A stretch of DNA of 64,000 bases from Blastococcus capsensis (GTDB lineage: Bacteria > Actinomycetota > Actinomycetes > Mycobacteriales > Geodermatophilaceae): NCBI RefSeq assembly GCF_030165005.1, contig NZ_JASNNW010000001.1, forward strand, positions 124,001 to 188,000, given 5' to 3'. The position numbers and the translations under genes were made by a program. Shown here in pieces: positions 1 through 64,000 of the stretch. Positions within the stretch are counted from its first letter, which is position 1, and each line of letters begins with the position of its first letter. The notes beneath the pieces were generated by a model that saw nothing but the letters and a program-made list of their open reading frames with translations, was not told where the DNA came from and did no database searches.

Positions 1-748
<748 letters not shown>

Positions 749-867
749 GATGATTTGATCACAGCTGAGAACCGCGAGCTGACACTCGCGATATCAATCA
801 ACCAAAGGAATCCCTGCCACAACCACAAGAGCCATGACACGGGGTATTACTTGGCACTGACTTTCGG

Positions 868-924
868 CACGCTGTTGAGTTCTCAAGGAGCGGACGCGCA
901 CGAAACCCGGCCAATTTCTTGGCC
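868..924 (-). promoter_or_regulatory. rRNA leader processing/antitermination region
   Basis: Read on the minus strand, 868-893 contains TTGAGAACTCAACAGCGTG, which closely resembles the conserved element that precedes and separates rRNA genes in actinobacteria and is thought to take part in processing or antitermination. Just upstream, 909-924 is a small perfect inverted repeat (GGCCAA, 4-nt loop, TTGGCC). Both lie in the transcribed leader between the putative promoter and the 16S gene. The roles are assigned by resemblance only. Confidence 0.6.
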
Positions 925-945
925 ATCGCTCGAGGCGGAATGTCG

Positions 946-974
946 ACTTTACACCGTGCTCCGCAGCGGGTGAA
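946..974 (-). promoter_or_regulatory. Putative rRNA promoter
   Basis: On the minus strand a -35-like TTCACC (969-974) is followed after exactly 17 nt by a -10-like TAAAGT (946-951), about 200 nt upstream of 16S. Spacing and distance fit a housekeeping-sigma rRNA promoter. Additional upstream promoters are possible. The stretch 975-1158, between this site and the alkB-like gene, shows nothing else I can support. Confidence 0.45.
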
Positions 975-1158
975 CCTCAGGGCTCCCCCGGCGGTTTCCC
1001 TGGCCTCGCGGCCCGGTCCGTTCTCGCTCGGTGCAGAAGGAACCATACACGTCCTCGAGGAGGTCGTGCAGGGGGGTCCCAGCGGAGACCCGCAGCCTGC
1101 CGGGAGCAGGCCGGCCGTAGCGGGCAGAGGGGACCTGCTCGCCGCCTCGTCCGACCGG

Positions 1159-1785
1159 TCAGGCGACGCCCTGCGGGCGGAACTGGACGCTCACGCGCGG
1201 CCCCACGGGCTTGGTCGTCTTGAGGATGCAGTGCTCCCAGGTGCGCTGGCAGGAACCGCCCATGACGACGAGGTCACCGTGGCCGAGGGGGAAGCGCAGC
1301 GACTCCCCGCCGCCTACGGGGCGCAGCACGAGCGGCCGCGGTGAACCGAACGAGACGATGGCGACCATCGTGTCGGCGGAGCGGCCGCGGCCGATGCGGT
1401 CACCGTGCCAGGCGACGCTGTCCCGGCCGTCGCGGTAGAGGCACATGCCGGCGGTGACGAACGGCTCGCCGAGCTCGGGGCCGTAGTGGCGGTTCAGCTC
1501 GGTGCGCGCGTCGGTGAGCAGGGGGTGCGGCAGCTCCTCCCGGCCGGAGTACCAGCGCAGCAGTCGGGGCACGGCGACCTCGCGCTCGTACATCTGCCGG
1601 CGGTCCTCGCGCCAGCCGATGTCGCCGAGCAGGACATCGAGGACCTCGTCGGAGCCGGCCACCCACCCGGGGAGGAGGTCGACCCAGGCGCCGCGGCCCA
1701 GGTGGTGGCGGACCAGCCCGGTCAGCGGTTCGAGCGTCGCCTGGTCCGCGAGGTCCCACATCGAGGGCTGGTGCGCCAGTGTCAT
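1159..1785 (-). CDS. AlkB-like 2-oxoglutarate/Fe(II) dioxygenase
   Basis: The 208-residue protein has the hallmarks of AlkB-family DNA/RNA demethylases, which oxidatively remove methyl groups from alkylated bases using Fe(II), oxygen and 2-oxoglutarate. The iron-binding HxD is in WHGDRIG at about residues 126-132. The distal His is in WEHCILKT near 183-190, and the 2-oxoglutarate-binding Arg pair is in RVSVQFR near the C-terminus. Length is normal for the compact bacterial family. The ATG start lies 18 nt downstream of a perfect 24-bp palindrome (1804-1827), which suggests regulated expression, perhaps in response to DNA damage. The gene is transcribed in the same direction as recQ upstream but is separated from it by about 130 nt. 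Confidence 0.88.
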   Translation of the reverse strand: MTLAHQPSMWDLADQATLEPLTGLVRHHLGRGAWVDLLPGWVAGSDEVLDVLLGDIGWREDRRQMYEREVAVPRLLRWYSGREELPHPLLTDARTELNRHYGPELGEPFVTAGMCLYRDGRDSVAWHGDRIGRGRSADTMVAIVSFGSPRPLVLRPVGGGESLRFPLGHGDLVVMGGSCQRTWEHCILKTTKPVGPRVSVQFRPQGVA

Positions 1786-1803
1786 GCCGGCACGCTACCT
1801 TCC

Positions 1804-1827
1804 CTTTTCGCACAGTTGTGCGAAAAG
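1804..1827. promoter_or_regulatory. Perfect 24-bp palindrome upstream of the AlkB-like gene
   Basis: The arms CTTTTCGCACA and TGTGCGAAAAG are perfect reverse complements separated by GT. The site sits 18 nt upstream of the AlkB-like ATG, where a repressor operator would be expected. It does not match the actinobacterial LexA box (CGAAC-N4-GTTCG), so the regulator is unknown. The lack of a T-tract in the right place and the position before a start codon argue against a terminator, although it could partly serve as one after recQ. Confidence 0.5.
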
Positions 1828-1918
1828 CTGTGGACGACGGAGCTCGTCCCGGGCGCGGCCCTCCGCATGGACCCGCGCCGGGGTGTGGGAGTCGTAGCCG
1901 CCGGAGGTCTTCTCCTAG

Positions 1919-4141
1919 CTAGGCCGTGAGGGCGAGAGCGAAGGGCAGCACGCCGGCGGCGCCGGCCCGCCGCAGCTCGCGGCCGGCGACGGTCACGGTC
2001 CAGCGGGAATCGGCGAGGTCGTCGACCAGGAGGACCGGCCCGGGCACTGACGACAGGCGCTCGCGAAGCTCGGGGCCGACGACGATCCGGTCCCAGACCG
2101 CGGCCAGCCGGAAAGCACTGTTGCCCCCGGGCTGCCCGGTAGGGCCGCCGTGCGCCAGGGAGAGCTCGCCGAGGTACGGCAGCCGCCCCATGCGCGCCAG
2201 ACCCTGCGCCACCCCGCTCACCAGTTGCGGCCGGCGGCGCGACGGCATGGCGACCACGGCGGCCGGACGCTCCTTCCAGTCCCAGGCGGCGAGCACGCGC
2301 CCGCAGGCCCGCAGCAGGTCCTCGTCCGGGGGGACGTCGGAGACCGCGCGGCGCACGGGCACGTCGAAGGCCGCGTCCGGGTCCTCCTCGATGCTCGGCG
2401 CCTCGAGGTCGAGCTCGACCACGCCACCGACGCCGTCGTCACCGAGCAGCGAGCGCAGCCGCTGACCCCAACCCAGGTCGGTGAGCCGGGCGACGGCACG
2501 GCCGGCCTCGAGCTGCTCCGACGGCGGGATCTTGCCCTTCACGTCGACTCCCAGCCGATCGCTGCCGGTGGGCCACATCGCGCGCGGCGTCAGCTCGACG
2601 CCGGGCCGGTCGAGGGCGGCCGACGCAGCCTGGGCCGCGGCCTCCGGGACGTCGGTGGCGTACCAGGGGCCGGCGCAGACGTCGCAGCGCCCGCACGGCG
2701 CCGCGGTCGGGTCGTCGAGGGCGAACTGCAGGAAGGCCATCCGGCACTCGGCCTCGTCGACCGGCTTGGCGTAGGCCAGCATCGAGCGCTGCTCGGCCTC
2801 GCGCGTGCGGGTGACCCGGGCGTAGCGGTCGGCGTCGTAGACCCACGGCCGGCCGGTCGACCGCCAGCCGCCCTGCACGCGCTCCACCGCGCCGTCGACG
2901 GCGAGCACCTTGAGCAGCAACTCCAGCCGGGAGCGGCGCACGTCGGCCACGGTCTCCAGGCGGGCCACCGACCACGCCTTCCCGTCGGCCATGGCGGTCA
3001 GCACAGCGGCCGCGTGGTCCTCCCGCGGCATGGAGGAGGTGGCGAACCACTGCCAGATCGCGATGTCCTCGGGCCCGGGCAGCAGCAGGACGTCGGCGTG
3101 CTCGACGGCGCGCCCGGCACGGCCGACCTGCTGGTAGTAGCTGACCGGCGAGGACGGCGCACCGAGGTGGACGACGAACCCGAGGTCGGGCTTGTCGAAG
3201 CCCATGCCGAGCGCCGACGTGGCGACCAGCGCCTTCACGCGGTTTTGCCGCAGCGCCTCCTCGGCGTCCTTGCGGTCGGCGTCGTCCAGCCGGCCGGTGT
3301 AGGCGCGCACCTCGTGACCGGCGTCCCGCAGCAGGTTCGCCGTCTCCTCGGCGGCGGCCACGGTGAGCGTGTAGACGATGCCGCTGCCCGGCAGGTCGGC
3401 CAGGTGCGAGGCGAGCCAGGCCAGCCGCGCCCGGTCGGTGGGCAGCCGGAGCACCCCCAGCCGCAGCGAGTCACGGGACAGCGGGCCGCGCACCGTCGTC
3501 ACCTCGACGCCGCCGGCGCCCAGCTGCTCGGCGACGTCGGCCACCACGCGCTCGTTCGCCGTCGCCGTCGTCGCCAGCACGGGGGTGCCGGCGGGCAGCG
3601 TGCCCAGCAGGTCACGGATGCGGCGGTAGTCGGGGCGGAAGTCGTGCCCCCAGTCGGAGACGCAGTGCGCCTCGTCGACGACGACCAGACCGCAGCGAGC
3701 GACGAGCCCGGGCAGCTGCTCCTCGCGGAACCGCGGGTTGGTCAGCCGCTCCGGGGAGACCAGCAGGACGTCGACGTCGTCGGCCGCCAGACGCGCGGCG
3801 ATGTCGTCCCACTCGGTCATGTTGGCGCTGGAGATCTCCACCGCGCGGATACCGGCCCGGGCCGCGGCGGCCACCTGGTCGCGCATCAGGGCGAGCAGCG
3901 GGCTCACCAGCAGGGTGGGCCCGGCCCCGCGGCGGCGCAGCAGCGCCGTGGACACGAAGTAGACCGCCGACTTCCCCCACCCGGTGCGCTGGACGACCAG
4001 GGCGCGCTGCGAACGCTCGACCAGTGCGGCGACCGCGGCGTCCTGACCCTCGCGGAAGACGGCGTCGGGCCGGCCGGTGAGCTCCCGCAGGATCTCCAGG
4101 GCCTCGTCGGCGATCGCGGACGGCGGTGCGGCGGTGCTCAT
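1919..4141 (-). CDS. recQ: RecQ-family DNA helicase with C-terminal phosphoribosyltransferase-like domain
   Basis: This is an ATP-dependent 3'-5' DNA helicase of about 740 residues. Visible motifs in order are a Walker A variant (RTGWGKSA, near 53-60), the DEAH box (VVVDEAHCVSDWGHDFRPDY), the helicase C-terminal motifs (ALGMGFDKPD and QQVGRAGR), and the RecQ zinc-binding Cys cluster (C...CGRCDVC). The last 200 residues do not look like RQC or HRDC. They end in LLVDDLADSRWTVTVAG, which resembles the PRPP loop of ComFC-like phosphoribosyltransferases. I chose the ATG at 4141; another lies at 4159, and longer in-frame extensions upstream look non-coding. The gene diverges from the PHP-domain gene. 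Confidence 0.85.
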   Translation of the reverse strand: MSTAAPPSAIADEALEILRELTGRPDAVFREGQDAAVAALVERSQRALVVQRTGWGKSAVYFVSTALLRRRGAGPTLLVSPLLALMRDQVAAAARAGIRAVEISSANMTEWDDIAARLAADDVDVLLVSPERLTNPRFREEQLPGLVARCGLVVVDEAHCVSDWGHDFRPDYRRIRDLLGTLPAGTPVLATTATANERVVADVAEQLGAGGVEVTTVRGPLSRDSLRLGVLRLPTDRARLAWLASHLADLPGSGIVYTLTVAAAEETANLLRDAGHEVRAYTGRLDDADRKDAEEALRQNRVKALVATSALGMGFDKPDLGFVVHLGAPSSPVSYYQQVGRAGRAVEHADVLLLPGPEDIAIWQWFATSSMPREDHAAAVLTAMADGKAWSVARLETVADVRRSRLELLLKVLAVDGAVERVQGGWRSTGRPWVYDADRYARVTRTREAEQRSMLAYAKPVDEAECRMAFLQFALDDPTAAPCGRCDVCAGPWYATDVPEAAAQAASAALDRPGVELTPRAMWPTGSDRLGVDVKGKIPPSEQLEAGRAVARLTDLGWGQRLRSLLGDDGVGGVVELDLEAPSIEEDPDAAFDVPVRRAVSDVPPDEDLLRACGRVLAAWDWKERPAAVVAMPSRRRPQLVSGVAQGLARMGRLPYLGELSLAHGGPTGQPGGNSAFRLAAVWDRIVVGPELRERLSSVPGPVLLVDDLADSRWTVTVAGRELRRAGAAGVLPFALALTA

Positions 4142-4241
4142 GCCGACGACAGTAGGCATCCCTGGGGACAGAACGGGTGGCCGCGCGGGACCGGTGGACA
4201 GTGACGTGCGCGGAGCGCCCTGGTTCCCCAGCAGAGCTGTG

Positions 4242-5093
4242 ATGGAGAATCCACAGGCGATGGACTCCCAGGGGCAGCGACCGGCCGACAACCACGTGCA
4301 CACCCACTGGTCGTGGGACACCCCCGACTCCTCGACGATGCGGCGTGCCTGCGAGCGGGCGATCGCCCAGGGGCTGCCGGCGATCGCGTTCACCGAGCAC
4401 CTGGACTTCACCGTGTGGCACGACGAGGACCGGGCCACCGAGGAAAGGCTGGTCGACCGCTACCCGGCCCACCAGCTGCCCATCGACGTCGAGGGCTACG
4501 TCGCCGAGCTGGCCGAGGTCCGCGACCGGTTCCCGGAGCTGCGCATCTGGTCGGGCATCGAGACCGGCGAGCCGCACCTGTTCGCCGCGAGCATCGCCCG
4601 TCACCTCGAGGACTCCCCGGTCGACCGGATCCTCGGTTCGCTGCACTCGCTCTCCGACCAGGGCCGGCTGGTCGGGGTGGGGCGGCTGCTGCACGTCGAC
4701 GCCGACGCGACGATGCGCCGCTACCTGGGCGAGATGGTCGGGATGATCGAGAGCAGCGACGTCTTCCAGGTGCTGGCCCACGTGGACTTCCCGCGCCGGT
4801 ACTGGCCCGGCGGTTCGCACCGGTACGTGGAGAAGGACTACGAGGAGGAGTACCGGGCGGTGTTCCGGGCGCTCGCCGGCAGCGGCCGGGCGCTGGAGAT
4901 CAACACCAGCAGCCCGCTCGCCTCGGCCGACCAGGTGCGCTGGTTCCACGAGGCGGGCGGCGAGGCGGTGAGCTTCGGCAGCGACGCGCACGCGCCGACC
5001 GCGGTGGGGCAGAAGTTCGACCTCGCGGTCGCCGTCGCGGAGGCCGCCGGGTTCCACCCGGGGCGCGACCGCTTCGACTTCTGGCGCCGCTGA
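4242..5093 (+). CDS. PHP-domain phosphoesterase, histidinol-phosphatase-like
   Basis: The protein is a PHP-superfamily metal-dependent phosphoesterase of about 283 residues. Metal ligands are visible as NHVHTHWSWD near the N-terminus, FTEHLDF, a central Glu (GIETGEP), HVDFPRRYW and GSDAHAP near the C-terminus. This pattern matches the HisK-type histidinol phosphatase family, but no his genes are nearby, so another phosphoester substrate is possible. The start could be the ATG at 4242 or the one at 4260; neither has a good ribosome binding site. The gene diverges from recQ and ends 59 nt before carbamate kinase. Confidence 0.8.
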   Translation: MENPQAMDSQGQRPADNHVHTHWSWDTPDSSTMRRACERAIAQGLPAIAFTEHLDFTVWHDEDRATEERLVDRYPAHQLPIDVEGYVAELAEVRDRFPELRIWSGIETGEPHLFAASIARHLEDSPVDRILGSLHSLSDQGRLVGVGRLLHVDADATMRRYLGEMVGMIESSDVFQVLAHVDFPRRYWPGGSHRYVEKDYEEEYRAVFRALAGSGRALEINTSSPLASADQVRWFHEAGGEAVSFGSDAHAPTAVGQKFDLAVAVAEAAGFHPGRDRFDFWRR

Positions 5094-5110
5094 CGCATTC
5101 CGCCCGAGGC

Positions 5111-5145
5111 GAGTACTTCACCGCTAAGGCATTCGACGCTAGGGT
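5111..5145 (+). promoter_or_regulatory. arcC promoter overlapped by shared catabolic operator (site A)
   Basis: The minus strand at 5114-5127 reads TTAGCGGTGAAGTA, one of five copies of a core found only upstream of the putative pyrimidine-catabolism genes. On the plus strand the same bases contain a -35-like TTCACC (5117-5122), then exactly 17 nt, then a -10-like TAGGGT (5140-5145). The GTG start of carbamate kinase begins 7 nt later, so the transcript is predicted to be leaderless. An operator on the -35 element fits repression by an unidentified regulator. Confidence 0.6.
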
Positions 5146-5152
5146 CGGCGGG

Positions 5153-6124
5153 GTGACGTCGCCGCGCCGTGTCGTGATCGCCCTCGGGGGCAACGCCATG
5201 ACCGGACCGGACGGCTCGGCGACGCCGGAGGCGCAGCGGAACGCCATCCGGGAGGCGGCCGGCCACATCGCCGAGGTGGTCGCGGCCGGGGTCGAGGTCG
5301 TCCTGACCCACGGCAACGGCCCGCAGGTGGGCAACCTGCTGGTGAAGAACGAGCTGGCCGCGCACGAGGTGCCGCCGGTGCCGCTGGACTGGAACGTCGC
5401 GCAGACGCAGGCGACGATCGGTTTCACCGTCGCCGACGAGCTGGACGCCGCGCTGCGCGCCCGCGACCTGCCTCAGCGCACCGCCGCCCTCGTCACCCGC
5501 ACCCTCGTGGACGCCGACGACCCGCACTTCGCAGAGCCGTCCAAGCCGGTCGGTCGCCACCTGCCTCGCGAACAGGCGGACCGGTTCGTCACGCTCGGCC
5601 AGCGGTGGGAGGACCGCGGGGAGAAGGGCTGGCGCCGCGTCGTCGCCTCTCCCGAGCCGCGGGCCGTCGTCGATTCGGCGGCGGTGCACGCGCTGGTCGC
5701 CGCCGGGTTCGTCGTCGTGTGCGCCGGTGGCGGCGGCGTGCCGGTCGTCGACGACGGGGTGGACGGGCACGCGCTCCGCGGCGTCGAGGCCGTCATCGAC
5801 AAGGACCTGACCGCCGCGATCCTCGCCCGCGACGTCGACGCCGACACCTTGGTCATCGCCACCGACGTGCCGAACGTGATGGTCGACTTCGGCACCCCGT
5901 CGCAGCGCCCGCTGGGGCGGGTGACCGCCGCCGAGCTGCGGGAGCTGGCCGCGGCCGGCCAGTTCGCGCGCGGCTCGATGGGCCCCAAGGTCGAGGCCGC
6001 CCTCCGTTTCGTCGCGGGCGGCGACTCGGCAGACGGACGACGCAGAGCCGTCGTCACCACCCTCGAGCGCATCGCCGACGCCGTCAGCCGTGACGACGTC
6101 GGCACCGTCGTGACCAACTCCTGA
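5153..6124 (+). CDS. arcC: Carbamate kinase
   Basis: The 323-residue protein matches catabolic carbamate kinase, which converts carbamoyl phosphate and ADP to carbamate and ATP. Visible family signatures are ALGGNAM at the N-terminus, [10 protein letters not shown] near residue 50, the AGGGGVPV segment near 195, [12 protein letters not shown], and the C-terminal [10 protein letters not shown]. The GTG start at 5153 is supported by a leaderless promoter 7 nt upstream. No arginine deiminase or ornithine carbamoyltransferase is nearby. It is followed after 11 nt by a ring-opening amidohydrolase, so the carbamoyl phosphate more probably comes from pyrimidine-derived ureido acids, via FdrA/DUF1116 encoded at 15-18 kb. 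Confidence 0.93.
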
Positions 6125-6135
6125 AGGGAACCCGC

Positions 6136-7239
6136 ATGCCCGCACCGATCGAGGTCCGCAAGGTCCCGCTGCACAACGTCAGCGACGCCTCCGAGCTCGC
6201 CAAGCTCATCGACGACGGCGTGATCGAGGCCGACCGGGTCGTCGCCGTCATCGGCAAGACCGAGGGCAACGGCGGGATCAACGACTACACGCGGATCATC
6301 GCCGACCGAGCCTTCCGCGAGGTGCTGCTCGAGAAGGGCAGCCGGTCGCTCGAGGACGTCAAGCAGATCCCGATCGTGTGGTCCGGAGGCACGGACGGCG
6401 TCATCAGCCCGCACGCCACGATCTTCGCGACGCTGCCCGAGGACGCCGTCGAGAAGACCGACGAGCCGCGGCTGACCGTCGGCTACGCGATGAGCGACGT
6501 CCTGCTGCCCGAGGACATCGGCCGGCTCACCATGGTGGAGAAGGTCGCCGAGGGCGTGCAGCGGGCGATGGAGGCCGCCGGCATCACCGACCCCGCCGAC
6601 GTCCACTACGTGCAGACCAAGACGCCGCTGCTGACCATCGACACCATCCGCGACGCCCGCGAGCGCGGGCAGACGACGTACATGCAGGAGCCGCACGGCT
6701 CGATGGACCTCTCGAACGGCACGACGGCGCTCGGCATCGCGGTGGCGCTCGGCGAGATCGAGATGCCGACGCAGGAGCAGGTCATGCACGACCTCTCGCT
6801 GTACAGCTCCGTGGCCTCCTGCTCGTCGGGCGTCGAGCTGGATCGGGCGCAGATCGTCGTCGTCGGCAACGCCCGCGGGCACGGCGGCGCATACCGCGTC
6901 GGCCACTCGGTGATGACGGACGCCCTCGACCAGGACGGCATCTGGGCGGCCATCCGCGACGCCGGCCTGGAGCTGCCCGAGCGGCCGCACCACACCGACC
7001 TGGGCGACCGCCTGGTCAACGTGTTCCTCAAGTGCGAGGCCTCGCCCGACGGCAAGGTGCGCGGGCGGCGCAACGCGATGCTCGACGACTCCGACGTCTC
7101 CTGGCACCGGCAGATCAAGGCCTGCGTCGGCGGTGTGACGGCCTCGGTGACCGGCGACCCAGCGGCGTTCGTCTCGGTCGCGGCGGTGCACCAGGGGCCG
7201 TCGGGTGGCGGCCCGGTCGCCGCGATCGTCAGGGCGTGA
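6136..7239 (+). CDS. Ring-opening amidohydrolase (barbiturase / cyanuric acid hydrolase family)
   Basis: The 367-residue protein belongs to the small AtzD/barbiturase family, which opens barbiturate to ureidomalonate or cyanuric acid to carboxybiuret. The fold has three homologous units, each with a Lys and a Ser. Candidates are Lys in [10 protein letters not shown] with Ser in [11 protein letters not shown], Lys in VQTKTPLL with Ser in SCSSGVEL, and Lys in [11 protein letters not shown] with Ser in [12 protein letters not shown]. The spacing to carbamate kinase is 11 nt, with AGGGAA before the ATG, so the two form an operon. Co-regulation with a Mo hydroxylase and nucleobase permease favours barbiturate as the substrate. 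Cyanuric acid remains an alternative that sequence cannot exclude. Confidence 0.88.
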
Positions 7240-7619
7240 CGACAGCCCCGGGACATCGCAGCGAGCGGGAGGGCGACCTCGCCGACCGTCACGGGTCTCG
7301 GTCGTCGTCGCCAGGACGGTGCCGGCCTCTCCCACCAGGCGCAGGGAGGTCGCGTCGAGGGTGAACTCGAGCCCGGCCGGGGGCCTGCCTCGAACGCGAC
7401 TCCACGGGCGGTGCCGGCCAGAGCGACCGTGGGGGCGACCGTGAGCGTCGGGCCGCTGTTCAGATAGGCGCTCCAGCCGTCGGTGGCCCGGATGGAGACG
7501 TCGAGCCGCATGGCGGCGCCCTGAAGACCGGCGAGGTCCGGACCGCCGGCGGTGGAGGCGGAGGTGGTGGCAGCGACACCGGCGAGCAGAACGCGTGGCA
7601 GCCTCGACTCCTGTCCCAA
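7240..7619 (-). pseudogene. Degraded open frame of unknown family
   Basis: On the minus strand an ATG-started frame from 7619 gives a Ser/Ala/Thr-rich N-terminus and then a beta-like stretch (DVSIRATDGWSAYLNSGPTL, residues about 40-59). Near 7383 a one-base shift is needed to continue into a plausible second half (LEFTLDATSLRLVGEAG), and another shift is needed near the end. I do not recognise the family. The reading across two frameshifts suggests a decayed gene, but it may be chance. The stretch 7620-7823 carries only a short direct repeat (GCCTGATCGGGC) upstream of the receptor gene. Confidence 0.25.
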
Positions 7620-7823
7620 AAGGAACTGGAGTCACTGGGCAGACAATTCCGATGCGGTCACCGATTGGCATTCCCGACACATATGAGTGCCTGATCGGGC
7701 GCTCGATCGGCGCGCCTGATCGGGCCGTTGCACACGGGCCATCTACGGTCCCCCGGAACCCTCGCCGACACCGGGCGGGCCCAGGCCCGCGGTTCGCCGA
7801 GCAGCTGTGGGAGGGAGCGAGTC

Positions 7824-9086
7824 GTGCGCCGGTCGACACCGCGGGAGTTCGTGCCGCCCACCCCGTCCCCTGCGCCGCCCGCCGTCCCGGCGCCGCCGGC
7901 CGCGCGCCCGACCCGGCGGCGGGCCACCGAGCGGGACACCAGCATGGAAGCCGCCGCCCAGCAGGCCGGCGTCCTCGCCCAGGCCTCGCGCGAGGTGTCC
8001 GACACCTCGTCGGAGGCGGCCGCCTCCCTGGCCGAGCTGCGCTCCGCCATCGGTGACATCGCCGCCAGCACCGGCCGGGCGTCCACGATCGCCGAAGAGG
8101 CGGTGCGCGAGGCCCGCGCCGTCGACGAGCGGATCGCCGCGCTGCAGGCGGCGAGCGAGTCGATCACCGAGTTCGTGCGCCTGGTCAGCGCGATCAGCCA
8201 GCAGAGCCGCTTCCTCGCCCTCAACGCCTCCGTCGAGGCGGCCCGCGCCGGCGACGTGGGCCGCGGGTTCGCGGTGGTCGCGGACGAGGTGAAGGAGCTG
8301 GCCGGCCGCACCGCGCAGGCCGCTCAGGACATCGACGCGCAGATCACGGCCGTGCAGCAGGAGACCCAACTGGCGGTCGAGGCGGTGCGGCGCATCACCG
8401 GCACGCTCGGGTCCATCGCGGAGGCCCAGGACACCATCGCCGCCGCCGTCGAGCAGCAGCGCGCGGCCACCGATCGCGTCGTGGAGAACGTCGACCGTGC
8501 GGCAGACGGCTCCGCCCGGATCACCGAGGCCGTGGGGCAGCTGGCCGACAGCCAGCGCGTCGTCTACGTCCGCCGGGCGCTGGCCGTGGCCGAGCAGGTG
8601 CTCGCCGACCTGGGTGGCGCGCGGCTGGGCGAACGCCGGGCGACGCACACGGTGCGCGACCAGGCCACCGGCGCGACCCACAGCGCCCAGCTCGCCGACC
8701 TGCTGGTCGGTGAGACGGCCCTGGACCGCAGCGACGACCCGCGCCGGCCGTCGGTCCTCGTCGACGAGGTGGTGCGGCAGATCGGCGGCAGCTGCACCCT
8801 CTTCCAGCGCCTGGACGACGCCGGCAGCATGGTGCGAGCCGCGACCACGGTGATCAACCCGGCCGGACGGCGGAACGTGGGCACCTACATCGCCCGGACC
8901 GGCCCCGACGGCACTCCCAACCCGGTGCTGGCGGCGGTCCTCGCCGGCGAGACCTACACCGGCGCCGCCACCGTCGCCGATCGCCCCTACTTCACCGCCT
9001 ACACCGGGCTCTACGACGGGTCGGAGCTCATCGGCGTCCTCTACGTCGGCCTGCCGCTGGACTCGATGCCCGGTGCGGCCGGCTGA
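7824..9086 (+). CDS. Soluble methyl-accepting-type receptor with C-terminal Cache domain
   Basis: The protein of about 420 residues begins with a Pro/Arg-rich stretch, then a long coiled-coil MCP signalling region. The conserved hairpin tip reads LVSAISQQSRFLALNASVEA, followed by ARAGDVGRGFAVVADEVK. The C-terminal 150 residues resemble a single Cache ligand-binding domain (RPYFTAYTGLYDGSELIGVL near the end). There is no transmembrane segment, and the sensor comes after the signalling part, which is the reverse of ordinary chemoreceptors. The GTG start at 7824 has a strong GGAGGGAG seven nt upstream. No che genes are nearby, so the output partner is unknown. Confidence 0.8.
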   Translation: MRRSTPREFVPPTPSPAPPAVPAPPAARPTRRRATERDTSMEAAAQQAGVLAQASREVSDTSSEAAASLAELRSAIGDIAASTGRASTIAEEAVREARAVDERIAALQAASESITEFVRLVSAISQQSRFLALNASVEAARAGDVGRGFAVVADEVKELAGRTAQAAQDIDAQITAVQQETQLAVEAVRRITGTLGSIAEAQDTIAAAVEQQRAATDRVVENVDRAADGSARITEAVGQLADSQRVVYVRRALAVAEQVLADLGGARLGERRATHTVRDQATGATHSAQLADLLVGETALDRSDDPRRPSVLVDEVVRQIGGSCTLFQRLDDAGSMVRAATTVINPAGRRNVGTYIARTGPDGTPNPVLAAVLAGETYTGAATVADRPYFTAYTGLYDGSELIGVLYVGLPLDSMPGAAG

Positions 9087-9094
9087 CCTCCGAC

Positions 9095-9257
9095 CTTCCC
9101 CCGGGCAGCTCCACCGTCCTCCAGGTCGGGCGATCCCGGTGCGGCGACGCCGCTGGGCCACGAACCCCTGGACCGGATGCGCGACGGACTGCTCAGCGCC
9201 CTCGGCAGCCGCGGCGACGACGACATCGCCCTGCTGGCCATCCGCCTGCCGTCCTAA
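9095..9257 (+). pseudogene. C-terminal remnant of a SpoIIE/PP2C-type phosphatase
   Basis: One frame encodes LPPGSSTVL, typical of the strand preceding the YTDGL motif in SpoIIE phosphatases. After a deletion and frame change a second frame gives PLDRMRDGLLSALGSRGDDD and IALLAIRLPS followed by a stop at 9255-9257. That matches the family's C-terminus (DDDVALL). Compare the intact SpoIIE gene at 10381-12162. The YTDGL core is lost, so only a fragment about 160 nt long survives. Confidence 0.55.
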
Positions 9258-9374
9258 CCGTTGCCGCGCAGCGGACGCGCCGGGTCGCGCGCGGGTGCCG
9301 CGGCGGCCGTGATGCCCCACCATGGGTTCACCACCCGACACGGACGGCCGGCGCCGTCACCACGTAGGAGACCG

Positions 9375-10349
9375 ATGAAGTCCACCCGTCTGATCGCCGC
9401 CCTGCTCGCCGCCTCAGTGCTGACCGCCTGCGGCGGGGAGGACCCGGGATCTGGTGGCGAGGCGGCGGCGGACTTCCCGACCGAGAACGTGCGCCTGCTG
9501 GTGCCCTACACCGCCGGCGGGCCGACCGACATCGCGGCCCGTGCCCTGGCGAAGCACATGGAGGCCGAGCTCGACCAGTCCGTCGTCGTCGAGAACCTCC
9601 CCGGGGCCTCCGGCGCCACCGCTTACCAGCAGCTCATCGCCGCCGAGGCCGACGGGCACACCCTGTCGATGACCGCGCTCCCGACCGCGGTGCTGAACTA
9701 CCTGAGCAACGACGTCGGCTACACCGCCGAGGACTTCTCCTACATCGGCGTCGTCACCCGCGTGCCTTCGGGCATCCTGGTGCCGGCCGACTCCCCGTAC
9801 CAGGACCTGGAGTCGCTGTTCGCGGCCGCCGAGGCCGATCCCGGGTCCGTGACCGTCGGCACGCCCGGCGCCACGAACACGCACGCCGCGGAGACCCGGC
9901 GGATCACCCAGCTCTACGACGTGCCGCTCACCGTCGTGCCCTTCAACGGCAACGCGGAGGTGCAGACGGCGCTGCTCGGCGGGAACGTGACCGCCGGCTT
10001 CGTCAACCTCTCGCAGGACATGCTGCCGGCGGTCGAGTCCGGCGACCTGCGCGTCCTCGCCGTCGGCAGCGAGGAGCCTCTGCCGTACGTGGACGCGCCC
10101 ACGTTCGTCGAGCTGGGCTTCCCCGAGCTGGTCCAGAGCACGACCACCTTCGGGGTGATCGCGCCCGCCGGGGTCCCCGACGAGGTGACGCAGACCCTCG
10201 AGGACACGCTGCGCAGCGCAGCGGAGGAGTCGTCCGTCGTGGAGACGCTGGACGAGCGGTACGTGCCCGAGGAGTTCATCGGCAGCGAGGGCCTGGCCGA
10301 GCTGTTCGCCGAGACCGAGGAGACCTTCCGCGACGTGATGACCGACTGA
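9375..10349 (+). CDS. TctC-family extracytoplasmic solute-binding lipoprotein
   Basis: This 324-residue protein has a lipoprotein signal (MKSTRLIAALLAASVLTAC, lipobox cysteine at about 19). It then shows the TctC/Bug fold signatures, including VRLLVPYTAGGPTDIAARAL, VVENLPGASGATA and FGVIAPAGVPDEV. Such proteins capture carboxylates outside the membrane for a TctAB permease or act as sensor ligands. No TctAB lies beside it; the only complete TctABC set is 30 kb away, so it may feed that permease or act alone. TAGGAG sits four nt before the ATG. Confidence 0.9.
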   Translation: MKSTRLIAALLAASVLTACGGEDPGSGGEAAADFPTENVRLLVPYTAGGPTDIAARALAKHMEAELDQSVVVENLPGASGATAYQQLIAAEADGHTLSMTALPTAVLNYLSNDVGYTAEDFSYIGVVTRVPSGILVPADSPYQDLESLFAAAEADPGSVTVGTPGATNTHAAETRRITQLYDVPLTVVPFNGNAEVQTALLGGNVTAGFVNLSQDMLPAVESGDLRVLAVGSEEPLPYVDAPTFVELGFPELVQSTTTFGVIAPAGVPDEVTQTLEDTLRSAAEESSVVETLDERYVPEEFIGSEGLAELFAETEETFRDVMTD

Positions 10350-10380
10350 GCGGGCAGCCGGCGCCGGCCGCCTGCCGCGC

Positions 10381-12162
10381 TCAGGCGCCGCGGCGGTACA
10401 GCAGGAAGGCGACGTCGTCGTCCGGCGCGTCGCCGAGCAGCTCCCTGGTCAGGACGTCGGCCAGCACGGCCGGCGGGAGGGAACGGCCCGAGGTGAGCGC
10501 GCGCACCGCCCGGGCCATCCCCTCGTCCAGCCCCTGGTCCCGCCGCTCGACGAGGCCGTCGGTGTAGAGCAGCAGCGTCGAGCCGGGTGGCAGCTCGAGC
10601 TCGGCCTCGGGCCGGCGCAGGTCGGCGACGACGGCGAGCGGCAGCGACGCGGCGGCCTCGAGGAGGGACGAGCGGCCCTCGGCGTCGACGACGATCCCGG
10701 GGACGTGGCCGGCGCTGCTGTAGCGCAGGCTGCCGGACGCGGGATCGATGACGGCGCAGAAGACGGTGCTGACCGCCGCCCCGGGGACCAGCGCGGCGAA
10801 CCGGTCCAGCGCGGCGAGCACGTGGGCCGGTGAGCGGCTCTCCAGCAGGAGCGCCCGCCCGGCGCTGCGCAGCTGGCCCATCACCGCGGCGGCGGACAGC
10901 CCGGCCCCGACCACGTCCCCGACCACGACGCCGTAGCTGCCGTCGGGCAGGTCGACGACGTCGTACCAGTCCCCGCCCACCTCCAAGGTCCCCGTCGCGG
11001 GCTCGTAGTGCACGGCGAAGCCGTCCGGCAGCAGGGTCGGGCCGAGGACGGCGCGCTGGAACGTGACGGCGACCTCGGTGAGGAACTGGGACCGCGCCCG
11101 GTCGAGCTCGGCCCGCTCGTCGGCACGGCGCCGCTCCTGCTCGACGGCACGGGCGTCCGCCACGGCGGCGGCGACCTGTCCCGCCGCCAGCGTCAGGAAC
11201 ACCCGGTACTCCTCGTCCAGCCGCAGGTGCGGGCTGGTCCCGAGCACGAGGGCCCCGTTCGGCGTGCTCTGGCCCGCGAGGGTCAACGGCAGCACCACCG
11301 CGGTGTGCACGTCGGTCTCACCGACCGGGCTCGCCCCGACGCTGGAGAAGCCGGGCAGGAGCAGGTCCAGCCCGGTCACGGTCTGGGCCTCCCCCGTGGC
11401 CACGGCCTTCTCGACCAGTTCGGGGAGGAGGCTGCCGGCGAGGTCGTCCAGCGCGACCCCGTGCGCGGCGACCGGTCGCGTGCCCAGTTCGGGGCCGGCG
11501 AGGTAGACCAGCCCGAGCGGGCAGTCGCTACGGGCATCGGCCAGCACCCGCAGGGCGGCGGCCGCCGCCTCGGACGCGTTGCCGTGCACCGACCGCGGCA
11601 GACTGCCCAGCTTCTGCAGAACCGCCATGCGCCGCGCGGCGAGGACCCGGTGCGTCGTCTCGACGACCGTGTCCAGGAGACCCGCCACTTGTCCCCCGGG
11701 CTCGACCACCGGGCTGAAGGAGAAGGAGAAGTAGGTCTCCTCCTCGAACCCGTACCGGGTCATGACCAGCAGCAGGTCCTCGGAGTAGGTGGCCCGGCCC
11801 GCCATGACCTCGGCGACCATGGGGGCCAGGTCCGCCCAGATGTCTGCCCACACGACGGGCGCCGACCGGCCCAGCGCGTCCGGGTGCCGCGCCCCGAGCA
11901 TGGGGGCGTATCCGTCGTTGTAGACCATGACCAGCTCCGGGCCCCACATGAGCAGGGTGGGGAACCGTGAGTTCAAGCAGGTGCTGACCGCTCCCCGGAG
12001 GGTGGACGACCACTCGCGCTCGGATCCGAGGGGCGTCGCGGACCAGTCGTGGTCGAGGACCATCCGCTGCAGGGCCGTCCGAGGGGTGCTCGGAAGAAGC
12101 TCGGTCAGCCGTCCGTTCAGTACCGCACCCCCAGTGCACCCAGCCGGGCCACCGACGGCCAC
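10381..12162 (-). CDS. PAS/GAF-containing SpoIIE-type serine phosphatase
   Basis: The protein of about 593 residues has an N-terminal PAS-like sensor (WSATPLGSEREW, LMWGPELVMVYNDGYAPMLG). A GAF domain spans about 190-340 (ending TSPHLRLDEEYRVFLTLAAG), a short coiled linker follows, and a PP2C/SpoIIE catalytic domain begins near 370. Metal-binding motifs are visible: GGDWYDVVDLPDG, GDVVGAGLSAA, TLLLYTDGLVERRD and DDDVAFLLY. Such enzymes usually dephosphorylate anti-anti-sigma factors in partner-switching stress pathways. The start is uncertain because the upstream region has no clear ribosome binding site; the GTG at 12162 is the longest option. Confidence 0.88.
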   Translation of the reverse strand: MAVGGPAGCTGGAVLNGRLTELLPSTPRTALQRMVLDHDWSATPLGSEREWSSTLRGAVSTCLNSRFPTLLMWGPELVMVYNDGYAPMLGARHPDALGRSAPVVWADIWADLAPMVAEVMAGRATYSEDLLLVMTRYGFEEETYFSFSFSPVVEPGGQVAGLLDTVVETTHRVLAARRMAVLQKLGSLPRSVHGNASEAAAAALRVLADARSDCPLGLVYLAGPELGTRPVAAHGVALDDLAGSLLPELVEKAVATGEAQTVTGLDLLLPGFSSVGASPVGETDVHTAVVLPLTLAGQSTPNGALVLGTSPHLRLDEEYRVFLTLAAGQVAAAVADARAVEQERRRADERAELDRARSQFLTEVAVTFQRAVLGPTLLPDGFAVHYEPATGTLEVGGDWYDVVDLPDGSYGVVVGDVVGAGLSAAAVMGQLRSAGRALLLESRSPAHVLAALDRFAALVPGAAVSTVFCAVIDPASGSLRYSSAGHVPGIVVDAEGRSSLLEAAASLPLAVVADLRRPEAELELPPGSTLLLYTDGLVERRDQGLDEGMARAVRALTSGRSLPPAVLADVLTRELLGDAPDDDVAFLLYRRGA

Positions 12163-12182
12163 ACGTGTTGTGCCCGATCATC

Positions 12183-12743
12183 TCACCCGCTCGCGGATGT
12201 GTCCCGTCGTACCCGGATCGGACTCACTCGGATCCGCGAGAGGTACCCGGGCGCGACCGCCTCGATGAGCCAGACGCCGTTGGCCGATCGGGCGAACCGC
12301 CCACCGTCCGAAGCGAGCCGCGCCGCGTCCACGCGGAGCACGACGGGGCGCCCGCGCCGGCTGCCCGCGGCGCGCGCGGTCTCGGCGTCCGGACTGAGGT
12401 GGACCGCGTGCCGCCGCCCCGGTCGCAGGCCCTCGGCGAGGATCGACGGCAGGAACCGCTCGACGGTGCCGTGGAAGAGCTCGGCCGGCGGCGTGGCCGT
12501 CTCGTACGCCAGGTCGACGGCGATGCTGTGGCCCTGGCTGGCGCGGATGCGGTCGCCGCGGAGCTCGAAGCGGCGCTTGTCGTTCGTGGCGACCACGTGC
12601 TCGAGCTCAGCGCGGGTCAGGCGCAGGGCCGTGAGCAACTGGTCGACGTCGGCCCACCCGGCGCCGTCCAGGGTGAGGCCGGCGGATTCCGGGTGGTGCC
12701 GCAGCACGTAGGACAGGCGCTTGCTAACCCGGACGACGTCCAC
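12183..12743 (-). CDS. kptA: RNA 2'-phosphotransferase, Tpt1/KptA family
   Basis: The protein of about 186 residues matches Tpt1/KptA, which transfers a 2'-phosphate from RNA to NAD+. Motifs seen are SKRLSYVLRHHPE at the N-terminus, NDKRRFEL, RASQGHS, LFHGT, and HAVHLSPD in the C-terminal ADP-ribosyltransferase-like half. I chose the GTG at 12743, which precedes the family's first conserved residues; an upstream extension to 12842 looks non-homologous. Bacteria lack yeast-type tRNA splicing, so the physiological substrate is unknown. Confidence 0.88.
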   Translation of the reverse strand: MDVVRVSKRLSYVLRHHPESAGLTLDGAGWADVDQLLTALRLTRAELEHVVATNDKRRFELRGDRIRASQGHSIAVDLAYETATPPAELFHGTVERFLPSILAEGLRPGRRHAVHLSPDAETARAAGSRRGRPVVLRVDAARLASDGGRFARSANGVWLIEAVAPGYLSRIRVSPIRVRRDTSASG

Positions 12744-12938
12744 GCCGATCAGTGTGGGCCGCGAGTGACCGGACGTCGTCCGGCAGGTCGGCCGGCCACC
12801 GATGTCAGCGAACGCGGCGCGTGATGGTGGGCGCAGACCCATCCTTCCCCGCAGTCGGTTCCTGGCGACAGCCGAGGCCGCACACCGCCAGGATCGCTGC
12901 TGCCCGCTACCGCGACGGCGGTCGCGCCGATCACGCGG

Positions 12939-13508
12939 TCAGCGCGAGTAGTGCTCCACGACCAGCTGCTCCTCGCAGACGACGGGGACCTCGTCGCGGC
13001 TCGGCGTCCGCTCGTAGCGGGCCACCAGGTCGGCCAGGCGCACCTCGAGGTAGGCCGGGGCATCGGCGTGCGCACCCGAGGCGGCGACCAGGAAGGGCTC
13101 CTTGCGCTTGGACTTCTCCGCGATCTCGACGAAATCGCCGGGCTCGAGCCGGTAGGACGGGCGGTCGACCCGCTTGCCGTTGACCAGCACGTGCTGGTGG
13201 GTGACGAACTGGCGGGCCTGGTAGATCGTGCGGGCGAAGCCGGCCTGCAGGACGGTGGCGTCCAGCCGCGACTCGAGGTCCTGGATCAGCGCCTCACCGG
13301 TCTTGCTCCCCGAGCGCCTGGACCGGTCGAACGCCGCCCGCAGCTGCGTCTCGCTGATGTCGTACTGGGCGCGCAGCCGCTGCTTCTCCTTGAGCCGGGT
13401 GGAGTAGTCGCTGTCCTTGCGGCGCTTCCGCCCGTGCTCGCCGGGCGGGTACGGACGGCGCTCGAAGTACTGGACGCACTTCGGTGTGAGCGGGTGCCCT
13501 TCGACCAG
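12939..13508 (-). CDS. rpsD: 30S ribosomal protein S4, start codon abnormal
   Basis: The minus-strand frame encodes nearly all of S4: LTPKCVQYFERRPYPPGEHG, KEKQRLRAQYDISETQLR, KTGEALIQDLESRLD, FARTIYQARQFVTHQHVLVN, and the C-terminal CEEQLVVEHYSR. It is a stand-alone gene as in Streptomyces. Between the upstream in-frame stop (13614-13616) and the S4 body there is no ATG, GTG or TTG. The only near-start is a CTG at 13508, whereas the first in-frame GTG at 13190 would lose over half the protein. The usual N-terminal SRPKVKxSRALG segment is replaced by SRPDRWLVEG. It is therefore either a paralogue with a damaged N-terminus or uses an unusual start. Confidence 0.7.
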   Translation of the reverse strand: MVEGHPLTPKCVQYFERRPYPPGEHGRKRRKDSDYSTRLKEKQRLRAQYDISETQLRAAFDRSRRSGSKTGEALIQDLESRLDATVLQAGFARTIYQARQFVTHQHVLVNGKRVDRPSYRLEPGDFVEIAEKSKRKEPFLVAASGAHADAPAYLEVRLADLVARYERTPSRDEVPVVCEEQLVVEHYSR

Positions 13509-13600
13509 CCACCGGTCGGGACGGCTGGCTCCGGCGCCGCCGTCGAACGCTTGCTCACCTGCGGCCCCGCCTGACGGGCCGACCCGCTCGCCGGACCATG

Positions 13601-13638
13601 CGAACGGGGGCGATCAGTCGCTGATGGCCACGAGTTCG
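13601..13638. repeat. Degenerate hairpin repeat (second copy of the 15.2-kb element)
   Basis: The right arm CTGATGGCCACGAGTTCG is identical to part of the long hairpin at 15173-15229. The left arm (CGAACGGGGGCGATCAG) pairs imperfectly with it around a 3-nt loop. It lies between the S4 gene and the ECF sigma gene, in their shared upstream region. Identity of 20 nt between the two copies (13620-13639) indicates a small dispersed repeat family rather than two independent terminators. Confidence 0.5.
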
Positions 13639-13749
13639 TAGGAGTCGGTGCGGCGCTGAGCAGGTCACCCGTCCCGCCGCCGTGCATCTCACGTTTCCGC
13701 GCCGGCCTGCCGATGACATGGCAGATCCCATGCCGGCAGGAGGTGCGAG

Positions 13750-14307
13750 ATGGCAGTCGGGACGACCTTCCCGGAGGTGCTGGCGGCCGCCCGCGCGGGT
13801 GCCGCCTGGGCCTTCGAGGTGCTGTACCGCGATCTCGCTCCCTCGGTGACCGGCTACCTGCGGCTGCACGGCGCTCTCGAGCCCGACGACCTGGCCAGCG
13901 AGAGCTTCATCGGCCTCTTCACGAGCCTCTCCACCTTCGACGGTGACGAGGGCGCGCTGCGGGCCTGGGTGTTCACCATCGCCCACCGCCGGCTGGTCGA
14001 CGACTGGCGTCGGCGCAGCCGCCGTCCACAGGTCAGGGGATCCGACGCCGACCTGCTCGGTGCGATCCCCGGCGGGGACGTCGAGGAGGACGCACTGGCC
14101 GCCCTCGGGTCGGTCGCCGTGCACGAGCTCTGCGCCGCACTACCCGACGACCAGCGTGCCGCGATCCTCATGCGCATCGTCGGCGACCTCTCCCTCGAGC
14201 AGGTCGCCGATGCGATGGACCGGTCGGTGGGCGCCGTGAAGGCCCTGCAGCGCCGTGGCCTCCTCACCCTTCGGAGTGAGCTCGAGCGAACCGGCGTACC
14301 CCTGTGA
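13750..14307 (+). CDS. ECF-type RNA polymerase sigma factor
   Basis: The 185-residue protein has a sigma region 2 (LYRDLAPSVTGYLRLHGALE, then DDLASESFIGLFTSLSTF and ALRAWVFTIAHRRLVDDWRR) followed by region 4 (LPDDQRAAILMRIVGDLSLE, then VADAMDRSVGAVKALQRRGL). No N-terminal extension or fused sensor is present. AGGAGG stands seven nt before the ATG. The stop overlaps the start of the next gene (GTGA), so the two are translationally coupled, the usual arrangement for an ECF factor and its anti-sigma partner. Confidence 0.93.
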   Translation: MAVGTTFPEVLAAARAGAAWAFEVLYRDLAPSVTGYLRLHGALEPDDLASESFIGLFTSLSTFDGDEGALRAWVFTIAHRRLVDDWRRRSRRPQVRGSDADLLGAIPGGDVEEDALAALGSVAVHELCAALPDDQRAAILMRIVGDLSLEQVADAMDRSVGAVKALQRRGLLTLRSELERTGVPL

Positions 14308-15158
14308 GCCGCGCCGGCGATGTCGGGGATGAGATGACCACCAGCCAGCTCGACGACGCCTTCGAGGCCTACCTGGCGGGACGCCCCGTCCCGGTCCAGG
14401 CAGCCTCGCTCGCGCAATTCGCCGATTCGGTCCGGGAGATGTCCTCCCGGTCCGGCCGGCCCTCCGCGGGGCTCGCCGAGCTGCTGGCCAGCGGCCTTCT
14501 CACCGATTCCGTCGATGCGTCGGCGGAGTCGGCCCCCACTGCCCGAGGAGCGGCTCAGCCGGCGCTCCCGGGGCGTTCCAGAAGGAGACCTCGCATGTTC
14601 ACGATCCTCGCCGCCGCCGCCGCCAAGTTCGGCGCCGCTGGAGCCGTCGCCCAGGCAGCCGCCGGGCTCGGCTTCGCCGCCGCCGGCGTCACCTCGGCCG
14701 GCGCCTTCGGCGTCCTGCCGGGCCCCGTCCAGGACGGTGTCGCCACCACCATCGAGGCCGTCACGCCCTTCGACCTGCCCGACTCGACCGACGAGCAGAG
14801 CGCCGAGGAGGCCGCGCCCCTGTCCGAGGACCCGGCCACCGACGAGCAGCCGCAGACCGGGACCGGCCCGGCCGACATCCCGCCCCTCCCCGACTTCGGC
14901 ACCTCGGTCAGCGAGGACGCCCAGGACGGCGGCGTGGACGGCGCCCAGGTGAGCGACGACGCCCGCGCCACGCACCAGCCCGAGCAGGCCGGAGCACCGG
15001 AGCAGACCCGCGCGCCGGCGGACCAGGCGCCCGAGCGCCCCGCCACCCAGCCGGAGCCCGCTCCTCGGCCGGCCCCGGTGGAGCGCCCCGCTGCGGGCGG
15101 CGACGCCGCGACCGCACCCTCGGTCGGCCAGCCGCAGAGCGGCACCGGCCGCCCCTGA
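14304..15158 (+). CDS. Putative membrane anti-sigma factor
   Basis: This 284-residue protein overlaps the ECF gene by four bases. The first 100 residues form a soluble, moderately acidic domain that could bind the sigma factor. Residues about 98-135 are an Ala/Gly-rich hydrophobic stretch (MFTILAAAAAKFGAAGAVAQ onward) that could be one or two membrane helices. The rest is a long, disordered Pro/Glu/Ala/Gln-rich tail, presumably extracellular. No zinc-binding HxxxCxxC motif is visible, so it is not a ZAS-type anti-sigma factor. Its role is inferred from position only. Confidence 0.6.
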   Translation: MSRAGDVGDEMTTSQLDDAFEAYLAGRPVPVQAASLAQFADSVREMSSRSGRPSAGLAELLASGLLTDSVDASAESAPTARGAAQPALPGRSRRRPRMFTILAAAAAKFGAAGAVAQAAAGLGFAAAGVTSAGAFGVLPGPVQDGVATTIEAVTPFDLPDSTDEQSAEEAAPLSEDPATDEQPQTGTGPADIPPLPDFGTSVSEDAQDGGVDGAQVSDDARATHQPEQAGAPEQTRAPADQAPERPATQPEPAPRPAPVERPAAGGDAATAPSVGQPQSGTGRP

Positions 15159-15172
15159 TCCGAACAGCTCAC

Positions 15173-15229
15173 CGAGTGCGACGGACTCGTGGTCATCACC
15201 GGCTGATGGCCACGAGTTCGTCGCACTCG
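15173..15229. terminator. Very long hairpin: bidirectional terminator or dispersed repeat
   Basis: Two 26-nt arms (15173-15198 and 15204-15229) pair along their full length with two G-U wobbles and a 5-nt loop. The element lies between the convergent anti-sigma and DUF1116 genes, where a bidirectional terminator is expected. The stem is much longer than a typical terminator, and 20 nt of it recurs at 13620-13639, so it may be a mobile hairpin repeat used as a terminator. Confidence 0.75.
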
Positions 15230-15236
15230 ACGCGCG

Positions 15237-16655
15237 TCAGACGGTGCGGACCTCCTCGGCGAGCGCCGCGAGCGCCTGCTCGAAGCACTGCTGCGGCGGC
15301 TGCACCAGCCCGGCGCCGACCTGTCCGGTGCCGGCGATCCGCCCGGCCATGCCGGTGTTGATCTGCGGCAGCCAGCCGGTGCGCGCCACCTTCAGCACGT
15401 CGATGCCGGTCGGCGAGCCGCGGAAGCCCATGATCGGGATCGCCATCGCGGGGTTCTCGGTGAGCGTCAGCTGGTACATCCGCTCGGTCGTCGCCAGGGC
15501 GTCGGGGACGGTGCCGCCGACGAACCGGACGATCGCGGGAGCCGCGGCCATCGCGAAGCCGCCGATGCCGTAGGTCTCCATGATCGTGGAGTCGCCGATG
15601 TCGGGGTTGGCGTCGTCGGGGCCGTAATCGCCGAGGAAGAGGCCGACCGGGGTGTTGGCCGGTGCGGTGAACCAGCGGTCGCCGGTGCCGGCGGTCCGGA
15701 TGCCGAAGTCCGTTCCGTTGCGGGCCATGACGGTGACCATCGTGGAGCCCGGGACGCCGCGGGCGGCGTCCATCGCGAGCTTCGCCGTCGGCATGCCCAG
15801 GTTGAGGAAGAAGTGCTCGTTGCCGCCGATGAAGCGCAGCACCGCGGCGATGTCCGACGAGGGCGCGTCGGTGGCCACGACCAGCGGTGACAGCTCGCGC
15901 AGCGTCATGAGCGATCCGGCGCGGTTGCGGTTGTGCCCCTCGTCGCCCATCTGGAGCATCTGCGCCAGCACAGCCTTGACGTCGAGCGGGTCGTTGCCCG
16001 CGTCGATGGAGCCGCGGACGGCCTGGGACAACACCGGGCCGAGCACGTCGCGCATCCAGCGCAGCCGCGCCTGCACCTCCTCGTTGAAGGCGCCCATCCG
16101 CAGCACCTTGCCGAGGCCCTCGTTGAGGTTGCAGAACGCCTGCCCACCGCCGACCGGGTCCTCCAGGCACCACATCCACATCGACGGGCTCGTGACGCCG
16201 GCCATCGGGCCGACGGTGCGGTGGTGGTGGCAGGGGTCGAGGGTGACGGCGCCGGTGGAGAGCAGGATCTCCGCCTCCTCGACGTCGGCCGCCCACCCCT
16301 CGAACAGGCAGGCCCCGATCAGCGCGCCGCGCATCGGCCCGGAGGCGGCCTCCCAGGTCAGCGGCGGCCCCGAGTGCAGCAGGGTGCGGTCGGCCAGGCC
16401 GATCACCTCGCGGGCCGGCCGGACGTCGACGAGCACCGATCCGGCGGCGAGCACCCGCTCGACGGCGGTGCGGTTCGCCGCGGCGCGGCGGGCGTCCAGG
16501 GCCAGCGCGGCGAGATCGGCCGGGTCGCCGAAGCCCGGCGGGCGCCAGTCGACGTCAGAGACAGCGGCACCCTGGGCGCGCAGCGCGTCGGAGAAGACGT
16601 CGACCCCGGCCGCCACGATGGACGGCGGGCCGGAGAGCAGGTTCCCGAGCGTCAT
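15237..16655 (-). CDS. DUF1116 (YlbE-like) protein, putative carbamoyltransferase subunit
   Basis: The 472-residue protein is a DUF1116/YlbE family member. Recognisable conserved segments are DVDWRPPGFGD, LHSGPPLTWEAASGPMRGAL, DPCHHHRTVGPMAGVTSPSM, NEGLGKVLRMGA, and SMIDAGNDPLDVK-like and GIRTAG stretches in the central part. In E. coli the YlbE protein (AllG) works with FdrA (AllF) and a third protein in oxamate carbamoyltransferase, which cleaves oxalurate to oxamate and carbamoyl phosphate. Here it overlaps fdrA by four bases, and no DUF2877 (YlbF/AllH) gene is visible in the window. A ureido acid made by the barbiturase is the likeliest substrate. This is inference from gene family and co-regulation. 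Confidence 0.8.
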   Translation of the reverse strand: MTLGNLLSGPPSIVAAGVDVFSDALRAQGAAVSDVDWRPPGFGDPADLAALALDARRAAANRTAVERVLAAGSVLVDVRPAREVIGLADRTLLHSGPPLTWEAASGPMRGALIGACLFEGWAADVEEAEILLSTGAVTLDPCHHHRTVGPMAGVTSPSMWMWCLEDPVGGGQAFCNLNEGLGKVLRMGAFNEEVQARLRWMRDVLGPVLSQAVRGSIDAGNDPLDVKAVLAQMLQMGDEGHNRNRAGSLMTLRELSPLVVATDAPSSDIAAVLRFIGGNEHFFLNLGMPTAKLAMDAARGVPGSTMVTVMARNGTDFGIRTAGTGDRWFTAPANTPVGLFLGDYGPDDANPDIGDSTIMETYGIGGFAMAAAPAIVRFVGGTVPDALATTERMYQLTLTENPAMAIPIMGFRGSPTGIDVLKVARTGWLPQINTGMAGRIAGTGQVGAGLVQPPQQCFEQALAALAEEVRTV

Positions 16656-18172
16656 GCCGAAGCTCCCAGCAGGTCGAGGGCGTACCGCGTGGCGGCGGCG
16701 TTGGACGAGAAGACGGCGGCACCGGCGGCGGCCAGGGCATCGGCCTGGCGCGACCAGCCCTGCGGATCACTCTCCGTGCCGATCAGTGCGATGACGACGG
16801 GCAGCTGCTTCTGCGCCCGCGCCGCCTGGAGCGCGGGGGCCAGCGCACCGGCCGGGTCGGGGTCGGCTCCGTAGCCGAGGACGACGTCGAGCAGCAGGAC
16901 GGCGGGCTCGTCGGAGGCGGCCAGGCCGGCGATGGCCTCCAGCCGCAGCGTCGGGTCGATCATCGGGTGTGCGCGCCCCACGGTGAGGGCGTCGTCGCCG
17001 AAGTCGATGACCAGGTGGCCGGAGGCGGACAGGTCTGGGGCGGATGGGTCGACGACGAAGCCGAGCCCGGGCTCCAGCGGGGTGTTCGAGCGGATGCCGC
17101 CGAGAACCGGGGAGGCCAGCAGCATCGCCTCGTCGGCCAGCGTGCCGCCGGAGTAGAGCCCCTTGAGCACCGCGCCGGGCACGACCGCCTCGGCCGGCCC
17201 GGGACGGGACGGCCACACCGGGACGTCGAAGCCCAGGTCCGTCAGGAGCGCCTCGACGGCGGCGGTGAGGTCGGGGCTCTCCGGCGACAGCGCGGCCGAC
17301 CGGACCGGGACGCCGAGCCCCTCGGCGAACGACGTCACCGCGGCGGCCACTGACGGCGCCGGGGGCTTGGACACGAGCAGGACCCGCTCGGTGGCGGGGT
17401 CGGCGTCCAGGGCCGCCAGTGCGTCCAGCGTGGCGAGGCCACCGACGGCCTCGGACAGGTCGCGCCCGCCGACGCCGAGCACGTGCGAGACGCCGACGCC
17501 GGCCATGTCGAGCAGGCAGGAGACCTGCTGGGCGCCGGTGCCGGAGGCGGCGACCAGCCCGACCGGCCCGGGGCGGATGACGTTGGCGAAACCGAGGGCG
17601 ACGCCGGACACGATCGCCGTTCCGCAGTCGGGGCCCATGACCAGGACGCCGGCCTGGTGCGCGGCTCGCTTCAGCGCCACCTCCTGCTCGACCGGCACGC
17701 CGTCGGAGAAGACCAGCACGCTGCGGCCGGCGGCGATCGCGTCAGCGGCCTCGGCGGCGGCGTATGCCCCGGGCACGCTGACGATCGCCAGGGCCGGCGT
17801 CTCGTGCGACAGGTCGTCGAGCCCCGCACCGACGGTGCGGTGCGGAACGGCGTCGGCGGTGCCGGTGGAGCGCTCCCGCTCGGCGAGAGCGGCGTCGACG
17901 TCGGCGAGCGCGGCGGCCAGCGCGTCGTCGTCCTCGGCCCGCACGGCGATCAGCAGCTGCTCGGGCGAGGACTCGCCGTCGGGAGCCAGGCCCATGCCGA
18001 CGGCGAGCTCGAGGTTCAGCGGGGTCGCCATGGCGACCAGCACGGCCCAGACGCCGTCGCGCGCGCCGATCCGGCGGCTCACCTGCATCAGCTTGACCGA
18101 GTCGGCGTAGACCCCGGATCGAAGCTGGACCGAGACCGCCGGGTCTCCACCGGAGGGGGCTGAGGGGCTCAT
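16652..18172 (-). CDS. fdrA: FdrA-family protein, putative carbamoyltransferase subunit
   Basis: This 506-residue protein has the succinyl-CoA-synthetase-like folds of FdrA. An N-terminal domain (SGVYADSVKLMQVSRRI) is followed by two CoA-ligase-like modules with GPDCGTAIV, GLVAASGTGAQQVSCLLDMA, LYSGGTLADEAM and the late VLLLDVVLGYGADPDP. E. coli FdrA was long called an acyl-CoA synthetase but is now linked to oxamate carbamoyltransferase. It precedes and overlaps the DUF1116 gene. The ATG start is supported by a predicted leaderless promoter whose -10 (TACGGT) ends six nt before it. The divergent neighbour is a nucleobase permease, and both carry the shared operator. Confidence 0.85.
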   Translation of the reverse strand: MSPSAPSGGDPAVSVQLRSGVYADSVKLMQVSRRIGARDGVWAVLVAMATPLNLELAVGMGLAPDGESSPEQLLIAVRAEDDDALAAALADVDAALAERERSTGTADAVPHRTVGAGLDDLSHETPALAIVSVPGAYAAAEAADAIAAGRSVLVFSDGVPVEQEVALKRAAHQAGVLVMGPDCGTAIVSGVALGFANVIRPGPVGLVAASGTGAQQVSCLLDMAGVGVSHVLGVGGRDLSEAVGGLATLDALAALDADPATERVLLVSKPPAPSVAAAVTSFAEGLGVPVRSAALSPESPDLTAAVEALLTDLGFDVPVWPSRPGPAEAVVPGAVLKGLYSGGTLADEAMLLASPVLGGIRSNTPLEPGLGFVVDPSAPDLSASGHLVIDFGDDALTVGRAHPMIDPTLRLEAIAGLAASDEPAVLLLDVVLGYGADPDPAGALAPALQAARAQKQLPVVIALIGTESDPQGWSRQADALAAAGAAVFSSNAAATRYALDLLGASA

Positions 18173-18178
18173 CCCCGG

Positions 18179-18210
18179 ACCGTACCGACCGATCTCTCAG
18201 CGGTGAAGTA
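18179..18210 (-). promoter_or_regulatory. fdrA promoter overlapped by shared operator (site B)
   Basis: On the minus strand TTCACC (18202-18207), 17 nt, then TACGGT (18179-18184) lead to the fdrA ATG after six nt, the same architecture as the arcC promoter at 5117-5145. The plus strand at 18197-18210 reads TCAGCGGTGAAGTA, a copy of the shared operator lying over the -35 element. A leaderless transcript is predicted. Confidence 0.6.
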
Positions 18211-18234
18211 TCGGCATCTGCGTGCAACAACGAT

Positions 18235-18283
18235 TTAGCGTTGAGGTACTTCCGTCAGAGGTGTGTGCGGTGACACAGTGACG
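18235..18283 (+). promoter_or_regulatory. Permease promoter region with shared operator (site C)
   Basis: TTAGCGTTGAGGTA at 18235-18248 is a copy of the shared core. After the TACTT at its end come 17 nt and then GGTGACACAGTGACG (18269-18283). Almost the same second block (GGTGACAGAGTGACG) follows site D after 16 nt. The paired blocks suggest a common promoter architecture for the permease and molybdenum hydroxylase operons, although I cannot assign clear -35 and -10 boxes. The permease start is about 100 nt downstream. Confidence 0.55.
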
Positions 18284-18351
18284 CCGCGCGGTGGGACGAC
18301 GCCCGTCGACCGGCACCGCATCGAGTCGAAGTGCACGTCGAGGAGGCACTC

Positions 18352-19833
18352 ATGGCGTTCGGGTGGAAGCTCTACGGGGACGGCAAGACGCCCCCGCTCG
18401 GAGAGGCCGTCGCTCCTGACGAACGCCTCTCCTGGCCGCGCACGGTCGGGATCGGCGCACAGCACGTCGTCGCCATGTTCGGGGCGACCTTCGTCTTCCC
18501 GCTGATCATGGGGCTGGACGCCAACCTCGCCATCATGATGAGCGGCGTCGCGACGATCATCTTCCTGCTGATCGTGAAGGGGCAGGTGCCCAGCTACCTG
18601 GGCACGAGCGCCGCCTTCGTCGGCGGCGTCCTCGCGGTACGAGCCCAGACGGACAGCGACGCCGCGGTCCTGGGCGCCATCCTGGTGTCCGGGGTCGTGC
18701 TGGCCCTGGCCGGCCTGGTCATCCACTTCATGGGCGCCCGGGCGATCAACGCCGCGCTCCCCCCGGCCGTCACCGGCGCCGTCGTCATGCTGATCGGCTT
18801 CAACCTGGCCCCGGTCGTGGCCGGGGTGTACTGGCCGCAGGACCAGTGGGTCGGCCTGGCGACCATGACCTTCGTGATCGTTGCGTCGCTGCTGCTGCGC
18901 GGCTTCTGGTCGCGCATCTCCATCCTGCTCGGCCTCATCTTCGGCTACCTGCTCTCGGTCCTGCTCGATGTGACGGCCGGCCCGATCACCTCCTTCGACC
19001 CGAGCACCGGCGGGGAGACCACCCGCGACCGGATCAACTTCGATGCGGTCGCCCAGGCCGACTGGATCGGCCTGCCGGAGTTCACCGCGCCCAGCTTCTC
19101 GGTCAACTTCAGCCTGCTGGTGCTGCCCGCCGTCATCGCCCTGATCGCCGAGAACGCCGGGCACGTCAAGGCGGTCGCGGCGATGACCAAGCGCGACCTG
19201 GACCCCGTCATGGGCCGCGCGGTCTTCGCCGACGGCGTCGCCACCGTCGTCGCCACCTCGGTCGGCGGCTCCCCGACGACGACGTACGCGGAGAACATCG
19301 GCGTCATGGCCGCCACCCGCGTCTACTCGACGGCGGCCTACTACGTGGCCGCGGTCGTCGCCATCCTGCTGGGCCTGGTGCCCAAGTTCGGCGCGCTGAT
19401 CAACATCATCCCGGGTGGCGTGCTGGGCGGGATCACCGTCGTCCTCTACGGGATGATCGGCCTGCTGGGCGCCAAGATCTGGAAGGAGAACCGGGTCGAC
19501 TTCGCCAACCCGATCAACCTGGTGCCCCTGGCCGCCGGGATCATCATCGCGATCGGCAACGTCACCCTGAACGTCACCGACACCTTCCCGCTCAGCGGCA
19601 TCGCGTTCGGCACGATCGTCGTCGTCGTCGGCTGGCACATCGCCCGGGCCGTCGCGCCCCCGGAGATGAAGGCCGCACTCCTGGAGGAGGACGGATTCGT
19701 GGGCGGAACCGGCCCGACCCTGGGGCACGCCGGGGGCCACGAGGTGCGACCCGACCCGTCGTCCGTCGACCAGGTCGGCCGCCCCGGTGTTCTCGGCGGC
19801 AGCACGCCCGGAGAGGGCGCGCACCGCCGGTAG
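18352..19833 (+). CDS. NCS2-family nucleobase:cation symporter
   Basis: The protein of about 493 residues is a uracil/xanthine permease. It has about twelve to fourteen hydrophobic segments. The N-terminal GAQHVVAMFGATFVFPLIMG contains the QH pair of NCS2 carriers, and AENAGHVKAVAAM and SVGGSPTTTYAENIGVMAAT form the substrate-binding TM8/TM10 region (Glu and the conserved NIG segment). The C-terminus is hydrophilic. I chose the ATG at 18352 because AGGAGG lies five nt upstream; a GTG at 18331 lacks one. The family carries uracil, xanthine, or urate. The operator shared with barbiturase and the Mo hydroxylase favours a pyrimidine. Confidence 0.92.
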   Translation: MAFGWKLYGDGKTPPLGEAVAPDERLSWPRTVGIGAQHVVAMFGATFVFPLIMGLDANLAIMMSGVATIIFLLIVKGQVPSYLGTSAAFVGGVLAVRAQTDSDAAVLGAILVSGVVLALAGLVIHFMGARAINAALPPAVTGAVVMLIGFNLAPVVAGVYWPQDQWVGLATMTFVIVASLLLRGFWSRISILLGLIFGYLLSVLLDVTAGPITSFDPSTGGETTRDRINFDAVAQADWIGLPEFTAPSFSVNFSLLVLPAVIALIAENAGHVKAVAAMTKRDLDPVMGRAVFADGVATVVATSVGGSPTTTYAENIGVMAATRVYSTAAYYVAAVVAILLGLVPKFGALINIIPGGVLGGITVVLYGMIGLLGAKIWKENRVDFANPINLVPLAAGIIIAIGNVTLNVTDTFPLSGIAFGTIVVVVGWHIARAVAPPEMKAALLEEDGFVGGTGPTLGHAGGHEVRPDPSSVDQVGRPGVLGGSTPGEGAHRR

Positions 19834-20007
19834 CCGCTCGTCCGCTCCGTCGCACCCCGTGGTCCCCGGCGCTCCGAACGAGGTCTCCGGACCCCGTTCG
19901 AGGCCCGGGGACGGCGTGCGTCCGGGGGGCGTCGCCGGGAAAGCACGGATCCTGCGACGGACGGTCCCGGCCGGCCGGTGGCGTTCCGGTGGCGCCGTGG
20001 CGAAGTT

Positions 20008-20055
20008 TTAGCGCTGAGGTACTTTCGCCCGCCTCCGGCCGGTGACAGAGTGACG
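20008..20055 (+). promoter_or_regulatory. Molybdenum hydroxylase promoter region with shared operator (site D)
   Basis: TTAGCGCTGAGGTA at 20008-20021 is a copy of the shared core, here with a perfectly palindromic AGCGCT centre. It is followed after 16 nt by GGTGACAGAGTGACG (20041-20055), nearly identical to the block downstream of site C. The first structural gene starts at 20092. The remaining gap from 19834 to 20007 shows no gene. Confidence 0.6.
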
Positions 20056-20091
20056 TCTCCGCAGCCGTTCGCACGGAGGTGACCGCAGCCG

Positions 20092-20967
20092 GTGAAGCCA
20101 GCCCCCTTCCGCTACGCCGACCCAGGCTCCCTGGACGAGGCCCTCGAGGTCCTCGCCGAGGAGGGCGCCAAGGTGCTGGCCGGGGGCCAGTCACTGCTGC
20201 CGTTGCTCTCGATGCGCCTCGCGGCGCCGGCCACGCTCGTCGACATCAACCGGGTGCCCGGCCTGGACTCGATCGAGGTCACCGGGGACGGCGTGACGGT
20301 AGGGGCACTCGTTCGGCACAACTCGCTGCTGCACGACGACGCCGCCGCCCGGAGCCAGCCGCTGCTGACCCGCGCGACGGCGAACGTCGCGCACCCGGCG
20401 GTCCGGAACCGCGGCACCACCGTCGGCTCGATCGCACACGCCGACCCGTCCGGCGAGATGACGGCGGTGCTCGCGCTGACCGACGGCTCGGTCACGGTGG
20501 CGGGCGCGGCCGGCTCCGAGGTCGTGGGCTGGCGGGACCTCTTCGTCGGCCCGCTGGAGACGTCGATCGCCGGGCCCGCCGTCGTCACCTCCGCCTTCTT
20601 CCCCGCGCTGCCACCGCGGTCGGGGACCGCGTTCCAGGAGGTCGCCCGCCGCAAGGGCGACTACGCCGTCTGCGGCGCGGGCGTCGTCGTCACGCTCGAC
20701 GCCGGCCGGCGCGTGGCGTCCGTCCGCGCCTCCTATGTCTCGGTGGGGCTGACCCCCGAGGTGCACGACCTGACCGAGGCGGTCGCCGGGTCGCCGGTGG
20801 AGAAGGCCGACTGGGCCGCCGCCGGCGCACTGGCCCGCACGCTGGTCGACCCGGACACCGACATCCACGCCAGCGCCCACTACCGGCGCCTGCTGGTGGG
20901 CGTGCTGACCGAGAGAACTCTTGCCGAGGCTGCCGCCGAAGCCGCCGCGAGAGCGACGCGCGAGTGA
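20092..20967 (+). CDS. Molybdenum hydroxylase FAD-binding subunit
   Basis: This 291-residue protein is the medium (CoxM/CutM/XdhB-like) subunit that carries FAD and accepts electrons from the iron-sulfur subunit. FAD-binding motifs are AGGQSLLPLLSMRLA near residue 30 and TTVGSIAHADPSGE near 105; CoxM-type subunits usually read TIGGSLAHADP there. The C-terminal domain shows SVGLTP and an AHYRRLL segment. GGAGGTGA lies upstream of the GTG. It is the first gene of an FAD, 2Fe-2S, Mo, CoxG order. Confidence 0.92.
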   Translation: MKPAPFRYADPGSLDEALEVLAEEGAKVLAGGQSLLPLLSMRLAAPATLVDINRVPGLDSIEVTGDGVTVGALVRHNSLLHDDAAARSQPLLTRATANVAHPAVRNRGTTVGSIAHADPSGEMTAVLALTDGSVTVAGAAGSEVVGWRDLFVGPLETSIAGPAVVTSAFFPALPPRSGTAFQEVARRKGDYAVCGAGVVVTLDAGRRVASVRASYVSVGLTPEVHDLTEAVAGSPVEKADWAAAGALARTLVDPDTDIHASAHYRRLLVGVLTERTLAEAAAEAAARATRE

Positions 20968-21040
20968 GCATCGCAGCGAGCGCCGGCGAGCGAGGAGCGG
21001 AGCGAGTGCGGAACCGAGCCACCAACAGAGGGAGGGCCGC

Positions 21041-21556
21041 ATGACCGGTGTCGACACGGAGCGGACGATCGCCGTCACGGTGAACGGTGTTCCACGTGAA
21101 GCCACCGTGCCGGTCCGCCGGCTGCTGTCCGACGCGCTGCGGCACGACCTGGGGCTGACCGGCACGCACGTCGGCTGCGAGCACGGCGTGTGCGGGGCAT
21201 GCACGGTGATCGTGGACGGCGACCCGGTCCGCTCGTGCCTGATGCTCGCCGTCCAGGTGGACGGGTCGTCGGTGCGCACGGTGGAGGGGCTGGCGCGCGA
21301 CGACCACCAGGGCGGCCAGGTGCTGCACCCGGTGCAGGAGGCGTTCCGCGAGTGCCACGCCCTGCAGTGCGGCTTCTGCACGCCGGGCTTCCTGATGACG
21401 ATCGCCGCGGGGCTCGAATCGCGGGACAACGCGCAGGAGATCTCCGAGGAGGAGGTCGACGAACTGGTCGGCGGAAACCTCTGCCGGTGCACCGGCTACG
21501 CCAACATCAAGAAGGCCGTGCGCCACGCCGCCACCGCGATGAAGGACGACGCGTGA
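21041..21556 (+). CDS. Molybdenum hydroxylase 2Fe-2S subunit
   Basis: The 171-residue small subunit binds two 2Fe-2S clusters and passes electrons from the molybdenum site to FAD. The plant-type cluster ligands are in GCEHGVCGACTVIVDG and the RSC that follows; the second set is in CGFCTPGFLM and GNLCRCTGY. Its length and spacing are normal for the family. GAGGGAGG precedes the ATG. The 73-nt gap before it holds short repeats of the GAGCGGAGCGAG type. Confidence 0.95.
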   Translation: MTGVDTERTIAVTVNGVPREATVPVRRLLSDALRHDLGLTGTHVGCEHGVCGACTVIVDGDPVRSCLMLAVQVDGSSVRTVEGLARDDHQGGQVLHPVQEAFRECHALQCGFCTPGFLMTIAAGLESRDNAQEISEEEVDELVGGNLCRCTGYANIKKAVRHAATAMKDDA

Positions 21557-21668
21557 CGCCCGCGGCCCGCCTGAGCCGCGCCAACCGATGGAAAGCCGCG
21601 TCACGGCCCGGCTTCCCATCCGGCGCCGCGGCTCCGGCTCCGGTCGATGCGGCCATGGAGGAGGCCCG

Positions 21669-24092
21669 ATGACGACGAAGCTCTTCGGGGAGCCGGTCCG
21701 CCGGCGCGAGGACCAGCGGCTGATCACCGGCAAGGGCCGCTACCTCGACGACATCGGCCCGAACGCGCTGGCCGCCGCCTTCGTGCGCAGCCCGCACGCG
21801 CACGCCCGGATCGTGGACATCGACGTCGACGCCGCCCTCGAGGTCGAGGGCCTGGTCGCGATCTACACCTACGAGGACCTCACCGGCCCGATGGCCGAGC
21901 CGCTGCCGGTGCTCATCCCGCACCCGCAGATGCATGCGCCGCGGACGGGGTTCCCGCTGGCAAACGGCGAGGTCAACCACGTGGGCGAGCCGATCGTCAT
22001 GGTGGTCGCCACCGACCGGTACGTGGCCGAGGACGCCTGCGACCGCATCCTCGTCACCTACGAGGAGCTGCCGGTCGTCGTCGGCGTGGACGTCGCCCGA
22101 GCGGCGACCGCGGCGGTGCACGAGGAGATCCCCGACAACGTCGCGGCCCGGCACCACCAGGAGACCGGCGACGTCGAGCCGGCGCTGGCCGCCTCGCCGC
22201 GGACGCTGTCCTTCACCCAGTACATCGAGCGGAGCGCCTGCATGCCCATGGAGGGCAAGGGCGTGCACGCGCGCTGGGACTCCGACGACCGGTCGCTGCG
22301 GGTCTACACGAGCACCCAGGCGTCGACGTCGGTGCGCGCGGCGATCGCGGCGAAACTGGACCTGAGCCTGGACAAGGTCGAGGTGATCGCGCCCGACGTC
22401 GGGGGCGGGTTCGGCGTGAAGATCGTGCACCCGTGGCCGGAGGAGCTGCTGGTGCCGATGGCCGCGATCGCGCTCGGCCAGGAGGTGAAGTGGGCCGAGG
22501 ACCGGCGCGAGCACTTCATCGGCTCCGCCCACGAGCGGCAGCAGCGGCAGGAGATCACCGTCGGGTACGACGACGACGGCCGGATCACCGCGCTCGACGT
22601 CCACATCTGGCACGACAACGGCGCGTACACGCCCTACGGGATCATCGTGCCGATCGTGACGGCGACCCAGCTGGTCGGGCCGTACGTGATCCCGGTGTAC
22701 CGGGTGGTCGTGGAGTCGGTGTTCACCAACACCGTGATCGTGACGCCGTACCGCGGCGCCGGGCGGCCGCAGGGCTGCTACGCGATGGAACGCACGATGG
22801 ACCGCATCGCCGACGACCTCGGGCTGGACCGGGCGCTGGTCCGCGAGCGGAACCTGATCCAGACCGACCAGTTCCCCTACGACCACCACCTGACGTTCCA
22901 GGACGGCCGGCCGGTCATCTACGACTCGGGTGACTACCCCGGCCTGCTGGACAAGCTGCGGACGCTGGTCGGCTGGTCCGAGGCCGACCGGCTGCGGGCC
23001 GAGGCGGCCACGCGCGGGAAGCTGCTCGGCGTCGGCATGGCGATGTACGTGGAGGGGACCGGGCCCGGCCCGTACGAGGGCGGGCACGTGCAGGTGCTGG
23101 GCAGCGGCAAGGTCCTGGTGTCGACCGGGCTGACCTCGCAGGGGCAGGGCCACGAGACGGCGTTCGCGCAGATCGTGGCCTCGGAGCTCGGCGTCCCGAT
23201 CGAGGACGTCGAGGTGACCACCGGCGACACCCGGCGCTTCGGGTACGCCGTCGGCACCTTCGCCTCGCGGGCCGCGGTGATGAGCGGCAACGCGATCGCC
23301 CTGGCCGCCCGCGGGGTGCGGGAGAAGGCGCTGCGCATCGCGGCGGACGTGCTGGAGGCCGCGCCGGAGGATCTCGAGATCGACGAGGGCCTGGTGCAGG
23401 TGAAGGGTGTGCCGGGGACGTCGATCCCGCTGCGGACGGTGGCCGTCCTGTCCAACCCGCTGCGGTACGCGTTCGACGAGGCGGCGAAGCAGGCGACGCA
23501 GTTCGCGCGGGCCGGGTCGGACGACAAGCCGCCCGTCGCCGAGGGCGACGCGCCGGGCCTGGAGCACCGCGACTACTACTCGCCGATCCGGTCGACGTTC
23601 GCGTCGGGCGCCCACGCGGCGATCGTGGAGATCGACCCGGCGACGTGGGAGATCGACGTCGTGAAGTACGCGGTGGTGCACGACTGCGGCAACGTCGTGA
23701 ACCCGATGATCGTCGAGGGCCAGGTGCACGGCGGCGTCGCGCAGGGCGTGGGGGGTGCGTTGTACGAGCGGATGGCCTACGACGCCGACGGGCAGCTGCA
23801 GAACGCCTCGTTCATGGACTTCCTGATGCCTTACGCCTCCGAGGTGCCGGACATCGACATCGACCACCAGCAGACGCCGTCGCCGCTGAACCCGCTGGGC
23901 ATCAAGGGCGCCGGCGAGGCGGGCGTGATCCCGGGGACGGCGGCGATCGCCTCGGCGATCGAGGACGCGGTGGGCCGGCGGATCACGTCGATGCCCATCT
24001 CGCCGACCGAGCTGTACGACCTGGTGCGAAACCCCACGGCTGAACGGACGGCCGCCGCTGAGCGCCGTTCCGAGAACGGAGTTCTGGCGTGA
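21669..24092 (+). CDS. Molybdenum hydroxylase large subunit (putative uracil dehydrogenase)
   Basis: This 807-residue protein is the Mo-cofactor subunit of a xanthine-dehydrogenase-family hydroxylase. Visible motifs are DDIGPNALAAAFVRSPHAHA, DVGGGFGVK, PYRGAGRPQGCYAMER, SQGQGHETAFAQI, and the active-site Glu in GAGEAGVIPG. The CO-dehydrogenase active loop (AYXCSFR) is absent; PYRGAGRP stands in its place, so it is not CO dehydrogenase. The ATG at 21669 has GGAGGAGG just upstream. Co-regulation with barbiturase and a nucleobase permease makes oxidation of uracil or thymine at C6 the best guess. A xanthine or nicotinate type substrate is possible. Confidence 0.9.
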   Translation: MTTKLFGEPVRRREDQRLITGKGRYLDDIGPNALAAAFVRSPHAHARIVDIDVDAALEVEGLVAIYTYEDLTGPMAEPLPVLIPHPQMHAPRTGFPLANGEVNHVGEPIVMVVATDRYVAEDACDRILVTYEELPVVVGVDVARAATAAVHEEIPDNVAARHHQETGDVEPALAASPRTLSFTQYIERSACMPMEGKGVHARWDSDDRSLRVYTSTQASTSVRAAIAAKLDLSLDKVEVIAPDVGGGFGVKIVHPWPEELLVPMAAIALGQEVKWAEDRREHFIGSAHERQQRQEITVGYDDDGRITALDVHIWHDNGAYTPYGIIVPIVTATQLVGPYVIPVYRVVVESVFTNTVIVTPYRGAGRPQGCYAMERTMDRIADDLGLDRALVRERNLIQTDQFPYDHHLTFQDGRPVIYDSGDYPGLLDKLRTLVGWSEADRLRAEAATRGKLLGVGMAMYVEGTGPGPYEGGHVQVLGSGKVLVSTGLTSQGQGHETAFAQIVASELGVPIEDVEVTTGDTRRFGYAVGTFASRAAVMSGNAIALAARGVREKALRIAADVLEAAPEDLEIDEGLVQVKGVPGTSIPLRTVAVLSNPLRYAFDEAAKQATQFARAGSDDKPPVAEGDAPGLEHRDYYSPIRSTFASGAHAAIVEIDPATWEIDVVKYAVVHDCGNVVNPMIVEGQVHGGVAQGVGGALYERMAYDADGQLQNASFMDFLMPYASEVPDIDIDHQQTPSPLNPLGIKGAGEAGVIPGTAAIASAIEDAVGRRITSMPISPTELYDLVRNPTAERTAAAERRSENGVLA

Positions 24093-24760
24093 ACCTGGAC
24101 GGCTCTGCGGTGCTGCACGGCGACCCGGACAAGGTGTGGTCGGTGATCACCGACCCGGCGGTGCTGGCGCGGACGATCCCGGGCTGCGAGACGCTGGAGC
24201 AGGTCGGGGACGACGAGTACCGGATGAACGTCTCCGTCGGCGTCGGCGCGATCCGCGGGACGTACGCGGGCGAGGTGAAGCTGGCCGACAAGCAGCACCC
24301 GACGTCCTACGTGATGCACGCGTCCGGCGCCGGTGCGCCGGGCAACGCGCGGGCGACGGTGACGATCAACCTGTCGCCGGCCGAGGACGGGAAGACGAAC
24401 CTCACCTACTCGGCCGACGCCGTGATCGGCGGCCCGGTGGCGGGTGTGGGCCAGCGGATGATCACCGGTGTGGCCAAGCGGATGGCCGGCCAGTTCTTCA
24501 AGGCGATCGACGACGAGCTGACCGGTGCCGCGGCGGCTGCTCCGTCTGCGGCAGCGGTGAGCTCGACGTCGGAGGCCGACGCAGCTGGCAACCACGCCGT
24601 CCCGGCAGGTGAGGCTGCTCCGGCGGTGTTCGCCGGCCGCGCCGGCATTCCCGCGGGCACGTCCGGCGACGTGCAGACCTTGGCGCTCGGTGCCGTCGGC
24701 GGCGCCGTCCTGACCCTGATCGGCGTCCTGATCGGCTACCGCCTCGGTCGCCAACGCTAG
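24089..24760 (+). CDS. CoxG-like SRPBCC protein with C-terminal membrane anchor
   Basis: The 223-residue protein has an N-terminal START/SRPBCC domain typical of CoxG (SAVLHGDPDKVWSVITDPAV, IPGCETLEQVGDDEY, RMITGVAKRMAGQFF). A flexible Ala/Pro-rich linker follows, then one C-terminal transmembrane helix (LGAVGGAVLTLIGVLIGY) with a basic tail. In CO-oxidising bacteria CoxG recruits the Mo hydroxylase to the membrane and quinone pool. The start overlaps the stop of the Mo subunit (GTGA). It suggests that electrons from this hydroxylase enter the respiratory chain rather than NAD+. Confidence 0.9.
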   Translation: MNLDGSAVLHGDPDKVWSVITDPAVLARTIPGCETLEQVGDDEYRMNVSVGVGAIRGTYAGEVKLADKQHPTSYVMHASGAGAPGNARATVTINLSPAEDGKTNLTYSADAVIGGPVAGVGQRMITGVAKRMAGQFFKAIDDELTGAAAAAPSAAAVSSTSEADAAGNHAVPAGEAAPAVFAGRAGIPAGTSGDVQTLALGAVGGAVLTLIGVLIGYRLGRQR

Positions 24761-24769
24761 CGGCCGGGC

Positions 24770-25025
24770 CTGCCCCGGGAAACTCGGCGGCTGCTTCGAG
24801 GATGCCGTCGTCGACGGGGACGGTGTCCAGTGCCGCGAGGACGGCGCGGCCCGGGTCCAGCAGCCGCTCGTCGATGCGCCGGCACGTCCGCAACACCTCG
24901 ACGTGCGCCAGCGCGCTGCTCACGAGCGGCACATCCGGCCGATCGGCCAGCCAGGCGACCAGGTCGGCGCTGTACTCCTCGGCACGGACGAGCGTGAGCA
25001 GGGCCGAGGAGTCGAGGTAGATCAC
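24770..25025 (-). pseudogene. Truncated VapC-like PIN toxin
   Basis: The N-terminal two thirds of a PIN-domain ribonuclease are present: MIYLDSSALLTLVRAEEY with the first acidic residue, ALAHVEVLRTCRRI with the conserved Glu, and the stretch to EAAAEFP. Here the family would normally continue to an LDAIHLATA motif with the remaining catalytic Asp residues. Instead the frame runs into the end of the CoxG gene on the other strand. The missing C-terminus makes it almost certainly inactive. The start overlaps vapB. Confidence 0.7.
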
Positions 25026-25291
25026 AGACGGTCCTCGCGGAGAGCGTCGAGCACCTCGCCGGTGAGCGGGCCATCGATGTGCAATGGCCCCGCCAGGCGC
25101 CGCGGGTTTCGGGCCGGCACGAGCCTGCCGGCAGCCACCAGCCTGTCGCGCGCGGACTCCGACGGCAGCGGAGGCACGAGCCGGGCGACGAGCACACCTC
25201 GTTCGGTCACCTCGACGGTCTCACCCGCCTTGACGCGAGCCAGGTATCTGCTCGCGTTCTGCCGAAGCTCTCGTACGTCGATGCGTAGCAC
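25022..25291 (-). CDS. VapB/Phd-type antitoxin
   Basis: The 89-residue protein begins LRIDVRELRQNASRYLARVK and continues AGETVEVTERGVLVARLVPP, the Phd/YefM antitoxin fold that binds DNA as a dimer and neutralises a PIN toxin through its C-terminus. It overlaps vapC by four bases (GTGA). Because the toxin is truncated, the pair is probably a relic. The GTG start has no obvious ribosome binding site. Confidence 0.82.
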   Translation of the reverse strand: MLRIDVRELRQNASRYLARVKAGETVEVTERGVLVARLVPPLPSESARDRLVAAGRLVPARNPRRLAGPLHIDGPLTGEVLDALREDRL

Positions 25292-25429
25292 CCCGCGAGA
25301 GTGGCATCTGTGGTGCTACTCACCAAGCCAGCGATGCGGGTGGACGACGACGTCCGCCTCCCGCCCCGCGCCGGCCGCGGGTCCCGGTCGTAGGCCCTCG
25401 AGACCGCGGCGCCCACGGCGGCCGGCGGC

Positions 25430-26839
25430 TCAGCCCGCCGCAGACACCACGAACGGGACCTCGACGACGAGGTTGTCCGGCGTGAGCGCGGTCATCGGTT
25501 GCGGTTCGCCGTCCTCGCCCAGCGACGCGTACGGGGTGACGGCCAGCGTGTCGCCGTCGACCCGGGCCAGGAGCAGGTGTGACTGCGCTGCCCAGGCGAC
25601 GGTGTGTGCGGCCTCGAAGTCCTCCGGGGGTTGCTCGCGGACCTTGCCGCCGGCACCGGTGAGGAAGTAGTCGATGCCGTCGACCCGGGACAGCTGGAAG
25701 TTGTGCTCGTGCCCGGCGAAGGCCGCGTGCACCCCGGAGCGGCGGAACAGCGGCACGAGTTTCTCGATCATCTTCTCGGTGTTCGGGTGGTGCGGCCCGG
25801 CGCAGTACGTCGGGTGGTGGCTGAAGGGGAAGCGCCAGGTCGGCCCCCCGGGGTCGTCGGCCGGGAACGCACGGTCGAGGAAGTCCCGGTGCTTCGGGCT
25901 CTCGAAGAAGTGCTCGCTCGGCAGGGGATCGGCCAGCGAGGTGTCCACGCAGACGAACTCGACGTCCGCGCCGAACCCGAAGCGGTAGAACATGCCCGGG
26001 TCTGCCGAGGCCCGCTCCCCCGCGGCCTCCGGGCTGAACCGCAGATCGGTCAGGAAGTTGTCGCGCATCTGCTCACGGTCGTCGGCGGCCTCGGTGTCGC
26101 TGGTGTCGTGGTTGCCGACCGCCGGGTAGAAGGGCACGCGGGCCAGCGCGTAGCGGTAGGGCTGGTAGAAGCTGGAGTACCAGTCGTCGTCCTCACCGCC
26201 GGTCTCACCGCGCGCCCGGCCGGCCTGTGCGCGGTAGACGTTGTCACCGGTGCCGACCACCAGCCGGATCCCCGGCTCGTCGACCAGCCGGTCGAGCACC
26301 TGGGCCACGCGCTGCTGCCGGCGACCGCCCTCGGCATCCACGACCACGCCGACCCCGTAGTCGCCCAGCACGGCGAAGTCCACGGGCGCCGGGACCCCCG
26401 GATCGGGATGGGTGCGGAACCGCAGGTCGTAGGACCGCCCCGCGGGGCGCAGGTCGAGCCCACCTCGGGGCACCGGGCCCCAGTCCCAGCGCTCGCCGGC
26501 TGCCCACGGACGCCCGTCGACGAGGATCCGGTAGCGGTAGGCGGTGTCGGGCCGCAGCCCCTCCACCCACGTGTGGTTGACCTCGGTGCTCCGGGCGGAG
26601 GCGACGACGTCCCCCGCTGCGTCGATCACCTCGACGACGGCCTCCCCGTACGGCGCCGAGCGCGCGCCGATGCTGTCCACCCGGCCCGGGTCCACCTCGG
26701 CGAGGCGCTCCTCCTCGACGACCCGCCAACGGCCGGCCGCGTCGTCCCGTCGAAACCAGAAGCCGCCCCAGGCGACGAGTGCTCGCTCAGGGCCGACGTC
26801 GACCAGGTGGACGAAGGGCTCGAATCGGGTCTCCGGCAT
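25430..26839 (-). CDS. Metallophosphoesterase, purple acid phosphatase-like
   Basis: This 469-residue protein has an N-terminal beta-rich domain (about 1-145, ending LRPDTAYRYRILVDGR, fibronectin-like). A calcineurin-type phosphoesterase domain follows, with metal ligands in VLGDYG, VVGTGDNVY, AVGNHDT, FSHHPTYC and GHEHNFQ. No signal peptide is visible, so it appears cytoplasmic, unlike most purple acid phosphatases. Substrate is unknown. It stands alone between the VapBC relic and a set of gene fragments. Confidence 0.85.
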   Translation of the reverse strand: MPETRFEPFVHLVDVGPERALVAWGGFWFRRDDAAGRWRVVEEERLAEVDPGRVDSIGARSAPYGEAVVEVIDAAGDVVASARSTEVNHTWVEGLRPDTAYRYRILVDGRPWAAGERWDWGPVPRGGLDLRPAGRSYDLRFRTHPDPGVPAPVDFAVLGDYGVGVVVDAEGGRRQQRVAQVLDRLVDEPGIRLVVGTGDNVYRAQAGRARGETGGEDDDWYSSFYQPYRYALARVPFYPAVGNHDTSDTEAADDREQMRDNFLTDLRFSPEAAGERASADPGMFYRFGFGADVEFVCVDTSLADPLPSEHFFESPKHRDFLDRAFPADDPGGPTWRFPFSHHPTYCAGPHHPNTEKMIEKLVPLFRRSGVHAAFAGHEHNFQLSRVDGIDYFLTGAGGKVREQPPEDFEAAHTVAWAAQSHLLLARVDGDTLAVTPYASLGEDGEPQPMTALTPDNLVVEVPFVVSAAG

Positions 26840-26874
26840 GGCCGGGCCCCTACCCGCCCGGCCGCCGGATCATC

Positions 26875-27187
26875 ACGCTCCCCTGCCGGTGCGGCGTGCG
26901 CGCACCCCTTCAGCTGCTCCGCAGCCCAGGTGAGGACGGCGAGCAGCCGCCGGTTGTCGTGCGAGCTGGGCGGCAGCCCCAGCTCGGCGAAGACCGCGGC
27001 GATGTGGGTCTCGACGGTCTTGGCGCTCAGTACAGCTCCACGCCGATGCGCTGGTTGGACCGTCCTTCGGCCATGAGCCGCAGGACGTCGCGTTCGCGGG
27101 CGGTCAGCTGGTCCACGGCCGTGCTGGTCCGCTGCCGCCCGAGCAGCCGCCGCACGATGTCGGAGTCGACGACCGACTCGCCGGCTC
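26875..27187 (-). pseudogene. Frameshifted LuxR-type response regulator C-terminus
   Basis: One minus-strand frame gives DQLTARERDVLRLMAEGRSN and then IGVELY followed by a stop. A second frame resumes at LSAKTVETHIAAVFAELGLP. Together these make the LuxR/NarL helix-turn-helix with one frame change near 27030. The receiver domain is missing. It is a decayed remnant of a two-component regulator. Confidence 0.65.
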
Positions 27188-27202
27188 ACCACCCCCGTTC
27201 TC

Positions 27203-27450
27203 CTGGACGGCCCGGTCATGTCCCACGACATGGCGCCCGAGTGGTCCCCGGACGGGCAGGTGATCGCCTTCAGCCTCCGACCGCGGGGCGGTCGAGACGG
27301 AGATCTGGCGGATCGACGCCGACGGGACGGAACTGCGCCGGACGGCGCGCGGATCCTGTTCAGCAGCACGCGCGGCGGGGGTGCGCACGACCTCTGGACG
27401 ATGGACGCGGACGGCGGGGACGTGCGGGCCCTCGGTGGCGAACCGGGCCG
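27203..27450 (+). pseudogene. TolB-like beta-propeller fragment
   Basis: The plus strand encodes APEWSPDGQVIAFS, then in another frame EIWRIDADGTELRR, then GARILFSSTRGGGAHDLWTM and DADGGDVR. These are blades of a TolB/WD40-like propeller broken by at least one frameshift. No start, signal peptide or complete domain remains. Confidence 0.55.
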
Positions 27451-27539
27451 CCGCCACCCTTGTTCGAAAGCAGTTCGGAGGGCCGTCGTCGACGCGTCGA
27501 GCGACCGGCTCAGCGCCGGGAACGCCACGTCCCGCCGGC

Positions 27540-27660
27540 CGAGCTGCACCACCACGGACACCGCATCTCCGCCTCATGGGTGTGCGACGTCTGCGGCGAG
27601 CCGGTGCGGCGCGGGACCGAACGCCGCGTCCCCGACAACCGGGAGCCGGGGCACGGACCG
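27540..27660 (+). pseudogene. Fragment with a CxxC tail, possibly from a winged-helix regulator
   Basis: A plus-strand frame reads ELHHHGHRISASWVCDVCGE and continues PVRRGTERR. The CxxC and the surrounding residues recall the C-terminus of some actinobacterial winged-helix regulators, but I am not certain. It has no start or upstream domain. With the two preceding fragments it makes an 0.8-kb stretch of debris. Confidence 0.3.
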
Positions 27661-27683
27661 CTCCCCCCGCTGACCCCGGCCGG

Positions 27684-28613
27684 TCAGGCGGGTGCCACCT
27701 GCAGCGGGATCCCGGTCTCCCGCTCGGACACCTCCCACAGGACGTCGATGTGCTCCTGCAGGTCGAGCCGGCGCAGGACCGGCCGCCGCACCGGCGGCCC
27801 GTGCGAGCCGTACCGCGGGGCGTAGAGCTCCCCGCCGCGGGCGCGCGGATCGGTCGCCGCCCGCAGCTGCGGCCGCGCACCCTCGAACGGTGTCATCCCC
27901 GACCGCGCCGTCAGCGCCTCGAAGAACGCCCCCACCCAGCCGGCGCCGCCCTCTCGCACCGACCGCGCCTGCAGGTCGGTGTTCGACAGCCCCGGGTGCG
28001 CGACGAGGGAGGCTGCGGGGACACCGGCGCGCGAGAACTGCTGCTGCAACCCCAGCCCGAAGTGCAGGTTGGCCATCTTCGCCCGCGCGTACGACGCCCA
28101 CGCTCCGTAGTTCCGCGTCATGTGCGGGTCGTCCGGGTCCAGCCGCCCGGCCCGGTGGCGTGCGGTGCTGGTCACCGTCACCACCCGCGCCGAAGGGCTG
28201 CGCACCAGCGCCGGCAGCAGGTGCGCGGTGAACGCCCAGTGCCCCAGGTGGTTGACCCCGAACTGCATCTCGAAGCCGTCGACCGTCGTCCGCTGCGGCA
28301 TCGCCATCACCCCGGCGTTGTTCACCAGCAGATCCACCCGCTCGTGCGCACCGAGGATCTGCGACGCGGCGGCCTTCACCACGGACAGGTCACCGAGATC
28401 CAGCGGAACCACCTCCAGCGACGCGGCCGGATACCGCTCGGCCATGCGCGCCACCGCCGCCGTCGTCCTGCCCGGATCCCGGGCAGCCACCACCACGTGC
28501 GCGCCGGCACCGGCCAGCGCGAGCGCCGTCTGGAAGCCGAGACCGCCGTTGCCGCCGGTCACCACCGCCGTGCGCCCGCTCAGGTCGGGGATGTCCTTCT
28601 CGGTCCAGGCCAT
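27684..28613 (-). CDS. Short-chain dehydrogenase/reductase
   Basis: The protein of about 309 residues is a classical SDR of the retinol-dehydrogenase-like group. It has the NAD(P) motif TGGNGGLG at about 18-25, a DL at the adenine site, NNAGVM near 98, a catalytic Ser in VTVTSTA, and YARAKMAN (YxxxK). The ATG at 28613 is preceded by GAGGGGA. The longer frame to 28709 lacks homology. The substrate is unknown. It lies upstream of no obvious partner. Confidence 0.88.
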   Translation of the reverse strand: MAWTEKDIPDLSGRTAVVTGGNGGLGFQTALALAGAGAHVVVAARDPGRTTAAVARMAERYPAASLEVVPLDLGDLSVVKAAASQILGAHERVDLLVNNAGVMAMPQRTTVDGFEMQFGVNHLGHWAFTAHLLPALVRSPSARVVTVTSTARHRAGRLDPDDPHMTRNYGAWASYARAKMANLHFGLGLQQQFSRAGVPAASLVAHPGLSNTDLQARSVREGGAGWVGAFFEALTARSGMTPFEGARPQLRAATDPRARGGELYAPRYGSHGPPVRRPVLRRLDLQEHIDVLWEVSERETGIPLQVAPA

Positions 28614-28712
28614 GCGTGCGTCGTCCCCTCTCCGTTGCCCGCCAACATCGATTGCGCGCCCATGGTGGTCATCCGGATGGATGACCACCATCCGCGCGCA
28701 CTGGCGCACGCC

Positions 28713-29267
28713 TCAGGGCAGCCGGCCGATGGCCTTCAGCTCCACCGCGGTGAGGACCTCCCACCGGATCGCCGAGCTGCCCGGCCGGACCAGGCGCCAG
28801 TAGCGGTCGAACCGCCGCCGGGTCTCGGCGTCGGTCGACATCACCCGGGTCTCCGAGCTCAGCTCCGTCCCGCCGCCCTGTGGGGTCAGCCGGAAATCCA
28901 TCGCGGCCTTCACCCAGCCCCGCTGCGTGAACGAGCGGAGCTGCTCGGCGTCCAGGACCGGTCCGTCCGCACCACCCGACAGCCGCCAGGCCTGCAGCGC
29001 GCCCCCGAACACCACCGCCGACGGCGCCTGGGAGCCCAGCAGCGGCACCGGCAGCGCGTCGAGGAACGGCCGGTCGTGCAGCTGGCCGAACCCGCGCCCG
29101 GAGAGCACCACGGGCAGGAACCGCGCCGCCGAGAGCGTCAGCGTCACCGGCAGTTCGGACAGCCGGACGGCGTGCAGCGCCGCCCACACCACCGACGGCG
29201 GCGCGGCGATCCACCGTGACTGCCGGGTGACGCGCTCCGGCCGCGGGAGGACGGCGTCGAGCTCCAT
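28713..29267 (-). CDS. Hypothetical SRPBCC-like protein
   Basis: This 184-residue protein has an SRPBCC-like pattern (SRWIAAPPSVVWAALHAVRL at residues 16-35; FRLTPQGGGTELSSETRV near 130, and RFDRYWRLVRPGSSAIRWEV at the end). The fold binds hydrophobic ligands, but I do not know a specific function. Its start overlaps the stop of the upstream serine hydrolase (TGATG), so the two are coupled. Confidence 0.7.
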   Translation of the reverse strand: MELDAVLPRPERVTRQSRWIAAPPSVVWAALHAVRLSELPVTLTLSAARFLPVVLSGRGFGQLHDRPFLDALPVPLLGSQAPSAVVFGGALQAWRLSGGADGPVLDAEQLRSFTQRGWVKAAMDFRLTPQGGGTELSSETRVMSTDAETRRRFDRYWRLVRPGSSAIRWEVLTAVELKAIGRLP

Positions 29268-30400
29268 CAGCCCAGCGCGTCGTAGACGGCGCGGACGTAC
29301 GCCTCGCTGCGCGGCGACCCGATCAGCCCGCTGCCCATCTTGTTCATCATGTAGCTGATCGTCAGCCGCCGGTCGAGGTCCATGACCACCAGCGAGCCGC
29401 CCCAGCCACCCCAGAAGAAGGTCCGCCCCTCGGGCACGTACGGCACCGTCGGCGAGCCGAGGCAGAAGCCCGTCCCCCAGCGGAACGGCGCACCCAGCAC
29501 CAGGTCGATCCCGTCGGCCTGTGGCTCCAGCACCTTCTCCACCGTCTGCGGCGACAGCAGCCGGACGTCGCCGGCCTCGCCACCCAGCGACAACGTGCGC
29601 AGCACCCGCATGACACCGCGGGCGTTGGAGTGCCCGTTGAGCGCGCCGAGGTCCGCCGCCCGCCACTCCGGGGAGTTCGCCGCCTTCGCCGACGCCGTCG
29701 GCCCGGTGAAGGTCTTCACGCTCACCGACTCCGGGTCCAGCGTGCGGGGGTCGACGTCGGGGCGCGGCGGCGCGAGCACCGGCGCGATGCGGGACACCTC
29801 CGACTCCCGCGCCCCGATCTGGAAGTCCGCGCCCAGCGGGTCGGCGATCCGGTCGGCCACGAACCGCTTGAAGGTCAGCCCGGTGATCCGCCGGATCACC
29901 TCGCCGACGAGATGCCCCTGGTTGTTCGCGTGGTAGCCCGAGGCCGTCCCCGGCTCCCACCACGGGCGCTGCTGCGCCAGCCGCTCGGTGGCCGAGGGCC
30001 AGTCGTACATGTCGCGGATCGAGAACGGCTGCTCCCAGCCGGAGACGCCGGACGTGTGCGACAGCAGGTGCCGCACCCGCACGTCCTTCTTGCCCTTCGC
30101 GCAGAACTCGGGCCAGTAGTCGCCCACCGGCGCGTCGAGGTCCAGCTCGCCCCGCTCGACCAGCACGAGCGCCGCCAGCGCGACCACGCACTTCGTCGTC
30201 GACCAGACGTTGACGATCGTGTGCTCCGACCACGGCTGGGTGCGTGCCTCGTCCCGGTAGCCGCCCCACAGGTCGACGACGGTCTCCCCGTCCAGGTCGA
30301 CGGCGACCGAGGCGCCCAGCTCGTCGCCGTCCAGCTGCTGCGCCAGCGCCTCCCGCACCCCGGCGAAACGCTCGTCGCACCGCCCGTGGACCTCGGCCAT
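29267..30400 (-). CDS. Beta-lactamase-fold serine hydrolase/esterase
   Basis: The 377-residue protein belongs to the class C beta-lactamase/EstB esterase family. The nucleophile is in STTK (SxxK) near residue 67 and the Tyr in YHANN (YxN) near 165; a WGGWGG segment near the C-terminus takes the place of the KTG motif. No signal peptide is visible, so a cytoplasmic esterase is more likely than antibiotic resistance. It is the first gene of a two-gene unit with the SRPBCC-like protein. Confidence 0.88.
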   Translation of the reverse strand: MAEVHGRCDERFAGVREALAQQLDGDELGASVAVDLDGETVVDLWGGYRDEARTQPWSEHTIVNVWSTTKCVVALAALVLVERGELDLDAPVGDYWPEFCAKGKKDVRVRHLLSHTSGVSGWEQPFSIRDMYDWPSATERLAQQRPWWEPGTASGYHANNQGHLVGEVIRRITGLTFKRFVADRIADPLGADFQIGARESEVSRIAPVLAPPRPDVDPRTLDPESVSVKTFTGPTASAKAANSPEWRAADLGALNGHSNARGVMRVLRTLSLGGEAGDVRLLSPQTVEKVLEPQADGIDLVLGAPFRWGTGFCLGSPTVPYVPEGRTFFWGGWGGSLVVMDLDRRLTISYMMNKMGSGLIGSPRSEAYVRAVYDALG

Positions 30401-30550
30401 CAGCCCCCCTCGCTCCGGGCACGGCGTCGTCGGCGCGCCTCCCCGTGATCACATCACGGCCGCAGGCCCGACGCAGGACCATCGGTCCCGCACGGCAGGA
30501 TGGCCCGCCGACGGGGTGCCGCGGCGGCACCCCGGGAGACGGAGACCACG

Positions 30551-30898
30551 GTGGGCTTCCTCGATCGGCTGCTCGGACGGCGGGGGGACGACGCACCCCA
30601 GATCCCCGGCATGGTGCCCGGCCGGAGGCGCCGCCGGCCCGTGACGACGGAGCCCGCGCCTCGACCCGCATCTCGCCCCCCCGAGCCCGATCCGGTCGTG
30701 CGCACGGCCATGCACCAGGCCGTGCACGACGACGCCTGGCTGTACGAGCTGCCGGACGGCAACTTCCTCGGCCCCGGGTTGAGCCTGCCGGTCGGCGGCC
30801 CGTACGACCCCCAGGCCTGCTCTGCGGTCCTGCTGGGGTTCGCGGCGCTCGTGCCGACCGAGCGCGGCGCGAGCACCCCGGCCGACCGCTGGCCCTGA
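30551..30898 (+). CDS. Hypothetical protein
   Basis: The product of about 115 residues starts at a GTG with GGAG upstream (MGFLDRLLGRRGDDAPQIPG). A basic, Pro-rich linker leads to a short conserved-looking C-terminal part (HDDAWLYELPDGNFLGPGLS and DPQACSAVLLGFAALVP). I do not recognise it. A longer start at 30500 is possible. Confidence 0.55.
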   Translation: MGFLDRLLGRRGDDAPQIPGMVPGRRRRRPVTTEPAPRPASRPPEPDPVVRTAMHQAVHDDAWLYELPDGNFLGPGLSLPVGGPYDPQACSAVLLGFAALVPTERGASTPADRWP

Positions 30899-30948
30899 CC
30901 GGCACCACCGTGGGGTGAGACCGCTCCAGTACCTGCCCTGGCCGGCCG

Positions 30949-32211
30949 ATGAACGCGGAAACGGGCACGGCGGAGGAGAAGCACGTGGGCAGAGAACGCT
31001 CGGCAGCCGAGCAGCAGGTCGCCGAGCTGCTGCACACCGCGCGGAAGTCCCTGCGGCTCAGCGTCGCCTTCCTGAGCCGGCTCGACGGCACGACCCAGCA
31101 CCTGGAGGTCGTCGACACCTCGGTGCCGTTCCTCTATCAGGAGGGCTACCAGCAACGCCAGGAAGACACCCTCTGCCAGGCGGTCCTGGACGAGAAGCTG
31201 CCGCAGGTGATCCCGAACCTGAAGGACTTCCCCGAGGCGATGAAGCTGCCGGCGGCCCGCATGCCGCGGCTGCGCAGCTTCGTCTCGGTGCCGGTCACCC
31301 TCAGCGACGGATCCCTCTACGGCACCTTCTGCGCGGCCGGGCTCACCTCGGACAAGGACCTGACCAGGCGCGACAAGGCGCTGATGGACGTGCTGGCCTC
31401 GGCGGCCGCCACGATCATCGAGCCGGAGGTCCGCTCGCAGGAGCGGCGCGTGGAGATCACCGGCCGCCTCGACCCGCTCATCGCCGCCGGTGGCCCCACC
31501 GTCGTTCTCCAGCCGATCGTCGCGCTCGCCACCGGCCGGCGCGTGGGTGCCGAGGCGCTCAGCCGCTTCCCCGGTGACTGGGGCATGCCGCCCGACGTCT
31601 GCTTCGCCGAGGCGCACAGCGTCGGCGCGGGCCACCGGCTGGAGCTGCTGGCGCTGGAGCGCGCCGCCGCCCTGCTCGACCGGGTCGGCGGGTACGTGGC
31701 CATGAACGTCTCGCCCGCCACGCTGCTCACCCCCGAGTGCGGCGTCCTCCTCGGCCGGCTGCCGCTCGAGCGGATACTGCTGGAGCTGTCCGAGCACGAC
31801 CCGGTCGAGGACTACGCGGCGCTGACCGCCGCCCTCGCGCCGCTCCGGGCCGCCGGCCTGCGGCTGGCCATCGACGACGTCGGCGCCGGCTTCTCCTCGC
31901 TGCGGCACATCGTGGTCACCGCCCCCGACGTGATCAAGGTCGACCGGAGCATCGTCGCGGGCCTGGACACCGACCCGGTGCTCGCCAAGCTGGTCGCCTC
32001 CCTGGTCGAGTTCGCGCACGGCTGCGACGTCCAGGTGGTCGCCGAGGGAGTGGAGACCGCCGGGGAGAACGCCGTCCTGCGGGACCTGCGCGTCGACTAC
32101 GGGCAGGGCTGGTACTTCGGCCGGCCCGGACCGCCCGAGGCGCTGGTGGACGTGGCCGCACCGCGCATCCCCGCGCCCCGCCGGGAGGTGTCCGCGGCCG
32201 TCGAGGTCTGA
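30949..32211 (+). CDS. GAF-EAL c-di-GMP phosphodiesterase
   Basis: The 420-residue protein has a GAF domain (about 15-160) followed by an EAL domain that hydrolyses cyclic di-GMP. Catalytic motifs are intact: GAEALSRF (ExLxR), AMNVSP, LLELSEHDP, IDDVGAGFSS (the DDFGTG site), VIKVDRS, VAEGVET and GQGWYFGRP. It lacks membrane helices. It ends seven nt from the convergent PAS-GGDEF gene, so the opposing enzymes for c-di-GMP lie tail to tail. Confidence 0.92.
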   Translation: MNAETGTAEEKHVGRERSAAEQQVAELLHTARKSLRLSVAFLSRLDGTTQHLEVVDTSVPFLYQEGYQQRQEDTLCQAVLDEKLPQVIPNLKDFPEAMKLPAARMPRLRSFVSVPVTLSDGSLYGTFCAAGLTSDKDLTRRDKALMDVLASAAATIIEPEVRSQERRVEITGRLDPLIAAGGPTVVLQPIVALATGRRVGAEALSRFPGDWGMPPDVCFAEAHSVGAGHRLELLALERAAALLDRVGGYVAMNVSPATLLTPECGVLLGRLPLERILLELSEHDPVEDYAALTAALAPLRAAGLRLAIDDVGAGFSSLRHIVVTAPDVIKVDRSIVAGLDTDPVLAKLVASLVEFAHGCDVQVVAEGVETAGENAVLRDLRVDYGQGWYFGRPGPPEALVDVAAPRIPAPRREVSAAVEV

Positions 32212-32218
32212 CCGCGGC

Positions 32219-33124
32219 TCAGTCCCGGGGCGCCCGGCGGCGCTGGGAGCTCTTCGCCCCGTACATCGCACGGTCGGCACGGGCGATGACCTCGTCGGCC
32301 GTCTCGCCGGCGCGACCGACCGTGGCGCCCACGCTGACGCCGATCGTCAGCGGCCCCTCCGGTCCGGGGAACGACATGCCCAGCCGTGCGACGACGCGTG
32401 CGGAGAGCTCGGCCAGCTCGCGCTGGTCACCGGCCACGCAGAGGATGATGAACTCGTCGCCGCCGAACCGGGACACCAGGTGCTCGGGCCCGGCCACCTC
32501 CACCAGGCGGGTGGCCGCCTCGGCGAGCAGCTGGTCGCCCACCCCGTGCCCGAACCGGTCGTTCACCGTCTTGAAGTCGTCCAGGTCGCAGAAGAGCAGC
32601 CCGCAGTCCGACCCGTCGAGCCCGGCACGCAGCGCGTCGAACAACGCCCCCCGGTTGGCGACGCCGGTGAGGACGTCCGTGCGGGTCTGGTGGCGCAGTC
32701 GCGCCTCGCGCGCCCGGTCCTCGGTGACGTCGATGCCCACGCAGGCGACCGCGTAGGGCTGCCCGTCGTCGTCGAAGAGGACGGTGTTGCGCATCGCGAC
32801 CCGCCGGAGATCGCCCCGCGCGTCGATCCAGTCGGCCTCCTGCGCGAAAGCCCTCCCGCTGGCGACCGCGAGGCGGATGGCGTCCTGCGCGTGCGGAACG
32901 TCGTCGGGTACCACCCAGACGTCCCAGAACCGCCGGCCGAGCAGGTCGTCGCCGTCCGCGCCGGTGAACCGCTGCAGGGCCGGATTGCCCAGCAGGATGC
33001 GTCCGTCGCCGTCCACGATGCACAGCAGCGCATCGACCGCCTGGACGAACGTGTGCGCGAGACCGACCTGGTCGTCCGCGGACGCGCGGGCGGCGTGCGG
33101 GGACGAGGCTCCGTGCCCAGCCAC
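32219..33124 (-). CDS. PAS-GGDEF diguanylate cyclase
   Basis: The 301-residue protein has a PAS domain (about 20-140, VQAVDALLCIVDGDGRIL and WDVWVVPDDVPHA) and a GGDEF domain with an intact SRFGGDEF active site. No RxxD inhibitory site stands five residues upstream, so product inhibition may be lacking. The GTG start at 33124 is supported by GGGAGG. It is soluble. It is convergent with the EAL gene. Confidence 0.92.
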   Translation of the reverse strand: MAGHGASSPHAARASADDQVGLAHTFVQAVDALLCIVDGDGRILLGNPALQRFTGADGDDLLGRRFWDVWVVPDDVPHAQDAIRLAVASGRAFAQEADWIDARGDLRRVAMRNTVLFDDDGQPYAVACVGIDVTEDRAREARLRHQTRTDVLTGVANRGALFDALRAGLDGSDCGLLFCDLDDFKTVNDRFGHGVGDQLLAEAATRLVEVAGPEHLVSRFGGDEFIILCVAGDQRELAELSARVVARLGMSFPGPEGPLTIGVSVGATVGRAGETADEVIARADRAMYGAKSSQRRRAPRD

Positions 33125-33297
33125 CTGATCACCCTCCCGGCGGTCGACGGACAAGCGGGTTGCGGACGGGCCCGGCGCCGTCAACGTACGCCGATGTCGC
33201 GGCCCGAGACTCCTTCCATGCTGCCCACGCACCCCCGGGTTCCTAACGTGCATCCGGACCGGCACGCCGAGTGACCAGCGGTTCTGGCCCGGGCGGC

Positions 33298-33375
33298 TCA
33301 GCGGGCGGCGGCCAGGAACGGGGAGTCGGGGTAGCCCTCGGGCCCTGAGGCGTAGAACGCGCGACGATCCAGGGC
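33298..33375 (-). pseudogene. C-terminal peptide of an unknown gene; rest of the gap empty
   Basis: Between the GGDEF and ABC genes (33125-33495) I see no complete gene. One minus-strand frame ends RRAFYASGPEGYPDSPFLAA followed by AR and a stop at 33298-33300. It looks like the tail of a longer protein, but no upstream body is found. It may be chance. Confidence 0.25.
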
Positions 33376-33495
33376 GCGTTGCCCACCACGCCCGGCGCCG
33401 ATGGCGCCGGCATACGCATCGACGCGGTCGTGCGAGCGGGACAACCGCATCTGTGCGCATATCGGCGAAACGGAAGCGGCTCTGGCAGGGGCCGG

Positions 33496-35331
33496 TCAGC
33501 CGGCGAGGACGGCGTCCCGCTGCGCGATGCCGGCCAGCCGGGAGTACCGGCCGCCCCGGGCCATGAGCTCCTCGTGGGTGCCCTGTTCGACGATCCGCCC
33601 CGCGTCGAGGACGACGATGCAGTCGGCGTGCCGCACGGTCGATAGCCGGTGGGCGATGGTGATCGTCGTCCGGCCGCGGCTGGCCTCGTCGAGCGCGGCC
33701 TGCACCGCCCGCTCGGTCTCGTTGTCCAGCGCGCTGGTGGCCTCGTCGAGCACCAGCACCCGGGGGTCGCGCAGCAGCGTGCGGGCGATGGCCAGCCGCT
33801 GCTTCTCCCCTCCGGAGAACCGGTGCCCGCGCGCGCCGACGACGGTGTCGTAGCCGTCGGGCAGCGCGGCGATGACGTCGTGCACCTGGGCCCGGCGCGC
33901 GGCGTCGACGATCTCCTCGTCGGCGGCGTCGGGCCGGGCGTGCAGCAGGTTCTCCCGCACGGTGCCGTGCAGCAGGTAGGTCTCCTGGGAGACGACGCCC
34001 ACGATGCGGGCGAGGTCGGCCAGCCGCACGTCGCGGACGTCGACGCCGTCGATCAGCACCCGTCCGGTGGTGGGGTCGTTGAGCCGCGCGACCAGCGAGG
34101 CCAGCGTGCTCTTGCCCGAGCCGGTCTCGCCGACCAGTGCCAGTGCCGAGCCCGCGGGGACGGCGACGTCGACGTCGGTCAGCGCGGGCCGGACGGCGTC
34201 GGGATAGCGGAAGCCGACGTGCTCGAAGCGCACCTCGCCACGGACGGAGGCACCGTCGACCGGCACCGGCTCGGCGGGGTCGTCGATGTCGACGCGCAGG
34301 TCGAGGTACTCGAAGACCCGGCTGAACAGGGCCATCGAGGCGGTCAGGGAGACGCCGATGTCGAGCAGCTGCACGAGCGGGCGGAAGAGCGCGCTCTGCA
34401 GCGTGGTGAAGGCGACCAGGGTGCCGATCGTCATGCCGCCGGAGGTCGCGGGCAGTCCGGCGGCCAGGTAGATCAGTGCCGGGATGCCGGCGAAGACGAT
34501 GCTCATCGTGGCCATCCGCCAGCGGCCGGCCAGCTGCGACCGCACCTCGAGGTCGACCAGGTACTCCGACGTGCCGGCGAACCGCTGCGACTGCGCCGGC
34601 CCGGCGCCGAGGGTCTTGCCGAGCAGGACGCCGCTGACCGAGAGCCCCTCCTCCACCTGCGAGTGCAGGTCGGCCAGGTGCCGCTGGCGCTGGGCGGTGA
34701 TCGCGCGGCGCATGCGGGCGACCCGGCGGGTGAGCCAGACCGCCGGGGGCAGCACCACGAGCGAGAGCAGGGACAGCCGCCAGCTCAGCACGGCCATGGC
34801 GGCCACCGTGCCGATGACCGTCGTGGCGCTCGAGGCGAAAGACGTCGCGGTCGAGGTGACCACCGACTGCATGCCGCCGATGTCGTTCATCAGCCGCGAC
34901 TGCACTTCCCCGCCCTTGGTGCGGGTGAAGAAGCCCAGCGACTGGCGCTGCAGGTGGGTGAAGACCGCCGTCCGCAGGCCGTGCATGACCCGCTGCCCGA
35001 CGGTCGTGGACAGCCAGGTCTGGCCCACGCCGAAGATCGCGGTGACCACCGTGACGGCGAGCATCCCGGCAACCGCCCACACCAGCAGCGGCACGTCCTG
35101 CTCGGGGATCGCCTCGTCGATGACCAGGCGGATGAGGAACGGGGTGGCCAGCGCGACTCCCGAGGACGCCACGATCAGAGCCATGACGACGGCCAGCTGC
35201 CAGCGGTAGGGGCGGAACAACGCCGCCACCCGGCTCCAGCGGACCGGGGAGCGCTCGAGCTGGGCGCGGTCGGCCGGGTCGGGCCGGCGCCCGGAGGTGC
35301 CTCCACCGCCGCCCCGACCGCCAGTCATCAT
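33496..35331 (-). CDS. ABC exporter with fused membrane and ATPase domains
   Basis: The protein of about 611 residues is a half-size multidrug-type exporter. Six transmembrane segments span about 25-310 (ALIVASSGVALATPFLIRLV; AVAGMLAVTVVTAIFGVG), then the ATPase with Walker A GETGSGKS, signature FSGGEKQR, Walker B VLVLDEATSAL and the H-loop TIAHRLS. Starts at 35331 or 35328 follow the MarR operator; the ORF could begin at 35394, but then the operator would lie inside the gene. It diverges from a MarR regulator, the usual layout for a drug-inducible pump. It would work as a homodimer. Confidence 0.9.
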   Translation of the reverse strand: MMTGGRGGGGGTSGRRPDPADRAQLERSPVRWSRVAALFRPYRWQLAVVMALIVASSGVALATPFLIRLVIDEAIPEQDVPLLVWAVAGMLAVTVVTAIFGVGQTWLSTTVGQRVMHGLRTAVFTHLQRQSLGFFTRTKGGEVQSRLMNDIGGMQSVVTSTATSFASSATTVIGTVAAMAVLSWRLSLLSLVVLPPAVWLTRRVARMRRAITAQRQRHLADLHSQVEEGLSVSGVLLGKTLGAGPAQSQRFAGTSEYLVDLEVRSQLAGRWRMATMSIVFAGIPALIYLAAGLPATSGGMTIGTLVAFTTLQSALFRPLVQLLDIGVSLTASMALFSRVFEYLDLRVDIDDPAEPVPVDGASVRGEVRFEHVGFRYPDAVRPALTDVDVAVPAGSALALVGETGSGKSTLASLVARLNDPTTGRVLIDGVDVRDVRLADLARIVGVVSQETYLLHGTVRENLLHARPDAADEEIVDAARRAQVHDVIAALPDGYDTVVGARGHRFSGGEKQRLAIARTLLRDPRVLVLDEATSALDNETERAVQAALDEASRGRTTITIAHRLSTVRHADCIVVLDAGRIVEQGTHEELMARGGRYSRLAGIAQRDAVLAG

Positions 35332-35370
35332 CTCGGTGATGCCGCCACCTCCCGGTCCAGTTGCTGAGGT

Positions 35371-35410
35371 CACCTCATCATGAGGTGAATGCACAGATGC
35401 TCGCTACCAT
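35371..35410. promoter_or_regulatory. MarR operator and divergent promoter
   Basis: CACCTCATCATGAGGTG (35371-35387) is a perfect inverted repeat with 7-nt arms and a 3-nt spacer. On the plus strand a -10-like TACCAT (35405-35410) is followed six nt later by the marR GTG, so that transcript is probably leaderless and the operator covers its -35. The ABC gene is on the other side, so one operator probably controls both genes. Confidence 0.65.
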
Positions 35411-35416
35411 TCCCCC

Positions 35417-35833
35417 GTGGCGGACGACGGGACCGGGGATCTGGGCGACCTGCTGATGCGCGTGGCCCGCACCCAGCGCCGCCGCTGGCGCGCCGCCCTC
35501 GCCCCGTGGGACCTGTCCCCCCACCAGGCCCGGGCGCTGCGGGTGGTCTGCGAACGCGACGGCGTCCGGCTGTCGGACCTCGCCGAGTCGCTGCACATCG
35601 CCCCGCGGTCGGCCACCGAGGTCGCCGACGGCCTGCAGGACCGCTGCCTGGTCGAACGCACGCCCGACCCTGGTGACCGGCGGGCGGTGATCCTCCGCGC
35701 CACCGACGAGGGCCGGCGGGTCCGCGCCGAGGTGGGGCGCGCCCGGACCGCGGACTCCACGGAGCTCTTCGCCCGCCTCGACGACGACGACCGGGCCGCG
35801 CTCGCGCGGATCCTGCGCACGCTCGCCGACTGA
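35417..35833 (+). CDS. MarR-family transcriptional regulator
   Basis: The 138-residue protein has the MarR winged helix: SPHQARALRVVCERDGVRLS, LAESLHIAPRSATEVADGLQ and a wing with LVERTPDPGDRRAVILRATD. It probably represses itself and the divergent ABC exporter through the palindrome between them. The GTG start has no ribosome binding site but is six nt from a -10-like box, consistent with leaderless translation. Confidence 0.9.
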   Translation: MADDGTGDLGDLLMRVARTQRRRWRAALAPWDLSPHQARALRVVCERDGVRLSDLAESLHIAPRSATEVADGLQDRCLVERTPDPGDRRAVILRATDEGRRVRAEVGRARTADSTELFARLDDDDRAALARILRTLAD

Positions 35834-35884
35834 TCCGGCCCCCGACAATGGGGCGGCCCGCTCACCGCCGTCCGGGGAGGCCCG

Positions 35885-36454
35885 ATGCAGGAGCAGCTGG
35901 GGATCGACTGGGGAACGGCCGGGCTGGTCGTCCTCTCCACCGTGGCCATGTACCTGACGCTGGTCCTGTGCGTGCGGCTGGTGGGCCAGCGGAGCCTGGC
36001 CACGATGTCGAGCTTCGACCTCGGCTGCGCCATCGCCCTGGGTGCGGTGGTCGGCCGGACGGCGCTCCTCCTGGACCCCACCCTGGCCACCGGCGTGCTC
36101 GCCATGGTCACGCTGTTCGCGACGCAGACGACGCTGGCCCGGCTGCGGCAGAGTCGGTGGGTCGACCGGCTGATGAACCGGCCCCCGGTCCTGCTCATGG
36201 TCGGCCCGACCCCGCTGGTGGACAACATGCGCGCCGCGCACGTCGCCGAGGACGAGCTGCGGCAGAAGCTGCGGCTGGCCGGCATCCGCGACCTCGCGGA
36301 GGTGCGCTGCGTCGTCCTCGAGCGCACCGGTGCGGTCAGCGTCATCCGGCAGTCCGAGCCGCTGGACCCGTGGCTGTTCTCCGACGTCCCGGGCGCCGAA
36401 CGCCTGGTGCTGCCCGCTCAGGAGGAGCGGGACACCACGGGTCGATCCGCCTGA
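35885..36454 (+). CDS. DUF421 membrane protein (YetF-like)
   Basis: This 189-residue protein has three N-terminal hydrophobic segments (LVVLSTVAMYLTLVLCVRLV; LGCAIALGAVVGRTALLL; VLAMVTLFATQ). The conserved cytoplasmic domain follows (LVGQRSLATMSSFDL and DELRQKLRLAGIRDLAEVRC; VVLERTGAVSVI). It belongs to the YetF/DUF421 family of unknown molecular function. GGGAGG precedes the ATG. It is downstream of marR, possibly co-transcribed. Confidence 0.85.
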   Translation: MQEQLGIDWGTAGLVVLSTVAMYLTLVLCVRLVGQRSLATMSSFDLGCAIALGAVVGRTALLLDPTLATGVLAMVTLFATQTTLARLRQSRWVDRLMNRPPVLLMVGPTPLVDNMRAAHVAEDELRQKLRLAGIRDLAEVRCVVLERTGAVSVIRQSEPLDPWLFSDVPGAERLVLPAQEERDTTGRSA

Positions 36455-36555
36455 GAGGCCCGGCGCCGGGGACGGACCGCGCATCCTCCGGAAGCTCGCC
36501 GGCCGGGCGATGACACGGCACGCAGCCCCGGTGGCCACCCGCGGGGTCGGCTCGG

Positions 36556-36594
36556 CGCACCACACCACACCGCACCACACCGCACCGCACCGCC
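36556..36594. repeat. Short tandem repeat C(G/A)CAC
   Basis: Seven adjacent 5-nt units of CGCAC or CACAC follow one another in a non-coding stretch between DUF421 and the terminator at 36682. No gene is visible in 36455-36681. The repeat could vary in length by slippage. Confidence 0.6.
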
Positions 36595-36681
36595 GACCGT
36601 CGCGCCGTGCTCGACCGCTTCGCCGCCGACATCGCCGGAACGAGGACCGCTCTGCCGCCTGAGTGCCTGCGGCACCGAACC

Positions 36682-36713
36682 AGGGCCGGCCCCACGTACG
36701 TGGGGCCGGCCCT
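36682..36713. terminator. Perfect 32-bp palindromic terminator
   Basis: The sequence is a perfect palindrome centred on ACGTACGT, forming a GC-rich stem of 14 bp or more with a 4-nt loop. It stands eight nt past the stop of the aldehyde dehydrogenase and downstream of the plus-strand DUF421 region. A run of T is absent, as is common in actinobacteria. Confidence 0.8.
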
Positions 36714-36720
36714 TCGTCGC

Positions 36721-38217
36721 TCAGGCCCCCGCCAGGTCCTCGCTCGACAGCCTGCCGTCGAGACGACGGGGAATCTGCGCCACGTTGCGGTCCTGCAGCG
36801 CCTCGTCGAGGAGGGCCGCAGGCACGTCCTGGTAGGTGACCGGCCGGAGGAACCGGCGGATCGCCGTCATCCCGACCGAGGTGTGCAGGGGCGCGCTGGT
36901 CGCCGGCCACGGTCCGCCGTGGTGCATCGCCCACGAGACCGCGACGCCGGTGGGCCAGCCGTTCCAGACGATCCGCCCCGCCCGGTCGCGTAGCTCGCGG
37001 ACCAGTGGCCGGACCAGCTCCACCTCGTCGTCCTCGGCGTGCACCGTGGCCGTGAGGTTGCCGCCGAAAGCCCGCGCCGCGGCCAGCACCTCGTCCATGC
37101 CCGCGTACTCGACCAGCACCGACGTCGGCCCGAAGCACTCCGGCAGCACCCGTTCCCGGTCGGCCAGCAGCGTCGCCAGATCGGTCGCCAGGAGGGTCGC
37201 CCCGGCACGTCCGCCGTCGCCCGGATCGCCGTCGACGGCCGCCACGACGCGCATTCCCGGCAGCGCCGCCAGCTCGGCCCGGACGGCATCGTGCCCGCTG
37301 CGGATCCGCTCGTGCAGCATCCGCGCGGGGGCCACCCCGCCGACCCCACGCGCCAGTGCGTCGTCCAGGCCGTGCCCGCGGGGCAGGAACAACAGTCCCG
37401 GCTTGGTGCAGAACTGGCCGACACCCAGGGTGAACGACGTGACGAACCCGGCGGCGATCTCCGCTCCCCGGGCGCGGACCGCCCCCGGCGTGACGAACGT
37501 CGGGTTCAGGCTGCCCATCTCCGCGTAGAACGGGATCGGGACGTCCCGCGCCGCAGCGATCCGGTACAGCGTCGCTCCTCCGTGCAACGAGCCGGTGAAC
37601 CCGGCCGCGGTGATACGGGGGTCGCGCAGCGCCTCCACACCGGCCTGCTCGCCGGTGATCAGCGCGAACGTAGCTGCCGGCATGCCCGCGCCCTCCCACG
37701 CCGCCCGGACCACCTCGGCGGTGCGCACCGAGGTCTCCGGGTGCCCCGGATGAGCCTTGACGACCACGGGACAGCTCGCCGCCAGCGCCGAGGCGGTGTC
37801 GCCGCCGGCCACGCTGAACGCGAACGGGAAGTTGCTGGCCGCGAAGACGAGCACCGGCCCGAGCGGCACCTGCATCCGACGCAGGTCCGGGCGCGGCACC
37901 GGCGTCGCCGCGGCGTCGGCGGGATCGATGACGACGTCGAGGAACGACCCCTCCACCAGCCCGTCGGCGAACATCCGCAGCTGACCGCTGGTGCGCGCGA
38001 CCTCCCCGGCCAGGCGGGGGACGGGGAGCCACGTCTCCCGGACCGCGACGTCGACGAGCTCGTCGGTTGCCGCGTCGAGAGCGTCGGCGACCGCCCGCAG
38101 CGCCGCGGCCCTGTCCGATCGACCGGTGTCCGCGAGGGCCGGGCTGCTCGCGGCCAGGCCGGCGAGCACCGCCTCCAAGGTCGCGGAGCCCGTGTCGGGC
38201 ACCCCGGTCGCCGTCAT
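36721..38217 (-). CDS. Aldehyde dehydrogenase, 2-oxoglutarate semialdehyde type
   Basis: The protein of about 498 residues resembles NADP-dependent alpha-ketoglutarate semialdehyde dehydrogenases. It has the family's FAASNFPFAFSVAGGDTASA cofactor segment, the general base in YAEMGSLNPTFV, the nucleophilic Cys in GVGQFCTKPGLLFL, and ECFGPTSVLVEY. The ATG overlaps the stop of the FAH-family gene (ATGA). The pairing of an FAH dehydratase with this dehydrogenase is typical of oxidative pentose or sugar-acid routes ending in 2-oxoglutarate. It is the last gene of the long minus-strand unit, followed by a strong terminator. Confidence 0.88.
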   Translation of the reverse strand: MTATGVPDTGSATLEAVLAGLAASSPALADTGRSDRAAALRAVADALDAATDELVDVAVRETWLPVPRLAGEVARTSGQLRMFADGLVEGSFLDVVIDPADAAATPVPRPDLRRMQVPLGPVLVFAASNFPFAFSVAGGDTASALAASCPVVVKAHPGHPETSVRTAEVVRAAWEGAGMPAATFALITGEQAGVEALRDPRITAAGFTGSLHGGATLYRIAAARDVPIPFYAEMGSLNPTFVTPGAVRARGAEIAAGFVTSFTLGVGQFCTKPGLLFLPRGHGLDDALARGVGGVAPARMLHERIRSGHDAVRAELAALPGMRVVAAVDGDPGDGGRAGATLLATDLATLLADRERVLPECFGPTSVLVEYAGMDEVLAAARAFGGNLTATVHAEDDEVELVRPLVRELRDRAGRIVWNGWPTGVAVSWAMHHGGPWPATSAPLHTSVGMTAIRRFLRPVTYQDVPAALLDEALQDRNVAQIPRRLDGRLSSEDLAGA

Positions 38218-39113
38218 CGGGCAGCTCCGGCGGGCACGCGGCGCGCGGCCGCCGCTCGGGCGGCAGCCAGCGTCCCGACGGGGTTGGTCAGGGTGCCGAC
38301 GTGCTCCACGGTCACCGTGACGACGTCGCCGTCGACGAGCGTGAAGTCCAGGTCGGGCACGATGCCGGTCCCGGTCGAGAGCACCGCTCCGGCGGGGAAG
38401 CCCATCCCGCGCACCAGGTGGCCGACGAGATCGGGCAGCGACCGGCGCATGCGCCCCGTCGACGTCGTTCCCTCGAACACCGTGGCGCCCTCGCGGGTCA
38501 CCCGGACTCCGATGTCGAGGCCGGCCGGGTCGGGCACCTCCCACGCGGGGCGGATGCCGGTCGCCAGCGCACAGCTGCCGGCGTAGACCTTCGCCTGCGG
38601 CAGGTAGAGCGGGTTCTCGCCCTCGATGTCGCGCGAGGAGACGTCGTCGCAGACGGTGTAGCCGAAGATCTCCTCAGTGGCGGTCACGACGACGGCGAGC
38701 TCCGGCTCGGGAACCGTCACCGCCGAGTCGGGCCGGATCGCGATCGGGTCGCCGTCGGTCACGACCCGCCAGGCGGCGGACTTGAAGAACAGCTCCGGCC
38801 GCTCGGCGGCGTAGACGCGGGCGTAGATGTCCTGCGTCTGGCTCTCCTCGACACGGGCGTCCATGGAGCGCTCGTAGGTGACACCGGACGCCCAGACCTC
38901 GGTCAGCCCGTCGACCGGCGGCAACAGCCGTACGTCACCGACGGGGACGGGCGACTCCCCCGCCGCGCGCTCCACCAGGGTGCGCGCCTCGGCCAGCCCG
39001 AGCGCCAGGAGCGCAGCCATCGTGTCCACGCCCGGGATGGGCCGTACGGCGCCGTCGTCCAGGACGCCGAGCCGCACCGTGCCGTGGGACTCGTAGCGCA
39101 CCACGTGGGTCAT
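38214..39113 (-). CDS. Fumarylacetoacetate hydrolase family protein, AraD1-like
   Basis: The 299-residue protein has FAH-fold metal ligands (the Glu pair in VPEPELAVVVTATEEIFGYT and the Asp/Glu of DDVSSRDIEGENPLYLPQAK) and a substrate loop (VWASGVTYERSMDARVEES). This is the group that includes 2-keto-3-deoxy-sugar-acid dehydratases (AraD1). With the adjacent KGSA-type dehydrogenase it could turn a 2-keto-3-deoxypentonate into 2-oxoglutarate semialdehyde. The real substrate is unproven. The 60-nt gap upstream separates it from the enoyl-CoA hydratase. Confidence 0.85.
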   Translation of the reverse strand: MTHVVRYESHGTVRLGVLDDGAVRPIPGVDTMAALLALGLAEARTLVERAAGESPVPVGDVRLLPPVDGLTEVWASGVTYERSMDARVEESQTQDIYARVYAAERPELFFKSAAWRVVTDGDPIAIRPDSAVTVPEPELAVVVTATEEIFGYTVCDDVSSRDIEGENPLYLPQAKVYAGSCALATGIRPAWEVPDPAGLDIGVRVTREGATVFEGTTSTGRMRRSLPDLVGHLVRGMGFPAGAVLSTGTGIVPDLDFTLVDGDVVTVTVEHVGTLTNPVGTLAAARAAAARRVPAGAAR

Positions 39114-39174
39114 CGGTCCTCCTCCACGGTCTCTCCAGGAGCTGCTCGCCGTGCGCCGACGTCGGACGGCTCCG

Positions 39175-39951
39175 TCACCGGCCCTGCCACGCGACCGGCT
39201 GCTTGGTCGCGAACGCCGCGACCGCGGTGTGGAAGTCCTCGCTGCCGAAGACCCGGGTGACGATGTCGTTGCCGTCGGGGATCGCGGCCCGGCGGATGCG
39301 GCGGACCGCCTCCTTCGCCGCCCACATGCTCAGCGGCGCGTGCGCGAGCAGTGTCGTGACGACGCCGTCGGTGACCGCCTCGAGCTGGTCCTCGTCGCAC
39401 AGCTCGGCGACAAAGCCGGCCGCGGCTGCCTCCTCGCCGGTGAACAGCCGGGCCCGCAACAGCATGTCCAGCGTCCGCGCCGGGCCGAGGTGGCTGAGCA
39501 GGAGCGAGTAGTTGTTCATCGACAGGCAGTTGCCCAGCGTGCGGGCGATCGGGATGCCGAACCGGGCCGACGGGGTGGCGATCCGGAGGTCGCACACCGA
39601 CGCGATGCTCAACCCACCGCCGACGCAGAAGCCGCGGATCGCCGCGACGGTCGGGACGCCGACGTCCTCGATGCGGCTGATGATCCGGGTGATCTTCTCC
39701 TCGTACGCGACGCCGTCCTGACCGCTGGAGAACTCGCTGAACTGGCCGATGTCGGTGCCGGCGACGAAGGCCTTGTCGCCGGCCGCCTTGAGCACGAGCA
39801 CCCGGATCTCGTCGTCGGCGTCGGCCCGCTCGCAGGCCTCGTAGAGGCCCTCGTACATCCCCCAGGTCATCGCGTTGCGCTGCCGCGGGCGGTTGAAGGT
39901 CACGGTCAGGACGCCGCCGTCGGCGTCGACGAGCAGCTCAGGGTCGTCCAC
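39175..39951 (-). CDS. Enoyl-CoA hydratase/isomerase family protein
   Basis: The 258-residue crotonase-fold protein shows TVTFNRPRQRNAMTWGMYEG, the oxyanion-hole segments KAFVAGTDIGQF and AIRGFCVGGGLSIASVCDLR, and a plausible C-terminal trimerisation region. The Glu expected at the second catalytic position of hydratases (GAEQA-like) is not clear in IPIARTLGNCLS, so a different crotonase reaction is possible. The start overlaps tctA by 14 nt. It sits in the carboxylate catabolic unit and may act on the CoA ester made by the CaiB-type transferase. Confidence 0.87.
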   Translation of the reverse strand: MDDPELLVDADGGVLTVTFNRPRQRNAMTWGMYEGLYEACERADADDEIRVLVLKAAGDKAFVAGTDIGQFSEFSSGQDGVAYEEKITRIISRIEDVGVPTVAAIRGFCVGGGLSIASVCDLRIATPSARFGIPIARTLGNCLSMNNYSLLLSHLGPARTLDMLLRARLFTGEEAAAAGFVAELCDEDQLEAVTDGVVTTLLAHAPLSMWAAKEAVRRIRRAAIPDGNDIVTRVFGSEDFHTAVAAFATKQPVAWQGR

Positions 39952-41608
39952 GGGTCTCCTCAGAGGTCGACGTGTCCGCGGCGGTGCGCGGACCGGTGGT
40001 CGCGCCGGGGGCGGCGGTGTCGCCCCCGGTGGCGGTGTTGCCCGCGACGGCGGGAAACTCGGGGCGAGGGGCGTCCGGATCCCCCGCCGTCGGTCCGGCG
40101 GCCGACGGGCCGGCTGGGCCGCCGTCGCGCGTCCGGCGACGCCGCAGGATGTGGGCGAGCAGGGTCGGCGCGACGATCTGCAGGGCCGCGATCGCGAGGA
40201 CCACCAGGGCCAGCGGTCGGGTGAAGACGATGCCGACGTTGCCGTCGCCGATCGCCGACGTCTGCACGAGCGCCTTCTCGAACAGCGGGCCGAGCACCAC
40301 GCCGAGGACCAGGGGGGCCATCGGCAGGTCCAGCCGCTTCATGAAGTAGCCGATGATCCCGAAGATCACGACGACCCAGACGCTGTACATGCTGTTCCCG
40401 ATCGAGTACGCCCCGACCAGGCTGGTCAGCAGGATCAGCGGGTACATGTAGCCGTAGGGCACGCGCAGCATCTGCGCGAACACCGGTGCCAGCGGCAGGT
40501 TCAGCACCAGCAGGATCAGGTTGCCGATGAAGAACGAGGCGAGCAGGCCCCACACCAGCGCCGGCTGCTGCTCGAAGAGCAGCGGGCCGGGGTCGATGCC
40601 GTAGATCATGAAGGCGCCGAGCAGGACGGCGGTGGTCGCACCACCCGGGATGCCGAGGGTCAGCGTCGGCACGAAGTTGGCGTTCGCGGCCGCATTGTTC
40701 GCGGCCTCGGGGGCTGCCACGCCCTCGATCGCGCCGGTGCCGAACTCGCTGCCCCGCTTGCTGACCCGCCGCTCGATGCCGTACGCCATGAACGATGCCA
40801 GCGTCGAGCCCGCGCCGGGCAGGATGCCGAAGAGGAAACCGAGGAAGCTGCCGCGCAGGATCGGGCCACCGGACCGCTTGAGGTCTGCCGGCTTGATCAT
40901 CAGCTCGCGGAAGCCGGCGCGGATCGGCGCCGCGGCGCCCTCCCGGATCTGGTTGAGCACCTCACCGACCGCGAACAGACCGATCATCACCTCGACGAAC
41001 GGGATGCCGGAGAGCAGGTAGATCGAGTCGAAGGTGAACCGCGAGGTGCCGCTGCCGACGTCGACACCGACCGTGGCGATGAGCAGCCCGACCAGGGCCA
41101 TCAGCAGGCCGAGTCTCCGGTTGTCGCCCGCGAAGCTGATGATCGTGGCCAGGCCCAGGACCATCACCGCCAGCATCTCCGGCGGGCCGAAGTCGAGCGC
41201 GAACGCGGCGAACGGCGGCGCGAGGGTGACCAGCAGGGCGAGCGAGATGATCGCGGCGACGAACGAGCCGATCGCCGAGATCGCGAGCGCCGCGCCGGCC
41301 CTCCCCTGGCGGGCCATCTGGTAGCCGTCGAGGGTCGTGACGACGGTCGCGGCCTCGCCCGGTGTGGAGATGAGCACCGAGGTGATCGTCCCGCCGTACT
41401 GGGAGCCGTAGTAGATGCCGGCCAGCATGATCAGGCCGGTGACGGGCTCCAGCCCCAGGGTGAGGGGCATGAGGACGGCGACACCGGTGGTGGACCCGAG
41501 GCCCGGGAGGACCCCGATCACGGTGCCCATGAAGACGCCGACGAAGCACCAGAGGATGTTCTCGAGGCTCAGGGCGGTCGAGAATCCCAGGACGAGGTTG
41601 TCGAGCAC
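39938..41608 (-). CDS. tctA: Tripartite tricarboxylate transporter large permease TctA
   Basis: This 556-residue membrane protein has the TctA motifs [20 protein letters not shown] and [20 protein letters not shown] near the N-terminus, repeated in inverted topology as [20 protein letters not shown] and [19 protein letters not shown]. About twelve hydrophobic segments are visible. The C-terminal 90 residues are a disordered Pro/Ala/Thr tail with basic residues. It takes up a carboxylate delivered by the TctC protein. One nt separates it from tctB. Confidence 0.94.
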
Positions 41609-41609
41609 G

Positions 41610-42242
41610 TCAGCCTCCGATCCCGATCAGGCCGTCGGGCAACGGCACGTTGAGGAACTGGGCGAAGACCGCCCACACGATCACGACCGCCACGAGGGAG
41701 ATCACGACCGAGGGCAGCCAGGCGCGGCGCTCGACGACGGCGGAGATGAACACCGACAGCACGAAGAAGGCACCGAGGAAGCCCAGCACGGGCACGAGGA
41801 GGACCGTGACGACGAGCGCGCCGAACACGATCCACAGCTGGCGGCCCCGCGTGGCCGACGTCCGGCCGTAGATGTCCACGTCGTCGTCGTCCGCCGCGCC
41901 GGGGGTCGCGCTGCCCCCACCCCCGGCGGTGTCGGCCACCACCGCCCCGGCCGTGGCGGCCGGGGCAGCGGTGTTCGAGGTGACGGAGGCCGCGACCTCC
42001 GCCAGGCCGTGCGTGTGGTCGTCCCTCCGGCCGCGGAGCGTCCCGATGAACTCCCAGCCGCCGATCAGCGCGATCCCGGCGCCCACCACGGCGGGCACGA
42101 GCCCGGGACCCACCCTGGCGCCCTCCTTGAAGAGGCCGTAACCGATCGCGGTGACGAGGGCGAGGAGCCCGATCGCGGTGAGCAGTCCGTAGGCGACGGC
42201 GTGCTCGACGGAGACGCTCCGCTTGCCGGAGGGCGCGGTCAC
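41610..42242 (-). CDS. tctB: Tripartite tricarboxylate transporter small permease TctB
   Basis: The 210-residue protein has four hydrophobic segments in two pairs (AVAYGLLTAIGLLALVTAIG; AVVGAGIALIGGWEF; LWIVFGALVVTVLLVPVLGF; VVISLVAVVIVWAVFAQFL). A hydrophilic linker of about 70 residues separates the pairs. This is the TctB layout. The GTG overlaps the tctC stop. The acidic DDDDVDIYGRTS motif in the linker is unusual but of unknown meaning. Confidence 0.9.
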   Translation of the reverse strand: MTAPSGKRSVSVEHAVAYGLLTAIGLLALVTAIGYGLFKEGARVGPGLVPAVVGAGIALIGGWEFIGTLRGRRDDHTHGLAEVAASVTSNTAAPAATAGAVVADTAGGGGSATPGAADDDDVDIYGRTSATRGRQLWIVFGALVVTVLLVPVLGFLGAFFVLSVFISAVVERRAWLPSVVISLVAVVIVWAVFAQFLNVPLPDGLIGIGG

Positions 42243-43219
42243 TCGCCGATCACCTGCTGCAGGAGCTCGTTGTTGCCCTCGAGGTACTCGACGAACTCGT
42301 CACCGGAAGCCGTGTTGGGCTGCAGGTAGTTGTCCTCGATGTAGGTCTGGTACTCCTCGGTCTCGACCGCGGCCTCCATCGTGTCGATCCAGTACTGGCG
42401 GGCCTCCTCGCTGATGCCGCCGGGTGCGAGCACCCCGCGGAACTGCGCGAAGGAGACGTCGATGCCCTGCTCCGCGGCGGTCGGGATGTCGGCCAGGGCC
42501 TCGTAGTCGTAGCGCTCCTCCGAGAAGGCGCACAGCGCCCGCACGTCGCCGGACTCGAGCTGGCCGATGATCTCGCCGGGGTTGAGGGAGGCGATGTCGA
42601 TCTGACCGCCGAGCAGGGCCGCGGTCAGCTCGCCACCGGACTCGAAGGGCACGCGGTCGAACTCGGCGCCGGTCTCCTGCTCGGTGAGCGTGAAGACGAT
42701 GTTGTCCAGGCCGGTGATCCCGCTGATGCCGGCGGTGATCCGCTCGCTCTTCGCCGCCTCGACGACGTCGGCGCAGGTCTGGTACGGGCTGTCGGCGTTC
42801 ACGATCATCAGGGTGAAGTCGTCGGCCAGCTTCATGATCGGCGTGAAGTCGGTGTAGTCGAACTCCACCTCACCGGAGATCGGCAGGGCCAGCAGCGCCG
42901 TCTCGGTGGCCAGCAGCAGGTTCTCGTTACCGCTCTCGCCGAGGAAGTAGGAGTAGCCGACGGCGCCGGAGCCGCCCTCGCGGTTCTCGACGGAGACGGT
43001 GAGGTCCTCGTTCGCCGCCTCGATCATCGTCCCGGTGGCGCGGCCGGCCAGGTCGCTGCCGCCGCCGGCGCCGAACGGGACGACCATGGTGACGTCGCCG
43101 CGCGGCTCGAATCCGCCGTCGGCCCCGGTCGAGCCACCGGAGTCGCCACCGCTGCAGGCGGCGAGGGACAGAGCGAGGACCGGGGTCCAGGCCAGGACGG
43201 CGGAACGCGTGCGCTTCAC
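42239..43219 (-). CDS. tctC: TctC-family solute-binding lipoprotein
   Basis: The protein of about 326 residues has a lipoprotein signal (KRTRSAVLAWTPVLALSLAA, then the lipobox Cys) and a TctC fold (VTMVVPFGAGGGSDLAGRAT; VSVENREGGSGAVG; GLDNIVFTL; GVLAPGGISEEARQYW). The GTG at 43219 with GGGAG upstream is preferred over an upstream ATG at 43264. The TctC, TctB, TctA gene order is standard. It should define the substrate taken up by the neighbouring pathway. Confidence 0.92.
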   Translation of the reverse strand: MKRTRSAVLAWTPVLALSLAACSGGDSGGSTGADGGFEPRGDVTMVVPFGAGGGSDLAGRATGTMIEAANEDLTVSVENREGGSGAVGYSYFLGESGNENLLLATETALLALPISGEVEFDYTDFTPIMKLADDFTLMIVNADSPYQTCADVVEAAKSERITAGISGITGLDNIVFTLTEQETGAEFDRVPFESGGELTAALLGGQIDIASLNPGEIIGQLESGDVRALCAFSEERYDYEALADIPTAAEQGIDVSFAQFRGVLAPGGISEEARQYWIDTMEAAVETEEYQTYIEDNYLQPNTASGDEFVEYLEGNNELLQQVIGE

Positions 43220-43260
43220 GGGTACTCCCTTGTTGGTGGGGCGGGGCAGGAGGGGGGAAC

Positions 43261-43668
43261 TCATCGGGTACCGCCGCCTACCTGCTCGGCCTTGGCGGCC
43301 AGGCGGGACTCGAAGCCGGGGAGGTCGATGACGAACCGCTCGTGGGTGCCGGTCCCGATGACCTCGGTGTCGTCCTCGACGCGGATGTCGAAGACCACAC
43401 GGCGCCGGTCGACCTCGGTGACGGTTGCCGTGGCCGTGACCGTCTGACCGCGCAGGGTCGGCGCGGTGTGCGCGATGTCGACCTTGCTGCCGACGCTGGC
43501 CTGGTCCTCGCGGAGGTGCGGGGCCAGGCCCTCGATCGCCGCCTCCTCCAGCAGGAGCACCAGGTTCGGCGTCGAGAAGATGTCGTACTCGCCGCGACGG
43601 GTGCAGTGCTCCGCCTCGACGGTGCGTGCCAGGACGCCCTGGACGCCGGGTTCGAGAGTGCTGCTCAT
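43261..43668 (-). CDS. Hotdog-fold acyl-CoA thioesterase, fluoroacetyl-CoA thioesterase-like
   Basis: The 135-residue protein resembles the FlK group. Conserved active-site positions appear as Thr/Glu in STPNLVLLLEEAAIEGLAPH and His in SKVDIAHTAPTLRGQT. Members include true thioesterases and small-substrate housekeeping enzymes. A GAGG site precedes the ATG. In this operon it could hydrolyse or recycle a CoA ester produced by the CaiB-type transferase. Confidence 0.85.
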   Translation of the reverse strand: MSSTLEPGVQGVLARTVEAEHCTRRGEYDIFSTPNLVLLLEEAAIEGLAPHLREDQASVGSKVDIAHTAPTLRGQTVTATATVTEVDRRRVVFDIRVEDDTEVIGTGTHERFVIDLPGFESRLAAKAEQVGGGTR

Positions 43669-43679
43669 GGTTGGGCTCC

Positions 43680-44945
43680 TCAGAGGGGTCGGTCGTCGGC
43701 GGGCAGGGGCGGTGCGGCAGGGGATGCGGCCACGGCGTGCGCCGGGTCGGCGGCGACCCCGGACTCGATCAGCTCGTCGACCTCGTCGGCCGGGATCTCC
43801 GCCCACTCGAGCGCGGCGCGGGTGCCCGCTCCGAGCTGCGGGCCGGCCGAGTCCTGACGGGCGGGGGTCCGCGACAGGCGCATGGGCGACCCGAGCTGGC
43901 GGACCGGGCCCAGGGTCGGGTGCGGCGCGTCCCAGAAGTAGTGGCGCTGGTTCAGGTGGTCGTCGGTGAACACCTGGCCGTAGTCGGCGATCGGGGCGCA
44001 GGGCACCCCCGCCTCGTCGAGCGCCGCGACCACCTCGTCGGTCGTCCGGGTGGTGGTGGCTGCCTCGATCGCCGGGATGAGGGTGTCCCGGTGGCCGTGC
44101 CGCGTGGAGGCGTCGGAGTAGCGCTCGTCGTCGAGCAGCTCCTCCAGGCCGAGCGCGGCGCACAACCCCTTCCACGTCTTCGGGGTGACGGCACCGACGG
44201 TGACGTAGCCGTCGGAGGTGCGCACCGCCTGGTAGGGGGCGGTGCTCTGGTGCGCCGAGCCCAGCGGCCGGCCGACCTCGCCGGTCGCGAAGTACTTGCC
44301 GGCCTCCCAGATGGCGAAGGAGACGCCGCTCTCGAGCAGCGACACGTCCAGGTACTGGCCCTCGCCCGAGCGGTCGCGCTCCTTGAGGGCGGCGGTCACG
44401 CCGAGCGCGACGTACATGGCGCAGACGAGGTCGCAGATCGGGACGCCGATCTTCACCGGATCGCCGTCCGGAGTGCCCGTGATGCTCATCAGTCCACCGC
44501 GGGCCTGCGCCATGATGTCCAGGCCGGGCAGCGAGGCCAGGGGGCCGTCCTGCCCCCAGCCCGACGCGGAGGCGTAGACGATGCGCCGGTTGACCTCGCG
44601 GATCGCCTCGTAACCGAAGCCCAGCCCCCGCATGGCACCGGGACGGAGGTTCTCGACGAGCACGTCGGCCCGGGCGGCCAGGCGCAGGAACGCCTGCTTC
44701 CCTTCCGGCGACTTCAGGTCGAGGGCCACCGACTCCTTGTTCCGGTTGAGCCGGACGAACGGGGAGCTCTCACCGTCGAGGAACGGCCCGGTGTCCCGCA
44801 CGGGGTCACCACCGGTGGGGTTCTCGATCTTGAGGACCCGGGCTCCGAGGTCGGCCAGCTGCATCGTGGCGAACGGGGCGGCCATGAAGGCGCCGACCTC
44901 GAGCACGGTGATCCCGGCCAGCGGACCGTTCGTTTCGACCGCCAT
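43680..44945 (-). CDS. CaiB/BaiF-family CoA-transferase
   Basis: This 421-residue class III CoA-transferase has VLEVGAFMAAPFATMQLADL, NRNKESVALDLKSPEGK, and LPGLDIMAQARGGLMS containing the catalytic Asp. It moves CoA between carboxylic acids, making the imported acid available for hydration or cleavage. It is the first gene of the minus-strand unit and starts after GGAGG. The promoter faces the GntR gene across a palindromic operator. Confidence 0.92.
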   Translation of the reverse strand: MAVETNGPLAGITVLEVGAFMAAPFATMQLADLGARVLKIENPTGGDPVRDTGPFLDGESSPFVRLNRNKESVALDLKSPEGKQAFLRLAARADVLVENLRPGAMRGLGFGYEAIREVNRRIVYASASGWGQDGPLASLPGLDIMAQARGGLMSITGTPDGDPVKIGVPICDLVCAMYVALGVTAALKERDRSGEGQYLDVSLLESGVSFAIWEAGKYFATGEVGRPLGSAHQSTAPYQAVRTSDGYVTVGAVTPKTWKGLCAALGLEELLDDERYSDASTRHGHRDTLIPAIEAATTTRTTDEVVAALDEAGVPCAPIADYGQVFTDDHLNQRHYFWDAPHPTLGPVRQLGSPMRLSRTPARQDSAGPQLGAGTRAALEWAEIPADEVDELIESGVAADPAHAVAASPAAPPLPADDRPL

Positions 44946-45007
44946 CAGCAGCCTCCGTTCCAGATGTCGCGGTGCTGGAGGTGGTGCACCTCACAGCGAA
45001 TGGACTA

Positions 45008-45017
45008 TTGTCTACAA
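45008..45017. promoter_or_regulatory. GntR (FadR-subfamily) operator in a divergent promoter
   Basis: TTGTCTACAA is a perfect inverted repeat of the TTGT-N2-ACAA type bound by FadR-subfamily GntR regulators. It lies in a 180-nt gap between the CaiB gene and the GntR gene, in a local AT-rich patch, so it can control both directions. Confidence 0.7.
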
Positions 45018-45126
45018 AAGCCAGGCCGGTATGACAAGGGTCACAGCCTGAACCGTTACCAAGAGATGCCGACGTCGGGACCGGGCAGGCTTGGGGACGT
45101 CCACCCCCCAAGAGAGGAGGAACACC

Positions 45127-45900
45127 GTGACCGCTCAGCCGGAACCGGTGTCCTCCGCGCGCCGTATCGCGGCGCCCCCCAGCATGTCGACCCTGGCGGC
45201 CGAAGCCCTGCGGGAGATGGTGCTCAGCGGCGAGCTGCAGCCCGGGGACCGCGTGATCGAGAACCGGCTCACCGAGCAGCTCGGGGTCAGCCGGCCTCCG
45301 CTGCGCGAGGCGATGCGGGTCCTCGAGCAGGAGGGCCTGATCGTCCAGGTGCCTCGCAAGGGCGCCGTCGTCGCGCCGGTCACGCCGCACGACATCTACG
45401 AGATCGTCTCGCTGCGCGAGGAGATCGAGCAGATCGCCGTCCGGCTCGGTGTTCCTGTCCGCTCGCAGGAGCGGCTGGACCGGCTCCGCGAGGCGTTCGC
45501 CGACCTGGAGGCGGCCGCCGAGGAGGACGGCGCCCCCGGAGTGGTGGCGTGCAGCTTCGCCTTCCACCTGGCGATCGTCGGGCTGGCCGGTCACCGGCGG
45601 CTCGAGGACGTCTACCGCTCCCTGTCGCTGCAGATGCGCATGTGCATGGCCATGAACCGCCGCGCCCGCGCCGGCATCGAGACCGCCCGCCAGGACGCCG
45701 GACGGCACCGCCCGCTCATGGAGCTGGTCGAGGCCGGTGACGTCGAGGGCATGGCACACACGCTCGCCCACCACGGCCAGCGCACCTACCTGCTCAGCAT
45801 CGAGGACGACGCGGAAGGCCACTCCCCGGAGTCCCGGGCGTGGTTCGCACGGATCCGCCAGGAGGAAGAGGAGGCGATGCGGCATGACGGACACCACTGA
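45127..45900 (+). CDS. GntR-family regulator, FCD ligand domain
   Basis: The 257-residue protein has a GntR winged helix (LAAEALREMVLSGELQPGDR; LTEQLGVSRPPLREAMRVLE; GLIVQVPRKGAVVAP) followed by an all-helical FCD domain with metal ligand candidates in CSFAFHLAIVG and AHTLAHHG. The GTG start has GAGAGGAGG upstream. It should sense the pathway's acid or its CoA ester and control both divergent units. It overlaps the next gene by 17 nt, so it is co-transcribed with the MaoC-type genes. Confidence 0.92.
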   Translation: MTAQPEPVSSARRIAAPPSMSTLAAEALREMVLSGELQPGDRVIENRLTEQLGVSRPPLREAMRVLEQEGLIVQVPRKGAVVAPVTPHDIYEIVSLREEIEQIAVRLGVPVRSQERLDRLREAFADLEAAAEEDGAPGVVACSFAFHLAIVGLAGHRRLEDVYRSLSLQMRMCMAMNRRARAGIETARQDAGRHRPLMELVEAGDVEGMAHTLAHHGQRTYLLSIEDDAEGHSPESRAWFARIRQEEEEAMRHDGHH

Positions 45901-46315
45901 GAGCAGCACCGGCACGGACGCGTTCGACGCCCTGCAGCGAGCCATCGGCTGGACCGCCGAGGAACGCGTCGACGTCGTCGAGCGGCGGCACCTGCGCGAC
46001 TACCGGCGGGCCCTCGGCGCGGACGAGAACGGCACCGACGTGCCGGCCACGATCACCGCCTGCTTCCTCACCGAGCCGCCCACCATGCCGGAGGCCCTGG
46101 CCTACGGCCTGGGATGGATCAACGGGGGCGACCGCTTCGAGGTCCACCGCCCGCTGCAGCTCGGCGACGAGGTCACCTCGCAGCTGACCTTCACCGGGGT
46201 CGAGGAGAAGAAGGGCCGCACCGGCACCCTCGCCCTGCTGACCTTCGTCACCGACTTCCGACTGCCGGACGGGACGCTGGCGGTCCGCCACGTCGGGACG
46301 CGGGTGCGGCGATGA
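45884..46315 (+). CDS. MaoC-like dehydratase N-terminal domain protein (FAS1-like hydratase subunit)
   Basis: The 143-residue protein is a hotdog-fold 'MaoC N-terminal' unit: AIGWTAEERVDVVERRHLRD, TEPPTMPEALAYGLGWINGG, FEVHRPLQLGDEVTSQLTFT. These subunits pair with a catalytic MaoC partner to hydrate enoyl-CoA. The ATG is preceded by GAGG and overlaps the GntR stop. The next gene supplies the partner. Confidence 0.82.
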   Translation: MTDTTESSTGTDAFDALQRAIGWTAEERVDVVERRHLRDYRRALGADENGTDVPATITACFLTEPPTMPEALAYGLGWINGGDRFEVHRPLQLGDEVTSQLTFTGVEEKKGRTGTLALLTFVTDFRLPDGTLAVRHVGTRVRR

Positions 46316-46710
46316 CCGACCCGCAGGCGGAGGAGACCACCCGCGTCGAGAGCGCGTCGCTGCGCACGCTCGTGCAGTACGCCGGTGCCAGCGGCGACTT
46401 CTACGAGATGCACTACGACATCCCCTTCGCGCAGGCGCGCGGCCACCGCGAGCTCGCGGTGCACGGCCTGCTGAAGACCGGCTGGCTCGGCCGGCTGGTG
46501 GAGGAGTGGTTCGCCGGACGGGGCCGGATCACCGTCCTGGACGTGAGCTACCGCGGCATGGACTTCCGCGACGAGCCGGTCACCTGCGCAGGCCGGGTCA
46601 CCGGTCGCAAGGGCGACCGCGTCGCTCTCGAGGTCTGGACGGCGAGCGCGGACGGCACGAGGACGACCATCGGAACGGCCGAGGTCGAGCTGACGAAGGG
46701 CCCGGCATGA
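46312..46710 (+). CDS. MaoC-family dehydratase subunit
   Basis: The 132-residue protein has the catalytic MaoC motif as YAGASGDFYEMHYD (Asp and His), followed by RELAVHGLLKTGWLGRLVEE. With the preceding subunit it should make a heteromeric enoyl-CoA hydratase. The genes overlap by ATGA. It is the second hydratase activity in the island beside the crotonase-fold protein on the other strand. Confidence 0.85.
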   Translation: MTDPQAEETTRVESASLRTLVQYAGASGDFYEMHYDIPFAQARGHRELAVHGLLKTGWLGRLVEEWFAGRGRITVLDVSYRGMDFRDEPVTCAGRVTGRKGDRVALEVWTASADGTRTTIGTAEVELTKGPA

Positions 46711-47618
46711 CCCTGGAACGCATCAACAGCCTGTGCGCCGGCCTGGGGCACCCCGTGCTCACCGACGGGGCGGACTCCATGGAGCGCTTCCCCGACGGCT
46801 CCCGGTACAAGGTGGAGATCCCCAGCTGCGAGGGCCCCGACGTCATGGCGGCCGTCCTCCACGAGGCCGACCACCGCGGGGTGCCGGTCCACCGGGTCTC
46901 GCAGGGCAGCGGTGTGATGATGCTGACCGACGCCGAGATCGAGCGGATGGCGACCCTGGGCGCCGAGCACGGCGTCGAGGTCAACCTCTTCCTCGGGCCA
47001 CGCAGCTCCTGGGACATCGGCGGCCAGGCCAAGGTATCGGCCGCCGTCGGCGCCGCCGCCCGCGGGAACGCCGCCGTCGCCGCCTCCCTCTGCGACGCCG
47101 AGCGGGCCGTCCGGCTCGGGATCCGCAGCCTCCTGGTCGGCGACCTGGGCGTCCTCGCCCTGCTGGGCCGGATGAAGCGCGACGGGCAGCTGCCCGAGGA
47201 CCTCGTGCTGAAGACGTCGGTGCTGATGCCGCTGTCCAACGGCCCGACCGCGGCCCTGTACGAGCAGGTGGGGGCGACCAGCCTCAACATCTCCACCGAC
47301 CTGACCGTCCCGCAGATCGCCGAGATCCGGGCCGCGACGACGGTGCCGATCGACATGTACGTCGAGGTGCCCGACGACCAGGGCGGTGCCGTCCGCTTCT
47401 ACGACGTCCCCGAGGTCGTCCGCGTGGCCGCACCGGTGTACCTGAAGCTCGGGCTGCGCAACGCCCCGAACATCTACCCGGTCGGCGGACACATCGGCGC
47501 CATGGCCCAGAACCTGGGCCGGGAGCGCGTCCGGCGGGCCGAACTGGTCCTGCGCCTGCTCGCCGAGCTCGCACCCCGGCTGAGCGAGACGCCGGCCACG
47601 GCCTCCGTCGCCGGTTGA
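46707..47618 (+). CDS. TIM-barrel protein, peptidase U32-like
   Basis: The 303-residue protein resembles U32-family TIM barrels found beside catabolic genes. Recognisable parts are RYKVEIPSCEGPDVMAAVLH, SQGSGVMMLTDAEIERMATL, EVNLFLGPRSSWDIGGQAK and VYLKLGLRNAPNIYPVGGHI. It lacks any peptidase signature I can verify, and its reaction here is unknown. The ATGA overlap couples it to the MaoC gene, suggesting a step in the same pathway rather than protein degradation. Confidence 0.65.
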   Translation: MTLERINSLCAGLGHPVLTDGADSMERFPDGSRYKVEIPSCEGPDVMAAVLHEADHRGVPVHRVSQGSGVMMLTDAEIERMATLGAEHGVEVNLFLGPRSSWDIGGQAKVSAAVGAAARGNAAVAASLCDAERAVRLGIRSLLVGDLGVLALLGRMKRDGQLPEDLVLKTSVLMPLSNGPTAALYEQVGATSLNISTDLTVPQIAEIRAATTVPIDMYVEVPDDQGGAVRFYDVPEVVRVAAPVYLKLGLRNAPNIYPVGGHIGAMAQNLGRERVRRAELVLRLLAELAPRLSETPATASVAG

Positions 47619-47652
47619 TCCGGCCCGTCGCTCCCACTCGAGAGGAAGCCTC

Positions 47653-48420
47653 ATGCCTCCGCTGTTCACCGGTGTCGGCGTCGCGCTCGTCACGCTGTTC
47701 GACGACGACCGCCGCCTCGACACGGCTGCGACCGCCGACTTCGCCGTCCGGCTGACCGACCTCGGCATGCGGTCGGTGCTCCTCGCCGGGACGACGGGCG
47801 AGGCCATGTCATTGTCGGCCGACGAGCGGACCGCGCTGATCCGGGCCGTCCGGGCCGCCGTCCCTGCCGACGTGCCGGTGCTGGCAGGAACGGGTGCCCC
47901 CACCGGGGCGCAGGCCGCCGACCTCACCGAGCGGGCCTTCGACGCCGGCGCCGACGCTGCGCTGGTCCTCTCGCCGCCCGCCGTCGCCGATCCACGGCCG
48001 TACTACGACCGCGTCGCGCAGGCAGCCGGCGACCGGCCGCTCCTGGCCTACCACTTTCCCTTCGCCGCCTCGCCCGGCATCCCGGTCGAGGTGCTGCCCG
48101 ACCTGCCGGTCACCGGGCTCAAGGACTCCTCCGGCGATGCCGGCCGGCTGCTCGACGAGCTGGAGGTCTTCGACCGGGACGTCTACGTCGGCGCAACCAC
48201 CGTGCTGACGATGGGCGGCGCGGTCGGGGCCACCGGGGCGATCCTGGTCCTGGCCAACGCCGAGCCCGAGCGCTGCATCGCCGCGTTCGCCGGCGACGGC
48301 AAGGCCCAGGTGGAGCTGGCCGCTCCGCACCGCGCCTCGATGGTCGGCTTCCCGGCCGGCATCAAGAACCTGGTCGCCGAGCGCTTCGGTGTCTCGGCGG
48401 TCGCCCGGGTGGGTTCGTGA
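47653..48420 (+). CDS. Dihydrodipicolinate synthase/N-acetylneuraminate lyase family aldolase
   Basis: The 255-residue protein is a short member of the DHDPS/NAL class I aldolase family. It has the GTTGE loop (LLAGTTGEAMSLSADERTAL), a catalytic Tyr in LLAYHFP and the Schiff-base Lys in TGLKDSSGD. These enzymes cleave or make bonds to pyruvate. It is about 40 residues shorter than typical DHDPS, and no lysine genes are near, so a catabolic lyase producing pyruvate plus an aldehyde is more likely. The stop is followed 16 nt later by glycerate kinase. Confidence 0.88.
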   Translation: MPPLFTGVGVALVTLFDDDRRLDTAATADFAVRLTDLGMRSVLLAGTTGEAMSLSADERTALIRAVRAAVPADVPVLAGTGAPTGAQAADLTERAFDAGADAALVLSPPAVADPRPYYDRVAQAAGDRPLLAYHFPFAASPGIPVEVLPDLPVTGLKDSSGDAGRLLDELEVFDRDVYVGATTVLTMGGAVGATGAILVLANAEPERCIAAFAGDGKAQVELAAPHRASMVGFPAGIKNLVAERFGVSAVARVGS

Positions 48421-48436
48421 CCGGCGTCCCGCTCCG

Positions 48437-49453
48437 ATGAGGACGGTGCTCGCGGCTCCGGACAAGTTCCGCGGCTCGGCGTCGGCCCCGGAGGTGGCCG
48501 CGGCGATCGCCGCCGCCGCCGAGGGGGCGGGGTGGACCTGCGTGCAGCTCCCCCTGGCCGACGGCGGCGAAGGCACCCTCGACGCGTTCGGGGGCGCGAA
48601 CCGGACGACGAGGGTCACCGGCCCGCTGGGCACTCCGGTCGACGCGCCCTGGCGGATGGGGGACGACGGCGTGGCGGTGGTCGAGAGCGCCCGCGCCTCC
48701 GGTCTCGACCTCGCGGGCGGGGCCGACGGCAACGATCCGGTGCGCGCGACCAGCAGGGGCACCGGCGAGCTCGTCGCCGCCGCCCTCGCCGAGGGCGCCC
48801 GCCGCGTGATCGTGAGCCTGGGCGGTTCGGCCACCACCGATGGCGGGTTCGACACCGTCGAGGTGCTCGAGGCGCACGGACCGTTCGACGGCCGGGACGG
48901 CCGGCCGGAGGTGCTGGTCGCCTGCGACGTGCGCACGACGTTCTCCGACGCCGCGATCGTCTTCGGGCCGCAGAAGGGCGCCTCCCCGCAGCAGGTGGTC
49001 GAGCTGACCGGCCGTCTGGACCGGCTGGCCTCGCTCTACCGGCAGCGCTACGGGATCGACCTGGCGGAGGTCCCGGGCTCGGGAGCCGCCGGTGGCCTGG
49101 GAGGGGCGTTCGCGGCGCTGGGCGCCCGGCTCGTGCCGGGCTTCGGGCTGATCGCCGAGCACACCACGCTGTCCGACGCCGTCCGCTCGGCCGATGCCGT
49201 CGTCACCGGCGAGGGCAAGCTCGACGCCGAGTCCTTCAACGGCAAGGTCGTGGGCGGCGTCCTGGAGCTGGCGCGGGTACACGGTGTGCCGTCGCTGGTC
49301 GTGGCGGGCGCCGTCGAGGAGCAGGTCGCCGCGCCGGCGACCGCGGTGTCCCTGCTGGACTCCTTCGGCCCGGAGGCCGCCTGGGGTGATCCGCTGGGCT
49401 GCATCGAACGAGCCACGACGAGGTGGCTGCGGAAGGAAGTGACACGACCGTGA
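48437..49453 (+). CDS. Glycerate kinase (GarK/GlxK type)
   Basis: The 338-residue protein is a type-1 glycerate kinase that phosphorylates D-glycerate with ATP, giving 2-phosphoglycerate in the family's best-known members. Motifs are LAAPDKFRGSASAPEVAAAI, LPLADGGEGTLDAF, VSLGGSATTDGGFDTVEVLE, CDVRTTF, VFGPQKGAS, VPGSGAAGGLGGAF and VVTGEGKLDAESFNGKV. Its stop overlaps glcD (GTGA). A decayed second copy lies at 53864-54190. A glycerate intermediate fits a pathway in which an aldolase releases a C3 aldehyde or hydroxyacid. Confidence 0.93.
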   Translation: MRTVLAAPDKFRGSASAPEVAAAIAAAAEGAGWTCVQLPLADGGEGTLDAFGGANRTTRVTGPLGTPVDAPWRMGDDGVAVVESARASGLDLAGGADGNDPVRATSRGTGELVAAALAEGARRVIVSLGGSATTDGGFDTVEVLEAHGPFDGRDGRPEVLVACDVRTTFSDAAIVFGPQKGASPQQVVELTGRLDRLASLYRQRYGIDLAEVPGSGAAGGLGGAFAALGARLVPGFGLIAEHTTLSDAVRSADAVVTGEGKLDAESFNGKVVGGVLELARVHGVPSLVVAGAVEEQVAAPATAVSLLDSFGPEAAWGDPLGCIERATTRWLRKEVTRP

Positions 49454-50817
49454 GCGCACCCATCACCGAGCTCGAGGCCTCGCTGCCCGAGGGCAGCGTC
49501 GTCACCGACCCCGCCACCAGCGATACCTACCGGCACGACAGCGCCAGCTTCTGCACGGCCGGCACGCCGCTGGCCGTCGTCCGCCCCATCACGACCGAGC
49601 AGGTGCAGACCGTGCTGCGGTGGGCGTCGGCGCACCAGGTCCCGGTCGTGCCCCAGGGCGCCCGGACCGGCCTCTCGGGTGGCGCCAACGCGATCGACGG
49701 CGCCCTGATGGTCTCGATGGTGCGCATGGACCGCATCGTGGAGATCGACGAGGTCGACCAGGTGGCGGTCGTCGAGCCCGGTGTGATCAATGCCGACCTG
49801 TCCCGTACGGTGGCCGACGTCGGGCTGTTCTACCCGCCGGACCCGTCGTCCTGGGAGATGTCGACCATCGGCGGAAATCTCGCCACCAACGCCGGCGGCC
49901 TGTGCTGCGTGAAGTACGGCGTCACCGCCGACTTCGTCCGGGGCCTGGAGGTGGTGCTCGCCGACGGCGAGGTGGTGCGGGTCGGACGCCGGACCGCCAA
50001 GGGGGTGGCCGGCTACGACCTCACCCGGCTGATGGTGGGCTCCGAGGGCACCCTCGGGATCATCACCCAGGCCACGCTGGCCCTGCGCCCCGCGCCGGAA
50101 CCCGCCCTGACGATGGCCGCCGTGTTCGACAAGACCGCCGACGCCATGACGGCCGTCGCGCGGATCATGGCGTCGGGTCTGCGCCCCTCGATGATGGAGT
50201 TCCTGGACGGACCGTCGATCCGCGCCGTGCAGGCCTACCGCGACATGGGGCTGCCGGTGGACGCGGAGGCGCTCCTCATCACCCAGTCCGACCGCGGTTC
50301 GCTTGCCGCAGCCGACGTCGCCGCCATGGGTGCGATGTGCGAGGAGCTGGGGGCGACCGAGGTCGCCGTCGCCGGGGACGCTGCCGAGTCGGCGATGCTG
50401 ACCCAGGCCCGGCGGCTGGTGAACCCGGCGGTCGAGGAGCTGGGCGCGACGCTCGTCGACGACGTCGCCGTCCCCCGGGCCCACCTGGTGGACCTGCTGG
50501 CGGGCATGGACCGGATCGCCGCAGACAACGACGTGCTCGTCGTCTGCCCAGGCCACATCGGCGACGGCAACATGCACCCCACCGTGGTCTTCGACCGGGG
50601 CGACGCCGCCGCGGCGGAGCGCGCCCAGCTCGCCTTCGACGCGATCATGAGGCTCGCCCTGGAGCTCGGCGGCACCATCACCGGCGAGCACGGCGTCGGG
50701 CTGCTCAAGAAGACCTGGCTGCGCCGCGAACTCGGCGAGCGGTCCTACGCCCTGCAGCAGAGCATCAAGTCGGTGTTCGACCCGCAGGGGATCCTCAACC
50801 CCGGCAAGGTCCTCTGA
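49450..50817 (+). CDS. FAD-linked D-2-hydroxyacid dehydrogenase, GlcD family
   Basis: The 455-residue protein has the PCMH FAD-binding domain (VPVVPQGARTGLSGGANAI; WEMSTIGGNLATNAGGLCCV; GYDLTRLMVGSEGTLGIITQ) and a C-terminal domain with the metal-binding HIGDGNMHP and EHGVGLLKK. It oxidises a D-2-hydroxyacid such as glycolate, D-lactate or D-2-hydroxyglutarate. The FAD loop contains two Cys residues (GLCCV). No GlcE or GlcF partner is visible, so it may act alone. Confidence 0.92.
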   Translation: MSAPITELEASLPEGSVVTDPATSDTYRHDSASFCTAGTPLAVVRPITTEQVQTVLRWASAHQVPVVPQGARTGLSGGANAIDGALMVSMVRMDRIVEIDEVDQVAVVEPGVINADLSRTVADVGLFYPPDPSSWEMSTIGGNLATNAGGLCCVKYGVTADFVRGLEVVLADGEVVRVGRRTAKGVAGYDLTRLMVGSEGTLGIITQATLALRPAPEPALTMAAVFDKTADAMTAVARIMASGLRPSMMEFLDGPSIRAVQAYRDMGLPVDAEALLITQSDRGSLAAADVAAMGAMCEELGATEVAVAGDAAESAMLTQARRLVNPAVEELGATLVDDVAVPRAHLVDLLAGMDRIAADNDVLVVCPGHIGDGNMHPTVVFDRGDAAAAERAQLAFDAIMRLALELGGTITGEHGVGLLKKTWLRRELGERSYALQQSIKSVFDPQGILNPGKVL

Positions 50818-50818
50818 C

Positions 50819-53152
50819 ATGACCGTCACCGCGGAGCAGTCCGAGCGGGACGCCGAGCAGGACCGCACGCTCCGGCAGATCGAGCAGCGGGTGCTGTGGC
50901 TGGCCACCTCGATCGTCGACCACGCCAACCGGCTCCGCTCCGACCCGAGCGGCCTCAAGGTGGGCGGGCACCAGGCGTCCAGCGCCTCGATGGTCACGAT
51001 CATGACCGCGCTGTGGCTCGAAGGGCTGAATCCGCAGGACCGGGTGTCGGTCAAGCCGCACGCCTCCCCGGTGCTGCACGCGCTCGAGTACCTGCTGGGG
51101 CAGCTCGACGGCTCCTACCTGCCCCGGCTGCGCGAGTTCGGTGGCCTGCAGAGCTATCCCAGCCGGCTGAAGGATCCCGTCCCGGCCGACTACTCCACGG
51201 GATCGGTCGGCATCGGGGCGACGGCGCCGATCTGGGGCGCGCTGGCCCGCCGCTACGTCGGGGCCCACTTCGGGCCCGGCAGCACCGGCGGCACCGGTCG
51301 GCAGTGGTCACTCGTGGGCGACGCCGAGCTCGACGAGGGCGCGGTGTGGGAGACCGTCCTCGACCCGATGGTCGCCGAACTGGGCGAGGTCGTATGGGTG
51401 GTGGACCTCAACCGGCAGTCCCTGGACCGCATCGTCCCGACGATGGGCGCCACCCGGCTGCAGGGCATGTTCGCCGCGGCCGGCTGGCAGGTGCTCACCG
51501 CGAAGTACGGCCGGCTGCTGGGGGACCTGTTCGCCCGTCCCGGCGGGGAGCACCTGCGCGACCGCATCGACGAGATGACCAACCCGGAGTACCAGCGGAT
51601 GCTCCGGCGCACCGCCGCCGAGCTGCGGAAGGCACTGCCCGGCGACGGTCCCGGAGCCGACCCGATCGCCCGCCTGATCGCGGACGTCACGGACGACGAC
51701 CTGCGCGCCGCCGTCCGCAACCTCGGCGGCCACGACCTGTCCGCCCTGCGCTCGACGTTCGCGCAGATCGACGACACCCGCCCCACCGTGGTCCTGGCCT
51801 ACACGCTCAAGGGCTACGGACTGGCCACCGAGGGGCACCCGCAGAACCACTCCGCCCTGCTGAACGAGGCGCAGATCGGTCAGCTCGCCGATCACCTGGG
51901 CGTGGACCCCGCCGATCCCTGGGCCGGGTTCCCGCCGGACAGCGCTCCCGCGCGGCTGCTCACCGAGGCCGCGGACCGGCTGCGCCGCGTCGAGGAGGCG
52001 CCCGCGGAGGTGCCCGAGGTCCCGGTGGACCTGGGCCGCACCCCCTCGGGGACCGCCACGACGCAGGCCGCCCTGGGCCGCGCGCTCCTCGATCTCAACC
52101 GCGCCGCGCCGGAGGTCGGCCGCCGGGTCGTCACCGTCAGCCCCGACGTCAGCTCCAGCACCAATCTCGGCGGCTGGGTGAACAAGGTCGGAGTCTGGTC
52201 GTCGTCCGAGCGGGCCGACTGGTTCGCCGACGACGCCGAGACTATCCTGCACTGGCGGGAGCAGCCCAGCGGTCAGCACATCGAGCTGGGCATCGCCGAG
52301 ACGAACCTGGTCGGTCTCATGGGGGAGCTCGGCGCCACGTGGAACCGCTGGGGTCAGCCGCTGCTGCCGGTCGGCGTGATGTACGACCCGTTCGTCGAAC
52401 GCGCCCTGGAGCCGTGGTCGTTCGGGATCTACGCCGGCGGGCAGTCGATCCTGGTCGGCACACCGTCCGGCGTCACGCTGGCGCCCGAGGGCGGCGCGCA
52501 CCAGTCGATCAAGACGCCGTCCATCGGGCTGGAGCAGCCGGGCTGCGTGTCCTATGAGCCGGCGTTCGTGCTGGACACCGAGTGGTGCCTGCTCGCCTCC
52601 CTGGCCCGCCTGGGCCGGCCGGGCGGCAGCTCCGCGTACCTGCGGCTGTCCACCCGCCCGGTCGACCAGACCCTCGCCGCGGTGCCGGCCGACCCCGCTG
52701 CCCGCGAACGGCGCCGTCGCCAGGTCACCGCGGGGGCGTACGCGCTGCGCCGCGCGGCCCGGCCGACGGTCACGCTGGTCACGCTGGGCGCCCTGGTCCC
52801 CGAGACGCTCGAGGCGGCCGATCGGCTCGACGGGCTCGGGATCGGCGCCGACGTCGTCTGCGTGACCAGTCCGGGTCTGCTCTTCCGCGCGCTGCAGGCC
52901 CGACGCGGGCTCGACGACGCCGGATCGTGGATCCTGGACACGGTCTTCCCGCGGGAGCGGGCCATCCCACTCGTCACCGTCCTCGACGGCCACCCGCACA
53001 CCCTGGCCTTCCTCACCGGGGTGAACGGGGTGCCGGGTACTCATCTGGGCGTGACCGCCTTCGGGCAGAGCGGCGACCTGGCCGGCGTGTACCGGTACCA
53101 CGGACTGGACGCCGACTCGATCGTCGGCGCGGCGCTGGACCTGGTGGACTGA
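50819..53152 (+). CDS. Transketolase-like, AceE-type pyruvate dehydrogenase E1
   Basis: This 777-residue thiamine diphosphate enzyme resembles the homodimeric E1 (AceE) family. ThDP/Mg motifs are GDAELDEGAVWETVLD with an Asn in VDLNRQSLDR; a HASPVLHALEYLLGQL and GGLQSYPSRL segment corresponds to the substrate channel. The C-terminal half has HIELGIAETNLVGLMGELGA and GGQSILVGTPSGVTLAPEGG. It is shorter than AceE (about 890) and stands alone without E2 or E3, so it may decarboxylate another 2-oxoacid or act as a transketolase-like lyase. It starts one nt after glcD. Confidence 0.85.
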   Translation: MTVTAEQSERDAEQDRTLRQIEQRVLWLATSIVDHANRLRSDPSGLKVGGHQASSASMVTIMTALWLEGLNPQDRVSVKPHASPVLHALEYLLGQLDGSYLPRLREFGGLQSYPSRLKDPVPADYSTGSVGIGATAPIWGALARRYVGAHFGPGSTGGTGRQWSLVGDAELDEGAVWETVLDPMVAELGEVVWVVDLNRQSLDRIVPTMGATRLQGMFAAAGWQVLTAKYGRLLGDLFARPGGEHLRDRIDEMTNPEYQRMLRRTAAELRKALPGDGPGADPIARLIADVTDDDLRAAVRNLGGHDLSALRSTFAQIDDTRPTVVLAYTLKGYGLATEGHPQNHSALLNEAQIGQLADHLGVDPADPWAGFPPDSAPARLLTEAADRLRRVEEAPAEVPEVPVDLGRTPSGTATTQAALGRALLDLNRAAPEVGRRVVTVSPDVSSSTNLGGWVNKVGVWSSSERADWFADDAETILHWREQPSGQHIELGIAETNLVGLMGELGATWNRWGQPLLPVGVMYDPFVERALEPWSFGIYAGGQSILVGTPSGVTLAPEGGAHQSIKTPSIGLEQPGCVSYEPAFVLDTEWCLLASLARLGRPGGSSAYLRLSTRPVDQTLAAVPADPAARERRRRQVTAGAYALRRAARPTVTLVTLGALVPETLEAADRLDGLGIGADVVCVTSPGLLFRALQARRGLDDAGSWILDTVFPRERAIPLVTVLDGHPHTLAFLTGVNGVPGTHLGVTAFGQSGDLAGVYRYHGLDADSIVGAALDLVD

Positions 53153-53162
53153 TCACGCCGCC

Positions 53163-53822
53163 CTACTGCTGGTCCGGCGGGTGCTCGGCGCGCCAGGCGT
53201 CGAACGCGCCGAGGAACGAGGTCGCCATGGCGTTCTCGGTGCGCACCTCGTCCCGGTCCCGCTCGTCGACCATCCGCTCGCTCAGCGCCAGGGTGTTGAA
53301 CTTGATGGCGCGGAAGTAGGGGATGAACGAGGCGGGCGTGAAGGCCCGCTTCGACGGCCGCGGTTCGACCCCGTCCGGTGCCCAGGGCGCGGGCTCGGGC
53401 AGCGCGGGGAGGCCGAGCGCCTCGACGGCGGCGAGGACGGGTTCGTCGTCGGGCCGATCGGTGAAGTCGCGGGAGAGCTCCCGGAACACCTCGCTGCCGT
53501 CAGGTGCGACCGCGACGATGACCGGCCGGAAGATCGACGCGCCCTCGTCCCAGGCACCCAGGGGCTTGGCCAGCCGCGAGCCGTCGGGGTCGCTCACCCA
53601 CGGGAACGGGACGTGCCAGGTGCGGTCGAAGGCGAGCTGCACCTCCGGCCGGTCGACCGAGGCGAGCACGACCTCGGTTCCGGCAGCGGCGAGCCGGGGC
53701 AGCGACTGGGCCAGACGGACCGCCTGGGCGCAGCAGTAGGGCTACCAGTCGCCCCGCAGGCCGACGAGGAGCAGGGCTGCGCGGTCGTCGGACCGCAGCG
53801 CGAGCAGATCAGCGGTGTCCAT
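53163..53822 (-). pseudogene. Redoxin/peroxiredoxin-like gene interrupted by TAG at the motif Cys
   Basis: Starting at the ATG at 53822 with TGGAGGG upstream, the frame reads MDTADLLALRSDDRAALLLV then GLRGDW, a stop, and PYCCAQAVRLAQSL. In AhpC/TSA-like redoxins this motif is W-C-P-Y-C, so the TAG (53742-53744) stands exactly where the first Cys belongs. The downstream 190 residues continue uninterrupted (RTWHVPFPWVSDPDGSRLAK; FRAIKFNTLALSERMVDERD). It is either a recent nonsense mutation or, less likely, recoding. TGC to TAG needs two changes. Confidence 0.6.
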
Positions 53823-53863
53823 CCCTCCACCGTAGGGACGTCGGGACGCCGCCGCGACCGGCG

Positions 53864-54190
53864 GCGGCGCGAACACCGCCGCGGCTTTCGATGGCCCCGG
53901 CAGCGGGTTGTCCACGTCGCAGGCCAGTACGACAGCACAGCGAGGCCCGCCTCGACGTCCGCGCCGAGCGGGCCGGTGACCGTCCGGCCCACCAGGTGGG
54001 CGCCGGCGCGGTGCAGGACGTCCACGGTGCCGTCCCCACCGTCGGCGACCGGGACGCCGGTCACCCGGCAGTCCGGCAGCGCGTCGCGGCACCCTGCGGC
54101 CATGGCGTCGGCCGCTGCGGCCGCGGAGAGGCTGCCCTCGAACTTGTCGGGGGCGACGACGAGGGAGGCCGCGTCACGCCGGGACCGCAC
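53864..54190 (-). pseudogene. Decayed second glycerate kinase
   Basis: The first 75 codons read as an authentic glycerate kinase N-terminus (LVVAPDKFEGSLSAAAAADA; VPVADGGDGTVDVLHRAGAH; TGPLGADVEAGLAVL). After a large deletion and a frame change the gene jumps to CDVDNPLPGPSKAAAVFAPP, which belongs to the middle of the enzyme. The rest is missing; the redoxin remnant follows directly. Compare the intact kinase at 48437-49453. Confidence 0.75.
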
Positions 54191-54234
54191 GACATCCGCG
54201 GCGGACTCGTCCGGTGCAGACCTTCCGGTGCGGA

Positions 54235-54251
54235 TATCTCATCGCTAAGGT
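54235..54251 (+). promoter_or_regulatory. hyuA promoter with shared operator (site E)
   Basis: The minus strand reads TTAGCGATGAGATA at 54235-54248, the fifth copy of the core. On the plus strand its end overlaps a -10-like TAAGGT (54246-54251) eight nt upstream of the hyuA ATG. The transcript would be leaderless, and a bound regulator would block the -10. This links hyuAB to the arcC, fdrA, permease and Mo hydroxylase units. Confidence 0.55.
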
Positions 54252-54259
54252 TTCCCGAC

Positions 54260-56335
54260 ATGAGCGCGCGCCGCGTCCGGATCGGCATCGACACCGGCGG
54301 GACGTTCACCGACGTCGTCGCGGTGGACGAGGAGACCGGCCAGACCACCACGACGAAGACCCCGTCCACGCCGGCCGATCCGGCCGAGGGCTTCCTCACC
54401 GGCGTCCGCAAGGTGCTGGACCTGCTGGACCTACCCGGCGACGCGGTCACCGCCGTCAGCCACGGAACGACGGTGGCGACGAACCAGCTGCTCGAGGGCA
54501 AACTCGACCGGATCGGGTTCGTCACCACCGAGGGCTACGAGTCGGTGCTGGAGATCGCCCGCCAGTCGGTACCCGACGGCTACGGCAACAGCTACTTCTG
54601 GGTCAAGCCGCCGCGGATCGTGCCCGCCGACCTGGTGCGCACCGTGCGCGGCCGCCTGGACCACACCGGCGCCGAGGTCCGCCCGTTCGACGAGGACGAC
54701 GCCCGCGCCGCCGCCCGGTTCTTCCGCGACGCCGGCATCCCCACCGTGGGCGTCTGCTTCCTGCACGCCTACGCGAACGACGCGCACGAGCGCCGGATGC
54801 TCGAGGTGATCCGCGAGGAGCACCCGGACGCCGTCGTCTCCATCAGCTCGCAGGTGCTGCGCGAGTACCGCGAGTACGAGCGGTCGGTGACCACGCTGGT
54901 CGACGCCGCGGTGAAGCCGAAGGTCGGCGCGTACGTCACCAACATCCGCACCCGCCTGGACGAGATCGCCCCCGGCGTGCCGTTCTACGTGATGAAGAGC
55001 AACGGCGGCGTGCTGTCGGCCGGTGAGGTCGTGCACCAGCCGATCACCACGATGCTGTCCGGACCGGCCGCCGGCGCCCTCGGTGCCGCGCTGATCGCCG
55101 GCACCGCCGGGTTCGACCGGGTGCTCACCTGCGACGGCGGCGGCACCTCCACCGACGTCACCGTCGTCATCGACGGCGAGCCGGCGCTCACCACCGAGGG
55201 CTCGGTCGGCGACTACCCGTCCAAGATCCCGATGATCGACGTCGTCACCGTCGGCGCGGGCGGCGGCTCGATCGCCTGGCTGTCGCCGGAGGGCACGCTC
55301 AAGGTCGGCCCGAAGTCGGCCGGCGCCGACCCCGGCCCGATCTGCTACCCGGACGGCGGCGACCAGCCGACCGTCACCGACGCCCACGTCGTGCTCGGCC
55401 GGATCCCCCCGCACCTGCTCGGTGGCGAGATCCCGCTGTCGGTGGACGCCGCGCGCACGGGCCTCGAGCAGCTGGGCGGGAAGCTCGACCTGTCACTGGA
55501 GCGCACCGCCACCGGGATCCTGGAGATCTCCGCCTGGAACCAGGCCAACGCGCTGCGCCAGGTGACGGTCGCCAAGGGCCTCGACGTCCGCGACTTCACG
55601 CTGACCACGTTCGGCGGCTCCGGCTCGCTGCTCGCCTGCCGGCTGATGGACATCCTGGGACTGCCGCGCACCCTGGTGCCGCCGAACCCGGGCAACGTCA
55701 GCGCGTTCGGGCTGCTCACCGTCGACGTCCGCAACGACTACGTGCAGACCGTCGTCAGCAAGCACGTGGACATCGATGTCATGGCCCTCGAGTCCGTCTT
55801 CGCCGACCTGGAGGGCCAGGCGCAGGCCGCGCTGGACGGCGAGGGCTTCCCGCGCGGTGACCAGCGCATGCAGCGGACGGCGGACCTGCGCTACGTGGGC
55901 CAGGCGTTCGAGGTCCGCGTACCGGTACCCGACGGCCACATCGACGCCGAGGGCAGTGACACAGTTGCCCAGGCCTTCCACGCGGCGCACCGCCAGCTCT
56001 ACGGCTACGACTTCGCCGACGACCCGCGCCAGGCCGTCGAGTGGGTGAACCTGCGGGTCAGCGGGATCGGGCCGATCCGCCGTCCCGACATCGTCCGGCT
56101 GGAGCCGGGGCAGGGCGGGACGGACCGGGCCGTCACGGGTTCGCGCCCCGTCTTCTTCGACGACGACTGGGTGGAGACACCCACCTACGACCGGCCCCGC
56201 CTCGCGCCCGGCGACGTCGTGGCCGGCCCGGCGATCGTCGAGGAGTTCGGCTCGACCGTCCCCGTCCATCCCGGCTTCGCCGCGACCGTCGACGCCTACG
56301 GGAACCTGCTGCTCACGAAGGAGACCGGCCGATGA
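54260..56335 (+). CDS. hyuA: Hydantoinase/oxoprolinase family protein, subunit A
   Basis: The 691-residue protein is an ATP-binding HyuA subunit with the ASKHA fold. Visible signatures are GIDTGGTFTDVVAVDEETG, AVSHGTTVATNQLLEGK, NGGVLSAGEVVHQPITTMLS with GPAAG, TCDGGGTSTDVTVVIDGEP, VGAGGGSIAW and GPKSAGADPGPICYP. Members cleave N-methylhydantoin or 5-oxoproline or carboxylate ketones using ATP. The ATG follows a -10-like box after eight nt. Its operator suggests a role in ureide or pyrimidine breakdown; 5-oxoprolinase is an alternative. Confidence 0.93.
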   Translation: MSARRVRIGIDTGGTFTDVVAVDEETGQTTTTKTPSTPADPAEGFLTGVRKVLDLLDLPGDAVTAVSHGTTVATNQLLEGKLDRIGFVTTEGYESVLEIARQSVPDGYGNSYFWVKPPRIVPADLVRTVRGRLDHTGAEVRPFDEDDARAAARFFRDAGIPTVGVCFLHAYANDAHERRMLEVIREEHPDAVVSISSQVLREYREYERSVTTLVDAAVKPKVGAYVTNIRTRLDEIAPGVPFYVMKSNGGVLSAGEVVHQPITTMLSGPAAGALGAALIAGTAGFDRVLTCDGGGTSTDVTVVIDGEPALTTEGSVGDYPSKIPMIDVVTVGAGGGSIAWLSPEGTLKVGPKSAGADPGPICYPDGGDQPTVTDAHVVLGRIPPHLLGGEIPLSVDAARTGLEQLGGKLDLSLERTATGILEISAWNQANALRQVTVAKGLDVRDFTLTTFGGSGSLLACRLMDILGLPRTLVPPNPGNVSAFGLLTVDVRNDYVQTVVSKHVDIDVMALESVFADLEGQAQAALDGEGFPRGDQRMQRTADLRYVGQAFEVRVPVPDGHIDAEGSDTVAQAFHAAHRQLYGYDFADDPRQAVEWVNLRVSGIGPIRRPDIVRLEPGQGGTDRAVTGSRPVFFDDDWVETPTYDRPRLAPGDVVAGPAIVEEFGSTVPVHPGFAATVDAYGNLLLTKETGR

Positions 56336-58203
56336 GCCTCACCGACGCCACCGTCGCCGCCGACCCGGTCCTCGTCGAGATCGTCGCCGGCACCCTGGCC
56401 GCTATCGAGAAGGAGGTGGAGACCTCCATCGGCCGCACCTCGCGCTCGCCGATGATCCGCGACGCGCACGACTTCCGCGCCGGCATCCACGACCGGCAGC
56501 TGCGCAAGCTCACCGGCCGCTCGTACTCCGCGCTGGTCCAGCCGGTGGTGCGCGACTACCCGATCGGGACGATGAACGTCGGCGACGTCTACTTCCACAA
56601 CGACGTCTACCTCTCCGAAGGCGGCATCGGCCACCTGCCCGACCTGTGTGTCACGGTGCCGGTCTTCGCGCACGTGGACGGCGCGGAGCGCGTCGTCGCC
56701 TTCGTGCAGGCGTTCGGCCACCACGACGACATCGGCGGAGCCGTCCCCGGCTCGATGCCGTCGGCGGCGACCAGCGTGTACGAGGAGGGCCTGATGGTCC
56801 CCCCGATCAAGCTGTGGGACCGCGGCGTGCCCAACGAGAGCGCGCTGAAGATCATGACCCGCAACTCCCGGATGCCCGACTCGCTGGCCGCCGACCTCGA
56901 CGCCGAGTGCTCGGCCTGCCTGGCCGGTGCCCGGCGGCTGGGCGAGCTGTTCGACCGGTACGGCGTGGTTGCGGTCGAAGCCTGCTTCGACGCGATCCTG
57001 GACAGCTCCACCGAGGTGTACCGGCGGGAGATCCTGTCCCAGATCCCCGACGGCACCTACGTCTGGGAGGACTACGCCGAGCACGACGGCGTGGAGGAGC
57101 CGCAGCTGCACCGCCAGCGGATCACGCTGATCATGGACTCCTCGAAGGAGACGCCGCTGGTCATCGACTTCACCGGCACCGGCCCGCAGGCCAAGGGCCC
57201 GATCAACCACTGCGGGGACTACGCCGACGGCAACTTCCTCAAGAAGTGGCTGGCCCCGATCCTGCGCAACCTGGCCGAGAGCCCCGAGCGGATGGCCCAG
57301 CTCGACGTCAACGAGGGCGTCGTGCCGCTGATCGAGATGCGCTTCCCGGAGAAGGGCACGCTGCTCACGCCGATCTTCCCGGCGCCCACCAACGCGCGGA
57401 CGTTCGTCATCCTGCGGCTGCTCGGCGTGCTCGCCGGCGTGCTGGCCAAGGCCACCGGCGGCCGGATGCCCGCCGACCAGGAGACCATCCGCTACACCGG
57501 CGTCTACGGGACCGACGTCGACGGGCAGCCGTACCTCATGCGCGAGGTGCTCGGCGGCGGATCGGGCGGGCGGTACTACGCCGACGGGGAGGACACCATC
57601 CACGTCGTCCCCGACTCCCGGAACCTGCCCACGGAGTTCACCGAGGGTCGTTTTCCGCTGCGGGTCGAGCGGCTGGGCCTGGCGATGGACTCCGGCGGAC
57701 CGGGGCGCTACCGCGGCGGCTGCGGCTACGAGAAGCACATCCGGGTGCTGCGCGACGCGCACTTCATGTCGATCGCCGACCGCTCGATCCTCGCCTGCTG
57801 GGGCGTCAAGGGCGGCAAGGCCGGCAAACCCTTCCAGATCACCGTCGACCCGGGCGGACCCGACGAGCACGAGGTGGACGCGCTGGCCGACGCCGAGCCG
57901 TTGCGCGCCGGCACCGTCGTGCGGATCAGGACGACGGGTGGCGGTGGCTGGGGCGACCCGCTGGACCGCTCGGTCGAGGAGGTGCTGCGGGACATCGCCT
58001 GGCGCAAGGTGTCGGTCGCGGGCGCGCGGGAGGACTACGGCGTCATCGTGCTGGGCTCCGGCCAGGCCGACCCGGCGGCGACGGAAGGGCTGCGTGCGGA
58101 GATGCGCGCCGCCCGCACCGGCGACGAGCCGTTCTTCGACCGCGGGCCGGGCTACGCCCTGCTCTCCGGCGGCGCGGCCTGCAACGAGTTCGACGCCCTC
58201 TGA
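56332..58203 (+). CDS. hyuB: Hydantoinase/oxoprolinase family protein, subunit B
   Basis: The 623-residue protein is the HyuB partner. Signature stretches are SRSPMIRDAHDFRAGIHDRQ, YFHNDVYLSEGGIGHLPDLC, AFGHHDDIGGAVPGSMPSAA, PTNARTFVILRLLGVLAGVL and TGGGGWGDPLDRSVEEVLRD (the GGGGxGDP tail). ATGA overlap with hyuA shows coupling. The pair makes the complete ATP-dependent enzyme. No hydantoin racemase or carbamoylase is nearby. Confidence 0.93.
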   Translation: MSLTDATVAADPVLVEIVAGTLAAIEKEVETSIGRTSRSPMIRDAHDFRAGIHDRQLRKLTGRSYSALVQPVVRDYPIGTMNVGDVYFHNDVYLSEGGIGHLPDLCVTVPVFAHVDGAERVVAFVQAFGHHDDIGGAVPGSMPSAATSVYEEGLMVPPIKLWDRGVPNESALKIMTRNSRMPDSLAADLDAECSACLAGARRLGELFDRYGVVAVEACFDAILDSSTEVYRREILSQIPDGTYVWEDYAEHDGVEEPQLHRQRITLIMDSSKETPLVIDFTGTGPQAKGPINHCGDYADGNFLKKWLAPILRNLAESPERMAQLDVNEGVVPLIEMRFPEKGTLLTPIFPAPTNARTFVILRLLGVLAGVLAKATGGRMPADQETIRYTGVYGTDVDGQPYLMREVLGGGSGGRYYADGEDTIHVVPDSRNLPTEFTEGRFPLRVERLGLAMDSGGPGRYRGGCGYEKHIRVLRDAHFMSIADRSILACWGVKGGKAGKPFQITVDPGGPDEHEVDALADAEPLRAGTVVRIRTTGGGGWGDPLDRSVEEVLRDIAWRKVSVAGAREDYGVIVLGSGQADPAATEGLRAEMRAARTGDEPFFDRGPGYALLSGGAACNEFDAL

Positions 58204-58357
58204 CCCACTGCTGCGGCCGGCGCCCGTCCAGCGTCACCGCTCCCAGCCGCCGGGCGGCCGCGCCGGAGGCCGGCCCCGCGGCGGTCTCCAGCGCCGCGAT
58301 GCGGTAGTGCCGGGAGTCCGCCGCGGGCTCGCGGGCGGAGGGGGCAGCGGCCCGCCC

Positions 58358-58537
58358 TCAGGTGCCCAGGGTGGTGTCGCCGGACGTCGGCTTGGCGTCG
58401 TCGCCGGTCACGCCCTCGTCGCCCCGGGGGCGCGCGGCGTCCTCCTCGGCGCCTTCGACGTCCTCGGGAACCAGCGGGGTCTCGTCGCGGACGTTCTCCC
58501 TGGCCTCGTCGCGGTCGGTGCCTGGTACCTCGGTCAT
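58358..58537 (-). CDS. Small acidic hypothetical protein
   Basis: The 59-residue product is rich in Asp, Glu, Gly and Thr and lacks aromatic residues other than none visible (MTEVPGTDRDEARENVRDET at the start). AAGGAG stands before the ATG. It looks intrinsically disordered. I do not recognise a family. The flanking stretches 58204-58357 and 58538-58783 show nothing else. Confidence 0.55.
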   Translation of the reverse strand: MTEVPGTDRDEARENVRDETPLVPEDVEGAEEDAARPRGDEGVTGDDAKPTSGDTTLGT

Positions 58538-58783
58538 GATGATCTCCTTCGCGTAGCGTCCGGCTCCCCTACCCGGCGGCCCGGCCGTCAGACAGCCGTT
58601 CGCCACGGGCGGACGGCCGGAAGCCGCCACGACGGCCCGCGCCTCGGCGCCCCGGACCACCGGGGTCCTGCGGAAGTCGGGCGCTGCCCAGCCGGCCGGG
58701 TGGCGACCGACCGTGCGGAGGGACCTGCCTCGACCGGCCGCCGGCCGGGCACGGGCCGGGCGGCCGGGCGGCATGACCGCCGG

Positions 58784-59269
58784 TCAGTACCCCCGGCGGC
58801 GCCACCAGCGCCGGGTCGCGGGTGGCGGCGCGGCTGCGGGTGCGGGAGGCGGCGGCCGGTCGCGCAGCCAGCCGGCCACCAGCGCCTCGACGTCGGCCAG
58901 GCCGGGCACCGGGGCCCAGCGGCTCTCCGCCGGCCGGCGCCAGAATGCCTGGACGCGGGTGTTGTAGTCCTCGGCCAGCGCCCGCACCTCGGCCTCCGAG
59001 GCCAGCCGCGCCACCCGCGCCGGCAGGTCGTCGCGCTCCCGGCGCAGCCGCAGGCCCGGCGGCAGCATCTCCGCCGTCTCCACGCCCTCGCGCCTGGCCT
59101 TGGCCACCGCCCAGTCGTAGGCGTCCTGGGAAAGGGCCTCGCGCGGCAACGGCCGACCGACCCCGGGCAGGGTCGCGAAGTCCCCGCGCTCCATGCCGCG
59201 GTGGATCTGCTGCTCCACCCACGTCTCGAACGACATCCCGGTCGGCTTCCGCTCGGTCACCTCTCCCAT
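58784..59269 (-). CDS. DUF1992 (DnaJ-like C28 homologue) protein
   Basis: The protein of about 161 residues has the DUF1992 motif (FETWVEQQIHRGMERGDFAT, LPGVGRPLP, DAYDWAVAKARREGV) followed by a variable region and a Pro/Ala/Arg-rich tail ending WWRRRGY. Function is unknown; the domain also occurs in human DNAJC28. The ATG at 59269 gives the conserved N-terminus. It diverges from the NUDIX gene. Confidence 0.82.
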   Translation of the reverse strand: MGEVTERKPTGMSFETWVEQQIHRGMERGDFATLPGVGRPLPREALSQDAYDWAVAKARREGVETAEMLPPGLRLRRERDDLPARVARLASEAEVRALAEDYNTRVQAFWRRPAESRWAPVPGLADVEALVAGWLRDRPPPPAPAAAPPPATRRWWRRRGY

Positions 59270-59296
59270 GGTCCGCGTCTCTGCCACGCTGGGCAC

Positions 59297-59821
59297 ATGC
59301 GGACGACGGGCAGCCGAGAGGTCTACCGGAACTCCTGGATCCGGGTCCGAGAGGACACCATCGAGCTCGCGGACGGTTCGACCGGGCTGTACGGCGTGGT
59401 GGAGAAGGCCGACTTCGCGCTGGTCATGCCCGCGGAGAACGGCGGGTTCTGGCTGGTCGAGCAGTACCGCTACCCGCTGGGCCGTCGCTCCTGGGAGTTC
59501 CCGCAGGGGACGTGGGGCGCCGGCAAGAGCGGCTCGGCCGAAGACCTCGCCCGGGCGGAGCTGGCCGAGGAGACCGGACTGCGCGCTGCTGGTCTGGCGC
59601 ATCTCGGGCGGCTGGACCTGGCGTCCGGGCTCATGACGCAGCGGTTCGACGTCTGGGTGGCCACGGACCTGACCCCCGGCCCCACGGCGCGGGAGGCCAC
59701 CGAGTCGGACATGCAGGCGGCGTTCGTGCCCGAGAGCGAGCTGCGCCGGATGATCCGCGGCGGCCGGATCACCGACAGTCCCTCACTGGCCGCCTACAGC
59801 CTGCTCCTCCTGGCGCAGTGA
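59297..59821 (+). CDS. NUDIX hydrolase, ADP-ribose pyrophosphatase-like
   Basis: The 174-residue protein has the NUDIX fold with box GTWGAGKSGSAEDLARAELA followed by EETG. The metal-binding EExG is intact, but the Arg of the canonical REL is Ala here. The preceding FALVMPAENGGFWLVEQYRY resembles ADP-ribose pyrophosphatases. It starts 27 nt from the divergent DUF1992 gene. Confidence 0.87.
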   Translation: MRTTGSREVYRNSWIRVREDTIELADGSTGLYGVVEKADFALVMPAENGGFWLVEQYRYPLGRRSWEFPQGTWGAGKSGSAEDLARAELAEETGLRAAGLAHLGRLDLASGLMTQRFDVWVATDLTPGPTAREATESDMQAAFVPESELRRMIRGGRITDSPSLAAYSLLLLAQ

Positions 59822-59930
59822 CCAGGGACGTACGACTCGTCCCACACGCTGCGCAGCGACCGGCCCACGATCGGGTGGGACGTCCGGCCACCGGGGTGCG
59901 CGGGCGGGGACGACCCAGCAGGCTGTCCGG

Positions 59931-60941
59931 GTGCCGCTCTCCGTCCCGGGTCTGCCCGCGCTGCCGCCGGAGCTGGCCGGGCCGGTCGCGGTGGAGCTGG
60001 CCAAACCGGTGCACACCATCCCACCGCCGGGGGCGCTGCCCGGCGGCTGCCGCTACGAACCCAAGTGGGACGGCTACCGCCTGGTCATCGTGCGGGACGG
60101 CAGCTCCACCCGGCTGTGGTCGAAACAGGGCCGGGACCTGACCGACCGCTTCCCCGACGTCGCGGCCGCCGCGCTCGCGCAGGTGCCCGCGGGCTCGGTG
60201 ATCGACGGCGAAGTCGTCATCTGGAACGGCGACCGGCTGGACTTCGGTCTGCTGCAGCGCCGCATGGTCACCTCCGCCGCCCGGATCGCCGCCCAGGCCG
60301 CCGCCACCCCCGCCTCCTACGTCGCCTTCGACCTGCTCGCCGCGGGCGGTCAGGATCTCCGCGGCCGAACCCTCGGCCGGCGCCGCGCCGTCCTCGACGA
60401 ACTGGCCGGCCGCTGGACCCCACCCCTGCAGCTCTCCCCGGTGACGGCGGACCCCACCGAGGCACGGCAGTGGTTCGACGACTTCCGCACCGCCGGGGTC
60501 GAAGGGCTGGTGGTCAAGGGGGCGGCCAGCCGCTACGCCCCCGGCCGTCGGGAGTGGCTCAAGGTGAAGAGCTGGGAGAGCACCGAGGTGCTCGCCGGCG
60601 GTGTCATCGGACCGCTCGAGCGACCGAGCCAGCTGGTCGCGGGCCGATACCGCGACGGCGAGCTGGTCGTGGTCGGCCGGACCAGCCCGCTGTCCCCCCG
60701 GCAGGCGGCCGAGCTGGCGGCCGTGCTGCGGCCGGCGGCGGCCGACCACCCCTGGCCCGACCGCATCGGCACGGGCAGGTTCGGCGGCGGGCGGCTGTCC
60801 GTGCCGCTCATCCGCGTGGAGCCCTCCGTCGTCGTCGAGATCAGCGCCGACACTGCCCTCCAGGCCGGGGTCTTCCGCCACCCGTTGCGCTTCCTCCGCA
60901 CCCGCCCCGACCTGCGCCCCGAGGATCTGCCCCCGATCTGA
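59931..60941 (+). CDS. ATP-dependent DNA ligase (LigC-like)
   Basis: The 336-residue protein has the adenylated lysine motif EPKWDGYR at about 44-51, DGEVVIW, YVAFDLLA, GLVVKG, and an OB-fold with EWLKVKSW. The size fits the short actinobacterial ligases that act in end joining or repair. No Ku gene is seen in the window. The GTG start lacks a strong ribosome binding site. It is followed by a stem-loop. Confidence 0.88.
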   Translation: MPLSVPGLPALPPELAGPVAVELAKPVHTIPPPGALPGGCRYEPKWDGYRLVIVRDGSSTRLWSKQGRDLTDRFPDVAAAALAQVPAGSVIDGEVVIWNGDRLDFGLLQRRMVTSAARIAAQAAATPASYVAFDLLAAGGQDLRGRTLGRRRAVLDELAGRWTPPLQLSPVTADPTEARQWFDDFRTAGVEGLVVKGAASRYAPGRREWLKVKSWESTEVLAGGVIGPLERPSQLVAGRYRDGELVVVGRTSPLSPRQAAELAAVLRPAAADHPWPDRIGTGRFGGGRLSVPLIRVEPSVVVEISADTALQAGVFRHPLRFLRTRPDLRPEDLPPI

Positions 60942-60964
60942 GGTCGACCCGCCGCCTGTCCACC

Positions 60965-60993
60965 CCCGGAGGAGTGACCAGGGGTCCTCCGGG
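60965..60993 (+). terminator. Stem-loop downstream of the ligase
   Basis: Perfect 9-nt arms (CCCGGAGGA and TCCTCCGGG) are separated by 11 nt, 23 nt past the ligase stop. There is no T-tract. It could be a terminator before the GGDEF gene that starts 26 nt later. Confidence 0.5.
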
Positions 60994-61019
60994 AGCCCGA
61001 TCCGGCCGATGGAAGCGGC

Positions 61020-62867
61020 GTGACCTCTTCCACGACGCCGGCACCGGTCAGCGCACGCGCCGCCTGGTGGCACGCGGGCGTGGTCGTGCTCGTGGCCGCG
61101 GTGGTCGTGACCGCCGTCCCCCTCGGCCCGGCGCGTCCGGCGGCCGAGATCGTGATCTTCCTGCTCGGTGTCGCCGGCACGGTCACCGCCCTCCGCCGCC
61201 ATCGGACGCCGCAGGTCCTCGCCTGGCGGGCGCTGACCACCTGCCTGGCCCTCTTCGCGGCCAGCTGCGCCGTCGAGGTCCCCGCGCTGGCGGGCGTCCT
61301 GCCCGGCGTCTTCGGGCCCCTGGAGTCCGCTTTCGACATCGCCGCCTACGCCGCTGTCGTCGTCGCGGCGATCGGCGTGCTGCGCGGCGGCCGGCGCTCC
61401 CGCGACCTGGCCGCCTGGGCGGACACCGCCACGCTGCTGCTCGCCGGGGCCCTGGCCGTCCTGGCCCTCCGTGGTGACGAGCACGCCGGAGTCAGCCGGC
61501 ACGTCGAGATGGGCATCGGCACGCCGTTGGTCACCGTCGTGCTGCTCATCGTCTGCGTCCCGCTGGCCATGGGGCGCGGCCGCCGCTCGGTCAGCTCCCT
61601 GGCCCTGCTCGCCGCCGGGATCCTGACCGTTGCCGGCTACAGCGGCCGGATCGTGCTCGGCCCGATGCGCGAGTCGGTCTTCCTCGATCCGCTGCCGCTG
61701 CTCGCCGTCGCCGCGATCACCCTCGCCGGGCGGCACCCCGCGGTCACCATGGGCCGCCGGCCGGACTCGGACCAGGACGCGGCGTCGAGCCGCGTACTGG
61801 GACTGGGTGCCGCGTTGCTGATCAGCCCCGCGCTCCTGCTGCTCTGGAGCATCGGCCACGGGGGCGTCGGCTACGTCCTCGGCGCGGGTAGTTCCCTGCT
61901 CACCGGCCTGGCGCTGTGGCGGCTGCTCGCGCTCAACCGCGAGCGGGAACGCGTCCGCGCCGCGCTGGCCGCCAGCGAGTCGCGGATGCAACTGCTGCTG
62001 GCCAACGCCGCCGACGTCATCGCGATCATCGACAACACCGGTGCCATTTCCTACATGAGCCCCGCGGCGGAGTCGCTGCTCGGCCGCCCCGGCAGCGAGT
62101 ACATCGGGCGGGCGGCCATCGAGCTCGCCGATCCGCGCGACCAGGCCCGGCTCCGTGCCGCGGTCGCCGAGGCGGGCGCAGCGGGGACCGAGGCCACCGG
62201 CTTCGTCGACACCGACATCCGCATCGAGCACAGCGCCGGCGGCAGCCGGTGGGTCGAGGCGCGGATCAGCGGCAAGGTGGACGCCGTCGGGCTCCACGGG
62301 TGGGTGGTCAACCTGCGCGAGGTGACCGACCGGAAGCTCTTCGAGCAGGAGCTGCGTCGCCAGGCCACCACCGACCCGCTGACCGGGTTGCTCAACCGGG
62401 CGGCGTTCAACGAGCGGCTGACCGAGGCCACCGCCGCCATCGACGCCGGCTCGCCGCCCGCGGTGCTCTTCGTCGACGTCGACGACTTCAAGTCGGTCAA
62501 CGACACCCTCGGTCACGCCGCCGGCGACGAGCTGCTGCTCACCGTCGCCGCCCGGCTCTCCGCCGACGTGCGGGGCGGCGACGTCGTCGCGCGGCTCGGC
62601 GGCGACGAGTTCGCCCTCCTGCTGTCCGACGCCGACGGCGGCCGCATCCGCGACGTCTCCGACCGGCTGCTCGCCGCCCTGCGCGAGCCGGTGGAGCTGG
62701 CCGGCCGGCCGGTGACGGTGACCGCCAGCATCGGCGGTGCGCTCGCCGAGCCCGGCTGCACCGCCGAGCGGTTGCTGCACCGCGCCGACACCGCCATGTA
62801 CGCCGCCAAGCGGGCGGGCAAGGACTCCCGCGCCCTGCTCGGCACCGCGGAGGCCGCGCTCCTCTGA
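61020..62867 (+). CDS. Membrane-bound PAS-GGDEF diguanylate cyclase
   Basis: The 615-residue protein has about eight to nine N-terminal membrane segments (MASE-like, residues about 15-300). A PAS domain covers about 320-440 (LLLANAADVIAIIDNTGAIS), followed by a GGDEF domain with ARLGGDEFAL. An RxxD inhibitory site (RGGD) lies exactly five residues before GGDEF, so product feedback inhibition is likely. It makes cyclic di-GMP in response to a membrane or small-ligand signal. It is the third c-di-GMP enzyme in the window. Confidence 0.92.
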   Translation: MTSSTTPAPVSARAAWWHAGVVVLVAAVVVTAVPLGPARPAAEIVIFLLGVAGTVTALRRHRTPQVLAWRALTTCLALFAASCAVEVPALAGVLPGVFGPLESAFDIAAYAAVVVAAIGVLRGGRRSRDLAAWADTATLLLAGALAVLALRGDEHAGVSRHVEMGIGTPLVTVVLLIVCVPLAMGRGRRSVSSLALLAAGILTVAGYSGRIVLGPMRESVFLDPLPLLAVAAITLAGRHPAVTMGRRPDSDQDAASSRVLGLGAALLISPALLLLWSIGHGGVGYVLGAGSSLLTGLALWRLLALNRERERVRAALAASESRMQLLLANAADVIAIIDNTGAISYMSPAAESLLGRPGSEYIGRAAIELADPRDQARLRAAVAEAGAAGTEATGFVDTDIRIEHSAGGSRWVEARISGKVDAVGLHGWVVNLREVTDRKLFEQELRRQATTDPLTGLLNRAAFNERLTEATAAIDAGSPPAVLFVDVDDFKSVNDTLGHAAGDELLLTVAARLSADVRGGDVVARLGGDEFALLLSDADGGRIRDVSDRLLAALREPVELAGRPVTVTASIGGALAEPGCTAERLLHRADTAMYAAKRAGKDSRALLGTAEAALL

Positions 62868-62889
62868 ACCCGGCCGCGACGCAGGCCGG

Positions 62890-63414
62890 TCAGGGCTGCT
62901 GCGGCACCCGGCCCAGCCCCACCAGCAGCCGCCGCAGCAGCGCGGCCAGCTGCTCCCGGTCGTCGAACGGCAGCGCATCCAGCAACCGCCGTTCGGTGTC
63001 CAGGTGATCGGGCAGGGCCGCGTCGAGGGCGGCCCGCCCCGCGTCGGTCAGCGTGACGACGACGGCTCGCCCGTCGGCCGCGCTGCGCTCGCGCGTGATC
63101 AGCCCGCGCTCCTCGAGCCGGTCCAGCCGCTGGGTGATCGCCCCCGAGGTGACCAGCGCCGTCCGCATCAGCGCCGTCGGGGTGAGCTGGTACGGACGCC
63201 CCGCCCGGCGCAGCGCCGCCAGCACGTCGAAGGACGGCGCGTCCAGACCGTGCCGGGCGAACGTGGTCCGCTGCGCGAGGTGGACCTCCCGCTGGAGCTG
63301 GGTGATCCGGCCGATGACCCCCATCGGCGAGCAGTCGAGGTCCGGACGCTCCCGAGCCCACTGCTCCAGGATCAGGTCGACGGCGTCCTCCACGTCGCTC
63401 ACCGTAGTGGCCAC
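62890..63414 (-). CDS. MarR-family transcriptional regulator
   Basis: The protein of about 174 residues has an N-terminal helical extension (DAVDLILEQWARERPDLD), then the MarR winged helix (APSFDVLAALRRAGRPYQLT; ALMRTALVTSGAITQRLDRL; GLITRERSAADGRAVVVTLT). The start could be the GTG at 63414, with GGAG five nt upstream, or that at 63420. Its target is unknown. Confidence 0.88.
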   Translation of the reverse strand: MATTVSDVEDAVDLILEQWARERPDLDCSPMGVIGRITQLQREVHLAQRTTFARHGLDAPSFDVLAALRRAGRPYQLTPTALMRTALVTSGAITQRLDRLEERGLITRERSAADGRAVVVTLTDAGRAALDAALPDHLDTERRLLDALPFDDREQLAALLRRLLVGLGRVPQQP

Positions 63415-63436
63415 CGTCACTCCGGCAGCTGGAGCG

Positions 63437-63670
63437 TCAGCGCAGCCGGGTGCTGAGGCGGACGGTGAGCCCGGGCCACCCCGGCAGGAGGCCGGCGTCG
63501 TCCCCCAGCTTGCGCGCCGGCCACAGCCCCATGCCGCCGCGGGAGAGGTCGGGGCCGTGGGCGGGCCGGAACCCGGCGAACGGGACGTCCAGCCCCCGAC
63601 CGCGGTCGGTGACGGTGCACACGAGCCGGTCACCGGAGACCCACAGGCAAGCCGACACCCTCGTCGCCGG
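63437..63670 (-). pseudogene. C-terminal fragment of an RsbW-like kinase/ATPase
   Basis: The end of the frame reads VTDRGRGLDVPFAGFRPAHG, then LSRGGMGLWPARKLGD and TVRLSTRLR, which match the ATP-lid half of actinobacterial anti-sigma regulatory ATPases. The upstream half in the same frame (about 63670-63994) does not resemble the family and several frame changes would be needed. The stretch 63671-64000 therefore shows no gene I can support. It is probably a decayed gene, possibly cut by the window edge. Confidence 0.45.
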
Positions 63671-64000
63671 AGCCGACCACGGCGGCGAGGTGCCGGCTGC
63701 GGGCGACGGGGCGAGCGGCTGCACGGTGGCGCGCCGGCCGACGTCGTCCGCCCTCCGCCACCTGAGCCATCCAGCCCCTGCGCGCGTTCCTCCAGCGATC
63801 CTGCAGACCGGCGGGTCGGACGCCGGCTGGTCGAACATCGTGCGCCACCAGGTCCGCCACCGTGTCGGCAGGGCGCCGGGTGCGGTACCGCGCGGCGATG
63901 TTCCACGTGCACCACCGGCCCCGTCCGGACGCCGCTGCCGGCTCCCCGTCCGCGGCGCGAACCGGGGGCGGCGAAGCACCCGCCCCGCCGCCACCGGCCC

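Follow-up and report, generated by a model that had tools for sequence, protein, structure and literature searches.

The classical oxidative pyrimidine pathway, as outlined in PMC3758960, combines a barbiturase with a ureidomalonase. In Escherichia coli, the oxamic transcarbamylase AllFGH includes FdrA and DUF1116 subunits and is partnered by the carbamate kinase AllK (PMC11326118, PMC9843812), and all three subunits are reported to be needed for conversion of oxalurate to carbamoyl phosphate (PMC11326118). We found no description in the literature of a branch of the oxidative pyrimidine pathway that leads to carbamoyl phosphate. Here we analyze a 64,000-nucleotide stretch of the genome of the soil actinobacterium Blastococcus capsensis (contig NZ_JASNNW010000001.1 of GCF_030165005.1, positions 124,001 to 188,000), referred to below as the window, in which genes of both kinds are found together.

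We consider it fairly probable that the locus is best explained by a dispersed, co-regulated oxidative pyrimidine pathway. Uracil would enter by an NCS2 permease and be converted to barbiturate by a form II CoxL-type Mo hydroxylase, and a barbiturase would open barbiturate to ureidomalonate (N-carbamoyl-malonamate). FdrA/AllF and AllG, probably together with an AllH encoded elsewhere, would then turn ureidomalonate and phosphate into malonamate and carbamoyl phosphate, from which carbamate kinase would generate ATP, NH3, and CO2. Malonamate would presumably be deamidated to malonate, which a class III CoA-transferase would convert to malonyl-CoA for decarboxylation to acetyl-CoA. The gene identities, the shared operator, the conserved association of the genes, and their partial exchange for amidases are established at the sequence level.

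Gene set and shared operator

Every gene named in a preliminary description of this DNA was found, at or near the position given there (Table 1). The fdrA and allG genes overlap by 4 bp, and unrelated-looking genes (MCP, TctC, PP2C, KptA, and ECF sigma) separate the two halves of the gene set. AllG is identified by PF06545 and its solved relative PDB 3clq, while FdrA has the solved relative PDB 3dmy ("Protein fdrA") and scores 390.7 bits with NF004760, under the cut-off of 433. The carbamate kinase, scanned inside a longer reading frame, passes the NF009007 carbamate kinase model (285.8; cut-off, 266) and stays under the cut-off of TIGR00746 (329.7; cut-off, 358). The permease reaches 378 bits with the RutG model TIGR03616, under its equivalog cut-off of 759. 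The real start of the CoxS-like subunit is probably later than the one listed, with domains from residue 52 onward.

Table 1. Features of the B. capsensis window, numbered from its first nucleotide
Feature	Position	Strand	Basis
Operator copy before arcC-barbiturase	5113..5126	-	exact YAGCGNTGARGTAY
arcC, carbamate kinase, 323 aa from GTG 5153	5153..6124	+	AA_kinase PF00696
Barbiturase-type ring-opening amidohydrolase, AtzD/barbiturase family	6136..7239	+	PF09663, PDB 5hwe
AllG/DUF1116 (YlbE family), proposed ureidomalonate phosphorolysis subunit	15237..16655	-	PF06545, 313 bits
FdrA/AllF, proposed ureidomalonate phosphorolysis subunit	16652..18172	-	NF004760, PDB 3dmy
Operator, first of two copies in the fdrA-permease interval	18198..18211	+	exact YAGCGNTGARGTAY
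Operator, second of two copies in the fdrA-permease interval	18236..18249	+	exact YAGCGNTGARGTAY
Nucleobase permease of the NCS2 family, most like RutG/uracil permeases	18331..19833	+	PF00860
Operator copy before Mo-hydroxylase operon	20009..20022	+	exact YAGCGNTGARGTAY
Mo hydroxylase FAD subunit, CoxM-like	20092..20967	+	PF00941, PF03450
Mo hydroxylase 2Fe-2S subunit, CoxS-like	20921..21556	+	PF01799, PF00111
Mo hydroxylase large subunit, form II CoxL-like	21588..24092	+	1t3q, PYRGAGR loop, NF040766 1465 bits
CoxG-like accessory protein	24089..24760	+	PF06240
One-mismatch operator-like site, with its end 12 bp upstream of the hyuA ATG	54234..54247	-	motif search
HyuA, hydantoinase/oxoprolinase-type subunit	54260..56335	+	PF01968
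HyuB subunit	56332..58203	+	PF02538

The proposal that one operator is common to arcC-barbiturase, to fdrA-AllG and the permease, and to the Mo hydroxylase is borne out by four exact copies of the 14-bp YAGCGNTGARGTAY in the window. These are the only exact sites in the 4.39-Mb genome, all at these genes, and the reversed pattern has 0 exact sites there. At up to 2 mismatches the window holds 8 sites compared with 3.2 expected, a number reached in 0 of 100 shuffles. Since the pattern was derived from its own four sites, the independent evidence is its conservation in relatives, for which we scanned the 150 bp in front of each gene, allowing up to 1 mismatch. By this measure the operator precedes arcC in 45/48 Geodermatophilaceae loci, fdrA in 31/34, and the permease in 23/29, but coxM in only 8/32, and it is absent from the control upstream regions of AllG (0/38), barbiturase (0/52), and KptA (0/20) at the same mismatch limit. 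Outside the family it was not found before arcC (0/28), fdrA (0/4), the permease (0/7), or coxM (0/3). Among Geodermatophilaceae genomes with a barbiturase, 41 of 56 have an exact copy within 20 kb of that gene, and 15 of 98 exact sites lie far from barbiturase, the CoA-transferase operon, and AllH; two of these stray sites were inspected, and both fall within coding regions. In five relatives the exact operator heads a CoA-transferase/decarboxylase operon, as would be expected if malonate is the end product.

The regulon may reach hyuAB, beyond the region covered by the preliminary description. The genome has 11 one-mismatch sites, and only that before hyuA (L008 in our numbering of loci) has a match to the pathway queries in its vicinity. 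We rejected HyuAB as a firm regulon member, as its one-mismatch site is confined to the window; relatives carry the operator before hyuA (up to 1 mismatch) in 0/2 cases within Geodermatophilaceae and 1/14 outside.

The ring opener and its association with AllG

The ring opener belongs to the AtzD/TrzD fold family (PF09663, 489 bits; TIGR02714, 585 bits), and its best solved relative is 5hwe, "Barbiturase," at 645 bits; the highest-scoring cyanuric acid hydrolase reaches 334 bits. It keeps the catalytic Ser226/Lys156 dyad as Ser228 and Lys162, and like 5hwe it has an asparagine (Asn194) where cyanuric acid hydrolases have Arg188. One account of the barbiturase subgroup writes glutamine for this position (PMC4051656), whereas our alignment has asparagine in both proteins. 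Asn is aligned there in three divergent family members as well, so that this residue alone does not define the barbiturase group, and the cyanuric acid amidohydrolase model NF052395, which passes its cut-off here, speaks against a barbiturase. On the strength of the 5hwe score and Asn194, the assignment to the barbiturase family made in the preliminary description holds and a preference for cyanuric acid is not indicated; the protein is barbiturase-type, with a predicted use of barbiturate.

The co-occurrence of barbiturase, fdrA, and arcC that the same description suggested looking for is present both in actinobacteria and in relatives of the B. capsensis genome, in counts that are raw and uncorrected for phylogeny. 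Across 396 actinobacterial genomes, AllG is found in 22/22 with a barbiturase-type opener versus 0/5 with other family members, and 14 of the 17 barbiturase-AllG pairs that share a contig in this phylum sample lie within about 10 kb. Among 117 relatives, 63 have both genes, 7 only barbiturase, 3 only AllG, and 44 neither, and the 23 genomes of the genus divide into 10 with both and 13 with neither. Where a named barbiturase locus includes arcC, the genome has AllG in 63 of 66 cases, compared with 1 of 7 where it does not. One locus (L143) has AllG and no arcC match.

We built a phylogeny of AllG from 48 of 60 loci, dropping those without an alignment of at least 330 residues. The barbiturase-linked sequences form one clade apart from E. 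coli AllG, with one barbiturase-less exception inside; E. coli AllG (L238) and L217 have long branches, and the joining of L238 with L018 is unsure. The B. capsensis genome carries a second cluster, AllH-FdrA-AllG-kinase, beside its own PucR gene; the window AllG falls in the barbiturase-linked clade, separate from this cluster as well.

The proposed carbamoyl phosphate branch and its alternatives

The AllH hallmark motif is absent from the window and is found in the genome only on contigs C8 and C18. The best candidate, on C8, has a divergently oriented PucR gene as its neighbor. Each of the 13 genus members without barbiturase nevertheless retains an AllH of this type, and the adjacent PucR is retained in 5/5 of those inspected. 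Because AllH is kept without barbiturase, a dedicated role for the C8 protein lacks support, and we rejected it as a relocated, regulon-specific subunit. Distant relatives have this divergent PucR-AllH arrangement next to their AllFG genes, and PucR-AllH has an operator-bearing permease as its neighbor in three Modestobacter-group genomes. The cleavage of ureidomalonate by FdrA/AllG put forward in the preliminary description is partly supported. Co-occurrence, shared regulation, and partial exchange for amidases favor it, and the missing AllH counts against it because E. coli needs that subunit; we infer the individual reactions of these proteins, the phosphorolysis above all, and presume the malonamate step.

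A dedicated ureidomalonase nearby would point to the classical route. Our search covered the window, where neither an Ami1/Ami2 match at 1e-10 nor an amidase signature in six frames was found; the window likewise yielded no candidate malonamate amidase. Six named loci lack both AllG and arcC, and an amidase lies in or adjoining at least four of them (L182, L192, L195, and L156), while L160 and L189 have none in the stretch examined. The amidases of AllG-less loci are candidate ureidomalonases, and in two genomes (G454 and G458), both with urease, an exact operator precedes an amidase. Some AllG-containing genomes likewise have amidase matches in their loci, a finding that, together with L160 and L189, means that the exchange between AllG and amidase is not clean. 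We did not adopt a malonamidase role for the amidases: for the Rhodococcoides protein, amidases of the GatA type and others score above malonamidase E2 among solved chains, a result that is neutral here. No urease alpha subunit was found in the B. capsensis genome, and within the genus urease is present in 1/10 barbiturase genomes versus 6/13 barbiturase-less ones. As a general explanation, absence of urease fits the genus but fails in the wider set, where 38/63 relatives with barbiturase and AllG have urease.

FdrA/AllG could instead be an oxalurate (purine) enzyme within a general nucleobase regulon that also includes a classical barbiturase pathway, with ureidomalonate hydrolyzed to urea and malonate elsewhere. 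PucR-type regulators and NCS2 permeases serve purines too, oxalurate phosphorolysis is the only characterized AllFGH reaction that we found in the literature, and comammox allFGHK has been published as an oxalurate route (PMC12625717). We nevertheless regard this as quite improbable, given that AllG tracks barbiturase-type openers, that the two are jointly present or absent in the genus, that no allantoin gene was found among the scanned window ORFs, and that the genome lacks urease. The separate clade of the window AllG and the second cluster with its own PucR also argue against activity on oxalurate only, a concern of the preliminary description. A similarly small probability attaches to HyuAB or an unlinked amidase acting as the ureidomalonase, leaving FdrA/AllG/ArcC to use another carbamoyl compound of the regulon, such as a thymine or cytosine derivative. 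HyuAB relatives open cyclic ureides (the nearest solved chain to HyuA is the N-methylhydantoinase PDB 7hk5), HyuA and HyuB are 86% and 93% matches to counterparts in a Modestobacter barbiturase cluster, and an operator-like site precedes hyuA. HyuAB matches occur in the stretch examined at 18/80 named barbiturase loci, including the AllG-less L156, L160, and L189, and at 16/28 of loci L172 to L199, with L195 matching at only 28% identity. Set against this are the joint absence of arcC and AllG from the six loci above, at least four of them amidase-associated, the scarcity of the operator before hyuA in relatives, and the presence of HyuAB beside AllG in three barbiturase-less clusters, which indicates that HyuAB is not tied to ureidomalonate.

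The substrate of the Mo hydroxylase bears on where the pathway begins. Were it a CO dehydrogenase or a hydroxylase of another N-heterocycle, the pathway would start elsewhere and still pass through ureidomalonate. The NCBIfam name of the large subunit is aerobic CO dehydrogenase group 5, barbiturase-less clusters contain large subunits that are 52 to 53% identical, and the operator is infrequent before coxM, as noted above. The active-site loop of form I CoxL is AYXCSFR, however, and the window protein has PYRGAGR; its closest solved structure, quinoline 2-oxidoreductase (1t3q), hydroxylates a nitrogen heterocycle; and a CoxM-like subunit adjoins permease and barbiturase in three loci of the Rhodococcus type, the group in which the classical oxidative pyrimidine route was described. 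We therefore judge this alternative unlikely and propose that the form II CoxL-like enzyme hydroxylates uracil to barbiturate.

Comparison with described systems

If correct, the proposed pathway adds an ATP-yielding branch to oxidative pyrimidine degradation, retaining a fragment otherwise lost as urea, and gives the recently identified AllFGH a second physiological substrate. To our knowledge, uracil dehydrogenase and ureidomalonase are enzymes without assigned genes; the loci described here supply gene candidates for both, in the latter case the amidases of Rhodococcus-type clusters. Some annotated aerobic CO dehydrogenase large subunits would then be hydroxylases acting on nucleobases, a point of relevance to surveys of soil CO oxidation.

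The window shares with E. coli AllFGH-AllK the FdrA and DUF1116 subunits and the carbamate kinase partner, and, as proposed, a carbamoyl phosphate product and an N-carbamoyl amide carboxylate as substrate, here one CH2 longer. Unlike the E. coli genes, those of the window stand with barbiturase and a Mo hydroxylase, not allantoin genes, with AllG in another clade and AllH outside the locus. YgeW/YqeA of E. coli reductive urate degradation likewise proceeds by reversible ureido phosphorolysis to carbamoyl phosphate and on to ATP (PMC12507026), though AllFGH is described as having no similarity to YgeW or other transcarbamylases (PMC11326118). The classical pathway has the barbiturase in common, and the three Rhodococcus-type loci also have a permease and a Mo-hydroxylase subunit beside it. 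Those loci encode amidases and no arcC, in genomes without AllG, and the phosphorolytic module of the window occupies the place of these amidases.

TrzD/cyanuric acid hydrolase clusters have a ring opener of the same family, with Arg at the Arg188 position rather than Asn. On two plasmids inspected these hydrolases adjoin an FdrA-DUF1116-arcC module, in stretches that, unlike the window, have no annotated Mo hydroxylase. The product of cyanuric acid hydrolase, 1-carboxybiuret, is the aza-analogue of ureidomalonate, and the cassette suggests an unrecognized route for a common disinfectant stabilizer. We see about an even chance that AllFG(H)-ArcC serves more generally as an energy-conserving cassette for ureide phosphorolysis, recruited at least twice behind AtzD/barbiturase openers, for ureidomalonate in actinobacteria and for 1-carboxybiuret on proteobacterial plasmids, and in each case yielding carbamoyl phosphate and ATP where hydrolysis would lose urea or ammonia.

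Gene content and shared operator

Pfam and NCBIfam scans bore out the positions assigned in the preliminary description to the carbamate kinase gene arcC, the AtzD/barbiturase-family ring opener (Bar), AllG (DUF1116), FdrA (AllF), an NCS2 permease and a CoxMSL-type Mo hydroxylase (FAD, 2Fe-2S and large subunits) with CoxG, and the gene cluster with a shared operator that it had observed was confirmed. Genes for an MCP, TctC, PP2C, KptA and an ECF sigma factor separate the two halves of the cluster and have no evident link to the pathway. The chemoreceptor-like protein has a domain order inverted relative to the usual one, with the MCP signalling domain ahead of the Cache domain, and its homologues occur close to barbiturase in several related loci. 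A 20-base direct repeat, detected as overlapping 16-mers, brackets the ECF sigma factor gene and the next ORF. Farther along the window, genes for TctA, TctC, a class III CoA-transferase and an enoyl-CoA hydratase lie together and perhaps serve to take up and metabolize a di- or tricarboxylate.

Coordinates of features in the window
Feature	Position	Strand
Barbiturase-type ring opener (Bar)	6136-7239	+
Chemoreceptor-like protein	7728-9086	
20-base direct repeat, first copy	13620-13639	
20-base direct repeat, second copy	15202-15221	
TctA, TctC, class III CoA-transferase, enoyl-CoA hydratase	39175-44945	
hyuA	54260-56335	+
hyuB	56332-58203	+

A script comparing intergenic regions gave one common motif, the 14-bp operator YAGCGNTGARGTAY, which has four exact matches in the whole genome (4.39 Mb, 51 contigs), all of them inside this cluster. 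Because the pattern was derived from those four sites, it was tested in relatives, where a site was counted at ≤1 mismatch upstream of each gene. Within the Geodermatophilaceae it precedes arcC in 45/48 loci, fdrA in 31/34 and the permease gene in 23/29, the last two counts often drawing on one divergent region common to both, but coxM in only 8/32; among control genes it was absent upstream of AllG (0/38), Bar (0/52) and KptA (0/20), and scores as good came up in 9 of 480 random windows drawn from these loci. Loci outside the family showed no such site before arcC (0/28), fdrA (0/4), the permease gene (0/7) or coxM (0/3). Family genomes with Bar hold 98 exact sites. Of these, 74 lie ≤20 kb from Bar, another 5 mark a CoA-transferase/decarboxylase operon and 4 a permease-PucR-AllH group, and the remaining 15 are in other places; gene order was verified at 5/5 of the CoA-transferase sites and 3/4 of the AllH sites.

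The window also has a one-mismatch copy of the operator ending 12 bp upstream of the hyuA ATG; before hyuA of relatives, a site at ≤1 mismatch occurred in 0/2 family loci and 1/14 others. The window's HyuAB are 86/93% identical to those of a Modestobacter barbiturase cluster, and three clusters without barbiturase (L082, L085 and L086, the map of L086 having HyuB only) also combine HyuAB with FdrA/AllG and a CoxL. One speculation is that HyuAB might open 5-methylbarbiturate.

A predicted route from uracil to carbamoyl phosphate

The preliminary description had proposed that FdrA/DUF1116 split ureidomalonate and that carbamate kinase then makes ATP, and we regard this pathway as the best available interpretation, one that is fairly probable, with its key reaction predicted. 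Uracil would be oxidized to barbiturate by the Mo hydroxylase and opened to ureidomalonate by barbiturase; FdrA/AllG, probably with AllH, would then convert ureidomalonate and phosphate to malonamate and carbamoyl phosphate, from which ArcC would generate ATP. Conversion of malonamate to malonate would follow, and a route from malonate to acetyl-CoA by a CoA-transferase and a decarboxylase is suggested by the operator at the CoA-transferase/decarboxylase operon in five relatives. In the window's own genome a decarboxylase homologue lies on another contig (C23); the 8 kb examined there contain no exact operator and no CoA-transferase.

The best solved relative of the ring opener is 5hwe, named Barbiturase (645 bits, against 334 bits for the best cyanuric acid hydrolase), and the protein shares with 5hwe an Asn at the position of Arg188, a residue that a structural paper (PMC4051656) reports for all but two subgroups of the family. 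Among 396 genomes of the phylum, 27 encode the ring-opener family: 22 have the Asn and at least 66% identity to the window's protein, 2 have Arg, and 3 have divergent proteins with Asn that lack the catalytic Ser226. AllG is present in 22/22 of the barbiturase-type genomes versus 0/5 of those with other family members (raw counts, kinship ignored), and in 27/369 of the remaining genomes, which lack the ring-opener family; where both genes share a contig (n = 17), they lie within ~10 kb in 14. Again ignoring kinship, 117 relatives divide into 63 with both Bar and AllG, 7 with Bar only, 3 with AllG only and 44 with neither, and the 23 genomes of the genus into 10 with both and 13 with neither. 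The Bar-only relatives are G050, whose ring opener is cyanuric-type, G454, G458 and four fragmented assemblies (74-95% completeness). In distant relatives a frequent gene order is Bar, permease, ArcC, AllH, FdrA, AllG and CoxMSLG.

A tree of 48 AllG proteins groups the 35 barbiturase-linked rows into a single supported clade (99/93), which also takes in one row whose genome (G504) lacks barbiturase. Outside it fall the window genome's second AllG, from contig C18, the AllG of two cyanuric acid plasmids, and E. coli AllG, a long branch whose exact position is unsure. At the C18 locus, AllH, FdrA and AllG genes are clustered with that of a carbamate-kinase homologue; the cluster diverges from a PucR gene and also encodes a protein with an allophanate-hydrolase C-terminal domain.

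In E. coli, AllF, AllG and AllH are all required (PMC11326118). AllH was not found in the window; its genome has one copy on C18 and one on contig C8, the latter divergent from a PucR gene. The same layout occurs beside AllFG in five other genomes (G062, G085, G422, G445 and G434), and C8 may therefore supply AllH to the window's FdrA/AllG, although congeners without barbiturase retain this AllH too.

Loci without carbamate kinase

AllG lies in the stretch examined for 39 of the 80 named barbiturase loci, and 34 of the other 41 were given a whole-genome AllG search; with 7 loci on short contigs left out, 73 were compared. AllG accompanies 63/66 loci with arcC beside Bar, the three exceptions (L177, L184, L185) being metagenome assemblies, versus 1/7 without arcC, the sole case being a Trujillonella locus (L143). 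The six loci lacking both belong to Modestobacter (L156, L160), Rhodococcus-type organisms (L182, L192, L195) and Tomitella (L189), and these taxa therefore represent only ~3 independent losses. The Rhodococcus-type clusters encode two amidases, a carboxyltransferase-like protein that is a candidate malonyl-CoA decarboxylase, XdhC, PucR, a permease and CoxM, with a CoA-transferase in addition in L182, and they supply candidate genes for a ureidomalonase and a uracil dehydrogenase. In two AllG-less genomes, that of L156 (G454) and G458, an amidase gene is preceded by an exact operator, and both genomes encode urease; no amidase was found in 16 kb at the Tomitella locus, and the stretch for L160 stops within hyuB. 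It looks as though a phosphorolytic branch has taken the place of a hydrolytic one yielding urea and malonate, though not cleanly, since several AllG-containing genomes also have, in their loci, amidases that share ~40% identity with that of Rhodococcoides.

Relation to known phosphorolytic systems

Oxalurate, ureidomalonate and 1-carboxybiuret share one chemical type, each being the N-carbamoyl amide of a short carboxylate. Two plasmids, Aminobacter sp. SR38 pSR8 and Citrobacter farmeri pCCRI24236-4, carry fdrA-DUF1116-arcC and a DUF2877 gene next to genes for cyanuric acid hydrolase. The Aminobacter ring opener shows no difference from PDB 5t13 in the alignment, and that of Citrobacter has the cyanuric-type Arg. 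A phosphorolytic cyanuric acid route on plasmids seems possible. Plasmid records with a ring-opener match number 132, and those with an AllG match 193.

Neither barbiturase and fdrA together in one paper nor a description of this branch appeared among the literature matches listed, a coverage outside which most subscription papers fall. In published work, AllFGH is the oxalurate phosphorolytic enzyme (PMC11326118), YgeW phosphorolysis operates within urate degradation (PMC12507026), and allFGHK beside triuret genes in comammox bacteria is interpreted as oxalurate degradation (PMC12625717). The pathway proposed here, with its putative phosphorolysis step, is a variation on known pathways and new as such.
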